This document shows, one piece after another, positions 1 through 64,000 of a DNA stretch of 64,000 bases; the stretch's first letter is position 1, and every line of letters begins with the position of its first letter. The position numbers and the translations under genes are program-made. The stretch is from Undaria pinnatifida. Lineage: Eukaryota; Sar; Phaeophyceae; Laminariales; Alariaceae. The stretch is taken from positions 1,005,185-1,069,184 of the forward strand of contig JABAKD010000021.1 of the NCBI GenBank assembly GCA_012845835.1. The letters are read 5' to 3'. Under the pieces are notes generated by a model. It worked only from the letters and a program-made list of their open reading frames with translations, ran no database searches and was not told the DNA's origin.

Positions 1-610
<610 letters not shown>

Positions 611-1577
611 GCCGACGATGTCACCGGTAGCGGCGGTGGCGTTCTTGAAGGTACCGCCGTCCTTGGTCCTTGCTCCCGCGCAGAGGGAGAACACCGCGCA
701 GTAATTCTCCCACACTTGAGCAAAAAATAAAGTGCGGCAGGGCGACATGCACAAAGCAAAAAGTATCAGGAGATGTCACGTGGTTAAAGGTGCAAACGTG
801 CAAACACGTGCTCTGTGAGTGACAACGTACAGGATGCGAGCGGTGGCGGAAAGGCATTGTTTCGTATTCCTGGGCATGTCAAGCGGTTGAAGAGGTGCAG
901 CATGACTGGATCGAACTGCTGTTTCCATGCTTTCTTTGCTGCTGTGTACACAAACTTTAGCACAAAAAAACAGTCACGGCAATTCTGGTCGCGCTCACAA
1001 CTTCAACATGCACGGTTGCTACATGTACGCACAAAAAGCAGCAACAAACGACTCCTAAACTATGGCCCCGTGACAGCCACATCTTCACACGGAAAGTTGT
1101 TGGGTGGGGGGCGGGTGTTCGTGCGCGGCGAGCGAGCGGAGAGCGCGGCAGCCCACGATGATTATCTCACACGCTCGTGCCGGAACGGGCGGTTAGATTG
1201 AATATTCAAACAAAACTCTGCTGCTCACCTTTGTACCCGCGGTCGTCGACTTCGTCCGTTGGGATGCCGATGGAAGGTTTGCCACCGACGTCCTGCAGGC
1301 AGATGTGGCAGTTGTGGGGGTGATCCTTGCTGGGGGCGAGGAACGAGCACGTCACCTTGCACGTTTCCGGGTCCCTCCAGTCGTTTTTGTCGCACGTCGT
1401 GTAGTGCTTGCCGTCCTTTTTCGTGCGGACCCCGAGCCGCCCCTCGGGGCAGTCTTGAGCGTTGAGGCAAAACCACAGGGGGTTGCCGGGTTCCAGCGTA
1501 GTCTTGGGCTTGGAGGGGGATTTAGAACTCTCAGCTGGCTTGCGTTTCAGGGGCGAAGCCTTCGACAGCGCACTCAT
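611..1577 (-). CDS. Small Cys-rich protein, 5' part (two exons, 3' end off window)
   Basis: Exon 1 is 1577-1229, from an ATG followed by a Lys/Ser/Pro-rich start (MSALSKASPLKRKP). It ends at AAAG|GTGAGC in phase 1. Exon 2 is 714-611, entered after TGCTCAAG and ended by GGC|GTAAGT in phase 0. Together they give 151 residues with nine Cys, including WFCLNAQDCPEG, TTCDKNDW, CKVTC and NCHICLQDV, then YCAVFSLCAG in exon 2. The frame is open further upstream to 1808, but the ATG at 1577 begins the charged segment and was preferred. No signal peptide is visible. The paired-Cys pattern suggests a disulfide-rich or metal-binding fold. I do not recognise the family. The gene continues left past the window. 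Confidence 0.65.
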
Positions 1578-1910
1578 GTCTACTGCGAGGGGAGCGGCTG
1601 CTGTGTTGAATTGTGTGCGTGTGCGCGTGTTCGCGTCGGGCGGGTGTGCTGAGGCGACTAAAACGAAGTTTGGTCGAAGTTTTGGTAAAGATCCAGAACC
1701 CACAGCAGCAGCAGCTACACCCCAGCTTCGTTGAGCGGCATCGTTGAGGTTGCGCTTGCTCTCGTTACCCGCGATCGACCTACTACGTGAAAGCTGCGCG
1801 TGCAACAAACCTCACCAGAGGTGAAATAGACGGTATACGTTCGGCTTTGGAGGGTGTGCGTGCCCATCCCCTCTCTGTGCTGACAACACACAACCTCAAC
1901 GCCAATACTC

Positions 1911-2107
1911 CGCAAAACGGGACTGTCACTTTTTTGCGATCGGAAGCAAATGAAAGTGCAGGTTTGCTGCCGAAAGACGAAAGACGTCGGTTCTGCGGGG
2001 TTCGGCGCGCAAAACGGGACTGTCACTTTTTTGCGATCGGAAGCAAATGAAAGTGCAGATTTGCTGCCGAAAGACGAAAGACGTCGGTTCTGCGGGGTTC
2101 GGCGCGC
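1911..2107. repeat. 97-bp tandem duplication
   Basis: Two near-identical copies (1911-2007 and 2008-2107), recognisable by AAAACGGGACTGTCAC at 1914 and 2011 and by GACGTCGGTTCTGCGGGG in each. They lie about 330-530 bp upstream of the chosen ATG of the left-edge gene, so they could sit in its promoter or 5' UTR. That role is inference. Confidence 0.9.
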
Positions 2108-3516
2108 TTTTCACGACGCTGATTCCAACCCAGCAGGGACAATCGAGACTTGCGCACGCAACGAGCCATTCTGTTCGCTAGGCCACCAGGTGCCGCATTG
2201 CGAAGGCGCGAGCCTGGCCGTGCGTCTGGGAGCGCGCTATGAGGGCGCGAAGTTAACGTACTGTTTTCAGAGGGGGTCGAATTTCCCCGCTGCGCTGTGA
2301 GCGACCCAGTCCTGAAGATCCCGATTCCCGTAATATTAGTTACCTCTATTTAGTCATGCGAGAGATCACATTTAAATGGAACACGGGTAAACTCGGCGCA
2401 GACGCAGCTGGGACTAGGCTTGGACACGTTGGGATTTCGTTGAGGCGTCCATGGTTCGTATTTTCAGTCACGGATACGGTCATAAGCTAGACACGCAGCA
2501 GCGCAGTGCTATGATATGGGTGCTCGCGTCCTGCTTTGTACTTTAACTACTTGCTGATTTCCCTCCTCGCAATATACGAGAAATATAATCATCATGTCTT
2601 TACATCAAAGATCGGTATCAACACAACTACAACATCAGAGCGCAGAAGTAGTATTAATAGTGGTTTTCCAATGATAATGTTCGATGGACGGCTGCAGGAC
2701 GACACCAACGAGGGCATTACTTGCTGAACTAGAGTGAAATATCAACTGAAACCGATCAACAAAATAACTCGGTCAGGCACTCGCAGTCTGCCCTGTCAGT
2801 TTTCATACCGTGAGGAGTGAAAATTACTGAAAATTACTGCCCAGAGACCTGAACGAATCGTACACTCGTGCTTCATGTAGCGCATTTAGAGACCACCCGG
2901 GGATGATGTACTTTGCCCCCCCCGATAAAAACGCCTTTCTTCGTGGAATAGGAGGAGATAGGGGCAATTCAAGGATGAAAAAGGCTTTTTTTCACGGAAA
3001 TTTTCGGGTTTCACGTGAGGATTTACTATGGGTAAGGCTGGATCCTGGTCCAGTATGTACTACCTGAAATACTGTACTGGCAATACTGCTGCACTGGCTG
3101 CAGGGGATGCCAGGGTGCCAGTATTTTGACTATTTACGTACGTCCTACAAAAACGCCGCATTAAACAGTGAACACCCATCAATATTCATCACCCCGCATA
3201 TATATATGATAAGTTCAGAGACGGTACCCAGAAACCTCGACCTTTATTAACTAGATAACGCTGGATTTAGAAGTAGTACTCTTTGTCTTTTTTTTTTTGG
3301 CGGAGAGTTTTAGTAAACATCATGTTTTTGTGGAACACTATTGAATATAAGTGGGTGTGTACTCGAGGTGTACTACATCATGATATTTTTATTCACGTCT
3401 CTGAGGCCGCGATTTCGCAAATTGTTCGAGCGAATAGGTTTGGCTTAAACTTGTCTTTGAAACCCATGCCCCACCTTTTGAGATGTATACTCATACTACT
3501 GCTGTTGGTTGCTGTT
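2108..3516. other. Intergenic, nothing recognised
   Basis: Mixed-composition sequence with short A/T runs and only short scattered frames. I see no gene, repeat array or RNA structure I can support. Confidence 0.5.
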
Positions 3517-3800
3517 CTCACATTAACTCGCATCATCAAGTCCGTGGTCACAGGACAGGCTCCAGTTACTCTGGAGCTGAGGAATACACGAGGGGAAAAA
3601 CACAAACAAACCAAAGGTGCTACACGGATGTATCACACATGACGCAATTCATATGCCTCCACCAGAAACATAATATAAAAGTGAAATCGGGAGGCAGCCT
3701 ACGATGTGCCAGGTCCATACTGGTCCATAGGTCTCACTACACGTACTCGCGCCTGGAAAAACCGACTATACCGCTTGCCACCCATGAAAGACTACGACGT
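3517..3800 (+). repeat. Dispersed repeat family R2, copy 1
   Basis: About 280 bp that aligns by eye with 58194-58480. Shared blocks include GTGGTCACAGGACAGGCTCC, AAACACAAA(C/T)AAACCAAAG, GTGAAATCGGGAG against ATGAAATCGGGAG, CCAGGTCCATACTGGT and ATACCGCTTGCCACC. A small internal inverted repeat (CTCCAG...CTGGAG) follows the conserved core. This looks like a short non-autonomous element. Confidence 0.8.
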
Positions 3801-4099
3801 ATATATTACACGTATCCGTAGTATCTATCACTATGCATACGCACGACAAACGCAAGTCGATTCGGAAAAAAATAAACAAAGAAAAGAAAAGAAGGTAAAG
3901 GAAAGAAAAGACAAGAAAGCGAAAAACGAAAAAGGTCTAGACTATAGGCTGCGTGCTGCAATGTGCCGTATTCACGCACACTCCTGTCCATCGTACGACT
4001 CGCTGGCTTTTGCTCTTCTTTCGTTTTTTCGTACACCGAATTGCATTTGAAACCTTTGTCCCAACACGACGTACTTTTTAGACCAACTACTAAGCCAAA

Positions 4100-4220
4100 A
4101 CGCGTAAAACGCGTGCCTCCGGCAGGGCGCCTCCAACGGGGCCTTCTGCGGGGGCCTCCGGCGCCCCCCCCTGACAAGCCCGGGAGAGTCAGGGGTCGCG
4201 GCGAAGCCGCGGCCACCTGT
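4100..4220. repeat. GC-rich dispersed hairpin element
   Basis: A GC-rich island in otherwise AT-balanced DNA. It carries CGTGCCTCCGGCAGGGCGCC and GTCGCGGCGAAGCCGCGGCC, the second partly self-complementary. A diverged copy lies at 34535-34623 (GTGTGCCTTCGGCAAGGTGCC and GTCGCGGCGAAGCCGCAAC). The spacing between the two blocks is similar in both copies. Confidence 0.6.
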
Positions 4221-4255
4221 ACACAGGTCGGGTCCAGTGTTGTGTTCTTACAATA

Positions 4256-4315
4256 ACTCGCAAATCAAGTCCGTGGTCACAGGACAGGCTCCAGTCACTC
4301 TGGAGCTGAGTGTAC
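4256..4315 (+). repeat. Partial copy of dispersed family R2
   Basis: Repeats the core of the 3517 copy (AAGTCCGTGGTCACAGGACA, then CTCCAGTCACTCTGGAGCTG) and stops where the longer copies continue. It is a truncated insertion or a fragment of the same element. Confidence 0.75.
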
Positions 4316-5730
4316 TGGCATAGGACGCAACCAGTACATACTGCTGCTGTACTGCTCCTGTGGCTGGTAGAACTACCAGGGCCCAGCTTTATCTAGGAAA
4401 TACGCATCCTTGGTTATAACTGCTGCGAGGAAACCACACCAACCGAACACCAACCGTGTGCAGATGAATCCAGAGCAGAAGCAGTTTGCACACGCAGAGG
4501 CACCTCCACCTTTCGGTTATAACCAGCAACCAAGCACCAACTGCGTATACATAAATCCAGTTAAACTGCGAACAAGGGCATAAAAATGTAGCTGGTGAGC
4601 CACTGAGGACGTAAGCATAGAGACCGGTTTCAGCATCAACATACACATAGAACGGTCCTTAAATGGGTGCCAGGTACCAGGGTACTCGCCAGGCACGGCA
4701 CAAGAGACGCAATCGATATATTGGCACGCTATAGTAATAACAACGCCACACCACTCACCCTCTTTCTCGTACATCCGATACACTCTAACAAATGTTTGAT
4801 GATGCGAAGGCCTTTCCAATACCAGGTATGCCTCGGGTAAGCCGGCCAGATACAGCCCTACAGCATAGTAGCATTAACAGCAGTAGTAGCTCCTCGCGCA
4901 GTCGGGCGATTGCGGCACACACCCTAAATATAGTATATGGCGTGCTGCTGATGATGATTCGCCTATTTAGCATCTACCAACGCAGCAGCTGTTGTTGGAG
5001 GTGCGGCTTGCTGCGCGACGCGGTCCTAACCATATACAACGTACTCGTACTCGTAGCGGGTATATATCTGTAGTCTATACTTGTCGCTATTTGATTTTGG
5101 AGTAACAAAGACACAGCGATGTCACTCGCATCGCCGTCGGTTCCGCGTTGCGTGGGTTTGATGGGGGAAAGTATTTGTCACATGTGGTATGTGGTCGGCA
5201 CAACGAATGTCCTGTAGAGTCTGATGTTGTTCAGCTGATAACTTTCTTTTCTTTTTCTTGTGGTGCCTGGTACATAATAAGCGTTACCTGGTATGATTTT
5301 ATTCATTTTATTGGTATCATCGTAGATACGATATAGGGCTACAGACAGCAGTATTAACAGCGGTCGTACGTAGCCTGCTTGTGGTCCAAGGAATTTTTGT
5401 TTTGTTCACATCAGCATTTATGCGTTTTTTGGGGCGGGGGAGAAGGGGATTCGCTATTACTCCAGAGTTCTGGATTAATTTGCCACGTCTAGACCTCTTC
5501 CCTGTTGTGCAAATTGACAAAACAAGCAAAATCGCTCTGTTGTTGCCGTGTACGTAGTAGTTTTGTTGCTCAAATCAGAACCATCCTTTTCTTAGCGAAG
5601 GGCTTTGATGGTGTGGTGAATGTTTTTATATCGCTGAGGGAATTCTCCCGTTCTACACACGCACGTCGTCATCAGGCACGTGCGTTTGTTTGTTGTGAAA
5701 GCATCGTGAATTCGAGGTGGTCGACTTGGG
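4316..5730. other. Intergenic, nothing recognised
   Basis: No coherent coding frame. Two short GGTTATAAC-centred segments near 4410 and 4514 resemble each other, but too weakly to call a repeat family. Confidence 0.4.
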
Positions 5731-5935
5731 GTGTGTGTGGGTTCTTCCCATTAAACTGATATTATTTTCACCCATCTACATACAGCACAAACAGCAGTGA
5801 GTGTCCGTCCCGATGCCTCCAAAATATATGATAACGGAGAGACGAGCTCTGTGGTCACGAAACACGAGGCAAAAGAGGTACAATGCAAATAATAGACCAA
5901 GGTGATTTAGCCCATGCAATAATGAACCGTACGTG
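5731..5935 (+). repeat. Dispersed short element S1, copy at 5.7 kb
   Basis: Begins with a TG run and GGTTCTTCCCATTAAACTG. It continues with AGTGTCCGTCCCGATGCCTC and ends around GAGCTCTGTGGTCACGAAAC. The same order of blocks recurs at 28478, 53243, 54408, 56398 and, inverted, 56660. Length and dispersal are SINE- or MITE-like. I see no clear Pol III boxes or terminal inverted repeats. Confidence 0.65.
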
Positions 5936-5978
5936 AAAAACCATTTTGGGATACACACACAAACACCAACACACTCTA

Positions 5979-6640
5979 CGAAGTGAAATGTTTGTGTGTT
6001 GTGTTGTTTTTTTTTTTGTTGTCCCGCATCGTGATGTAGCAGGATCGAACAGCAGAGGCGCAAACGTTCCAGCGCATGCACCACCAGCGCTGGGTTGGCA
6101 GGCCAGCCGAAGGGTGCTTTTATGCTACTACTAGCAGTGTAGAGTGTGTTGGTGTTCGTGTGTGTGTCCCAAAATGCACCCACGAGGTGGTTGTTTGCGT
6201 GCGAGGGTGTAGTTCGTCGCGCCGTTTGATTTGAATCGCAGCCGTTTGAATTTTATGGTTTTGTAAGGACGAGGAGGGTTTTTTGGGAAGGGATTAACGA
6301 AGTGAAATGTTTGTGTGTTGTGTTTTTTTTTTTTGTTGTCCCGCATCGTGATGTAGCAGGATCGAACAGCAGAGGCGCAAACGTTCCAGCGCATGCACCA
6401 CCAGCGCTGGGTTGGCAGGCCAGCCGAAGGGTGCTTGTATGCTTCTACTAGCAGTGTAGAGTGTGTTGGTGTTCGTGTGTGTCCCAAAATGCACCCACGA
6501 GGTGGTTGTTTGCGTGCGAGGGTGTAGTTCGTCACGCCGTTTGATTTGAATCGCAGCCGTTTGAATTTTACGGTTTTGTAAGGACGAGGAGGGTTTTTTG
6601 GGAAGGGATTTTTTTGTCCGCAGCCCAGGGCACAACGAAG
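5979..6640. repeat. Tandem subrepeats of about 320-340 bp
   Basis: Units begin with ACGAAGTGAAATGTTTGTGT at about 5979, 6298 and 6635, and again at 7269 and 7606. Each carries a poly-T, the block GTCCCGCATCGTGATGTAGC and, in full units, a TG-rich tract and GTAAGGACGAGGAGGG. The unit starting near 6635 lacks the middle section and runs into the G/C hairpin. Confidence 0.85.
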
Positions 6641-8059
6641 TGAAATGTTTGTGTGTTGTGTTGTTTTTTTTTGTTGTTGTCCCGCATCGTGATGTAGCAG
6701 GATCGAACAGCAGAGGCGCAAACGTTCCAGCGAACGGTGCTTGGATGCTAGTAGCAGTGTCGGGGGGGGGCGACGCGCCCCCCTCCGAACCCCCCCCCCC
6801 GGGCCCGACACAGTGTGCGTTGGAAGGACCCTCACCAGTGTGCGTTCGAAAAAGTACATGGAAAAACTATAGTATGTATTTTTAATAACAAATAATTTCA
6901 AGTATGTCACGAGCGGCCTCCGGCCGCGTGACGAACGCCCCCCGGCCGCGTGACGGTGGCACATCAAACTCCACCCCTCTACCTCTTACGAAACCCCTCC
7001 AAAGGTCTAGGAAATCAGGCCAACCCGGACTCTGGTATCCCCTCTCCCCTTTTCTGCCGCGCTATCTACCTCTCACAGTCCCCCCAACTTTTATGCTACT
7101 ACTAGCAGTGTAGAGTGTGTTGGTGTTCGTGTGTGTGTCCCAAAATGCACCCACGAGGTGGTTGTTTGCGTGCGAGGGTGTAGTTCGTCGCGCTGTTTGA
7201 TTTGAATCGCAGCCGTTTGAATTTTATGGTTTTGTAAGGACGAGGAGGGTTTTTTGGGAAGGGATTAACGAAGTGAAATGTTTGTGTGTTGTGTTTTTTT
7301 TTTTTGTTGTCCCGCATCGTGATGTAGCAGGATCGAACAGCAGAGGCGCAAACGTTCCAGCGCATGCACCACCAGCGCTGGGTTGGCAGGCCAGCCGAAG
7401 GGTGCTTGTATGCTTCTACTAGCAGTGTAGAGTGTGTTGGTGTTCGTGTGTGTCCCAAAATGCACCCACGAGGTGGTTGTTTGCGTGCGAGGGTGTAGTT
7501 CGTCACGCCGTTTGATTTGAATCGCAGCCGTTTGAATTTTACGGTTTTGTAAGGACGAGGAGGGTTTTTTGGGAAGGGATTTTTTTGTCCGCAGCCCAGG
7601 GCACAACGAAGTGAAATGTTTGTGTGTTGTGTTGTTTTTTTTTGTTGTTGTCCCGCATCGTGATGTAGCAGGATCGAACAGCAGAGGCGCAAACGTTCCA
7701 GCGAACGGTGCTTGGATGCTAGTAGCAGTGTCGGGGGGGGGCGACGCGCCCCCCTCCGAACCCCCCCCCCCGGGCCCGACACAGTGTGCGTTGGAAGGAC
7801 CCTCACCAGTGTGCGTTCGAAAAAGTACATGGAAAAACTATAGTATGTATTTTTAATAACAAATAATTTCAAGTATGTCACGAGCGGCCTCCGGCCGCGT
7901 GACGAACGCCCCCCGGCCGCGTGACGGTGGCACATCAAACTCCACCCCTCTACCTCTTACGAAACCCCTCCAAAGGTCTAGGAAATCAGGCCAACCCGGA
8001 CTCTGGTATCCCCTCTCCCCTTTTCTGCCGCGCTATCTACCTCTCACAGTCCCCCCAAC
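6118..8059. repeat. 971-bp direct tandem duplication
   Basis: The block starting TTTTATGCTACTACTAGCAG at about 6117 is repeated 971 bp later at about 7088, nearly base for base, including poly-T and poly-G tracts. Differences are a handful of substitutions, so the duplication is recent or kept uniform. Long minus-strand open frames of 278 residues appear identically in both halves, but they cross low-complexity DNA and have no recognisable protein content. I treat them as non-coding. Confidence 0.95.
6757..6812. other. G/C hairpin within the duplicated unit
   Basis: GTGTCGGGGGGGGG on one side and CCCCCCGGGCCCGACAC on the other form an extended inverted repeat around a short GC loop. An identical copy is at 7728-7783. 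It is followed by GC-rich CGGCCGCGTGACG repeats. Possible roles (structure, replication pausing) are inference. Confidence 0.7.
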
Positions 8060-10130
8060 ATTTTTATTTCTTTACACCGACTTCTTGAAACCTGATTCCG
8101 CCTCCCTCTTGAGCGACAGGGCGGGCGGGTGAGAAAGTCGATCAATTCTAATAGGCACTCTACTTGACTCCTTTCGACCCTATGGTGCTACGCGCTCTCG
8201 CTCCCCTGCGCCCCAGGCGATCGTCCCTGGCAAGCGCGACAGCTCTTCTGTCACCGCTTGTCGCCGCTGGCTGGCTATCCTATTTTCGCGTCTCGCGAGA
8301 CGATCGACAATATTTCGTCTGTTAAATCAGAATCGCTTGTACGCCTCCACAAACACCACTTTGATGTAAAAAAATGTGACAAATCGACTGGAATTGAGTG
8401 TCAACGAGCGCGCGTGTGCGAAGGAGCGGGCCGAGTGAGTTAAGGCGATGAGGCAGCCATGGAGAACCGCAGCAGCAGGAGGATGGCACCCGGAGACACA
8501 CCACAGGCACGCACAACATCATCACGAGAGCAGCGATCGTCTTTCTTTCTGGATTTTTACGAGGCAGTAGTAGACTATAGATGCAAACCGGCTCGTCATC
8601 CAGCAAGCAAGCAGCTCGCCTCACAGAGTTGGGCTTGTCAGCCCTTGTCCGCGGCAGTGTCGGGTTACGGACAAGTACGATGATGTCGTTGTCGATTGTA
8701 TGCCGTCGACCCTTACCCGCCAGATCCTGGATATCAGAGAGGGAGGGACGCTTGTGCGAGGGGCAGCACGCCAAAAAGTCGGGCGGCAGGACCGATGGAC
8801 GACCGATATAGGTGTAACGCGTCGTGGCGTGGCACGTCGGCTCAACTTGCTGCTCTCGCTTCTAATCGGCATGCGAATAACGCGCGATGGAATCAGCGAA
8901 CCGCAATTCGTCAACATAGTCAAGGGCGTCTAACTGTGTAGGTGCAGTTGGCGTGTCACCAGGAGTGAGCGGAGGTCGAAATATAGGAGTCCCAATAGGC
9001 TCTGCGCGATCACGGTCGGACGGGATCAGCACCGCGGGGTCCGGAGGAGCGGCGGGAGCAGGAGTCGCGGCGGTCAACGGGCTCGGCCGCGGCCGTGGGA
9101 CTCGCGGCTGGGTGTCGACACTCCGGAAGATGGTCGAGGGGCCCTACCAGGCCCGAATCCACAATCTACAGCTGGGGTGCACTCTCGGCTGCTGTCGATG
9201 TTCGTTGGCGCGTCGTCGACGACGGAGGGCCTGGAGTGCCAAGCAAAGCAGAGAGGGACACAGCCGAACCGGTGGTCGCGGCGGAGTGTAGAACTCCTTG
9301 ATAGAGGAGTCGGCTGTGATTTGGGAGTCGTTGCAGCCAGGGCATTTGCGGAGCCCGTGCCGCCCTCGATGGGTATGGCATCAAGCGAATCAAAATATTG
9401 CCAGCGGCAGGCGAAATCAACCCGCGGCCGGTGTAGCCTTCGGCAGTGGCGACGGAGGCAGAAACACAAGCGACAAATCTCCCCGGGGAAGCAGAAAGGC
9501 CGTCAATCTTTGTACGTGGCTCGTGTGTGCGACAGTAATGTGGTAGAGATAAGAGGGAGCCCACCCAAGACAGCATGTTTAGTGCGGGGCACGAGCCCAC
9601 CCAAGACCGTGCTTTCGGCGAGGAGCACGAGTCCACCCATGGCAGTGCTTTCGGTGCGGGGCACGAGTCCACCCAAGCCAAGGCCTGGGATCGGCGAGGA
9701 GGGAGCGTGCAGCCCGCCGGTCCGTAAGAGGTAGATACCGCTATCTCCAACGGGGTTGCGGCCTGTCAACCCCACGGGGTTGAAGTTTGTCAAGCCACTG
9801 TAGTCGTACTCTGTAGCAGGTTCTGGTAAGCGGGCCAGAAAAAGCGGCGATGCCGTTGGCGCTGCCTTTGCGGTGCTTGAGTGTGCAATCGAACGCGGTG
9901 ACGAACTCAAGCTACCGCCGGACTGGTGCATTGAGGGTCCCCACTGTGACACTGATCTCCTATGCCTTGTGGCCGCAGAATATGCGGAACTTTGTTCCCC
10001 ACAGTATCCTCGGAGGAGTTTGGGAGCCAAAACAATGCTGCCGGTCCCCAAACGTAAAGGAGTCCGGCGCCTCTACGAGTCGAGCGTTGGTCGACTGATA
10101 TGCGCGATTTTCACGGTGAACGCAACGTCG
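8060..10130 (-). pseudogene. Broken coding-like fragments, minus strand
   Basis: Several minus-strand segments look translated but are split between frames and stops. One near 9000-8870 contains LDALDYVDELRFADSIARYS. One near 8774-8520 contains PSLSDIQDLAGKGRRH and DNDIIVLVRNP. One near 10130-9850 contains LDDVAFTVKIAHISRPT and FVTAFDCTLKHRKGS. None keeps a full-length frame. They follow the NADAR frame on the same strand and could be its decayed continuation or transposon debris. I recognise no family. Confidence 0.3.
9553..9690. repeat. 36-bp minisatellite, four copies
   Basis: GAG(C/T)CCACCC recurs at 9557, 9593, 9629 and 9665, an exact 36-bp period. This is a 12-codon repeat in any frame (minus strand: LGGLVPRTES-type). 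Neighbouring units differ by a few bases. Confidence 0.85.
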
Positions 10131-10319
10131 TCCAGCGTCACAGTAGTAACCCCGACGAAACAGGGGCCGTGTTCTGACAGCGCAAGGTCAAAACCTCCAC
10201 GGCGTTTAGTTGGCCAGCGCGCCCGAGAAATAGGTTGGAAACTCCGAAGGGGAACCTTTGCGAGCGCTGGTCGCTTTCAACTTCCCGGTCGCGGCGGACG
10301 AGACTTCTTGGTGATTTCA

Positions 10320-11097
10320 TTCGCAGTGCAGGTGCGGAACCAACTAGGGGAGGCCTGGTGCGCCGACCCGGTCTCACTGTCGCAAATATCTTCGGGAACG
10401 GCAGCAAGTACCTCACCGAGCAAATTTGTCCTCTCCACAGGCATGGGTTGTTGGCCCTGAAATCACCCGTCTGGAGACCAATACTCCACACTGGGTCCAG
10501 AGGGCTAGATTCAGCCTGAATCTTGTTGTTAGAGCTCAAAAGGTGATATCTTATGGCTGGATTCTGCGTGAATTTGGCGTAGGTGCCAGATAGCACCGGC
10601 GTTTTGCTTCTCCCTGTCCCCAACACCGGAGTCAAAGTTGCGCACGCCTCGACCGATGCGGTTGCGTGTGCCTGGACTAGATGCGACGACATGATGAGCT
10701 CTACTGCTCGATGATATTGGAAAGGCCTGGTCTTTTCGGCCATTGTATACTGCTCCGAGCAAGAATATGGCACGTCATGCGCGCCAAATGACGAAGGAGA
10801 CCACGGTGAAAAATAGGATGGGGGCTGCCAGAACAACACCACTTTGTCTTTTGAGAGAAGGGTGAAAAGCCGTGTGGGAATTTGGGCCTGCAATGTCTCC
10901 GTCCGGGAACACCAGGCCTCGAGAGCACGACGCGAATCCGAACCGGCGGGTTCTCGCCTCCGGTCTTCTTCGCTCGTTGGCGGAAAAACGCGAGAATCCG
11001 CTCTAACTGCAACCGGAAAATGGCAAACGCCGACGGGGCCAACCCGTTGGTAGCCTTGTTGGACATTTGGCTCTGCAACGTCTCCTTCTGGGGACAC
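10320..11097 (-). pseudogene. NADAR (YbiA-like) domain reading frame with a frameshift near its end
   Basis: The minus-strand frame 11097-10138 contains a near-complete NADAR domain (10850 to about 10380). Visible signatures in order are VVLFWQPPSYFSPW, YSCSEQYTMAEKTRPF, GTYAKFTQNPAIRYHLLSS, QAESSPLDPVWSIGL and NNPCLWRG. The last motif of the family, a Gly-x-Asn-Leu-Leu-Gly block, is found only after a one-base shift near 10428 (TNLLGEVLAAVPEDI). So either the frame is broken or an indel or splice is present. NADAR domains are N-glycosidases: YbiA-type members act on riboflavin-pathway intermediates, and others remove ADP-ribose from guanine. The segment upstream of the domain is the 230-bp repeat array, and no convincing start codon is visible. 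Substrate here is unknown. Confidence 0.65.
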
Positions 11098-11480
11098 CAG
11101 TCCTCAGCTCTTCGGGCCTGTAGTGTCCCCTTGCGGGAGCATCAGGCCTCGGGAGCAAGATGGAAGTCCGAACCCGCGGTTTCTTGCCTCGAGTCCTCCT
11201 CACTCGCTGGTGGAAACTGGCCAGAAGCCACTCTCACTGTACCAGAAAACGAGTCCAACACCGACGGTGCCAACCCGTCCGTAATCTCGTTGGGCATTTT
11301 GGTCTGCAATGTCTTCCTCTGGGAACACCTGTCCTCGGCACGTTGGGCCTGTATTGACCTCTTCAGGAACACCAGGCTTCGGGAGCACGACGCGAGTCCA
11401 AACCCACAGTTTCTCGCGTCGTGGTCGCTTCGCTCTTTGGTGCATAGTCGCAGAAACTGTTCTAACTGCGCCCGAAGGAT
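10880..11480. repeat. 230-bp tandem array, about 2.5 units
   Basis: The marker AGGC(C/T)TCG(A/G)GAGCA occurs at 10914, 11144 and 11374, exactly 230 bp apart. Flanking blocks such as CCAACCCGTTGGTAGCC and CCAACCCGTCCGTAATC align between units. On the minus strand the units encode related Gln/Ser/Glu-rich peptides (for example EEDSRQETAGSD and EEDRRREPAGSD), although 230 is not a multiple of three. The array abuts the 5' side of the NADAR domain. Confidence 0.9.
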
Positions 11481-11489
11481 TAGGGGATC

Positions 11490-12810
11490 TGAGCTGTTTC
11501 TGCTTGACCAGAGGCGCGATTCTTCCATGAATTTACGGGAATCGCGTCAAGCTGATCAGGATGGAGGCCGTGGCGTCACCACTGGCCCGTTGCGCAGTGT
11601 CGGATCTTCTTCGTGTACCACTGGGGCAGACATGGCCCGAAACACGCGGGTTTGCGTGCTAGAAGACGAAGTAGGGTCCATAGACCCTGTGGGCGTCTTC
11701 TTGAGCGGGGCTCGGGCAGGTGGCAATGACGTTTTTACCCGAAGAGGCTCTTTTCCTTAGGCTTCTTGGAGAAGGGAGACGAGGTAGCTAATCTTGTCGA
11801 CTCCTCCTTGATGGAAAAAAAGGACAGAACGCCCGTTGCTATCGCGAGCAAACACCGGATTGAACGTCGCGAAAGATCTCGGTGTTTTAATGTTGGCCTT
11901 CCCACACCTCAAACCGACCGCCACCTCGTGATCAGAAGCAGTGTTTGAGGGTCGGCGGTCCCAAACCTCAAACCAACCGCCACCCCTTGGTCAGAGAGCG
12001 GGAAGAATGAACACGTTCGCGTAAAATGGCGACCCGTCGTCACCGCATCTATGGGGGGAGCGAGCAAAGTGCGGCTCCCGTGCCACGGTTGATGGGAGCT
12101 TGGTTTAGAGCGCGTACCCCTCAATGCCGAGTTTATGCCGCGGCTGAGGGGGAACGGTGCTGGATATGCGGATTCCCGTCGCCGAACTCAGACCATGACC
12201 GGAGAGAACGTCGCTGGAAGCGCGCGTTCTCGCCGTCAAAAAAATTACCTGGATGGGGGGAACCACGCGCTCGAAGCGCTTGTTTCCGCCGCCGGTACTA
12301 CGCCGTGAGAATCGTCAGCAGACGGCGTAAGAGCCCGCGGGCTCTTGACAGAGGCAATTTGGGCCGCGATATTGGACAGGCTAGCAACAGATACACGGGA
12401 ATCTTCTGAAACCAGAACATGGGTCCCCGCCAGTGCTGTTGACGGACAGGCTGTGGGTGTGTCGTACCGTTGAGCTGTCAATTGCCGGTACGGAATGTGC
12501 CCGGCTTGCGCGCGTTCGGATTCCCGCCCGGGTTATAGGCGGCTCCAAAGCGTATTCGAGGAGCAGGAGCGGGGGCAGAAGAGGCGGGCGAGGGCGGGAT
12601 ACCACCATGGTGATCCGACGTTTATGTGTTATCGTTGTAACATTTTACGTGACCCTGATCCTGGTGGTACCCTCGCGATTGACCTGAATGATGGCGACAG
12701 AGTTTTTGTGTAGTTGTTCGGGCGAGAAAATTTGCCGTCTCGGCGGTAGCATACCAAGCGTGCTTGCGAACATCGGTATGCGTCATCGTCGCCAAGTTGG
12801 TCAAGTTCAG
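11490..12810. other. GC-rich interval without a supported gene
   Basis: Contains a short plus-strand frame at 12495-12713 with CPAC and MCYRC pairs (zinc-ribbon-like spacing) and an acidic tail. It also holds a diverged direct repeat around CAAACC(G/A)ACCGCCACC at about 11920 and 11970. No frame has a recognisable family, so I do not call a gene. Confidence 0.3.
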
Positions 12811-13229
12811 GGTTTAAATAGCCCCTCGCAATAACGAAAGGATGCCTGTAATGCTTGAAGGAGTGGTTGTGTTCGTGGAAGTTGAGGCAAAGCCCCCGGT
12901 TTTCTCGAGGGCGTCAGCACGAGTGGAGGGTGAAAGGAGGCCGCTCCATAGGGGAGGGTAGAATATCTTAAACGAGGCACTAACGGTGAAACCTTCTGCA
13001 TGATGATGCTCTTTTAACGGCCAGCAGTTCGATGTGTGGTCATGCCAAGGGTTAGATGAATCATCGACGGGCATGACAGTTGGACGATGGCTCGATCCCG
13101 TCTCCCACGAAAACGACTGGGACGGCACGCGGCCCTGGTCGCGCCCATGATCGGCAGGCCGGGGCCCCGACGGAGCGGATGACCGCGCGCCCGTCGAAGA
13201 AACAGGCAGAAAAAAATTGTTTTCGCCGT

Positions 13230-13608
13230 TGAGGGCAGGTGTCTGGTTTTGCGCCAAGTGACTTAAACGCTCCCCACATAGCATCTTACGAAGGGAATGG
13301 AGCCTGCTGCGGGTCCGCTGCCTTCGAACCAGGGTACAACGGCATGCGACTCGGAAATTGCTTGTGTACCGCCATCCGAACCACCTCCAACACCACATCC
13401 GTCCCCGGAAAAAACCACGCTCACTCCCTGTGACTTCCGATACCAACACGCGGAACTCCCGACTGAAATTAGACAAAGACGTGCCGTTACACACTCCAAA
13501 AGGGTGCAACTTAGTGTAGCCCTCCCCCGTGTCGACCCGGTCGAAATGCGTCACGACCAGGCGTACAAGGAGGGTGAAGGCGTCAGGTCCCGATGTGCCG
13601 TCGTCCAT
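13230..13608 (-). pseudogene. Retrotransposon Gag-like fragment (Ty1/copia type), broken
   Basis: On the minus strand a compact helical-looking segment begins near 13608 (DAFTLLVRLVVTHFDRVD, then KLHPFGVCNGTSLSNF and REFRVLVSEVTGSER). After a frameshift near 13415 it continues as DVVLEVVRMAVHKQFPSRMP and LYPGSKAADPQQAPFPS. An in-frame TAA follows, then DAMWGAFKSLGAKPDT. Upstream (14122-13610) is Gly/Arg/Gln-rich sequence typical of a Gag N-terminus. The frameshift and stop indicate a dead copy. The Gag assignment rests on general character only. No protease, integrase or reverse transcriptase was found beside it. Confidence 0.45.
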
Positions 13609-14339
13609 TGCTCTCGACACCTCTTGCGTGCAACCCCGGCTACATCGCCGTGGTCCGTGTTCGAGCCCGAGCACGAGCGGGAGTAGGTTGACAAGCGGTC
13701 CCATGCTGACAACCTGGTGCGCTGTTCTGCCGCCCTCCGGTGCCTCCCCCAGAGCTGAGACCACCACCCTGGTTGGGTCGGCTTTGGTTGCTCCCTTGGC
13801 GGCGTCCTGAGCCACCAGCAGTACCCGACGCGCCTCCCTCGCCTCCACCACCGCTGTTGTCCCACCATTGTTTTGCCGCCACCGCCCGAGCCACCACCCC
13901 CACGGGTGTGGTCCCGACGATCGCGGCTGTCGCTGCGTCGCTGTTTCCCCCTTTTGCGTTCTGCCGTCTCTTTCTTCGGGGTTCGGACAGAAGGCGGGGT
14001 CGGGAGCCTCGCTGTGGGCCATCCGCAGGGCCTTGACGAGGGTAAGGATCGGGACGACTATCGCCTTTCCGGCACACGGCGTACATCCGCACCCATCGCA
14101 CTAAAACACCGTGTTTTATCATATACCAATAGCTGAAGCAAGTCAGACATCTTCCAAAACTATACTAGAAAAATATCGGAAGTGAGCGTACGTATATGTG
14201 CCAGGCAAATCCTGGTACACATAATAGCATAATATGTTTCAAGACTCGTTGCTGAAAACGACTATGTCGCTCCCCCGCCACCCAGGAAATCAAACCAATG
14301 TACAACATAATATAAACAAATGGAAATCCGCGCATACTT

Positions 14340-14760
14340 CCTCGAAACCCCCCCTGTCTAATTGCTGCTGCTGACTGCTTGGCTGTTGCTGCTGTTACCG
14401 TATGCTCGACCCCTGCCGCTGCTGCTGCCGGATTGACTGATGTGGCTGTTCTGCATGCTTGACTGCTGTTGCTGTTGCCGTAGGCTCACTCCATCTCCTC
14501 CCCAACCTCCCCCCCCCTCCGCCCGTTTGCCCCCAGTTCTGTTTCCCACTTCTGCTGCGGCTGCTTGCTGTGGTGCGCCCCCGCTATTCGGCTGCTGCGG
14601 TTGCCCACCCCTGTTGTTGGAGCTGCTGCTGCTGCTTTGTCCCCCCCCCCCTATTGCCGCCCCTTGTTGACATGGTGCCTCGCCTTGCTGTGGCTGCTGT
14701 TGTGCACACGTACCATGCGGCCGCTGGGGTGCGCACCTCTGCTGCCGATGCTGATACCGG
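14340..14760. repeat. CTG/CAG-rich low-complexity tract
   Basis: Dense irregular CTG triplets with CCCC runs on the plus strand. The minus strand reads as Gln/Ser/Gly-rich peptide. No regular period and no flanking coding evidence. Confidence 0.75.
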
Positions 14761-14869
14761 ACCCCAGGACGGCTGTGATTGAAGGCCCCTTAAACACTGT
14801 CAGCTGGCCGTTATCCCGTCCCGCCTCTTCTCCCTGCGGGCATGAACTTCCTCTACCCGCCCATGGGGG

Positions 14870-15600
14870 GTCCCGAGATTTGAATCGGGGAAAAAATGTT
14901 TGGTCGTGATAGCGGGGCAGAATGTGTTTCGGGGCGTTGGTCTGCTCGCGGTGCCTACACGGACCTCGTCCATCCCTGCCTGGCGACGTACGACTACCCC
15001 TACCGTCCCTGGCTGGCGACGTGCGACCTCCCCAACCGGACCCGTGCCCCCCCTTACCCGAGCGCGTGTGGGATACGTCCGTTGTCCAACATCTTGCGAG
15101 AACTGCGCGCTCCTGCTCAGACGTCCCCAGGTCAGCGATTGGTTGTCTTCCGGCGCACTCTAACGTCGTTTGTGTTGTCGACTTCCTCCATGCTTCCTGC
15201 TGCCTCGATTCTTGGGCCCGAACCCTGCCTTACGTCTGGCTCACCCACCCGGTTGTCCTTCGTCTCGTCCTGTTGCTGGGCCCCGGTGAGACTTTCCACC
15301 CTTGTTCATCCCCCGACTATTGCGGCTCCCGACGATTCTTCAAACCCAAAACAATACAAAACTTAAGCAAAATAAACAATATACGAAAAAAACACTAGAC
15401 GACTCCCTGATGTCCCTTGCCCTGTGCTGTGGTCCTGTACAGCTCGTTCAGGGCCTTGCCTGTTAGCCATCTGTTCTTGGCTATCACGCTGCACCGATGA
15501 ATCCTGATTATCCCAGCTGTACAGTTGCTTGCTCCCATCTGACTTTTCGTTTTTACAGAACTTGGCCATAATTTCATTATCTCTATTTAATACCCCGTAC
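14870..15600. other. Possible decayed coding DNA, unassigned
   Basis: Minus-strand 15577-15395 gives a short, plausible-looking frame (GIIRIHRCSVIAKNRWLTGK), and plus-strand frames over 14896-15398 are also open. I cannot tell which, if any, is real. A tandem pair around CTGGCGACGT(A/G)CGAC lies near 14980 and 15013. Confidence 0.25.
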
Positions 15601-18600
15601 CAAACATTCCGCTATCCTACGTCGAACCCCACCCCGAATTTTTGTCAGGCTATCGTTCTATGTTTCCACCCGTTACCCCAAGCACCAGGTTGCCCCGACG
15701 ACAACCTTCCTCATTGTCTAGCAGATGTCGCTTGGACGTAGCTATGCGACCTTGTTCGTGAATTTGGAGACCCTCATGGATGAAGAACTTTAGAACGCAC
15801 GCCTGTTTGAGGCGTGTCATGGAAACGGGGGCGTCATCTTTGGAACGGAGGCCACAGGCGGACGCAAAAGGAAATGTGACTGACGCGTCCCAAACTACCC
15901 CAACAAAAAAATGTCATTGAACATCGAAGACTTGTGTGCCGCGTGGCAGTTTTTCGCCCACACCTGCGGTCGTTTTGTTGTTCGGTTGTTTCATTTTTGT
16001 TTTTCCCACAAAATTTAGTATCCTCGCACTATTCTCGCCCTCCCTCCCAGTTGAAAATAAGATCCGGGGTCACATGGCGGGCCCTCCTCCCCCCTCTCCA
16101 CTACGGTAAGCGTCTGCATTTTTTATCGCTAGAAGGTTTCGGAACTTTGTTCCCTCGTCGACTCGCGTCGAGTTGTACCTAACGCTGCTAGGCGCTCTCA
16201 GCAGTTGTTTCGTTTTTTTTCATATATGTGCAAATAACGTCAAAATGTCACCATGGTGGGAATCAAACTCAAGGACCAACGCTAGTAGTATTCGAGGGTA
16301 ACCAATATTTATCACTGGGGCGATCGGCCGGCGCGTTGGCGTCAGGCGACAGTCCCAACTGTCCATAGGCTTGAGCATCGTTGGAACGCACACTGTCTTT
16401 ACCCCACGTAAGTTGCGCGGGTAGTATTCGGGCCTGTCATTTCCCGTTCGGGTGTGAATAAAATATAGCGCACGCCAGATAGGTGTTTACGGGGACCCGT
16501 GCACCCGTCACATATGCAACCGTGGAGGTGCACTGTTCATTTTATCCATATTTCTTTGGGCAAGTATTACACCCCGGCCGGAAAAAAAACAGGTTTTATG
16601 CAAACTGAGCGTGCGCCCCGGATAACAAACTCATGGCTCTGTCCCACCGCAAGACAATGTGTCCGACCATAATGAACTCCTCCCGAAGGTGTTCGGTTAA
16701 GGAGCTTCGTCATGCGGAAAAATGGAACCCTGACATTGCGAACCCTACCGTAGAGCACGTCTAGTGTACCACGACGTCCGGCAGAACTCGCGTCTCCGAC
16801 CCAACATGCACATCTACACATATGTTGAAAGCGACGATGACGGATGAAATCGTCATAGCAGTAAAGACGCAGGGGCACACATGTCGTGCGGAGGAGTTGG
16901 CGGGAGAGTTACGTCTCAACGCCGCCCGGGTAACCTTCATTGCCCAAGGGTACCCCTAAACCCGGTGTGCTCGGACATGTGGGCAACGGACGTTCGAAAA
17001 ACACGAATTAGTACCTGTTGTATTGGCGCTCGGGGTTAGAGCCTTCCAAGCAGTCTCTGCGGTTGTCGGTGTTCTTGGCGGGGTGAACAGCAATTCCTTT
17101 GTAGTTGGCTACAAGAAGTCGTGAACATCCTACCTACTCATCACGTCGCACAGCTGCCCGGGGACCCGCACTGTCCTCTTCGGTGCGCCTGAAAGGTGGG
17201 ATGCGTATTCTGTGTGAAACGTCAGTTCCTATCGTTGAGGTCCACGGACCTGTTCGCCGCGGAGAGCCTCCCGGACGCACATTTACCACCCGCCAAATTA
17301 TTGAATGGAGCGCCTGGGAGCGACAATGTCGACCGTTGCATGCCCGCTGCATGGAATAAACAAGGTGCTCCTGCTTTGGTGAACAGTGATCCGGGCACGC
17401 GAGGTAAATCTGGGTAGTTTGTGAACGGCCTACAAAACCAGGTGACGTTCGAGCGTCGTCAGAGTGTTCAGCGTGTCCGCCCAGTAGCGTCACCTCCGAC
17501 GCGTTTTCAAACGATGCTTCCAGGTCGGGATTTTCGACGGAAGCGGACTTGCATAGTCGGACCGTGCGCCTCGAGAGCAGAAGTGACAGTCATGAATCTT
17601 GACGGATATTTTTAGTACTGCCGGAATGTGTGGCCATCTTCGCTGTACTCAAGTATGAGCAGACGTGGGTGTGTAGTCTACCCTTCCACGGCTTTTCTCG
17701 CCGTTACTAAATTTTCAAGTTGCCGTTTAAAGTTGGAGCGGGCTATCGGCGTGTTATCTTGATTTATATTGATATTTCGTATACCTAAGCTGACCGAGTA
17801 GAGGGCGTCCATACAGTCCTCGCGAAAACGCAAAAATTGCGGGGGCAGTTGGTGACGCCACCTACGAAATAGCATGTGTTGCTAACGTTTTACAGTATGT
17901 TTTTACGCGGAGGGAAGAATAGTGGTGGACTCTTAGAACAATACATTCAGCACGCAATAGGACGGGGAAATCCCGAAGTAGCGGAAATGTGCACGCAGAG
18001 GCTAGGGCGCTACACTAATGTAACGACTCACATGCGGAATCGGGCTCTAGTAAACACTCAAGGACACTTTTAATCGTTAGGACAGCATCGTCGACCTGCA
18101 AACGGTCACATCTTTACAGTACACATGTTTGAATTCGTTGGAAGGCAAACGAAACAAAATTCGTCCATCAACCGCTCCTTGCGCGCCCATGTCAAGGGGG
18201 GACTAACACGTGCGCACCAAATCGGCGTCTTGTTAGAGCTCCTGATGACACCACTCTTTCCCGACACCGCTACGAAAACACTGTTTCTTCGGCGTCATGC
18301 AGCCGCATGGATTGTGGTGGCGGCGTCTCCTGAACGTGCTTTGCTTTTGCCAAGTGTTGCAGGCCAATCAGCGACTCTAACACAATCTTGAACGCAGTAA
18401 GACTACCCAAGAAGATGTCGCTGCCCTTATCGCGTTTTTTAGCCGCATAACCCCAACTAACCTTGAAGTGCATCATAGCAATTGGGCCACACTGATGGTG
18501 CAGGCGTGCAATAATACCACTACTGTAGTAGCCGGAGCTCGAAGTCTCTTGCTGAAATAACAAACGAAAACGTTGCGTCGTCACGACGTCAACCAACGTG

Positions 18601-20355
18601 TTATAACGCGTGACCTTCCCGGACTCAAGCAGGTCCCGTCTGTGCATTCAAACGTTCAGCTTTCTTCAGGTAGTGGCGATCATAGCATGCCTAAATCGTA
18701 TTGACAACACGCCATGTGGCGACGAGCTCATGACCCCGTTGCGGGACCATTTTGTTGTCGAACGCCCTAACCCGTCATGTTGGCAGAATCATCCAACAAC
18801 GTTGTTGGGCTGTTGTCGCGCATTCGGCGGGCGTCTGAACGTATCCCCTGACGCGAATGCTTCGCGAGATGGCCTACGTGTACCGTTAGCCGTATGCCGC
18901 GTGATATCCCGAACATAGGCTTAGAGAAACTGCCTCTGCAGGTATTTCCGAGAACGTTGTACCTAGAGCTTCATCCTAAACAACAGAAATGTCAGCGCCA
19001 TTCACGGCGGGTGTCTCTATGCGTCTCACAGGCCAATGCAATCCTCGACAGATCGAACCCCCTTCACGCCGCTCTCCTGAGTGGGGGGTCTGGCGGGCGT
19101 GCCGCCGCGAGTATTATAAGTAATTTATGACGCGAGTCGACGTCACGCTAAAGACCCCCCGACGTTCCATGGATCGTCTGCACACTGACGACGATGTACG
19201 CATTTTCGAGTTCGAGCAGGCCAATGTAAGCCTAAACTCCGCGAGGCTACCTGAAACAACAGTAGCGATCCCGTGGTGGGAGCCACCGTGTGCACCGCTA
19301 GTCCCGCGTCTACGAAAGGAGATCTAAGAAGGCCCTTCCCCTGCATGTTGCACAAAATTATGACAAGTAGTTTCCGTTCCATGTTCTTGCGCCGGTATCG
19401 TTTTTTATTGTAAATTAAACCAGCGTCCATGATTTCCGCGAACGCTCACTGCCGCGGGACGAGACATTTTCAACCTCTTACGAAGCACTTCTATTCTTCA
19501 GGGGACATGCTCGGTCGACTGAAAGGATGTCCCGGTGCCGTTCCCGGGGTGCTATCGAACTTGCACACCATATGGTGAATTAAAAGCAGACGGGGAGCCC
19601 TTTTTCCTATCTCTTTGTGCGTTCCAGAAGGCCTAGGACTTACAAACAACCTCTCCCACGTAAATGTACGTATGTCCTTCAACGAATTAAGGGCCAAGTC
19701 AAGGTTTGGAATCAACGTTACACATACCAAGGGCACCTACGGGCGAACTGCTCTGCCCCGCCATTTGTTCATGCTGTGAGAGCAAACTACTTGTAGCACA
19801 TGTACATTTTGTTCGGACCCCATACCTGTAGGCGGCGACCGAGGCTGTCCTCCTCAACGGTTTAACGACTCTCTAACCCCCTATGGTGTCCATCCCGGTG
19901 TTTCGTCGTTCAGAGCTGAGGAAATAAAGCAGAGATGGGAATGTTAACACCGAAGCTACACCCCCTACCCCCTCCGCTACCCCCACGGTGGTGCCGACAT
20001 GGTCGTGCGCCTTGATCGGTTTTTGTTCCTGATAAGATAGCAGAGCCGATACCTGCGTGCCCGTCAAGTTCGAAGTTTTCCGGGCGCTTTAGCTGTACTA
20101 ATCACAAGTAGCCGGCCGAGTCTAAACACGGCAGGCAGGCGTCGGTCGCAACATTCGTGGAAATTCGTCCGCATGTTCCCCCAACTCCTTACGTACACAC
20201 GGCGGAAGATACGGCAAACAGACGATTCTTTCGTTCTCCAATGCTCGCAAGGAAACCAGACGATGCGAAACAGGAACCATATCAGCGGCAAGAGGGTATG
20301 CACCTTCCTGCCTGGTAGGCATTTCGTCTTGCGTGTCGTTCTTGTGATGCAGACG
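15600..20355. other. Unique region without an intact gene
   Basis: About 4.7 kb of balanced-composition, repeat-free DNA. Minus-strand pieces at 18647-18270 (VTRYNTLVDVVTTQRFRLLF and MMHFKVSWGYAAKKRDKGSD) and 17875-17678 (FREDCMDALYSVSLGIRN and FKRQLENLVTARKAVEG) look protein-like. They are short, isolated and not linked by good splice sites. I read this as possible remnants of an old insertion, without a family. Confidence 0.3.
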
Positions 20356-20359
20356 ATCT

Positions 20360-23300
20360 CTGCAACGCCATGGTCGCTTTTCGGTTGCCACGGATGGCCA
20401 TTAACGACAATGAAAGTGCCATGGGTTTCCATGAGCGACCATGGGTTGCCGTGGACTACCATGGCAGTGTCACAGGATACCATGAGCGACCATGGGTTGC
20501 CGTGGGTGACAAAGGCAATGCCATAAGTCGCCACGGATGACCATGAGAAGACCATGGCAGTGCCTTGGGATGTCATGATCCACCATGGGTTGCCACGGGC
20601 GACCTTGGCGCTGCCATGGGTTGCCCACGGCGCCCAAAGGTTATCATGGGTGACGACGGATGACCATGGGCGACCATTGCAGTGCATCGGGTTGTCATGG
20701 TCGCTTTTGGGATGACATGGGTTGCCACGGAAGACAATGGACGACCATGTCCGTGTTATTGGTGGACATGAGCCACCACTAGATGGGTGGGCGACCATGG
20801 CAGTGCCGTGGGTTGCCATACGACCATGAATTGCAAAATGGCCGACCACCATAGTGCAATGGGATGGCCATCAGCGATCATGGCAGTGCCATGGGTTACC
20901 ATAAGCGACCTTGATTGGCCATGGGTGACTACGGACGACGATGGGCGAGCATAGCAGTACCATGGGTTGCCACCAGCGACCATTGGTTGCCGTGGGCGAC
21001 AATGGCATGGCCATGGATTACTATGGGTTGCCATGGGCTGCCCTACGTCGCCACGGGTTTCCATGGGCGACCATGGGTTGCCATGGTCAACTGTGGCAGT
21101 GCCATGGATTGCCACGGTGAATTTTCTATTGCGACGGATGGCCATGGATGACCACGGAGGTGCCATGGGTTGCCATGAGCGGACCTTGGGTTGCCGTGGA
21201 CGATTATGGTAGTGTCATGGGATGCCATGAGCGACCATGGGTTGCGGTGGGCGACAAAGGCAATGCCATGGGTTGCCACGGATGACCATGAGAAGACCAT
21301 GGCAGTGCCTTTTGGATGCCGTGATCCAACATGGGTTGCCACGGGCAACCATATGTAATCATGGGTGACGACGGATGGCCATGGGCGACCATGGCAGTGC
21401 CATGGATGGCCATGAGGGACCATGAAGTGCAATGGATGACACCGGATGAACATGGGCGACCACTTCGGTGTAATAGGTTGCCATGGTCGCTTTTGGGACG
21501 GCATGGGTTGCCACGGATGACAATGCACGACAATGTCCGTGATATTGGTAAGCATGCGCAACCATGGGGTGTCGAGGTCGACCATGGCAGTGCCATGGGT
21601 TGCCATGAGCTACCATGAATAGCAATGGGTGATGACGGATGACCATGGCCGACTATCACAGTGCAATGGGATGGCCATGGACGACCATGGCAGTGCCATG
21701 GTTTGCCTTAAGCGGCCTTGATTGGCCATAGGTGACCACGGACTACGATGGACGAGCATAGCAGTATCATGAGTTGCCATCAGCGACCATTGATTACCGC
21801 TGGCGACAATGGCAGTGCCATGGGTTACCATGGGTTGCCATGAGCTGCCCTACGTCGCCACGGATTTCCATGAGCGACCATGGGTTGCCATGGTCAACCA
21901 TGGCAGTGCCATGGATTGCCAAGAGCGACCATGGGTTGCCGTGAACGACCATGGCAGTGTCACCGGATGCCATGAGCGACCATGGGTTGCAGTTGGCGAC
22001 AGCGTCAATGCCATAGGTTGCCACGGATGACCATGAGAAGACCATGGCAGTGCCTTGGGATGTCATGATCCACCATGTTTTGCCACGAGCGACCATGGCA
22101 GTGCCATGAGTTGCCAACGGTGCTCATAGGTAATCATGGGTGACCACAGATGACCATGGGAGACCATATCAGCGCCATGGGTGGCCATTTGGGACCATGA
22201 ACTGCAATCGGCGACCACGGGCGACCATTGGCGACCATGGCAGTGCCATCAACTGATCTGAGCCACACCATGGGTTGTCACGAGCGCCCATCGGTGACCG
22301 TGGGATACCATGGATGACCATGGGCGACCATAGCAGTGTCATGGGTTGGCATAGTCGCTCAAGGCAGGCCAGGGCAATCCCATGGGTGATTATGGTTGCC
22401 CACGGATGACCATGGGCGACCATGGCCACGTCATGGATTGTCATGAGCGACCATGGGTTGCCGTGGGCGACGATGGCAGCTCCAGGGGTTACCATGCTCG
22501 GCTTTAGGATGCTCTTAGTTGCCACGGATGACATTGGACGATCATGTCAATGGAACGACCATGTCAATGCTACGGATGGCCATGAGCGACCATGGGCTGT
22601 CGTTGGCGACCATAGCAGTGCCATATGTTGCCCTGAGCCACCATGGGTTGTCGTGGGCCACCATGGCAGTGTCGTTGTCATGGTCGCTCCTGGCAGCCTA
22701 TGACGTTCTCATGGATGACCATGGGTGTCCACCGATGACAGAGCTATGGATGTCTAAAGATGGCCATTGACGCCCATGGCAGTGCAATGGGTTGCCATCA
22801 GCCAGTGCCATGGGTTGCCATGAGCAATCATCGGTTGCCATTGGCGACCATGGCAGTGTTATGGGTTGCCATGAGCCCCCATCGGTTGCCATTGGCGACC
22901 ATGGCACAGTCATGGGTTGCCATGATCGCTTATGGCAGCCAATGACAATCTCATGGGTGTCCACGGATGACCACGGGCGACCATGACAGTGCCATGGGGG
23001 TGCCGCGGAAGACAACGGACGACCATGACAGTGACGTGGGTTAGCATGAAGGTTGCCCTGGGCGACCATTTCAGCGTCATGTTGGTGCCATGTATAGGCA
23101 TGGCAGTGCCACGTGGTGCCGTGGGCGACCATGGCCTTGCCATGATGGTTTCCCGTGCTATTACCATATGTGACCATGAACCGCCATAGTCGCTCATGGT
23201 GGCCATGGATGAATATTGGTTGCCACGAGCGTCCGTGGCATTCCCATGGTGGGCCATGGCATTTGCTTGGGTGGCTCGTGGCACGGCCATGGATGACCAC

Positions 23301-23650
23301 GGGTTGCCACGAACGACGACGGGCTATTACCTTGTATGACGTTGGCATTGCCATGGGCGACCAAGACAATGCCAAGCACTACCATAGCACGTCTATGGTT
23401 TGACGAGGGTATGCCATGGTACGTTGTTCCGTCAATACTTCACAACTCTGCCGTGGCATTCCATGACAATGCCGTTCACGTCTTGCTGCCATCCCATATC
23501 AATGCCATGTCGCATGGTTCAGGGTATGGCCATAGCGTGCCAGGGCATGCCATGACAGGCCAAGAGAATTGCCATGGTATGCCATAGCACCTGTCATGGC
23601 GTGCCATTGCATACCACGGCTTCCCATGGCACCTGTCCAACAATGTCCAA
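20360..23650. repeat. CCATGG-rich satellite, 51-bp unit with about 740-bp higher order
   Basis: Built from variants of CCATGGGTTGCCATGAGCGA and CGACCATGGCAGTG. Consecutive minus-strand translations repeat every 17 residues (GNPWSLM...HGTAMV), so the basic period is about 51 bp. A distinctive segment, GACCATGAGAAGACCATGGC, recurs at about 20548, 21285 and 22029. That shows a higher-order unit of roughly 740 bp. The array degenerates on the right after about 23400. Long open frames in both strands are a by-product of the 51-bp period. Confidence 0.95.
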
Positions 23651-23859
23651 CAAATATAGGACATCCGGGTACCCTGTCTGGCTCATTGCAACAAATGCGT
23701 TCATAGTGGAAATCGCCTGGTATACCTATCAGATCGTGTTGAATAGACGCGTGCTACGACAGAGGTACACCTTTTCTTAGCAGAAATGGCTTCCGAGTGA
23801 CGGGGTTCCTCAAGCTTGTAATGCTATCGTCGGCATTAGGTTATTTGTTTGCGTGATCC

Positions 23860-24015
23860 TTGTTGTGTATGTATAAAGGCCATGGGAATTTTTATTCGGT
23901 CCAGCAGCTTTATCTTCAAACAAAGTCAGTTTTTGGAAGGGACACGTCTTTAACACCTCCGAAATTGAGGAACCTCGGCAAAAAAAGTGGTGAACCGCTT
24001 CAGTGTCACACGTCA
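23860..24015 (+). repeat. Dispersed family R3, copy 1
   Basis: Shares the block order GTCCAGCAGCTTTATCTTC, TTTTTGGAAGGGACACGTCT and CTCCGAAATTGAGGAACCTC with 35905-36080, 38435-38605 and 45330-45570. No terminal repeats are evident. Confidence 0.55.
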
Positions 24016-24234
24016 AATGCTGTAACATATCAAGTGCCGAACGCACACCTAGACGGGACTGGGCGGAAAAACGGGTTTCACACAGGAACTACGAATATAC
24101 TTAGCAAACGTTTAGACACAGAAGGTGAGGAGGACCAGAGGATATATCCTGTCCGGCGTTCAAGTGCTCAGACCTGGGAGACGGGGGAGTCCTTTCTTTT
24201 TTTGCCATCATGATCAAACTGTTGGGGCGCTATT

Positions 24235-25140
24235 TCAATTCAGTGTCGTAGCATCACCGAACGAATTGGCGTGAATGCTTCCATTCATAAGTGGGGCACC
24301 CAGAGCAAGCGGTAGCCGCCTTGACAATGGTCCTTCGCCGCACACATGCTGAGGGTTAGCGCACACGCACAAACATGTTCCCTTGTCACAAATCAACCGA
24401 TCCATCACATGCAGCCTGGTATTATTCGAATGCACCCACTCTCTGCTCATGAGTTTCCCCTAAAATGACTCCACGAACGCTCTTCGTTATAAATAAGTGT
24501 ATACTAATCGCCTTCCCGAGCCTAAGTTCCTCCTATGAGGAACAAAAATGATACAGTGAGCCCACCCACCCCAGCTTGTTACGCCCCGCTCGACGCATCC
24601 CTCATGTCCCTCCGATTATTGCACCGTTCGGAATCCCGTCCATCACGCGTCTCTGCGCCTCAAGTCCAATTGGGACGAAACCCTTCCAAGCGCTCACGAG
24701 GCATTGTGAACCGAAGTATTGCTATTTTCAACGTTTTCATATATCCCCTTTTACAACTTCACATACTCGAGGACGGTTTCGTCCTCCAGAACAGGACATC
24801 GACAGTGCTCAAAACTCTTGCAATACGGGTGTACAGCAAGGACGTGTTCAATGGTGTGGCAATGTGCGCCTAGTATGTCCTTGACGCATTCCGCACAAGA
24901 GACAGAGCACGGCAAAGAGCTGGCATGCCAGAAATAGGCCTTACAAAATGCTTCCCTCAGCAAAACAAAATATATATGATATGTGGACTGTATCGGAGAT
25001 GCGCGGCAAGCCGCAAAGAGAGTCCGACCAAGCCGCAAAGAGAGTTCGACGCAAATGTGAGCCGCGTGCTCTCTCCATCACTTCTGTTCGCTTATCCAAA
25101 TTTCTGCTAACAAAAAGCTCGAATCCTGTTTTCAAATCAT
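24235..25140 (-). pseudogene. Decayed Cys/His-rich coding fragments
   Basis: Minus-strand frame 25038-24751 ends with CAECVKDILGAHCHTIEH, PYCKSFEHCRCPVLEDET and a stop, a Cys/His density unlike chance sequence. A second frame, 24450-24235, has CDKGTCLCVCANPQHVC. Between them frames are broken. A short internal duplication (ACTCTCTTTGCGGCTTG, twice near 25005-25045) adds to the decay. They could be zinc-binding or disulfide domains, and I recognise no family. Confidence 0.3.
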
Positions 25141-25151
25141 AGCAAGAGTTC

Positions 25152-25468
25152 TTAAACCGTATTTTTTAATCCCACATACACCAAAATCTGTCTTCGCAAC
25201 GATGGTGCGAACGTTCTCAGCGCCACGATGCGGCCCACGGGGTCATCTTGAAGGAGCTTGTTCACACAAACCGGCAAGTACGAAACAAAACCTTGGTGGT
25301 TCTCAAGTCACACGCACGTGGCGTGGACGATGTCGTTACGATGTCCATCTATGAACGTTTGAAGCTTGAATGCCACGTCAATGCGTCCAACCTTCGACAC
25401 GATATATCGACTACAAATTAATCGAACACCAGGGCCATCGTCTTTCGCGACATACAGCGACATCTCAC
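25152..25468 (-). pseudogene. Exon-like fragment with an in-frame stop
   Basis: After an acceptor-like TTATACAG at 25469, the minus strand reads GEMSLYVAKDDGPGVRLI, IVSKVGRIDVAFKLQTF and HRNDIVHATCV. A TGA follows, then in the same frame GFVSYLPVCVNKLLQDDP, RIVALRTFAPSLRRQILV and a TAA at 25152. Apart from the single TGA it reads as ordinary protein for about 105 codons. No domain is recognised. Confidence 0.35.
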
Positions 25469-25479
25469 CTGTATAACAC

Positions 25480-26460
25480 AGACAAAACGTTTTTTACGCA
25501 TCCCTGTAGCAGCCGGGCCAAAGCGCTCAATCCGCTGCTGATCGTCACTACCGCCAAACGCACGACGTCCACCCGCACACATACTTTGCACGCCTATATC
25601 TCCCACCGAAACTCCCCTATCGACGTCTTCTGTCCACGCGCCGCCGCCTTAGAATTACCTCAAAACGCCAACCGCCTGACTCTGCGCCCTAAATTTCAAC
25701 TAGTCCTTGTAAAATCTCAAACACAATGTGCCTTGTAGGGCAATGGCCAGTGCGTATGGCGTACGGCATACGGCAGAAACCTTCTTACGTGCACAACTAC
25801 CAACTACACTAGCGACATACAGCAATCGTCATGGGACAGCTTACGTCCCAGCTGCATCCGTGATTATCTTATACCCCAAATACTGAATGCTTCAAGTTGT
25901 TATTACTCCGGAGTATATACTTATATGTATAGGTTCAAGTTTGCGTGCTTCGTTCTTGCTAATCCAAATGGCCGGTACATTGTAAATTAAAAATGGTCAA
26001 TATCGACCTTGTATACGCAGGAACAACGACCGCTGCATGATGGGCCGCACAATTCCTCGCGCATCACAAAAGGAACATGTCCACTCGATGTGACCGTGTC
26101 TCAAGTGCGTCACATGATTTCCATGACGTCTTACGTCGTGTGAGGTGGGAACACCGCGAGGTGACAGCCAGTCCACAATGTTCGAAACCCACCCCCTCGA
26201 TAGAGTTCACACCATCAGATCAGACGCAAATATAATATCCCGGCGGAAAACGAATGGCTTCAAATGGCTAAACAACGCGACGAAAGGCAAGACGTACGAT
26301 TCCCGCGTCATCGTATTCGTCGGCCTGCCACCAGATCATGCCCACACTCCTGCGGACGGATGACGTTATCCGGAAGAGCTAGAAAGACACGAAAACCGTC
26401 CGACCCCACGCAACTACATCTTGGTACGTAGCGTCGACCGTGTGCGGAGGCAAAAGGCCC
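25480..26460. other. Region downstream of the large gene, no supported gene
   Basis: Contains short frames on both strands (for example 26145-26363 plus) without recognisable content. The 3' UTR of the large minus-strand gene should lie in its right-hand part. I could not fix a polyadenylation site. Confidence 0.4.
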
Positions 26461-26463
26461 GCG

Positions 26464-28190
26464 TCAATCACTAAGACGGATGTCAACATACCCCCCGTCA
26501 CACGTTCCTCCGTGCGTGAAGAAATCGAGGTTGCTTTGCAAGATTAGCCCCGCGTTCATATTTTCAGCGTCAGATTGTAGAGCCGACTGGTCGATGGAAC
26601 AGGTGTAACGTGGCTTCACGAGCGGAATTTCCCAAATGGATGCAGTCCTGAACAAGTGGTCCGACACCCAGGTCTGCGGGTCAATAAACCACACTCCAGG
26701 CGTGTTGTTCGAGTAGGCTAATGCTGCCATCACCTGTGTATCGAAGGATCAGAAGGCATGGGGGAAAAATTCCAGTATGTGAAGAGTACACACAGGTTGT
26801 CGTCGATACTGAAACGACACACGGCATAGCGCTGGCCGCTCAGCGAACATGTGATTCATCACCACAGCTTCATGTGTAAACACGATGTTCACACGGTGTT
26901 TCATGAGCCCAAGGCAGGATGCACATACGTGAACCGCACGTTCTTGTGCCAAGGGGTAGGTAAACATGCCCAGGACTTGACATCAACAGGGGTCGCCGCA
27001 ATGGGTACAAATGTACGTCGGGGCATACACCCGGATTAACACAATATTCATTATATGGTTTCACGGGTTTGCCCAGGGCAAACATGGCCAATCACCAGAC
27101 GCTGAAACGGCAACCCCCTGTTTGACGTAGTGCGACACCACAACGAGGGTCCAGCGGCCAGTGCTGCAACCGCCTTCAGCATGATACCCCCGTAAGGATA
27201 CGGACCCGTGAAACCCTCGTTAAAGCGTACCTGCGGAACAGCCGACATATCGCGGATTGTCGCCAACTCGTGCATGACCTCGCGCAGGCCCCAATCGCCA
27301 GGACGTTCTTGATAATCCACGTCTCGTCCGGACACGAACCAATTGCGAAGGTTGGCGTTGGCCCCGACGGGCAAGAAGAGATCGGTGTTGAACGTGAAAG
27401 ACGGCGTTTCGAACCCGAGCACCCTAGTTGTCAGTTTTGCAAGTTCGCGGTCGACGTGTCTCAATTTGGCACTTCCGTGCACCACCAGGAGGTCTCCGTG
27501 GGTGGAATGAGTGTCCTTGGACGTGAACTGTCTTGATAAAATGGAACCGGGCTGCATGTAGAAGATGAGGCTTGTGTCGACGCCGCATAGTTCATCGGCG
27601 AACAAGCTTGCCGTGAAGGCGTCCTCGGTGACGTGAACCGTGACCCCGGGAAGGCCACCAACAGCCCTGGACAGGTGCAAACGATAACACAAGAGTCGAT
27701 CAGACGTTGCCACAGTGTACGCTTCTGGCGTCGAGTACAATGCCACACTCATCCGGGATGAGACGAAACGAGGCTTGAGCACAGCGCGGTGGAAAGAAAA
27801 ATGAGGCACGTACATGAAAGGAACGAACCAATTACTTTTCATAGTTTGCAAAAAAAAAACTTCTGATCGAAACCATCCTCTCACCTCTCGTACGCATCGA
27901 GTCCATCGTTTTCGACCGCGACTGCCACAGTCATTCCGGGAAGGAACTGGAGAACGCTCATCACCGCCACCTCGATCTGCTCTACCTTGCTCGATTGCCC
28001 TCCAACAAACGCGCACATATTTCCTCGAACAAGATTGTTCACGTAAGGAAGGACGGTGGCATCAGCAAAAATTGATTGAATGTCCTCCGTCTCTCCGCCA
28101 GCTAAAGCCAAAGTCTCTCCCTCCTTCACGGACGTTGACAGGCGGCGAGAGGTGGTGTCGTAGATGTCGACGGGAAACAACGTGTCGCAC
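26464..28190 (-). CDS. Exons 20-22: C-terminal domain
   Basis: Exon 20 (28190-27885) starts like the repeat units (CDTLFPVDIYDTTSRRLS), then leaves the repeat for TVLPYVNNLVRGNMCAFVGG and LQFLPGMTVAVAVENDGLD. Exon 21 (27747-27096) enters after CGGATGAG in phase 2. It carries GVTVHVTEDAFTASLFADEL, GDLLVVHGSAK, FNEGFTGPYPYGGIMLK and GLPFQRL. The GTGATT donor is weak, but the join to VMAALAYSNNTPGVWFIDP of exon 22 (26733-26464) reads smoothly. The protein ends GGYVDIRLSD. GPYPYG followed by a small-residue helix recalls sugar-nucleotide-binding regions, but I assign no family. Confidence 0.65.
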
Positions 28191-31100
28191 CTAGGCCACC
28201 ACATTACGCGGTGGACGACATCAGATACAAACGAAAGAGCAAGGGAAATTAATCCATCAATCTCTCCTGCTCTCTGTGAGACACATTTGGATCGTGCCTG
28301 CCTTGTGTTTTTAACCTCCTCGTCCTATCCGCTGCTCGTGGATCTCGTTTAGTTGTTCTGTTCAACACGAGAAATCAATTTGTGCAGGATTGCTGACAAT
28401 GCCGGCAAAGAAAATGCTCAATGTAGAATAATGCATCCTTCTTAATTGCACGTGGAATCGATGCATGGTCTAGCCCGTGTGTATTGTTGTTCACATTACA
28501 CTGATCATTCCAAATATGCATATCCAAGCACAATCAGTGTCCGTGCTGATACCCTCACAGGATACACTCTTGAGCTCTTCTGAATGTCACAATCGGCGAA
28601 ACGAAGGTACATTTTGCAAAACGTGCCAATACAGCAACGGTGTTTTGCCCATCCATTACCGACCCCAGTGAAAACGCGGCCCGAAACAACTGAGCAAGCG
28701 AGCACACTACAATCTTGTTTGCACTCTGAAAAAACGAAACAGAACGAAAAAAACAAAAACAAGAAAAAGAAAACAAAAGTACATAGAACAAGGCTTTCCT
28801 CAAGAACGAACCGTCGTCTATCGCAGGATCGAGATATCAACAAACTTTCCAGAAATGGCTAGAAAGGGTTTTTTTGAGCACGGGACGGTACAATCTGGGA
28901 TTGAACGGGGCAATTTAGACGGCAACCAGCTCCGTGTATAGCTCGAATACGATCCACTTTTAATGATCTAAACCCAACTTTCGAACAACTGCAAATGGTA
29001 CAAGCTGGATCGTCAAAATACATGAATGTATTGAAAGTCCAAGATGGCCACACAATCTACAACACACGGCAAACAACATACGCATGAAAATAACGGCGAC
29101 ATGGGAAATTGTTTCGAACATTTTCGTAGACCTAGACTTTGTGGAAACGAAGAGCACTTCCAGGGCGTCCAATGTGGGGTATGTCTGCACCGGCGCACAG
29201 CAGAAGCAGCGCTAATCGGCGACCATTGCGATCTGAGGCGATTAAAGTCTATTATATTTCGAAACGATTACGAGGGATAGCACCTTATGTGGTGTGGTAG
29301 TACAGTATGTGGTGGTAATATGTTTGTGTACGATGATACGGCGCAGTGCCAACACTGCTGCCATCTCATACGGAACACATGAGACTGTGTAAAGTCACTC
29401 GTAGGGTCACCAATCCGTTCTGGTCGCCGACCTTGACACGCTAGCCAACAGCTTTGTCAACGCATTTCTTGGGGCTACAATCATTACATCGCAGCCGAAG
29501 TCGAAACGTGAAAGGAACACGAGTTTCCCAGGAATGGCTTTCACATTGGGCGTGAGAATGATTGCACGCGTTAGGCAAACAACGGTTGTGCTACCTACAT
29601 GATGGCGGGATCGTCGACGTCGTTGTTTTCCAAGGCCTTCGTGCGGTCGTAGTAGCAATAGCGGCAGTAGTCCCCAAATTTCCCGTCAGACGCAGCACAG
29701 CCATTCGTGCCGTATGGGACTCCGTCGGAGCACGACTCGTCACATACACGGCCCGCCAATCCGTTGTTGAACGCGGCGGGGCAGTCGTCTTCGTCACAGC
29801 TGTTGCAAGAGAAATTCACGTAATCATGACAGTAGCAGAGACGACACGTGGAATCAAAAACTTGAAGAGCGAGGTTGTTACTACTATCTACAACCAAGTC
29901 GAGCATGCGAAGGTTAAGGCGAGACAACATGAGGGTAGTGTCAGCGCCTGCCCGTCTATTTCATTTTGTTTTACTCAAAATCTCACAAGTTGTTCCTCCA
30001 CTTTTCGGTCGTCCTCCATTTCGGCTCTTCATCGTCGTCGAGGTTCTCCCACTTCCGGTTCCTCTGCCACCTGGAGCACAGGTAATACGCAGGCCACACC
30101 GACATGGGTTGATATGGGTGTCAAGCGAGGGACAAGTCGGATATTCTCCTCACGTATCTGCGGATACTCGATGCCAGCATCCAACTACAACAACAACTCA
30201 TGATTTTTTCGCGTACTTGGGTGTGTCGTCGTCGCCAGCTCCCGTTTGCCACTTGGCGAGTTCGTCGTTGTCGGCATCGCCTGCCCACTTGCTGGTAGTT
30301 CGCCACTTAGCGTTTTCCCTCCAGGCTTGAAGTTGCCGGTGTCGGTGTCTGCGCTTGTTCCGAGGCTTATCGCGTACACTGCCGTCGACGGCGGTGCTGT
30401 TTCGCCATTCCTTGAGCTTGTGACCAATCGTCGGGGCGCTCTCCTTGACGGACGTTGCGAGACGGCGGGGAGTGTCCTCTTGGACGTTCACCGGCATCAA
30501 CGTGTCGCACCTACACAACATCAAAAGCGCAGTGGAATGGGTATAAAAAGAAAGAATACGTAGTACATTTTTTCAGTGTTTACTCACTGGGATTGACCAC
30601 TGTAACCCTGTCATTCACTTTTTGCATGCATGTGAGAAATTGCGTTGTTAATGATTGCCGTCATGACTAGAATTACGTAATGCTGTGTACATACGTACTG
30701 TCACGCATGCTGTAGAACAAGCATCGACGCATACCCATGCCTTTTGTCCTCCACGGATGCACCATATTGGTATGATCCTTGAACTATGCTGCCGAGTGGT
30801 ATGCATCAGCGCCTTGAAAACGTGGCAGTGTAACAGCAACGGCAGGGACAGCGGACTGTGCTTACACCAACAGCGTGTTGTATGAGTTCCAGTAAAATCG
30901 AAGCCGCGAGGCCTTCCCCACTCACATCAAACACATACGACATGTGTAGGCAATGTGTGGGTGCAGCGTTTTAGTAACATCCTTAGCCGTGGCAGCGACA
31001 ACGATGCCAAGTGGTGTGGTCGTCGTCAGGAAAATCGAGTGAAACAACGGCAACTGCAAGAGCGGTACGTTGTGCATTGCTCGTATCGTGCGTAAAAAAC

Positions 31101-34100
31101 CAAAAACGTCAGCACCAAAATATTCTTTCTTGCAGAAGGTGTTTCTTAGTTTCCTTCCACACATTGGGTGAACCCTGGGATCGACATTCTTTAGCGCACT
31201 AAACGCACCGCAGCATTGTGTCGACAGTCATAACAGAAAGTAGGATAGTGAGATCTGAGGTATGGGGCCGACGTCGCGCGTGCAGTTGCACCCGTTAGAT
31301 AAACAACGGTTGCCTTGCTTACATGATGGCGGGATCGTCGATGTCGTTGTTTTCCAAGGCCGTGTCGCGGTCGTAGTAGCAGGTGCGGCAGTAGTCCCCG
31401 AATTCCCCGTTAGACGCACCACAGCCGTTGGTGCCGTACGGGTCTCCGTCGGAGCACGACTCGTCACATACACGGCCCGCCAATCCGTTGTTGAACGCGA
31501 CGGGGCAGTCGTCTTCGTCGCAGCTGTTGTAAGAGAAGCACGTACGTACGTATGCGAGTGGCACAGACAACACGTGGGATCAAGGACCTTGAGAGCAACG
31601 TTGTAGGCACCATCTACAACCGTGTCAAGCATGCGAACATCAAGGCCGTCCAACACCAGTGTGGCTGCAGCGCCTGCCGGCGTATGTAGAAATTTTTCTG
31701 TACACATTACTCACAAGGTGTTCTTCCATTTCTCGTTCGTCCTCCATTTAGGCTCTTCATCGTCGTTGACGTTCGCCCACTTCTGGTTCTCCTGCCACCT
31801 GGGGCACGAATCACAGGCAGGCCACACCGGCAACGGTTGGTAATGGCGTCGTGCAAGAAACAAATCGGATATTCTTGTTACATATCTGCGGATACTTGTT
31901 GTCAAGATCTAATTACAGCGATCGCTTGTGAGGTTCGCGTACTTGGGTGTGTCGTCGTCGCCAGTCCCCGTTTGCCACTTGGCGGGTTCATCGTTGTCGG
32001 CATCCCCTGCCCACTTGCTGGAAGATTGCCACTTGGCGTTGTCCTTCCAGTTTTGAAGCTTGCGGCGCTTGCTCTTGCGTTTGTCCCGAGGCTCATCGCG
32101 TACACTACCGTCGACGGCGGTGTTGTCTCGCCATGCCTTGAGCTTGTAACCAATTGAAGGGGCGCTCTCCGTCACGGAAGTTGCTAAACGGCGGGATGTG
32201 GTCTCCTGGTCGTTGACCGGCAACAACGTGTCGCACCTACGCAACAGCAAAGCGTAGCGGAAAGGATATTTTTAATACAAGAGTTGCACACATAGTTTAT
32301 TTTTTCAGTTTTTACTGGGACTTTGTAGTTTTTACAGGGATACCTTTGAGGCATATCCAGATCGCGCGTGTAAAATGTGTCTCCAACCTTGTTCTTTTCG
32401 GTTACGATGGTGCTCAAGTTAACCACTCATCTAGAGCCCACGTCAACCACCTGTCTCATTTGCGGAACACGTTCAGCACGATTCCTCATTAAATGCACAC
32501 GTATGATTTGTACACGATCTTGCAAATTACTCAAGCACAAGTAGAATCGGTGCAAAAGCTCGGGTGTCGTTGGCCTAGTGAGATGCACGGTTTTTGTATA
32601 AACGCGACAGTGAAACAGCAACAGCAACTGCCGCGACATCGAAGTGTACTCTAGGCCCAGGGCCTGCTTATTGAATTCCAGCAACCATAGTGCAAACCCA
32701 GCGAAATGAAATGGCTGTGACAGCGAGAATAATGCCAGGTGAAGTACATAGTCTTTAAAGGATATTTCGAGTGGAATAACAGCTGCAGCAGAAGTAGTAC
32801 ATGGAAACACAGTTTTGCCGTAATTATTATCAACGGCATTAGTGCGATCAAAAGCATAATCACAACCACTTACACCGGAAATTTGATGTTAAAAAAAGGT
32901 TGTGGGTTTCCCATGGTTTTCTCCAACCGTTTGCGTTTACTCTTCAGTCCAGTCCATTCCTTGGCACCAGGAGCACTGCAGCGTTACGTGCCGAGTGCAA
33001 CGCGTGGAAAAGAACATACATTGTTGAGGTGTGGGTCCGTAAAGTGAGCCAACACGGTTGCCTCCCTTAAATAAACAACGGTTGCGTTGCTTACATGATG
33101 GCGGGATCGTCGATGTCGTTGTTTTCCAAGGCCGTGTCGCGGTCGTAGTAGCAGGTGCGGCAGTAGTCCCCGAATTCCCCGTTAGACGCACCACAGCCGT
33201 TGGTGCCGTACGGATCTCCGTCGGAGCACGACTCGTCACATACACGGCCCGCCAATCCGTTGTTGAACGCGACGGGGCAGTCGTCTTCGTCGCAGCTGTT
33301 GTGAAACAAACACGTACGTGAGTATGTTGGAAGCTGAAACACCACGTGGGATCAAGGATCGTCAGAGCGAGGTTATAGGCGCCATCTACAACCGTGTCGA
33401 GCATGCGAACATCAAGGCCGTCCAACACCAGTGTGGCTGCAGCGCCTGCCGGCGTATGTAGACATTTTTCTGTATACATTACTCACAAGGTGTTCTTCCA
33501 TTTCTCGTTCGTCCTCCATTTAGGTTCTTCATCGTCGTTGACGTTCGCCCACTTCTGGTTCTCCTGCCACCTAAAGCACAAATCACAGGCAGGCCACACC
33601 GGCAACGCTTGATAATGGCGTCGTGCAAAAACAAATCGGATACTCTTGTTACATATCTGCGGATACTTGTTGTCAGGATCTAATTACAGCGATCGCTTGT
33701 GAGGTTCGCGTACTTGGGTGTGTCGTCGTCGCCAGTCCCCGTTTGCCACTTGGCGGGTTCATCGTTGTCGGCATCCCCTGCCCACTTGCTGGAAGATCGC
33801 CACTTGGCTTTATCCTTCCAGTTTTGAAGCTTGCGGCGCTTGCTCTTGCGTTTGTCCCGAGGCTCATCGCGTACACTACCGTCGACGGCGGTGTTGTCTC
33901 GCCATGCCTTGAGCTTGTAACCAATTGAAGGGGCGCTCTCTGTCACGGTCGTTGCTAGACGGCGGGAAGTGGTTTCGTAAACGTTCACCGGCAACAACGT
34001 GTCGCACCTGCGCAGAAGCGAAGCGCATCGGAAAATATTTGATGAGTAGCTCATGTACATTCGCTTCCCCGGTGTTCACTGGGCCTTTTGTGTGAAGCGA

Positions 34101-37100
34101 GTTTAGATCGCGTTCGTCAATGAATATTGCTTTCTATTGATCTATTCGTGACACTTGCGTGCCTTTCCATCCTTCCATGTGCTCTCGAGGTTTATTGCTG
34201 TTCAAAATCGCTGACAATACTACAGGTACAGAGGCTAGGCTTTGGTCCAGTGTACACTGGCAGTACTACTTCATTGTCTATAGGGCATGTCTACAAAAAT
34301 GCCTTATTTCAAGATAGGAAACCCATGCACATACACGGCAAAATAGCATGCAGGGCACGAACAACAGCTACAGAGGGGGACGGTGGAGACAAGGAGGGGC
34401 ACCGCGAGAACGGTGGACGCTTACAAAGTATGGGACACAGGTTAGACGCATGTTTTATGTTGATGATGCAACACCCAAATCGCTATAATAAGCATAGTCG
34501 CAAAGTCATCTACTTTAGATTCAGGGAAGTCAAATCGCGTAAAAGTGTGCCTTCGGCAAGGTGCCTCCATGGGGTCCCTCTTCTTCAGCCGTGAGTTGCC
34601 AGTTGTCGCGGCGAAGCCGCAACTGCCAGGGCACCGGCTTATAAATCGGCCAGTACGTGCTGTACTGGCCAAACCTACCGGGGGTCACAACCACCAGGGC
34701 ACCGGCCTATGAAGCGGCCAGTACATACTTCTCTGGCCAGGCCTATCATGGCTCGCAACCACCAGAGCACGAGGTTAAAAAGCAGCCAGTACATACTGTA
34801 CTGGCCAGACCTACGGGGGCGCAGTCCCAGCGAATGCAGAGGGTAAGACACATACAATCGATACATACCCTCGCCTATTGCCCGCCACGGTGGCACGAAA
34901 TAGATCACACCACGACCATGCTTAGTGGTGGAGGTGCGCATCGCCGTAAAACCAGGACAGCGCATCAGCCGCTGCAGTGGCAGCAGACTGTGCTTGAACT
35001 AACAGTTTGCTCCGCGAATTCCGGTGATTGTCTCGACAAGGTGTACGTGCAGCGGTAAGTACCTTACATTTATCTAACTGACAGTAGTGCCAGATGTGGT
35101 ACACGGCCGTAGTCGTGGGACAATGGAGCAAAAACAGCGGCAGCTAGAGAAGAGTCATCACACGGAATGGGTTGCGGGCTGGAGGCCGAACACATTCTTG
35201 ACCGGTTGATCTCATTGTGTGACTAAGCGCTAGTGCTGTAAAGTCGCTGGAGTTCCCGCGTAGTTCTTTGTAGGCCGGCTCCGCCCGTCAAATACTTCAC
35301 TGGTTCGCTGGTGGGAACAACTAGTCGACTAAACGTAGGCGAGCTAAACGCAAGGCACCCCTTCCCTCCGCGGCGTCTAGGGGCGCACTTGGGGCGCACC
35401 CGGGGGCAAAAATCCTGCCATTATTCAAGGCAGATCCGTGAAGAGATTTCTCCCAACACAACAACAGCTTCCCACGAAAATATAATTGCAAGGTTTTCGG
35501 GCAAGCCCCACAGAAGATGGTGCTAGCTACTCAAGCGATACCGTCTGGCTAGTGTACATCTCGGAAGTCGTGATATTTCCCTCGTGGCTGAAAAATGCTA
35601 CGGAAACTACTCGTACCAACATCGGTGTCACACGTTTGGCAGAATGTACATGTAGCCAGATCCTGGTTCGCAACCCGGTGCTTCCCTTTGATAACCCTTC
35701 TGGTCGGGCCATTGGGGCATCACCTGGTTTTTGCCGCCTGCGAGGTCTACGGCGTCCACATACGCTTTATTCAGAGGGCCCCATTACGGGGGATGTGATA
35801 GGGTATGACGGTTTGTCTGAACCGCTTAGGTTCTGCATGACTGGGCTCCCAAACCCATATTCGTCGGTCGAAAATAGGACATTTTCAATTTAATGCTGCA
35901 CGGCGTGTACCTGGGCCCCCGTTTATGCACCCGGTATTTACTTGCGGCAGTTTTGTGTTTCTTGTTTGTTTGCGAAATCAGTTCTTGGGAGAAAATCGAG
36001 CTCCCGAGTATTGAGGAATCTCGAGAAAAACGGAATGGTGCACCTCTACCGTAGAATGTGTCCGGTACTACAGTACTAATTCAGAGTTCGTGAGCCAAGA
36101 ACACCTCGGAAGGGTTCCAGCACAAATAGGACCACTCGCAGCACCATTTCGTTACCCAGAATCCTGATGTCCAACGTGCCGTTCGGTTTTATGGAACAAA
36201 GTGAACTACTCTGGGACAAAGTTGTTCGCCTCTAAAAGTCTTCCGTCAGGATTGGAACGCAAGGAACTTACTTGATTTGGTTACTAACCAACAGCAAGCA
36301 ACGTTACTTTTGGTTCCGCTGCATTTTATAGGGGAAGAGGGTTGAGATGTGGAACTCCACACGCAACCCAAGAACATTCCGTGGCACCTTAGCCGACCGA
36401 GCTGTCAAGAAAAAAAAATGAACAACACATTCCTCATGCCACAAGCTAGAAACACAACAGTGCCAGCGACAGCGGTATCACCGAAACAGCGCTATTCCAA
36501 ACGTTGCCGAGTGTCATTGAGCTTGAAATGATTTCTATTCCTTTTTTTTTACCCTTTTCAAACACTGCCGGCTTTCGTGGTTCAAGATTCCGGCGAACAG
36601 TTCAGAAATTGGGCAAACAACGGTTGTGCTACCTACATGATGGCGGGATCGTCGACGTCGTTGTTTTCCAAGGCCTTCTTGCGGTCGTAGTAGCAATAGC
36701 GGCAGTAGTCCCCAAATTTCCCGTCAGACGCAGCACAGCCATTCGTGCCGTACGGGACTCCGTCGGAGCACGACTCGTCACATACACGGCCCGCCAATCC
36801 GTTGTTGAACGCGGCGGGGCAGTCGTCTTCGTCACAGCTGTTGCAAGAGAAATTCACGTAATCATGACAGTAGCAGAGACGACACGTGGAATCAAAAACT
36901 TGAAGAGCGAGGTTGTTACTACCATCTACAACCAAGTCGACCATGCGAAGGTTAAGGCGAGACAACATGAGGGTAGTGTCAGCGCCTGCCCGTCTATTTC
37001 AATTTGTTTTACTCAAAATCTCACAAGTTGTTCCTCCACTTTTCGGTCGTCCTCCATTTCGGCTCTTCATTGTCGTCGAGGTTCTCCCACTTCCGGTTCC

Positions 37101-40100
37101 TCTGCCACCTGGAGCACAGGTAATACGCAGGCCACACCGACATGGGTTGATATGGGTGTCAAGCAAGGGACAAGTCGGATATTCTCCTCACGTATCTGCG
37201 GATACTCGATGTCAGCATCCAACTACAACAACAACTCATGATTTTTTCGCGTACTTGGGTGTGTCGTCGTCGCCAGCTCCCGTTTGCCACTTGGCGAGTT
37301 CGTCGTTGTCGGCATCGCCTGCCCACTTGCTGGTAGTTCGCCACTTAGCGTTTTCCCTCCAGGCTTGAAGTTGCCGGTGTCGGTGTCTGCGCTTGTTCCG
37401 AGGCTTATCGCGTACACTGCCGTCGACGGCGGTGCTGTTTCGCCATTCCTTGAGCTTGTGACCAATCGACGAGGCGCTCTCCTTGACGGACGTTGCGAGA
37501 CGGCGAGAAGTGGTTCCGTAAACGTCTTCGACCGGCATCATCGAGTCGCACCTATGCGACGGCAAGGCGCGGTGGACGATGTGAACAATTCCGCACGGAA
37601 TGCACTGTTTTATCTAGTCTTTTTTGGTGTATGTGACGCTACTTATGATCGTATCCGACAATGTTTGTTGCACCCTCTTGTTTTTCACACGCATCATGAA
37701 CCCCGTGTGATCGTTTTGTTTCCATATCAGCTTTTTGTGTCGTACGTGTAGGATTCCTGGCAGTACTACTGGTACCCGATGTTGTGCGGAGAATCATGCA
37801 TACCGTAGCACACATACACTCGAGATAGTTACTCTCCCCTGCCGCCTTATACGGTAGGTAAAGTACTAAACCTACGTTGTCCGTTGAGAGATACGATTGC
37901 CACAGAACGCGGCACTGCAAGAGGAAGAGCAGCTGCAACAGACCCACACATGACGGCCTGGTCTAGAAAACGTGTAGATGCAGCGGTAAAACCCTCGAGG
38001 CGATAAAAAGGACAACAACTCAAGGTGAGGCACAGGCCGGCATCGGGGGATATTAGTCGAAAACAGCGACATCGGGTGGGGCACCCCCCACGGTAAAAGT
38101 GATTCCACGATTAAGACGCATCCCTTTTAGGGCGGTTTGAGTTCCATACGCGAGGGGCTACCGATTTATGTACTGAACATGAACCGAGCATGTTTGTTTA
38201 TAGGCTTGAGCATATGTGTGTTTGCCCGGTTGCGGAACCAATACGCCTTGTAAGACACGTTTTGGGTGATAATGGATGATGGATGATGGACAAGAAGGTT
38301 GACAATGTTCAAACTCCTCATGATGGAAGCGGACGCCGGCCGCAATAGAGGTAGCACTTTTCGTCGCAAATGGCGTCTGAACGACTGAGCTCCCTACCCT
38401 AAAATCGTCGAGAATGCTACGTTTTTTTTCTCGTGATTCTCGTCGTGTACCTAGGCTGCGGGAGTTTTTATCCGGCAGCAGTTTTTTTGTGTTCTTCTCG
38501 AAATAAGTTGCTGGAAGGAACGTGTCTCAGGCTCCGAAATTGAGCAACCTTGCTTGGGAAAACAAACTGGTGCACCTCTATTGTAGCACGCGTCACCTCG
38601 GACAATATTCAAAACCTGCGCCCAACCTACCTTCTGTGACCGGAATCAAGAGCAGTATAAATCTTATGCACAGCTAGCACCACGGAGTAAAAACAACAAC
38701 AACGGACGGTCGTCAGCAGCAGTATCAACATTACCAAAACAGTACTCGGTGTTGAAATGAATGATACAGGGTGTCGTTTTCTTCTACTTTTTTATATGTT
38801 TCATGAAACCCAGCATTAAACGCGGGCTACGCTAGAGGTGCACCACATTTTTTTTCCAAGTTTATAAGCTCACCGAGTAAGGAAAAATCGTTCCTAACCC
38901 ACGCACTGATTTGGACAAGAAAAAACTGCCGGCCGGAAGAAAAAAATTTCAAGGCCAAGATTCAGAACAGGAGTCATTTGAACAAATGGCCTATTTCCGA
39001 CGATAGTATTATTGTGCTAACGAGACCCATTATATGAAAAGAATTTTATGAAAAAAGTACACCCATATCGTAGCACGCGTCACTACGAGAGCACTGCAGC
39101 ATTCCGCGGCTAAGCTTCTTGGGTATAACAGAACCCGAATCGCCTGAGGAAGGTTCAGACATATCGGGCGAGAGGATTGCATGTGTTGCAGAAAAAACGG
39201 TTGCGCTGCTTACATGATGGCGGGATCGTCGACGTCGTGGTTTTCCAACGCTTTGTCGCGGTCGTAATAGCAATAGCGGCAGTAGTCACCGAATGCCCCG
39301 TCGGCCGCGCCACAGCCATTCGTGCCGTACGGGTCTCCGTCGGAGCACGATTCGTCACATACACGGCCCGCCAATCCGCTTTTGAACGCGGCGGGGCAGT
39401 CGTCTTGGTCACAGCTGAGATATGAAGAAAAGAACAAAAGCATGTGAGGATCATGGTTTTATGAGGGAGGGTGCACGTCATTCTTTACGCAACCATGTCA
39501 AATACCCGGGTATTGTATCAAGGACCTACAACACCACGTGGCGGCATCACGCCTTTCTGTGAAAATAAACATTTTTGTCCTTCAACTCACAAATTGTTTC
39601 TCCACTTGTCGGTCGTCTTCCACTTGGGTTCATCGTCGTCAGCGTTTGCCCACTTAGTTTCTTTCTTCCACCTGCAGTACAGATATATCGCAGGTCACAC
39701 CAGAGGCGTTTAATAAACGTGTCGTAAAAGAAACGATTCGGTAACTCACATAACATCGGCTGACACCTGATGTCAGAATGCAAATTGTTTTACTCGTCAT
39801 CACTGAGGCGTTTCTCTTACTTGGGTTCGTCGTCGTCTCCTGTCCCTTTTTGCCATTTAGCGAGAACGTCGTTGTCCGCGTCGCCTTCCCACTTCTTGGT
39901 GGTTTGCCACTTAGCGTTCTCCTTCCAAGCCTGAAGCTTGCGGCGTTTCTTGGTTCGTCGCGGCCGTGGCGAACTCTTCTGCACAACTTCCCGCACAAGG
40001 GTTTGCTGGCTTTGCGGAGGTTCTAATCTGTAGGAGCGAGAGCAACACATGTTAGGGTTTCAAGAACATTCAGGGCGCCTTGGATGTTTGAAGTTGAAAC

Positions 40101-43100
40101 GTGTGACCAGCAACTACTGTAGCATCAACACCTGTTAGCCACGCCTTCACGCCAGCTGAAAATTTACCGGGTTTGCCATTACACAGTATATGACCGTTGA
40201 CTTCGGCCTTGATCGGGTACAAGTAAGCCGACAACCTCAATTTTCCTCCAATCTTTTGGCATTCGAATCCGACGCCCATGTAATCATTCTGCAAAAATTG
40301 TGAAACCCGATTAACCAAGAACGGCGTTGAGGGAGACGGCGCTGGCGTGGCATTCTTACGTCGAGCACATGATGACGCGGCCACCCCTGCGCAACGCCAC
40401 GGTATCCGCCATCAAGGCAGTGTCCACATCGTTGAAGCAGAAGCGGCACTTAGGCCCGTGGTCTCTCCAGTTGCAGTTGTAGTCACCGTGACGACCCGTC
40501 CCGCATGATTGATCACACACCTATGTAACGCATTAAGGGATTGGTAAACGAGGTAGAGAGTAAGTAGGTTAAAATATGTTTACTTTAGTTTTTCAAAGGT
40601 TTAGCTATTACCTCGGGATTTTCACCCACTTATGTCGTATCCCAGGTACGGCCTGGCGTTTAATGATGCTAGATTGCTCTAGATTTTGCTTAACAATCTC
40701 CCGATATTTTCATTACTAGTGATCAAGGCTACGGTAGGGGGGTGTCCACAATTTTCAGCACCGAGTCCAAGCCAAAAAAGGGTATACCTCTAGATGAAGG
40801 CTACAGTAAGGGGGGAACCCCCAACTTTAACTGCCTGATCAAAGACAAAAAAAGATATAACAGATACCGAAAAAGGGTGTACCTCTAGTACTACCCTTTT
40901 TTGGCTTTAACCGGGAGTTGAAATTGGGGGTTCCCCCCTACCGTAGCCTTCATCTACCACTGTATGCCAATCACGGAATGCAACACATAGCCAGGAAACC
41001 GCCAATGTTTTGGTCAATACTACCGCGAAAGTATTGAGCAACTCGGTCCCCACAAAAATCGTACGCTTTCGGACAAAAGTTCTCTACGTTGACCCAATGC
41101 TCTTTTTTTCCACCCACTCACCGTGTCCTTCTTGCGTCCGCACTTGTCGGAGCACTCAGCGGCCTCGGGTGGCCTCATCGTATCGCACATGATCACGTGC
41201 GCCGCCTCTTGTTCGACGTTTACGTCGGACCTCGCCAGTGCCAGTAACTGCTCCTCTCGGCGTGCCTCCTCTATATCGACGTAGCAGAGACGGCACATGT
41301 ATCCAAACCTCTCTGAGTCACCAGCGCCGCAGAGGAAGCCGCCAAAACGGCCTGAGTCACCGGCACAGGTATCATCGCACACAGTGGCGGCTCCAGCGGG
41401 TAGGCCAGCGGTGTCCGTGCTGCCGCAAGCAGCGTTGCATGCAGCGCCAGGGGTCTCCCCGTCCTCCGCAAGACTGTGAAGGGAAGAGGAAGCTTGGTTT
41501 CGTTCGTGCTTGGTGGCCTTGAGAGACGCCAGGTTGCCTTCATCGACTCTGCTGCCGTGGATGAACAGGGTTTGGCCGGCAACAGCGTTGGAAACGGTTG
41601 TGTGGTCGACGTGCTCGAAGCCGACGTACGAAATCTGTTTCGGGTGGGTCACAGGATGGGTTTAGGAGTGATCAGAAGGGCACGGTTACAGTTACGCACC
41701 CAATAACGTGCACATGTACTGCTGCATGTCAAGTTTCTTTTTATATTGGGCCAACATCCATTCCGCATCCAACAAAGCAGCTGACCTACCATCAACGATA
41801 CTTCCTCAACAGCTTCCAATGCCAGTATGCGAATCAAGGTCGTGAGGCACGCGCGCCTAGGTAGGAGACACAAGCTAAAAGTGTTGCCGCTGATAGCCGA
41901 CATTTACACCCCACAAATTGTTACATTTGCTTCTCGTTGGCTTGGTCCTTTTACCTCCTTGAGTTGAGTGTATCGGGCGCACGTGCGCATAATTTCCAAG
42001 ACGCAACGAAAACCCACGAAAGTCCACAGCCGTGGCAGAAAGTCACGTTTGGAGCCAAATTTTGTCCCCGCCAGGAGACCCTTACACCCACCCGCTGAAA
42101 GGCCTAGCTTATCTCGAATTTGTGAAGTTAGTTGTATACCGGTTTAGATGAAGAGTATTCATCGCAATGGAATGGTTTGCTATAACACAAACTAAAAAGC
42201 TAGTTTCAGTATATTTTCCAACAAGACGCAAGCCACTCCTGATGGTAGTCTGAACACATCAAGTAAAACAGAGCCCCCCTCGCCTCCCCTGCAGATTCGA
42301 TTGGGGGAGCAGCTTTTCAAGTCAAGTCAGTCTCCGTTTACTTATTAGTGAGAGACCATGGACAGCCGCTTATCTGATAATCTGGCACTTTGCGGTGTCA
42401 AGAGGACCGTGAGGCAATAAGCTCCTCAGGGGGGCAGCCCCGGAAAAACAAGAGTGAACTACTACCGAAACATCTGTCGACATTATTTGACACCATACCT
42501 GGTGCGAAGTAAGAGGCGCAACAACTCGCATCTTTTGGACGGACGGTGGCCAATGGAACGAAGAGGTAACAATCGGAAAGTTAGACTCTGATGCTTTTAT
42601 TCTGGTTGAAAAATTGCTCCGAGTGACCTTGCGGTAGCACAGAAAACCCTGCCTCAGAATCATGGGCTTTCGTGGACGGGGTTTCCAAATCTTTACCAGC
42701 GACTTTTCACCTTTCCTACGAACGACTCCTTCTCACATGGCCGAAAACAGTTTCGGAGTGTTTTGGTGCGCAGCGTGTAGTAACAATAACCATCCCATCA
42801 TGTATTAATTTTGCATACATGCACATGAACACAAAAAAGCTCAAGTTCGCAAAAACTAGCTCAATAGAATGTTTCACCCGCCTTACGACCCTGTGGACAA
42901 GCAGCGGCTACAGACGTGTTCTGTTCGGCTCGGTCCATGTTTTAGTTATTCATCTTGCATAGATAGGTTGCAAATCATTTTTTCGCTCGTCGATTTTTAT
43001 CATTATTTTTCCCCCGTTTATTCCGTTATTAACCCGTTTGGGCATGGATAATAAGAGGAAGAAACGAGACAAAAAAGCCAACGATAGAAGTATCATACTT

Positions 43101-46100
43101 CAAACCGACACACCGAGCAACTCGGACTGCTAGATTTGATGACGATTTTTTCGTGGAACTCCAATGAACAACCTAACTGAAAGACACCGCACAGCTTGCA
43201 CAGCCAGGTGCTGCCTACTCGCGACCAATGCTACGGTTGAGGCATCTCCTTTCGAGGCCTTTCTTTACACATTCTCGCGCGATTGACCCCCGTGTTTGTT
43301 CCATGCGGCCATAGGCCTTTTTTCGTGCTTTTGCTATTTTTTCAATGTGAATCCCCGACGGGATGGTTAGCTACACTGCGCCACAAAATCGTCCTTAAGA
43401 GCGTTTTTGTCGGTGAGGTAGTCGCTCGTGCGTGTATAAGATCAAAAAATATAAAAGACTCTAATCCGGTACTATTGAGCATTGCGGGGACCCTCCTGTT
43501 AACGCGTTTTTCGTTGCATTCGGGGAGAATAGACGGGGCGACAAGGTTGGCCGCGAAAAGGGTGCCAGAAGGTTATAATGAACAAGAAAAGAGACTATTT
43601 GTCGGAATGATAATAGTTGTACTTTGGGGCGATCTCGCATCTTATGATAAGATCACGACCATGGTGCACTCTAATCTGCACATGGGCCTCAAGAAGGGCG
43701 AGCTGTCATTTTCATAATGTTTTTGAGATGACAACAGTGCAGCTGTAAAACCGAGGGAAGCCTGCTACGATGGAGGTAGCACTTTTTGTCGGAAACGGTT
43801 TCAGACTGCCTGATCTCCTTTTTTTCAGCAAAAAAAACCCGCCGGAAATGCGTCATTTCTTGTCACGATTCTTGTCGAGTTAGATTTGATGACAATTTTT
43901 GCAGTCGTACCTTAATGTACAAGTAACTGCAAGACACACACAACTCGCACACGCAGGTGCTGCCTACTCGCGACCAATGCAACGGTTGAGAGATCTCCTC
44001 TTGAGGCCTTCTTTAAAAACACTCGTGAATGAGAGCACTCACTCGCGCCATTGACCCCCCTGTCGCATGCGGTCATAGGCCTTTCTTTGTCATTGATCTA
44101 TTTTTTTCAAGGTTTCATGCGGTCGTAAGCCTTCGTGATGTTTCTATTTTTTTCAATACGAATCCCCAACGACATGGATAGCTACGTGCGCCAAAAAATC
44201 GCAAAACGCTTTCTTATCGGTAAGATACAGAGTCGCGCGTGCGTGAATGACATGCCATGATATGATGGCTCTAATCCGGTAGTCAAAGCCGTGGGTGCCG
44301 TTAGTGGGTTGTAAAAACCGAAGAAAGAAAGTGATCGTCGGAATGATTGAAGCGGTACGTAAGGGCGATCTTGCATCATTATACGATTGAGACCAAGGTG
44401 TATTTTATTCTCCACATTAGCCTCCGAAGGGCGAACCTTCATTTTTTATCATTTTTCCGGGGTGACAACAGCAGTGCAGCTGTAAAACCGAGGGACGCCT
44501 GCTGCGATGGAGGTAGCGCTTTTTGGGTCGGAAAAAGTTTTCGAATGACTCATCTTCTGAGCCCCTCCAAAAACATAGGAAATGCGTCATTTCTTATCAT
44601 GACTCTCGTCGTGTTATATTTGATGACGATTTTACAGTCGAACCTCGATGAACGAGTGAATGAGAGACACGCGCACAACTCGCACACGCAGGTGCTGCCT
44701 ACTCGCGACCAATGCTACGGTTGAGAGATCTCCTTCTGAGGCATTTCTTGAATCACCCGTGAATGAAAGGACTCACTCGCGCGCGTGACCATGCGGTCTC
44801 CGTGCCGATTTTGAATTTTCATTGTGAATCACCAAAGACATGGATAGCTACGTTGCGCCAATTTTTCCATAAACGCCTTCTTTTCAGTGAGGTACAGAGT
44901 CGCGCGTGCGTGCATGGCATGGCATGGTTTGATAGCTGACTAATCCGGTAGTCAACATAGTGGGTACCCTCCTATCGTAGCCCCTATCGTTGCATTCGGC
45001 GACAAGAGTGCCAGAGGGTTGTGATAAACGAAGAAGAAAAGAGGTCGTCGGAATGAATAAGAGTTGTACGCTAGGGCGACCTCGCATCTCATGATGAGAT
45101 TTAGACCATAGTGTATATTATCCTGTCGTGCATATGCCTCGAAAGATCGAACTGTCATTTTGCATTGGTTTCTTGCGATGACAGAAGGTCGTACAGCTGT
45201 TGTAGTAAGACCGAGGGACACTCGCCACGATGAAGGTATCACTTTTCGTCGGAAATGGTTTCTGAATGACTGATCTCCTCAACTCAAAATCGTTGGAAAT
45301 ACGCCATTCTCTTATGATTTCTGGTCGTGTACCTAGCCTGCGGCAGGTTTCATCCGGTGGCGGTTCCATTTTTCTCATAACTAACGGTTGGGCAGAGGTC
45401 TTGACCCCTTCAAAACTAGAAAACCCTTTTGGGGACAAGTTTACTTGAAGAGTGTGAAGGAAAGGATTTAAAGGCTTTAACGGGGTGAAGCTTCAAAATT
45501 AGGAAAAACCTCGAAAACAATGCCGATGCACCTCTATCAAAGGACGCGTCGAGGACTTAGTTACTTAGTTGGAACACATGCTTGTGATCTGTGTGAAATA
45601 GCCCGATCGCGCGTGTAGGCATTATTTTTTCCCGGACTTACAAAAAATGTAAGAATGAAGTGACTTTCCATAATACGAACGATAGTAGTGCAAGAGTACA
45701 ACAAAGATGCAGTAGAGCTTGCAAAGTTATGGACGACGTTGGTTGACGAACACTCCTACCTGGTGTTTACTAGACAAAGAAGCTGTCACCGTACATTGGT
45801 TGGTTATGAACCAAGTCGTAAATGGTGCTTGTGAATTCTGTAGACTGCAAACGACCTACTACTGTTGCTTTTTCTTGTAACCATCAAATATGAGGCCATG
45901 GTTGCTGCACCCATCTTTTCACCATGTAAACCAAGCACTTACGAGGTTGGTCGTGACAAACTTGCTGGAGTACCGTTGCCACAGAGGCCAGGCGTACGGG
46001 AAGTCGGAGATGGTGAGCCAAAGCGCAACGTCGTACGGGTGGGTGTACTGCCATCGCGTGCGAGTGTAGTCGACGTACTCCACGAATGCAGGGTCGTTGT

Positions 46101-47235
46101 TGTTGTAGATGGCGTTTCCGTTGATGTGGCCGAGCATGTTCCACATGCCTGACTCCTGCGCGGTGGAGTGGAAGTTGGTACCGCCGAGGTTGCTCCCCTT
46201 AACCCAGAAGTTTTCGTTTACACGGAAAGCGGCGTGGTGAAGCTCCTCAAACGATCGATCGCTCGCAACCAGCACGTCCCATTCCACGAGGGCGAGGGCA
46301 TCATACTGCGATAGCTCAGAGTGGATACCCTCGTCAAGAAACATTTTGAAGAACATAACAGAGGGGCCCTTCGGGTAGACATCCTCCTGCAACATGGGCG
46401 CAGCACCGTGGAACAAGGGTGCTGGAGGGGTTAGAGTCTGGGGCCGGAAAGGGATGAACATTTTTTTCTACACATACGCGTACACTGATGGTAGCGTGAT
46501 GGCCGAACAAAGCAGGCCTCTGGCACCTAACGAGTTTTGTTCGCCTTGGATGCTTTCGTAGGTGTTGTACATCATCTGGCAGTAAATAAAACAAAAAATA
46601 TACTTGAGGACATTGAGTATTTACGATAACGGTATAAACACCTTTACCAAGTGAGTACAAGATACCAGGTTGTAGAATTCACCTGGTTTACACAATCCAA
46701 TCATCGCGCAACAATTTGATATCCCAGGCTCGAAACGAGGTGAAAAGGACGAGAAAGCGAGAAAATATGGGGAAAAACAAATTGGCGTGCTTCAAATTAC
46801 AGGAAAGTTGATAATGACGCTCGAGGTGCACTCAATTGCATGTAGAATGAGACCAGTTTCAACACAATAAATCCTGGCTGCGCCGGGTTACTCTCGGTCA
46901 TGGCGGACTACGGCCGGGTATATTCTTCACACGTGTAGAGGTTTTTCTCCACCCACTTGTGCCACGTGCTCTACCCGGATGTTTGTAGCATTTCGTGTTG
47001 AAACACATCGAACGGTTATTCCAAGCCCTCCACAGCTGCGACTGCAAGGTGTTGCCTCACACCAAAACTGCTCATTCCACTCATCTACAAATGCAACACA
47101 ATACTTTTTTTTGATCGGTATGTCCTTGCTTATGCTGCCTCCTATTGATACAGACAAAATGCTGTACGCACCTATACCAAATACAACAAAGCTTGTGTTC
47201 ACTTCCTTCACTATTGGCAATTCAATGAAACATGA

Positions 47236-47266
<31 letters not shown>

Positions 47267-50200
47267 TCTATATTACTTAATGTACGAACCGCGCAACATA
47301 TGTTTGTAAACATGCCGGGAACCCGGGCAACCTTGTTGAGCAAAAAAAAAAGAATACGCATGGCCAGCTGGCTCCACGCTTCATCCGGCCAGGATAGGAC
47401 GGGCTAGGCTAGCCAAGTGCACGGACTATACCAGACAGGTAAATATCCTTACGTACTTTAATGTGATTGTTAAACTTGATGGCGACCATAACAACGAATG
47501 AAAAGCGGCCCTTTTATCTCTTTTTCGTCCGCGAGATATAGGCACAACGGAACATTTTACATCAGTGCAAGGCCAAACTCTATGCTCTTGATTATGAAGT
47601 TATGTCAAAGCCGGCGGACAACTTTATATACAGAAATGAACGCGCTTGAAAATACATACAATGCCTATGGCCACAATACGTGTGTTGATGGTATTACACC
47701 GATGAGTTGCTGAACCTCATGAGCTGTGCGTTTCGTTCGTGGTGATGAACCGCGAGCCTGACGAGGCTTAATGTTGGCGGTCTCCATGAACTGACACAAT
47801 GTTAGTGTGTTACGGTAACTAACCATGCATCCCAGGACCAAGTTCGAACATATATGTATGTGATGTTATAGATTGGCCGGGGTCAGCAAAACGTAGTGCA
47901 CTAAAGGTAAGGCACCGGCCCTAGGTTTTCCAGGGTATATGAATGCCGGACAAGAAAAATGATCTGACAACGGGGGTCATACCCAAACGACCCCCGTTTC
48001 ATGCAGGTGCTCAGGTCAACCATGTGGCAACACGTGAGAACAAAGATAAGCCCAGTCGTCCCAGACTTTAGACCACTGCTGTAAATTGAGATTTGGATGA
48101 AAGTAGCATTACCAGATATCGCCATAACCATAGTTACTGTTCTACTGGTGTTATCATCTCCGACTGGCCTCTATGTTCTCCGAATAGGGTCAACAGCAAG
48201 GGGTGGAGACGGCGTAATCGGATTCAAGGTTCATGGCTACCCTCATGCTTCAAAGTCATGCATAGAACAAGGTTCATGGATGCCCCCAGCCTTTGACGGG
48301 ATTTCTGAAACAATGCCGGAACGACCCTTTCTGAAATCGTTGTCTTAGTACGTTGTTTTGGTGCCGATTTTGCATTTGTTGCCTCGAGCGAGGCCAAGGA
48401 TAGATTGGAAAACGACACAAACGCTACACCAAAAATAGCGCCGTTATGTTGTAACTCCCAAATTATAGGGGAAGAGGGATATTTGTTTTGCCTTTTATTT
48501 AAGGTCGCACATCAAAGCAAGCAAAGCAACATGTAGTGGACAAGAAGTTAGACACCGGCGGTAGGTTTCCCAGGGAATGTGGATGCCGGGCAAGGCGAAT
48601 GGCCTGACATCGGGGGTCAAAAACAGACGAACCTCGTTTCAGGCAGGTGATCTGGTCCACGATGTATGTGGTAGCACGTGAGAACAAGGTTATGCCCAGA
48701 CGTCGGGGACTTCCGCCTACTGCTGTAGTCTACACATTCAGATTTGGCTGCAAGTAACATCACCAGATATCGCGACAACCGAGATTTAGTTTCAATGGTG
48801 ATATCATCTCTGACTGAGATCTATCCTCTCAGACTGAGTTCCACAGCAAGGCGTCGAAACGCCGTCATTTAATTTAGGGCTCATGGGTACGGCCAAGCTT
48901 TCGAGCATGCCTAGAACGATGTCTGGATGATTTTTACTGAAATCATCGTGCCAGTTGGTCATTTTGATGCCTATCTTGCCCATGTTGCCCCAGAAAAGAC
49001 CATGGGTGTGAAAACAACACAAAAGTCGACCCAAAATTAACGTCGTTATGTTGAAACTACCAAATTTATTAAGGGACAGGGGGTTATTTGTTTTGCTTTT
49101 TTTTTCGAAATCGCATATAGCAGAGCGTAGTCGAGCCTACAACCGACACACAACCAACGCATATATCTGCGAACAGCCAGGGAAGGTTGTCGTTAGAGAG
49201 TATCAAAATACCAAGCAAAACATTGGCCTTTTTGCCGGGACAGAGCACAGAAGTTACAGACTAGGCAGTAATGAACAGCTATTATTTGTCATGAAGCGGA
49301 CGACGGCACTCAACCATCTGTTCGAGGTGTCGTTGCGCCACGAAACCTTAGACCTCGCTAACGCACCAAGATGGAGGCTGCGGACGGGGGTGCTTCGTGT
49401 GATTGTGCTGATGCTGGTGCTAGTGGTGGCTCGGCCTTGAAGATTGAAATCCGCCGGCAAGTAGCTGTAACGTGGCCAGCGAGAATCCCACGTCGAGCAA
49501 AGTAAACCAGACTACGAACGGTAATGCCGTTTGGAACTTTTTGTAGGGAGGGGTGGCGGGGTCAACGGTCAATACCGATCGCAGTATGTCGTCTGGTGCC
49601 AACGGCTAATGAGTGACGCAAGGACAACACCTTGGCGCCTTGTGATACGCTGACTCTTTACAGCATGATGTAGACTTTGGCAACAGGCTTTCAATGCTTT
49701 GGTGTGGCGTTTTGGTGTCCGCTGACTCGACTGATCATGATATCGTGAAATGGTGATGGGGTTAGATGATAACAAACGCCCCGGGCCTTGAAAATTTTTC
49801 CGTCCCCATGTGCACATATTTGATTGAAAAACTGATGTTCTTGTGTCCAGTAACAGCAGTACTGCGAATCAAAGTTCCTTCCGCTTCGTACCAGGTGTAG
49901 AGTAGGTGTATACGATCAGAGTATCACACAGCTTGCAGAAATGAGTTTCGACGAAACCTCTTGGCAATTTATCAAGGGGACGGCGTCGGAGAGTTTTCCC
50001 CTTACAAGACCGGTTTGCACGCCACGCAGCATCACGGCAGGTCTTATAAAGGAGGTAAAACTGTGCTTAAGGCCGCGTATACAGTGAAAAACTGCAACGT
50101 TATCTGACCACAGCTATGCTAGGGGGCGTCAAAACATGCTTTACTACACATTCTTCGAGTCGTAATAACAGTAGTTCTACTACCCCTAGTACTGCTTCTC

Positions 50201-53200
50201 CTCATCCTTTTCTTCTCCTGCTTTTGCTTTTTCTCATCCTTCACCACTCCTGCTCCTGCTGCTCCTACCAGTTCTCCTGCTCCTATTTTATCTCCTGCTT
50301 ACAGTACTACCACTACCGCTGCAACCACTACCGCAAATTCTACGACAGTACTGCTACTACTACTACTCCCACTACTACTGCTTGTTGTCGCCCGAGTGTC
50401 TCTCAACCCCACCGCCGAAAAAACCACCTCAGGAAAATTGCGTGGTCAAACGCAACTACGTAACCCGTTCGTTGCGCATTTAACGAAAGTGTTTAAATTT
50501 AAAACTCATACATAGACTATAGTCTAGACTAATCGATAAAACGAACGACTTAAAAAAGCACGCAAACTCTACTTTAATCCGCAAACCAACAGGCGGAACA
50601 CCGGCGCGAGTGACCCCGGGCCAATACGAAATCAGGCCGCGGGAGTGACCCCTCTATCAATATTGCTTCGGTGTCCATGTCAAGGCCACGCCTATCAACT
50701 AAATGCATTCCTATCAACAACGTCAGCAAAATATACGAAATCTTCCACCTCGCGGATGGAGGTCTGTTGTGTTATATTTGAAACGATTATAACTTGCATG
50801 CACAAATTGCCCCCCCCTTTTCCCCCCCTGCCCCCCCCCCCCCCCTCCCCTCTAAACCCGCTCGCTTTTGATCGCAACCTGGCCCCCACGTCCTTCAACA
50901 ATCCGCCCCCCCCCCTCACCGGTTATTCGACTTACAAGATTCACTTGATAAAAAGATGCATTTCCCTCCACAGCTAGCATGTCAGATTTTGTCCCCCTCA
51001 GAAACGGGTTTTGAAGTTCCAGCGCACAGACTGATTAAAAAACCCTGTTGACCCTGATAGCTACACTGTAGTTGTAAGGGGAGTCGCCGACCTATATCCT
51101 AAATGAGGACACACAACTCGTATTGCGCGCGATCGGGAGTATCACACACAGCTTGCAAAGATGAGTTTCTACGAAATCTTTGATCTCACAGCTGGAGTGT
51201 ATTTTTATTGTTCATGATATGTTTACCAGGTTTCACAAACTGCCTTTAGAATCGGTGCCATAAACTGTCAGTCGTACCTGGTATGTAACATCCTGCCGAG
51301 TGTTTTTCACGTGAGGAACATCATTCTCAACAATCGACACTGCTGTTGAGTCGAGTTGATGCGACCTTGGCCAGTTGAGGTGTTGCTAGAGCGGTAGATT
51401 GGCCTCGCCTTGCTCAACAATATTTCATATCAGTACCGAGGGTGTGAGTTTGGGCCCGGTGTTGATAATGCGACAACCAACAAGTCTAATGCCGGCCTAT
51501 TATCCACCACATAGATGACCGATACAAGAACGCAAGCCGATGCGAAAGCGGCCATTCATTATTACTTGCCAGGAAAATAAAAAAAACAGAGGAAAGCCAT
51601 AGAATCCATCGGATTCGGGGATGCCCAGATCCTAAGTCTACGGTTAAGTCTGTCTTTGTTTTTGTTTTGTTTTTTTCCTGTGGCTCACGGGTGCTCGAGC
51701 GGGTGACCCCATTCTTTTTGCGCCTACTACAGCTTGTTCAAGTCGTCTCAATTATACGATGCGGGTACGCAATGGATTGGCCTGCTAAGCAACGCCAAAA
51801 CACGCCCCTCACTATGGTAATAGAGGTTGTTGTTAGTGACCTACAGGGAGTCACTTGTGCGAGTGACTCAACCCCGAAATTGCGAAATGTATATAAGGGG
51901 GGGTATTAACGTCCTCTCTACATACTTTGGTGTAACACGTGCAGCTTTTATAAAACGAGGTGGTTTGAACTCTGTTCCACATCCATAACGGCTGCAATTT
52001 CGGCCCATTTTGCGGCACCAGGTACCATCCCCCGTGTGTGGGTTCTTGCGCAACCTGTTTCTCTTTTTCGCCTCTTTTTATCCCCTTCTTGAAATTTTGC
52101 ACGTTTGTGTGTTTTTTCGTAATTCACCTTGAGCATATACTTGAAAGTATAGAATAAGTTTCTTCGGTTTTGATTGAATTCTGTTTCAGTTCCAGTTGGG
52201 GTGCAATTTCGGCCGATTTTGCGGTTGGTTCTATATACAATCGCCGGTACGAGGAATCTTGAAACCGGTCTTCTCTGCCCCCCCCCCACTTTTATCCCTT
52301 TTTTCATCCTTTTTCGTGTTTTTGTGTGTGTGTTTTTTTGCGTTTTTGGCATTTCCCGCTGTGTTTGCTATTCTAGCACCTTAACGCCTTGACCACTGAG
52401 AAACCCTTTTTGGGGGCAAATTTACTTGAAGTTTATTTAGTACAGAGTTTTGGGGCTCCGAAGGAGTTTAGTTTAGCACGTTCAAAGACGGCTAAAAAAA
52501 TGATGTCGGCAGGAACACCGCCGTCGAAGACTCGGAGTACAGGGAATACCTTAAAGCAATGCACCTAACCAAGCAGTAGCCGTTTTGGTGCTTCTTTCGT
52601 CGCCTGCTGGGTGAGGCCATCCTTAAGGTTGATACGGCTGCAGCGATCACATTATTGGCACAACAAGTGTCCTCAAGACAAGCATTGCGAAGTTGGCCGG
52701 TCTTGCGTTATCGCTGATACCACGCCGGCAGGTTATGCAATGTTTTCTGTGATGTATGCACTCACTCGTTGTTGGTAAAATGTCGTCATCTGCTATTATT
52801 ACCACGCCGTACCAGCAGTATACTGTAGCTAACGGCTGTCTATGATATGCATTTTGTTTTTGTCGTGCCGTCCTGTTTCCCTCATTTTTTTCATTTTTGT
52901 TTTGCGTTTTCCTCGGTCGATTTTTCTTTGCTCAGTTTTACTGCATGTAACTTTTGTAGTGTGCATGGTTGCATTTTTTTTGGTTGGTCGCTCCATCGTC
53001 GCGGTTGTCACTGGACGGCCAGAATGCCTCGCTTGGGGTGAAAGCTACTGATGTCCATCTCTAGCTTGTTGTCCCTGACCACTAAAAATTCGTCACCCTT
53101 TATATCATCAGCACCTGTGTCAGTGCGAACAGAGGTCGTCACCGTTTTCACCATGATTTGAATTACAAGCACAGCAGCAGTGATGCGCTTGAAAAACATT

Positions 53201-55516
53201 TTCATAATGTGGGACACCCAAGCACAGACACCGCTCGTATTAGATGTGTGTGTGTGTTCTTCACATTAAACCGTTCTTCTACTCGTCGACATCCAGCATA
53301 CCCTGTGTCCGTACTGATTCTTCACCCTAGAAAGATCAGCTCTGTGGTCACAAGCTACGACACAGAGATAATGCATCGTAATGCATTCGACAACGCAATG
53401 TCATGCCCTAGTACTGGGTACGACAGGCACAACATACATACGTCAGCAACAGAGAGGTAGGAGGTTGACACTGATGTCAGTTTGGTGTCAAGAACGCATC
53501 ACACCGGCTGGAACATATACAGTCCATGTATATTAGATGCAAAACAAGAAGCTACACTGACATGACGCGGCATGATCCCTCCGTGCAATCAATCACGCTC
53601 GATGCAAACGAACTGCGCGTTTTTTACAGCTTGTCGGGGTCACGCCTTGTTCTGGACGCTGTAGATTCTACTACACACCGTAAGGCACAGTTAGTTCCCT
53701 ACGCCAAAGGGCCGATACTACTACCACAACACGGTAGTGTGAGATCGGTGGCGGCTATATTAAGTCGGTGAATGTTTTGACGGTAAACCATCATTGAATT
53801 GGCTATGTTAGGGACACATGAAATACACCCGAGCAAGGCTGTACTCATTTCACGTTGGGCCGTGGTCAAACTAGGCGCCTTTGGGACGGAAACCCCTGCG
53901 TTGGCGTCTATACATGTAGGAGTATAGATGCATACCATCGTATGCAAGATGATATAGTTGACGCGGCCACGATATAGGGCCACTTTCCGCGAAAAATAAC
54001 CACCATAGGGGAAAAAAAAAATATCTCAAGTTTCAACTCTACAGATGTTTTAAAACAATTTCAAGGTTCGTTTTTATCCCGCAACATGGACGTCCGACAT
54101 GGATATCGTACGCATTTCAGGTTGTGCCAGACTTGAAATGTATTACGATATTTGAGTATTACATACCTGGGAGGTATTCGGCCACACCTGGAACAGAGTA
54201 CGCGCACATGTCCGATTATGAGCTACGTGGGGCACATAACCAACCCCTCGCTCCACAACTGCCAGTCTAAAAATGCCCCTGCGCCGCCTTTGCCACACCC
54301 ACACCCTTGGTTAGGAAGAAGAAACACCAGTAAACCGCCGTGTCCTTTCCCAGGCCAAACCGAGATTTTCAGCCCCATCGTGCGTGGTTTTAAGGTCTAC
54401 GTCCTTTGTGTGTGTGTGTTCTTCACATTAAACCGTTCTTCTACTCGTCGACATCCAGCACACTCAGTGTCCGTACTGATTCTTCACCCTAGAAAGATCA
54501 GCTCTGTGGTCACAAGCTACGACACAGAGATAATGCATCGTAATGCATTCGACAACGCAATGTCATGCCCTAGTACTGGGTACGACAGGCACAACATACA
54601 TACGTCAGCAACAGAAATACATTGGAAGAGAGAATACGAAATAAACAAAAACAAAAACAAAAACAAAATAATAATAAGAAAACATATAAAACAAAGATAA
54701 AAAATACAAAAATGTACCAGCATGCAAACTCATTTTTTGGCAGCCTCTTGATGTGCGGTTTTCGTGTCGACGTTATCTGTATGATCAGCAACAAATTGTG
54801 CGGTAAACGTCATCTGTACCAACAGGAGCAAACTTCACGACCAATAACGGATGCTGCTTACGTACCTCATGTATGCCGGACAATAGGTTGTAACTCCTCG
54901 TGCCCCTGCATTGATGTGCAAGAGCGAGTTCATCACAACAAGTTCTAACCCTAATCCAACATAATTACATTATGCGAGGTTCGATGTGGCGCGCTTGTCC
55001 AAGACCAACACAATTCGAAGTTGGGTGCCACAAGTCACTGCCTATCGGATTAGATTCCCTTCCAGGCACAGCTTTTGTGCGACAACAAAAATGTAAAGTC
55101 ACAAACATCTCAGACAATTTAACCTCCCCCAAACCAACAACACTCACCTCTTCACTCAAATGGGCGTACACAAGGCGCGTTTGCGCAAAACAGCGCCCTG
55201 CAGTCTCCCTGACGATTTCGACGGCAGCTGTCACGGTCGGAGCATCTTCTTCCCCCTCCGCATAGTACAAGACGAGGTCCGCGTTTCGCTCGGTCAAGGG
55301 AGAACAGGTAGACGGCCACCGGTCGAGAGATGACACCGCGCGTGAGAGGTCACCGCGATAAACAGGGACAACTACGGCTAAGTGCTGCCCCGGGCCTCCT
55401 GCGGTCGAAACAAACGGATCTTCTGCTGGATGAACGGCCAGCGTCTCTGCGTATGAGAGGACGGCCCGACCCGAAAGGGCCAAGCATCCCGCAAACGCAA
55501 CGCAACGCATATACAC
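26464..55516 (-). CDS. Large secreted modular protein, glycosyltransferase-like with Cys-rich repeats (22 exons)
   Basis: Exons on the minus strand: 55516-55148, 46386-45943, 41634-41122, 40520-40360, 40027-39821, 39671-39591, 39414-39214, 37551-37255, 37108-37025, 36837-36637, 34007-33714, 33570-33487, 33295-33095, 32236-31943, 31798-31715, 31523-31323, 30510-30217, 30070-29987, 29799-29599, 28190-27885, 27747-27096, 26733-26464. The sum is 5,523 nt: 1,840 residues plus TGA. All junctions are GT-AG and in phase: phase 0 for the first three and the last intron, phase 2 for the others. Order: signal peptide, GT-like domain (to about residue 300), Cys modules 1-2, five repeat units of Lys/Trp/acidic linker plus Cys module, and a C-terminal domain of about 400 residues. 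Probably enters the secretory pathway. Weakest points are the 8.8-kb first intron and the GTGATT donor of exon 21. Two shorter genes remain possible. Confidence 0.7.
28478..28620 (+). repeat. Element S1, diverged copy in intron 19
   Basis: TGTTGTTCACATTACACTGA, then CAATCAGTGTCCGTGCTGAT and GAGCTCTTCTGAATGTCACA follow the same order and spacing as the better preserved copies at 53.2 and 54.4 kb. Confidence 0.55.
29599..30510 (-). CDS. Exons 17-19: repeat unit 5 (type A)
   Basis: 30510-30217, 30070-29987 and 29799-29599. Almost identical to unit 2 from about 29575 to 30465 including introns. The first 15 codons differ (CDTLMPVNVQEDTPRRLA). The donor of the Cys exon is AT|GTAGGT, as in unit 2, while type B units use AT|GTAAGC. 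Confidence 0.8.
31323..32236 (-). CDS. Exons 14-16: repeat unit 4 (type B)
   Basis: 32236-31943, 31798-31715 and 31523-31323. Differs from unit 3 by few residues (CDTLLPVNDQETTSRRLA; AKWQSSSKW against AKWRSSSKW). The intron before the Cys exon has diverged more than the exons, consistent with purifying selection or exon-centred conversion. Confidence 0.8.
33095..34007 (-). CDS. Exons 11-13: repeat unit 3 (type B)
   Basis: 34007-33714, 33570-33487 and 33295-33095. Same architecture as unit 2 but a distinct subtype (CDTLLPVNVYETTSRRLA, basic patch KRKSKRRK, DDDEEPKW, TEKW replaced by NEKW). The Cys module spacing is identical. Close to unit 4 across exons and most intron sequence. Confidence 0.8.
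34535..34623 (+). repeat. Second copy of the GC-rich hairpin element
   Basis: GTGTGCCTTCGGCAAGGTGCC-like start and GTCGCGGCGAAGCCGCAACT end, matching 4100-4220 in order. It directly precedes the palindromic 67-bp array, as if both arrived together. It lies in intron 10. Confidence 0.55.
34626..34822. repeat. 67-bp tandem repeats, each with a palindrome
   Basis: CCAG(G/A)GCAC recurs at 34626, 34693 and 34761. Each unit carries an imperfect palindrome: GGCCAGTACGTGCTGTACTG, the GGCCAGTACAT...CTGGCC version, and GCCAGTACATACTGTACTGG. Located in intron 10 of the large gene. Confidence 0.85.
35905..36080 (+). repeat. Dispersed family R3, copy 2 (intron 10)
   Basis: TGTACCTGGGC, CGGCAGTTTTGTGTTTCTTG, TTGAGGAATCTCGAGAAAAA and GGTGCACCTCTACCGTAG correspond in order to the copy at 38435-38605. 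Confidence 0.55.
36637..37551 (-). CDS. Exons 8-10: repeat unit 2 (type A)
   Basis: 37551-37255, 37108-37025 and 36837-36637. CDSMMPVEDVYGTTSRRLA is followed by a basic stretch (NKRRHRHRQ) and KW/acidic repeats, the DDNEEPKWRTTEKWRNN exon, and the Cys module with spacing C-x4-C-x12-C-x3-C-x10-C-x10-C-x2-C-x19-C, the last Cys coming from the next exon. Nearly identical to unit 5 through both introns. The donor after exon 8 is AA|GTACGC. Confidence 0.8.
38160..38605 (+). repeat. Dispersed family R3, copy 3 with 5' extension (intron 7)
   Basis: The 5' part (GCACTTTTCGTCGCAAATGG, CTCGTCGTGTACCTAGGCTG) matches the end of the 740-bp array at about 45240-45345. The 3' part (CTCCGAAATTGAGCAACCTT, GGTGCACCTCTATTGTAGCA) matches the other R3 copies. 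So R3 and the intron 2 array share an origin. Confidence 0.6.
39214..40027 (-). CDS. Exons 5-7: repeat unit 1 (most diverged)
   Basis: Exon 5 (40027-39821) starts LEPPQSQQTLVREVV, lacking the Cys-Asp-x3-Pro start of later units. It then has a basic patch (RRTKKRRK) and a Trp/acidic linker (ENAKWQTTKKWEGDADND). Exon 6 (39671-39591) adds TKWANADDDEPKWKTTDKW. Exon 7 (39414-39214) is the Cys module CDQDDC...VCDESCSDGDPYGTNGC...YCRYC. Its short introns do not share sequence with units 2-5, which marks it as an older copy. Confidence 0.75.
40085..40252 (-). other. Open, exon-like segment inside intron 4
   Basis: After a good acceptor (ATTTTTGCAG), the minus strand reads NDYMGVGFECQKIGGKLRLS, AYLYPIKAEVNGHILC and GVDATVVAGHTFQLQ before TGA. 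Spliced to exon 4 it would be out of phase and stop early. Skipping it gives a perfect join of exon 4 to exon 5. It is therefore a decayed exon, an alternative exon or chance. Confidence 0.35.
40360..41634 (-). CDS. Exons 3-4: end of the GT-like domain and Cys modules 1-2
   Basis: Exon 3 (41634-41122) opens with ISYVGFEHVDHTTVSNAVAG and TLFIHGSR, completing the GT-like domain. It then carries module 1 (CNAAC...VCDDTCAGDSG...CGAGDSERFGYMCRLC) and CDTMRPPEAAECSDKC. Exon 4 (40520-40360) adds VCDQSCGTGRHGDYNC and CRFCFNDVDTAL and ends MCS in phase 2. The final C-x2-C...Cys of each module matches the later repeats, so these are diverged founders of the module family. Intron 3 between them contains a foldback element. 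Confidence 0.7.
40727..40957. mobile_element. Foldback (MITE-like) element in intron 3
   Basis: Arms 40791-40832 and 40916-40956 are inverted repeats of about 42 bp with few mismatches (TAGATGAAGGCTAC...GGGGGGAACCCCCAA). A nested pair, GCCAAAAAAGGGTATACCTC (from 40771) and CTACCCTTTTTTGGC (to 40905), lies around them. A third partial arm sits at 40721-40745. No coding capacity. Structure fits a non-autonomous DNA element. Target duplications were not resolved. Confidence 0.7.
43130..45330. repeat. Three diverged tandem units of about 740 bp (intron 2)
   Basis: Unit starts share A(G/T)ATTTGATGAC(G/A)ATTTT at 43132, 43880 and 44617. Each continues with GCAGGTGCTGCCTACTCGCG, GACCAATGC(T/A)ACGGTTGAG, CGCGCGTGCGTG-like stretches and a CGGAAA(C/T)GGTTTC end. 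Substitutions and indels are scattered, so the array is old. Confidence 0.9.
45330..45570 (+). repeat. Dispersed family R3, copy 4 (intron 2)
   Basis: TGTACCTAGCCTGCGGCAGG, AAAACCTCGAAAACAATGCC and GATGCACCTCTATCAAAGGA follow the R3 order directly after the 740-bp array. Part of its left end belongs to the array's last unit. Confidence 0.5.
45943..46386 (-). CDS. Exon 2: core of the glycosyltransferase-like domain
   Basis: 148 codons, phase 0 at both ends (acceptor ATGTTGCAG, donor CTC|GTAAGTG). Contains PSVMFFKMFLDEG, YDALALVEWDVLVASD (a WDV motif where GT-A enzymes carry an acidic metal-binding triad), GHINGNAIYNNNDPAF and LTISDFPYAWPLWQRYSSKF. The frame is open upstream to 46461 (starting MFIPF), but the CAG acceptor and the clean join to exon 1 favour starting at EDVYP. 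Confidence 0.75.
47242..47275. repeat. (AT)n microsatellite in intron 1
   Basis: Poly-A followed by about 13 AT repeats, in the first intron of the large gene. Confidence 0.9.
47900..49080. repeat. Diverged tandem duplication, about 638-bp unit (intron 1)
   Basis: Blocks of the first unit (GGCACCGGCCCTAGGTTTTC, CTGACAACGGGGGTCA, GCAACACGTGAGAACAA) recur at about +638 (GACACCGGCGGTAGGTTTCC, CTGACATCGGGGGTCA, GTAGCACGTGAGAACAA). The end blocks with ACGTCGTTATGTTGAAACTA-type sequence also correspond. Confidence 0.85.
50150..50400. repeat. Pyrimidine-rich and ACT-triplet tract (intron 1)
   Basis: CTCCTGCT-type repeats give way to ACTACTACC triplets. The Ser/Thr/Tyr-rich open frame over it is a consequence of composition. 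Poly-C runs follow at 50807-50850. Confidence 0.75.
51969..52260. repeat. Diverged tandem pair, about 208-bp unit (intron 1)
   Basis: GAACTCTGTTCCACATCC...GCTGCAATTTCGGCCCATTT and GAATTCTGTTTCAGTTCC...GTGCAATTTCGGCCGATTTT are about 208 bp apart. Each is preceded by AAAACGAGG-like or GGTTTTGATT sequence. Confidence 0.65.
53243..53458 (+). repeat. Element S1, well-preserved copy (intron 1)
   Basis: From the TG run and TTCTTCACATTAAACCGTTC through GTCCGTACTGATTCTTCACC, AGAAAGATCAGCTCTGTGGT to GGGTACGACAGGCACAACAT. Nearly identical to 54408-54615 over about 210 bp, and the downstream flanks differ. That sets the right boundary near AGCAACAGA. Confidence 0.85.
54408..54615 (+). repeat. Element S1, well-preserved copy (intron 1)
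   Basis: The same element as at 53243, with a few substitutions (CACACTCAGTGTCC instead of CATACCCTGTGTCC). Flanking DNA is unrelated, which shows independent insertion rather than a local tandem duplication. Confidence 0.85.
55148..55516 (-). CDS. Exon 1: signal peptide and start of the glycosyltransferase-like domain
   Basis: 123 codons. MYMRCVAFAGCLALSGRAVL is a typical signal peptide, with likely cleavage near Ser-Tyr-Ala. Then VVVPVYRGDLSRAVSSL resembles the first beta strand and helix of GT-A nucleotide-sugar transferases, followed by ADLVLYYAEGEED. The exon ends in phase 0 at AGTGAAGAG|GTGAGTG, leaving ...YAHLSEE, which joins naturally to EDVYPKGPS of exon 2. The ATG is the first in frame and directly precedes the hydrophobic segment. 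GT-A membership is an inference from fold-like motifs, not a family hit. Confidence 0.7.
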
Positions 55517-55559
55517 GCGCTACTTGCTACAATATAACGTTGAAGAGAGCATGAATGAG

Positions 55560-56395
55560 GGTCTGGGATCGGGTGTGCGAACAAGGGGGGGAACATCATC
55601 GGCGGGATCAAAACTGCAAAAGGGAAACAGGAAGTACAACAACAGCATACTACTGCTGTTCGGCAAAAAGTGCCCATTTAATCACGAGTGAGCAACATCG
55701 GGCAAATTGAAACACCCAAAGAAACAAAATAAAACGCTGGGAAATGCAGTCGTCGTGCCTGGATGTCGTGCGTGTTTCACCACGTTGAGACGTCGTCAGG
55801 GGAAGCACTCTATATATTTCCAGTAACAGCTGTAGTGTGACATTGATACCGAAGGATGACGATCACGGCATCAGAGAAAGAAGGTATCGCAGTAGCGGTG
55901 ATGAACATGTCGCCGCACTGCCTGCAATACTGGAAAAGCTGGGAAAAAAGATGCACCACACTATGAATAGTGTCTATCATATTTTCCCTTTCCATGGCAG
56001 TACTACTCGCACATCAACGCGCCCGATCTTCGTAGAGACGATTCATTTACCGCCGCATATACATATCCAATGTATGTAGAGGTTGGTAAATTCCTGGGTC
56101 TCCGATGCAATTGCATGTATTTTTTCAAGTCCTTAAGAGATGTTCGCTGGCCAGACCACGGACGTATTTGCTGTTCGTCACGGCAGTACTCGTTCAGGTT
56201 TAGCAATGACAAAAATGCCCGCAGTGTGCCTGGTACAATGCAAAAGAAGATGTACAATACTCTCCCCTTATGGTACAACTCGAACCCGCAACACAGCCGT
56301 CATTCATCAGAGGATTGAGACCGCGCCCCAATCTTCATTGTTTTGGTCGGAATATTGCAGGGCGCCAAGGTGGGGCTTTCACCTTTTTTTTTAGG
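55560..56395. other. Upstream flank of the large gene, no gene seen
   Basis: The promoter and 5' UTR of the large minus-strand gene should lie here. I see no diagnostic core-promoter element. Confidence 0.4.
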
Positions 56396-56397
56396 TA

Positions 56398-56535
56398 TGT
56401 CCGTGTGCGTGGTGTTCTTCAGATAAAACTGTTGGTCCCACCCGTCTATACGAAGCACAACAAGTTTCGGGTTTCGATGCCTCCATGAGACACGGGCTCT
56501 GTCATGCCGTGTGGTCAAAAACTACGAGACCAGGA
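56398..56535 (+). repeat. Element S1, diverged copy
   Basis: TGTCCGTGTGCGTGGTGTTC, ATAAAACTGTTGGTCCCACC, GATGCCTCCATGAGACACGG and GTGGTCAAAAACTACGAGAC keep the family order. It is closest to the 5.7-kb copy, which shares GATGCCTCCA. Confidence 0.6.
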
Positions 56536-56659
56536 TGATTCACAAGCGCAGCAAGCTGATTTCGCTATGCAATGCCTGCGCCGCCGTTAGCCCGTTTGCT
56601 GAGGCATTTTCTCGTTTTTTTTCAAATCTCCGCGTGCTCAGTGCGGTTGGTTGGCATTG

Positions 56660-56825
56660 CATGGCCACAGTACACCATTCATTACTGCAGAGCGTGAGTT
56701 TTGTATCTCTGTCTCGTAGTTTGTGGCCACAGAGCTCGTATCACGATGAGGAAACTGGTTACTCCGTAGTACCGATACGTGTGAAAATAGCAGGTGAAAA
56801 TAATGTGAAGAACACGCACACACCG
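56660..56825 (-). repeat. Element S1, inverted diverged copy
   Basis: On the minus strand: GTGTGCGTGTTCTTCACATT, then GAGCTCTGTGGCCACAAACT and ACGAGACAGAGATACAAAA. It faces the 56398 copy, so the two form a loose inverted pair. Confidence 0.6.
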
Positions 56826-56829
56826 GGGT

Positions 56830-58190
56830 CGACGATGATGGCAGCATTCATTCGCATGTAACTGTCGTCAGGAATAGCTGCGCGCAGGTGGTACTCATGA
56901 CCATGGGGTAATGCTCTCCTATCATTATTACTCTTTGACAAGTACAGGCTTTCGGAAACCTATATATTGCTGTCCCCGTCTTTGCTTAGACGGCCTCATC
57001 TTTTGCGTTGCTCTACGTAGCTTGTAGTTGCTGCCCCTGTCTGTGGGTTGTGCTTTGTTTTTTCATTTTTTTCGTCGAGCCACCTTTTTCTCGTCTTCTT
57101 TCACTATATTGTAGTTCCCTCTCTTTGTTTAGTCTTCCGTACTTATTTTTGTTACGAATCTGGGTGTTTGCATTTTAACCCCAAAATATCAAAATCGGAG
57201 TCCCTCAAATTGTCTGGTATGGTTGCTGGCTTGCATTATTGCTACGTATTTTTGCCCCCAGTGATAATGGAGGTTGACATGGCATTGAAAAATCACTTTG
57301 TTGCAGCATTATTTTGGTGTAGCTAGGTCTCGTGGGTTGTGGCCGCGGAGCCCGTCTCTCCACCAGACATCATCATGGAGACCGAGGCACCAGCATGGAG
57401 AGACTGTTGTGGTTGAGGTAGATGCAGGTGCGTGAACATGGTTGTCTAAAATTGCGAAGAACACGCACACTTTATCTCTGCGTCTTTTATCACCGCCAAC
57501 GGCAAATTTAACACAAACATATTGATCAACACTCCCTTTTTGGTCGATCTCGCCTTTTAGCTGATGAAGTGTATTAGTCTAGACTCCATTCATTTTTCCA
57601 AATATAGTATGAATAGTCCATAATCGACGGAGGCTATGGCGACAGCGGGCAACAAGGATGATGTCGGGATGTAGGGTTACGGCAGCAAACCTAACAGCTC
57701 CTACCTATCTGTTCGAACGCGAATTACGGTAACATATTGGACGTATAAGAGGCGTTCCCGCAAGGATTGAAAAGTATTTTCAAAACTGCTGGGCAGACCT
57801 CTATACATACCAGGTGTGAATTGCATTTTAGCAATTGCTTTTGTGCAATTTATCTGAATCGAACAAGAGTTCGCGCGGTGGTACATGGTAATGGTCCGGT
57901 CGGGGAAATGTGGTCGGGCCCAAAACCGGTCGGTACGGCATCGGGAATCTTGAGTGTATTTCGTTTCCGACCGCGAATTCCCGACCATTTCCCGGACCAC
58001 ACGGTCTCTGTTTCCACCGTCTACCTTCTCGACTTACGGCATGTTGTTCCCGTCCCGACTGTTTCCGTCCCGCCCTCCGCCCAGTTGATTCTATCCCATC
58101 CCCCAGTTCACGGCAGTGGCAGTTGTCCCCACCCCATATGTCATCGATCGGTTGTTTGTTTTTTCCCTCATTTACGAGATGTATGTTTTG
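56830..58190. other. Intergenic, nothing recognised
   Basis: T-rich stretch around 57040-57140 and scattered short frames. The ACACGCACAC block near 57460 may be a remnant start of an inverted S1 copy. No gene supported. Confidence 0.4.
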
Positions 58191-58193
58191 TTT

Positions 58194-58480
58194 TCACATT
58201 TACTCGCATAATCAAAGCCGTTGTCACAGGACAGGCTCCAGTCGCTTTGGAACGGAGAAATACCTCAGGGAAAAAAACACAAATAAACCAAAGATGGTAC
58301 ACGCATATGTATACATATCACAGCTGACGCAATAATGCATGCCTACGCCAGGAACAATAGAAATGAAATCGGGAGCTAGCCTACGATCTTCCAGGTCCAT
58401 ACTGGTGCATGCGTCTCACTACTCACGCCTGGAAGAACCGAATATACCGCTTGCCACCAGGAAAGACTACTACTACTGTA
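58194..58480 (+). repeat. Dispersed family R2, copy 2
   Basis: Aligns by eye over its length with 3517-3800 (GTTGTCACAGGACAGGCTCC, AAACACAAATAAACCAAAG, CCAGGTCCATACTGGTGCAT, ATACCGCTTGCCACC). The two copies are about 54 kb apart with unrelated flanks. Confidence 0.8.
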
Positions 58481-58545
58481 GTATTCTCCTGCGGCTTCAC
58501 CCATCATTTAATTAAATATTGGAGTAGATGAAGCCTCCTGCCGGG
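58478..58545. repeat. 65-bp direct repeat, also at 59117-59180
   Basis: GTATTCTCCTGCGGCTTCAC...GATGAAGCCTCCTGCCGGG corresponds to GTATTCTTCTGCGGCTTCAC...GATGAGGCCTCCTCCCCCAG. The two copies are about 640 bp apart. Confidence 0.7.
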
Positions 58546-58575
58546 TAGCGGGAAGGTCTTGCCCGGGTTGTACCT

Positions 58576-58597
58576 CCGCGCTGAGCGCTCAGCGCGG
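58576..58597. other. Perfect 22-bp GC palindrome
   Basis: The two 11-base halves are exact reverse complements with no spacer (CCGCGCTGAGC on the left). Either a hairpin stem or a dyad site. It is isolated, and no function can be read. Confidence 0.85.
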
Positions 58598-58786
58598 CAG
58601 TAATCCTGGCAAAAATACAAATAAAATAAAGTAAAATAAAGCTGAAAATAAAACACGGCACAGAAGCTACTCAGCACGCAGGATGTCTAGGGTGGTCTGG
58701 AATTGTTTCTGCTTCCTCTTGTTCTCGCCCGTTGGGCGGAGGTTGAAGGCAATGATCCTGGCTCCGTTACTGTGCCTCAGATAGGC

Positions 58787-59191
58787 TCAAATAGGCCGGA
58801 ACCAAACAGCTTTGTTCAAAACTCGGATCCGTTTGAAGACATCCCTAGTTGCTTCCGCACGGGGCTGAGTGTGGCAAGGCGCTCGCAGACTTCTCCGGTC
58901 CGCAAACGTTGTTAAACAAAGACCTACAGCATGCGTAAGCTGGGTGGGTGGGATGGTCGGTATTTGTCCTTTAACGTATGTTCTCTGGCTTTGGGCTTGT
59001 GAGAAACGGGCACAATGATCGATGTGGCATAGTTTCTCCAAGAAATTCACCGGTTCCAAATCATGGAGCCACCTCCGTAACATCGATGTCTCCTTTTCTT
59101 GAAATCCGATTTTACTGCAGTATTCTTCTGCGGCTTCACCGATCATTGGGATTTGATGAGGCCTCCTCCCCCAGCCGGTGGGCCTGCCCAT
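58787..59191 (-). other. 134-codon open frame, unrecognised
   Basis: Contains EAAEEYCSKIGFQEKETSML and RRWLHDLEPVNFLEKL, which look protein-like, then Pro/Thr-rich sequence. Its start overlaps the 65-bp repeat, and no splice partners were found. It could be a retroelement or host gene fragment, or chance. Confidence 0.25.
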
Positions 59192-59375
59192 ACTTCCATT
59201 GGTTCATATAGGCTATGCATCGGCTACCGGACTGGGGTCGTCGTCTCACCCAAACTTCATGTTAATTTTTACCATACAGTGACATGCACGAGGCGAATGA
59301 CCGGCGGGGGTGGTGAATCATTTAGGATTAGCCTACGTTTGCGTTCGTTTAGAAGCACCGTCACTGTCTTGATAA

Positions 59376-59750
59376 GTGCTTCCTGCAAGCGCAGCAGCGG
59401 TCACCGTAAAATATGCATGGTACCTCGATACTGCTTGTTGCATGTTCCTAACACCAGCATTATATAAGCTCGTCACGGAGTGGGTGGTTCTGCAGGACGA
59501 CTTCGTCCCAAAACCCTTCGAGTTTGCGCACGAAACCCGGCATAAACTCGCTCCCCGCGCGCCGACGCCCGACGCCGGGGCATGCCACGGCAACCGTCGG
59601 ATCCGCCATTGCATCGGGTCCCTAAATACGTCTGCCCAAACAGACCATGTGGGTGAGGGGTTGAGAATCGACCATGTGTCCACCCACCGATGTTCGTCGG
59701 CGGAAAGCTGTGGAGTTGAGGGTAGAATAGGCCGCACACCAGTCTGGTGA
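59376..59750 (+). pseudogene. Possible Ty1/copia aspartic-protease fragment
   Basis: The plus-strand frame has AWYLDTACCMFLTPALYKLV about residues 14-33. It resembles the copia retropepsin start (Trp-x-Leu-Asp-Ser/Thr-Gly/Ala-Ala/Cys ... His/Phe-Met/Leu-Thr-Pro), with the catalytic Asp present. Downstream residues (VVLQDDFVPKPFEFAHETRH) do not clearly continue the family, and no integrase or reverse transcriptase follows. The opposite frame is also open, so the call is tentative. Confidence 0.35.
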
Positions 59751-59819
59751 TGATTAACGTGCCGGAGCCATTCATCCGCGCCCACCTACCGCGGATGCCA
59801 CTAGAAAACTATCTGAATG

Positions 59820-60780
59820 TCAATACACAGCATCGTACGTTAAAAACGGGGGGCAATAGTTGCACGCCCCTTGTTCTGCCAAACAACTAAGCGAACGTCG
59901 AAATATTGCTGTCTTTCCAGATAATCATTCGAGGAAACCCGATGGTAGCACAGACACCAACAGCGCGACTCCGGGCCACTCCTACCTACCATTACCTAAC
60001 AGCGAGATTAAGATGTAACGAAATAGGAGAAGCTGCCACGAGTCACTCATACGTCTGCGATACTACCAGTAGCTAATAAAACATGGCCTGCAACTGAGAT
60101 TTATAACCGGCCTGCTCAGCCATCGCCCGGGCGGACAGGGGGAAGCGACGGAATGGCAGGGGGGGGGAGTATGCCGCGGACGCCGCCTCCCCGGCGACCC
60201 CGACCCCGTCCCGACCTTCAACTCCCCTGGCGCGTGGGCGTTGCGTGCTTTTCCCCGCGGGGCCCAGATCGGGGGACGGGGGGGGGGGCTGCTGCGCCAG
60301 CGATGCACCCACCCACCCGTTGCGGCATACACCCCTGCCGGGGCATGTACACCTTGATCACCTTGAGAGGGACCCGGGGATGGGACCGTCGAAAGGTAGC
60401 TGTAATGGGTCGCGGACGAGCTGTGTGTAGCGTATCGAATCCTCGCAATAGCAGCGGGTTTACCCGCCACAAAGCAGCACCCGCCTATTATCAACGGTAG
60501 ACCCCGCGCGCAGGTAGGAAGATACGGGGGCAGCAGTTCCGGTATCCGAAAACAGCGTAGGTATTACATGTATATTAACAGAGTAACAAGCGGTATCGCA
60601 GTCACAACTCTGACCCCATGTCAGCCATAACCGCCTGACAACCGCGATCCCCAAAGCAACAGCGGCAATGAAGGCAGGTGTCAGTATCTGTTTAACAACA
60701 GCAACAAGCTAGGCAAAAGTATCTCCGGCGCCGCAGTGCTACCGATGATGGTACAACAACCTTAACCCACAAAGCAGAGG
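59820..60780. other. Intergenic with a GC-rich island at 60120-60330
   Basis: The island contains G-runs and C-runs and is open in several frames (Pro/Arg-rich or Ala/Pro-rich). No codon or domain evidence picks one. Confidence 0.4.
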
Positions 60781-63700
60781 CAACTATGTATGCAGACAGT
60801 CATGTCATTGATGTTCTTTATGTACTGGCAGCAACCAGAAACCATAATCAGTATCAAGCAAATCAACTGCAGCGGCGCAGAGATAACACTGCCGTGCCAG
60901 CTACAGCTGCATATCTATAGAGACCAGCAAAACGAAAACCTCCAGCACCGCCGTGCCGAGATCCGCGAACCAGAAGCCTCTGGCGCTGCCACGCCGAGGT
61001 CAGCAAAGTAGAGCCTCTGGAACAAACGTGCCCGTGATTGCTGTATGCCGACAGCGACAGGCGAAGCCACAGCAACCATATCCCAGCCACGTCAGCAATC
61101 AAACAAAGCAGCTCCGGCACGGCCGCGCCGGAGATTGTTGTATATTAACATCGATCAGACAAGCAACAGCCAATAGGCCGCGCCGGAGACCGTCGTACAT
61201 CAACAGCAATCAGTGAAGCAATAGCCAATATGACAGCCGTGCCATCAACCGCTGTATATCAACAGCGACAGTGATTAACGACTATCAACGTCGACTAGCG
61301 AGGCAACAGCGACAACACATCCGTGTGGACAATAGCTGCATGTTAGAAGCGATCCGCGAAGCGAAAGCATTTTTGGCACAGCTTTTTATCAACAGTGATC
61401 AGCAAAGTGAATCCATCTTTGGCACAGCCGTGCCAATGATGGTTGCATATACACACAGCCGTGTGTCAGTGACAGCTGTATACGCACATCAATACCGACA
61501 TTAACCCTTTCGGAGCCCACGCATAGCAATAAAACAAGTAAGAAAGGCTGTCACTGTCATAGCATGAGTGCGCAGCACACTATGTTTCATGCTACGCGCG
61601 TATCGCGCAGCTCCTTGCGTTGGAGTGCACATTAAAACCTCACCCTTTAATCTTGAAGCGCGTATGACGTCGTGTGGCTGACCCCGCAATTGCCATATTC
61701 GGTAACGTTGTCTTCTGGAGTCCGAAAAGGGTTAGTATCCACAGCAATCCGTAAGCAAAAACATCTGGTGCAGCCGTGCCAGTGATGACGGTTCGATCTG
61801 CGCATCAACTATAGCTGTGTAACCACCGCAGCAAGCGAAACGTGCAGCCGTGTCGACCAGGGTGGTGTATCAACTGCGAGATCAGCCAAGCAAAAACCTA
61901 TTTGGCGCAATTGCATGTCACCAGCGCGGTATATCAACTGCGATCAGCAAAGCGAAGCATATCTGGCACAGCTGTACATCACCAGCAGTACGGTACAGCT
62001 GTATATAAACATTATATTAACAGCAATCCAAACTTAGAGAGAAAGCACTGGTGAGCGACGAAGCCGTGTCGACCAGGGAAGTATGTTAACCGCGATCAGC
62101 AAAGCAAAAACATATATGGAGCAACTGTATATCACCAGCACGGTATATCAACCGCGTTCAGCAAAGCAAAAGCATACCTGATATTTGGCGCAGCTTTTTA
62201 TCGCCAGCGTGGTATATCAACCGCGATCAGCAAAGTGAGAGCATATCTGGCGCAGCTGAATATTGACAGCAATCACAAAACTAAGCAAAAGCACCGCTGG
62301 GCGACACAGCCGTGTCGACCAGCGTATTATGTATTAACCGCGATCAGCAAATCAAAAGCATACCCGGCGCAGCTTTATATCAACAGCATGGTAAACCAAC
62401 CGCGATCAGCAAAGGGAGATAATATCTGGCGCAACTGTATATCAACAGCGCGGAACATCAACCGCAATCAGCACAGCGGAATCACATCTGGCGCAGCTAA
62501 ATATAGACAGCCATCAAAATCTTAAGGCGAAGGCGTTCTGGACGACGCAGCCGTATCGACCAGAGCGGCATATCAACCTCGATCAGCATCAAGAAACATA
62601 TCTGGTGCAGATGTTTGTCACCAGCGCGGTATAGATGTATGTCAACAGCAATTTAAAACTTAAGGTGAAGCCGTTGTGGACGACACAGCCGTGCCAGCCG
62701 GAGCGCAGCTGTATACCAAGAGCGCGGAGCATCAACTGCAATCAGCAAGTCGGAATCACATCTGGCGCGGCTGTGTATCAGCAGCAATCAAAAGCTTAAA
62801 ACGATGCCGTTCTGTACGACACAGCCGTCTTGACTAGAGGGGTATATCAGCCGCGATTAGCAGCAAGAAACATATCTGGCGCAGATGTATGTCACCAGCG
62901 CGGTATAGCTGCATGTCAACAGTAATTGAACATTTGAAGTGAAGCCGTTGTAGACGACACAGCCTTGTTGACTAGAGCGCAACTGTATATCAACAGCGCG
63001 GAACATCAACCGCAATCAGCAAAGCAAAAGATTATCTGGCGCAGCTGTATATCAGCAGCAATGGAAAGCTGATAGCGATGCTGTTTTTCACGACACAGCC
63101 GTGTCGACCAGGGCGGTATATCAAACGCAATCAGAAGCAAGAAAGATATATGGCGCAGATCTATGTCACCATCACAGTATAGCTGTATGTCAACAGGAAT
63201 CAAAAACTTAATGCGAAGCCGTTCTGAGGGAAACAGCCGAGCAGAGCGGTACATCAACCGCGATTAGCAAAGCCGAAACAAATCTGGCGCAGATGTATGT
63301 CACCAGCGTGTGGTGAAGTTGTACATCAGCGATAGTCAAAACATGAAGCGAAACCACTTCTGCACGATGCAGCCGTGTCGACCAGAGCGGTATATCAACC
63401 GCGATCAGGAAAGCGAAAACATATCTGGCGCAGCTGTATATCGCTAGGGCGGTAGATCAACCGCGACTAGCTGAGCTGAGGCAAATTTGGTGCAGGTGCA
63501 TGTCACCAGAGCGGTATAGCTGTACATCAACAGCATCAAAAACGAAAGCGAAAGCACTTCTGGACGACTCGGTCATGTCGACCAGGGCGGTATCAACCGC
63601 AATCAGAAAAGCAAAAACATATCTGACGCTGCTGTATATCAACCGTGATCAGCAAAGCGCAAGCATATCTGAGCTGAATATAAACAGCAATCAAAAACTA

Positions 63701-64000
63701 AAGAGAAAGCACTTCTGAACGAAACAACCATGTCGACCAGTGCGGTATATCAACCGAAATCAGCCGAGCAACAGCATATTCGGCGCAGCTGCACATCACC
63801 AGCGCGGTATAGCAGTATATCAACAGCAATCAAAAGACAAGGCGAAAGCACGTCTGGACAACACAGCCGTGCCAACCCGGCCGGTATGTCATCCGCGAGA
63901 GCTGTATATCAATAGTAATCAAAGCGGAATCAAAAACATTTCTGGTCAACAAAGCCTTGTCGACCTGGGCGGTGCATTAACCAAGAACAGCAAAGCAAGA
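60780..64000. repeat. Degenerate satellite, about 137-bp monomer
   Basis: The marker CACAGCCGTGTCGACCAG and its variants occur near 62308, 62540, 62680, 62817, 62953, 63088, 63225 and 63362, at steps of about 135-140 bp in the middle, then irregularly. Between markers the same order recurs: GCGGTATATCAACCGCGATC, AGCAAAGC, ATATCTGGCGCAGCTGTATA, CACCAGCGCGGTATAG and CAACAGCAATCAAAA. The left part (60.8-62 kb) holds more decayed, shorter units. It runs off the right edge. No gene inside. Confidence 0.9.

Follow-up and report, generated by a model that had tools for sequence, protein, structure and literature searches.

This locus of the kelp Undaria pinnatifida raises the question of whether the exons recognised on its minus strand between positions 26464 and 55510 belong to one gene, and what kind of protein such a gene would encode. 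The window, by which we mean the whole stretch of 64,000 nucleotides analysed here, corresponds to C28:1005185-1069184 in a genome of 511,146,479 bases and 68 contigs. The first-pass annotation had described a secreted modular protein spliced by hand from 22 exons, with a head resembling a glycosyltransferase, seven cysteine modules and a tail without assignment.

Gene model at the locus

Re-splicing of the minus strand reproduced the chain of 22 exons (Table 1), which runs from an ATG at 55510 to a stop codon at 26464-26466. All 21 introns are of the GT-AG type, with a G at position +5 in 21 of the 21 donors; introns 4 to 20 lie in phase 2 and the remaining introns in phase 0. The joined exons amount to 5,301 nt, a total divisible by three as had been claimed, and encode 1,766 aa without an internal stop. 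The length of 1,840 residues given earlier had to be revised, in part because the paralogues set the end of exon 21 at MSAVPQ, directly followed by gt; a variant of 1,786 aa, which uses a weak donor after GGIMLKA, was rejected for the same reason. The first tail queries (profile libraries, PDB, viral contigs) and the figures for pI, hydropathy and sequons were computed on the 1,786-aa variant, and the tail profile and its searches were built on the corrected 1,766-aa model.

A gene finder based on dynamic programming was applied, with phase-aware chaining, hand-set splice weights, a codon bias derived from those exons that were clearly recognisable, and the start fixed at 55510. With an exon penalty of 6 it returned 21 of the 22 exons exactly, shortening the terminal exon and adding an extra last exon of 82 nt. 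With a penalty of 3 small exons were inserted, giving 28 exons in all; these small exons were not carried into the gene model, and in the final model the last exon was left open to its stop. The gene-finder score is no independent proof, since its codon table had itself been derived from a portion of this gene, and it is for this reason the comparison of paralogues and cassettes, not the score, that excludes chance.

The agreement of intron phases, earlier put forward in support of the splicing, was confirmed, but as an argument it is weak, since the exons had been chosen to fit. Stronger support comes from three full-length paralogues, in which the exon order is the same, and from the substitution pattern. 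For exons 1, 2, 3, 4, 21 and 22, dN/dS amounts to 0.05-0.28 (36 comparisons across 6 gene pairs), and in all four genes they are free of internal stops; as judged from dN/dS, the head, module and tail exons are under purifying selection. Among the five cassettes of the window, dN/dS is below 1 in all 10 pairs (0.15-0.67; 0.23-0.29 for cassette 1 versus the other four), which argues that the cassette exons are translated and selected.

The great length of introns 1 and 2 (8,761 and 4,308 nt) and a broken tail-only copy on contig C18 would suit the view that several distinct genes, or a relic that is not transcribed, had been joined by eye. We consider this highly improbable, as exons 3 and 20 each bridge two parts of the protein in one open frame, so that head, modules and tail belong to one gene, and as the paralogues keep the exon order and the six exons compared have dN/dS values well below 1. 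On this evidence from sequence, the locus is a single 22-exon gene of U. pinnatifida whose order is conserved among paralogues, in line with the earlier proposal of one gene and not several. The predicted protein consists, in this order, of a signal-peptide-like start, a conserved head, two divergent eight-cysteine modules, five cassettes and a conserved tail. Each cassette combines a basic Trp/Lys-rich linker with an acidic eight-cysteine module, and four of the five cassettes measure 193 aa.

Table 1. Positions of the exons, of the conversion-like tract (both in window coordinates) and of the full-length paralogues (in contig coordinates).
Feature	Position	Strand	Content
Exon 1	55148..55510	-	ATG; signal-peptide-like hydrophobic stretch at residues about 3-14; beginning of the head (HLAVVVPVYRGD...); open in paralogues C28b, C28c and C2; dN/dS 0.18-0.28
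Exon 2	45943..46386	-	Head core (VEWDVLVAS ... FWVKGSNLGGTNFH ... LGHINGNAIY); 90-93% identity in three paralogues; dN/dS 0.07-0.12
Exon 3	41122..41634	-	Head end and Cys module 1, sharing a single open frame; dN/dS 0.12-0.20
Exon 4	40360..40520	-	Cys module 2, first two Cys encoded in exon 3; dN/dS 0.05-0.15
Exon 5	39821..40027	-	Cassette 1, linker, basic, Trp-rich
Exon 6	39591..39671	-	Cassette 1, short KW-repeat linker exon
Exon 7	39214..39414	-	Cassette 1, Cys module 3
Exon 8	37255..37551	-	Cassette 2, linker exon A
Exon 9	37025..37108	-	Cassette 2, linker exon B
Exon 10	36637..36837	-	Cassette 2, Cys module 4
Exon 11	33714..34007	-	Cassette 3, linker exon A
Exon 12	33487..33570	-	Cassette 3, linker exon B
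Exon 13	33095..33295	-	Cassette 3, Cys module 5
Exon 14	31943..32236	-	Cassette 4, linker exon A
Exon 15	31715..31798	-	Cassette 4, linker exon B
Exon 16	31323..31523	-	Cassette 4, Cys module 6
Exon 17	30217..30510	-	Cassette 5, linker exon A
Exon 18	29987..30070	-	Cassette 5, linker exon B
Exon 19	29599..29799	-	Cassette 5, Cys module 7
Exon 20	27885..28190	-	Residual cassette start (CDTLFPVD...) and tail start in one open frame
Exon 21	27231..27666	-	Tail centre (FYMQPGS..., NTDLFLP), 3' end set by paralogues; dN/dS 0.14-0.24 among four paralogues
Exon 22	26464..26733	-	Tail end and stop codon; dN/dS 0.13-0.28
Conversion-like tract	36609..37505	-	Cassette 2 versus 5; 897 nt spanning two introns, with 11 differences
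Paralogue C28b	1131254-1161335		3 cassettes
Paralogue C28c	1198940-1241894		8 cassettes
Paralogue C2	2054898-2073530		7 cassettes

Several other features were seen in the window. An open frame on the minus strand at 10141-11103 matches the NADAR domain PF08719 with 65 bits (cut-off 35.1; E 1.2e-17) and may represent a neighbouring gene, which we take to have a possible part in NAD- or ADP-ribose-related metabolism. A further minus-strand frame at 1209-1811 contains cysteines and scores highly with the codon table of the kelp gene, without a Pfam match. A tandem duplication of 976 bp with 99.8% identity occupies 6117-7092 and 7088-8063, and degenerate satellite-like repeat arrays lie at 20362-23042 and 61843-63898; in the former, both strands contain long ORFs that are probably spurious. 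Within intron 1, a 209-bp element, perhaps a mobile one, occurs twice with 98.6% identity (53245-53453 and 54407-54615). Searches for Rfam families and tRNAs gave no matches.

Paralogues and the wider family

Searched as DNA, the last exon was found at 5 places genome-wide, the window included. Three of these belong to the further full-length paralogues, which keep exon order and strand; together with the gene in the window, three of the four full genes are clustered on contig C28. Head, modules 1 and 2, cassettes and tail were found in the same order, on the same strand and in open frames in all four genes, save for one split linker exon in C28c. That exon, at C28:1206746-1207019, matches in two frames, owing to a frame shift or an assembly error. 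The genes differ in cassette number, with 5 in the window versus 3, 8 and 7 in the paralogues C28b, C28c and C2. The fifth place, C18:4705230-4705473, holds the last tail exon alone, with a broken frame (matching in two frames); neither the surrounding 49.4 kb nor the 10 kb further upstream yielded any of the other exons.

Parts of the protein were also found at further places, and the counts for the head core, the module-2 exon and the cassette Cys exon are lower bounds. The head core has at least 22 matches in the genome, grouped into about 15 loci, and the module-2 exon at least 23. Of the 15 head loci, 12 are followed by a module-2 match in the same orientation, at most about 14 kb downstream; one stop codon interrupts each of three of these matches. 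The head loci that have no module 2 downstream are C2:2.34 Mb and weak fragments on C19 and at C55:3.68 Mb; at C2:2.34 Mb, six cassette Cys exons stand downstream of the head in place of module 2. All 31 matches found for the cassette Cys exon are preceded by a head upstream; they fall into six loci, namely the window (5), C28b (3), C28c (8), C2:2.06 Mb (7), C2:2.35 Mb (6) and C21 (2).

At C26:27.296-27.380 Mb, about eight module-2 exon matches, two of them split, stand in a row without a head-core match, and one more lies at 27.10 Mb; these places could possibly be a second branch of the family with a diverged head. Outside the kelp genome, no relative was found among viral contigs or, in a search with the head, among phages. 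A single DNA pattern searched in prokaryote genomes gave two matches, both of which proved unlike the head when their surroundings were read.

Head, cysteine modules and tail

In enzymes of the GT-A fold, a strand-loop like PVYxGD near the start is followed, in that order, by an acidic ExD after a hydrophobic strand. The kelp head carries PVYRGD in exon 1, near its start, in four of four full paralogues, and the motif [ED]-[WH]-D-V in 12 of 13 aligned heads as well as in both loci excluded from the alignment, so an acidic metal motif of the DxD/ExD kind is present at motif level. L037 (C34), where an inner stop separates two pieces of the exon, and exon 2 of C28c were excluded from the 13-row alignment, in which C19:11.10 Mb and C55:3.68 Mb, both short fragments, served as partial rows. 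Neither the head nor the 13-row profile had a significant match in Pfam, NCBIfam or PDB sequences, the best chance-level hits being EVE in Pfam (E 0.11) and PDB entries with E 0.97 and 0.6, and a Pfam scan of the 13 aligned heads gave no matches. An AlphaFold prediction of one single head exon without an alignment reached a pLDDT of 29.8 and was unusable. The earlier call of a GT-A-like head thus stands as regards its motifs, but not as regards a significant match to a family or structure. From the motifs and their order, we infer a metal-dependent, GT-A-type glycosyltransferase-like domain in which ExD would replace DxD.

The first-pass annotation could name no family for the protein, and this agrees with our searches, in which nothing exceeded the curated cut-offs of Pfam and NCBIfam and no PDB E-value fell below 0.45. 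Together with the large share of the length that is made up of repeats and the variable cassette number among paralogues, the absence of a match to an enzyme family in Pfam and NCBIfam would agree with a matrix protein whose role is structural or adhesive and not catalytic, in which head and tail, both as lectin-like or pseudo-enzyme domains, bind glycans and the cassettes bear load. Such a matrix component is possible and close in probability to a glycosyltransferase-like protein. Against it, exon 2 is among the most conserved exons, only the module-2 exon being similar (dN/dS ranges in Table 1), and the prevalence of the ExD-type motif among the aligned heads is more easily reconciled with catalysis or the binding of a metal than with a purely scaffolding role.

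The count of seven modules was borne out, eight cysteines being invariant in seven of seven; in module 4 they are spaced C-x4-C-x12-C-x3-C-x10-C-x10-C-x2-C-x19-C. Searches with the modules gave a best E of 1.2 in the PDB and 0.11 or worse in Pfam, with weak matches of zinc-ribbon or zinc-knuckle type at E 0.2-0.5. The linkers had been described as Trp-rich and acidic. The two of five that were measured contain 8 and 9 Trp and acidic patches, but they are net basic, with pI values of 9.73 and 9.78. Two cassette Cys modules, in turn, have a pI of 4.05 and the region of modules 1 and 2 a pI of 4.93. The signal-peptide-like start could be recovered as a hydrophobic window of 12 residues from residue 3 (mean Kyte-Doolittle value 1.95), kept in the four paralogues, and since this N terminus is conserved, the protein probably enters the secretory pathway. 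Only two N-glycosylation sequons occur in the protein, a point against the reading preferred below.

The tail comprises about 300 residues with 71-74% identity among the paralogues and, as noted before, has no assignment, with no significant match in Pfam, NCBIfam or PDB sequences. Its profile reached a best E of 1.1 in the PDB, and the strongest sub-threshold Pfam match, to APD1-4_N, was seen in two of four members (best E 0.017) and lay below the cut-off in the member shown. A second GT-A domain was considered for the tail and found no support, the comparison with the head giving a blastp E of 0.91 and an hhalign probability of 0.4%; the four tails have no conserved acidic DxD-like motif (QPG, QHD, QPG and KPG). 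A hydrophobic stretch (19-residue window from residue 1504, mean 1.99) could possibly be a membrane segment.

Cassette arrays, proposed role and known systems

The Cys exons of one gene resemble each other more than those of different genes, with within-gene mean identities of 92.0% (window), 92.7% (C28b), 98.7% (C28c) and 94.5% (C2) versus 70.3-89.2% between genes. The inner introns of cassettes 2 and 5 are 98.4-98.6% identical. The two cassettes are nearly identical from a point within linker exon A to 28 nt beyond Cys exon 10, differences being dense down to 37506 and again from 36608. This pattern bears the signature of a recent conversion or exchange tract of about 897 nt. Another pair, cassettes 3 and 4, shows 93.6% identity over 987 nt and is probably older than the pair 2/5, given a dS of 0.090 versus 0.043. 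In the C28c array, the repeats, together with their introns, show 97.7-97.9% identity over 7.5-7.7 kb. Taken as a comparison of sequences, these data show cassettes that evolve in concert within genes and bear traces of tandem duplication and conversion.

The near-identity of the introns in cassettes 2 and 5 and of the long repeats in C28c could also be expected if the cassettes were partly an artefact of assembly. We regard this as quite unlikely, as the flanks of cassettes 2 and 5, more than 40 nt downstream and more than 60 nt upstream, are 47.6% and 51.1% identical versus 40-56% for random pieces, i.e. beyond about 60 nt they are no more alike than chance; moreover, the cassette copies carry differences of their own, and six loci hold arrays of 2 to 8.

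Arrays of phase-2 exon cassettes, with a duplication or conversion tract that has one edge near a splice site, also call to mind recognition or defence proteins whose cassettes diversify by exon shuffling. This has been proposed for the ROCO receptors of brown algae, in whose genes shuffling of LRR exons is reported (PMC11378527). Such a role appears unlikely for the kelp gene: its cassettes are homogenised within genes, their dN/dS stays below 1 in every pair (though it is 0.67 in the youngest), and the three segments scanned had no LRR, ROC or NB-ARC match in Pfam.

Our preferred reading, to which we assign a probability of roughly 0.45, is that of a glycosyltransferase-like protein, directed to the matrix, whose polyvalent spacer is expandable. 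The first-pass annotation had suggested a possible cell-wall or extracellular-matrix enzyme with adhesive repeats, and such an enzyme is still a conjecture. The protein would enter the secretory pathway and work in the Golgi or the extracellular matrix. Its head would carry out metal-dependent glycosyl transfer of the GT-A type, with a PVYxGD strand and ExD in the place of DxD; head and tail would act on or bind glycans, the tail in a binding or accessory role. Disulphide modules alternating with basic linkers may make up this long polyvalent spacer, which would bind the anionic alginate/fucan matrix and whose length would be tuned by the number of cassettes. More doubtful is the proposal that the genes constitute an unnamed kelp glycosyltransferase family in which a catalytic head would be linked to the tail by an array of disulphide and Trp/Lys cassettes that evolves in concert and varies in copy number; tandem duplication and gene conversion of entire cassettes would then set matrix binding or the reach of the enzyme.

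The genes that build the walls of brown algae are only partly known. The about 15 head loci, 12 of them with Cys module 2 downstream, offer a candidate set for wall biogenesis or adhesion, and the arrays of 3, 5, 7 and 8 cassettes in four sister genes a natural system for the study of exon-cassette duplication and conversion. If the heads are catalytic, their sequences would define a new glycosyltransferase family, in a lineage with independently evolved multicellularity. In open-licence PMC text, nothing recognisable as this family of head, modules, cassettes and tail was found. Homologues annotated as conserved unknown proteins are likely to exist in other brown algae, and as a putative modular, secreted, GT-like wall protein the kelp protein is therefore not categorically new.

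Among known systems, GT-A-fold glycosyltransferases have in common with the kelp head the PVYxGD-like loop and the ExD in GT-A order, at motif level only; the kelp head differs in being fused to an array of Cys cassettes and a second domain, without a family match. The EsV-1-7 family of Ectocarpus, to which IMMEDIATE UPRIGHT (IMM) belongs, likewise consists of cysteine-rich brown-algal proteins, with a repeat of the form C-x4-C-x16-C-x2-H that the cysteine spacing of the kelp modules does not fit. In lipid-transfer proteins, the eight cysteines follow the pattern C..C..CC..CxC..C..C. These proteins carry their eight-cysteine motif (PMC9832785) as a small module comparable to that of the kelp gene, whereas the kelp modules have neither a CC nor a CxC pair and no significant Pfam match. 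The ROCO LRR genes of brown algae (PMC11378527) come close in their mode of evolution, with exon-encoded repeats, duplication at the level of exons and expansion of the family, as in the kelp family; in contrast to them, the kelp gene has no LRR, ROC or COR match and is built of three-exon cassettes that are homogenised instead of diversifying.
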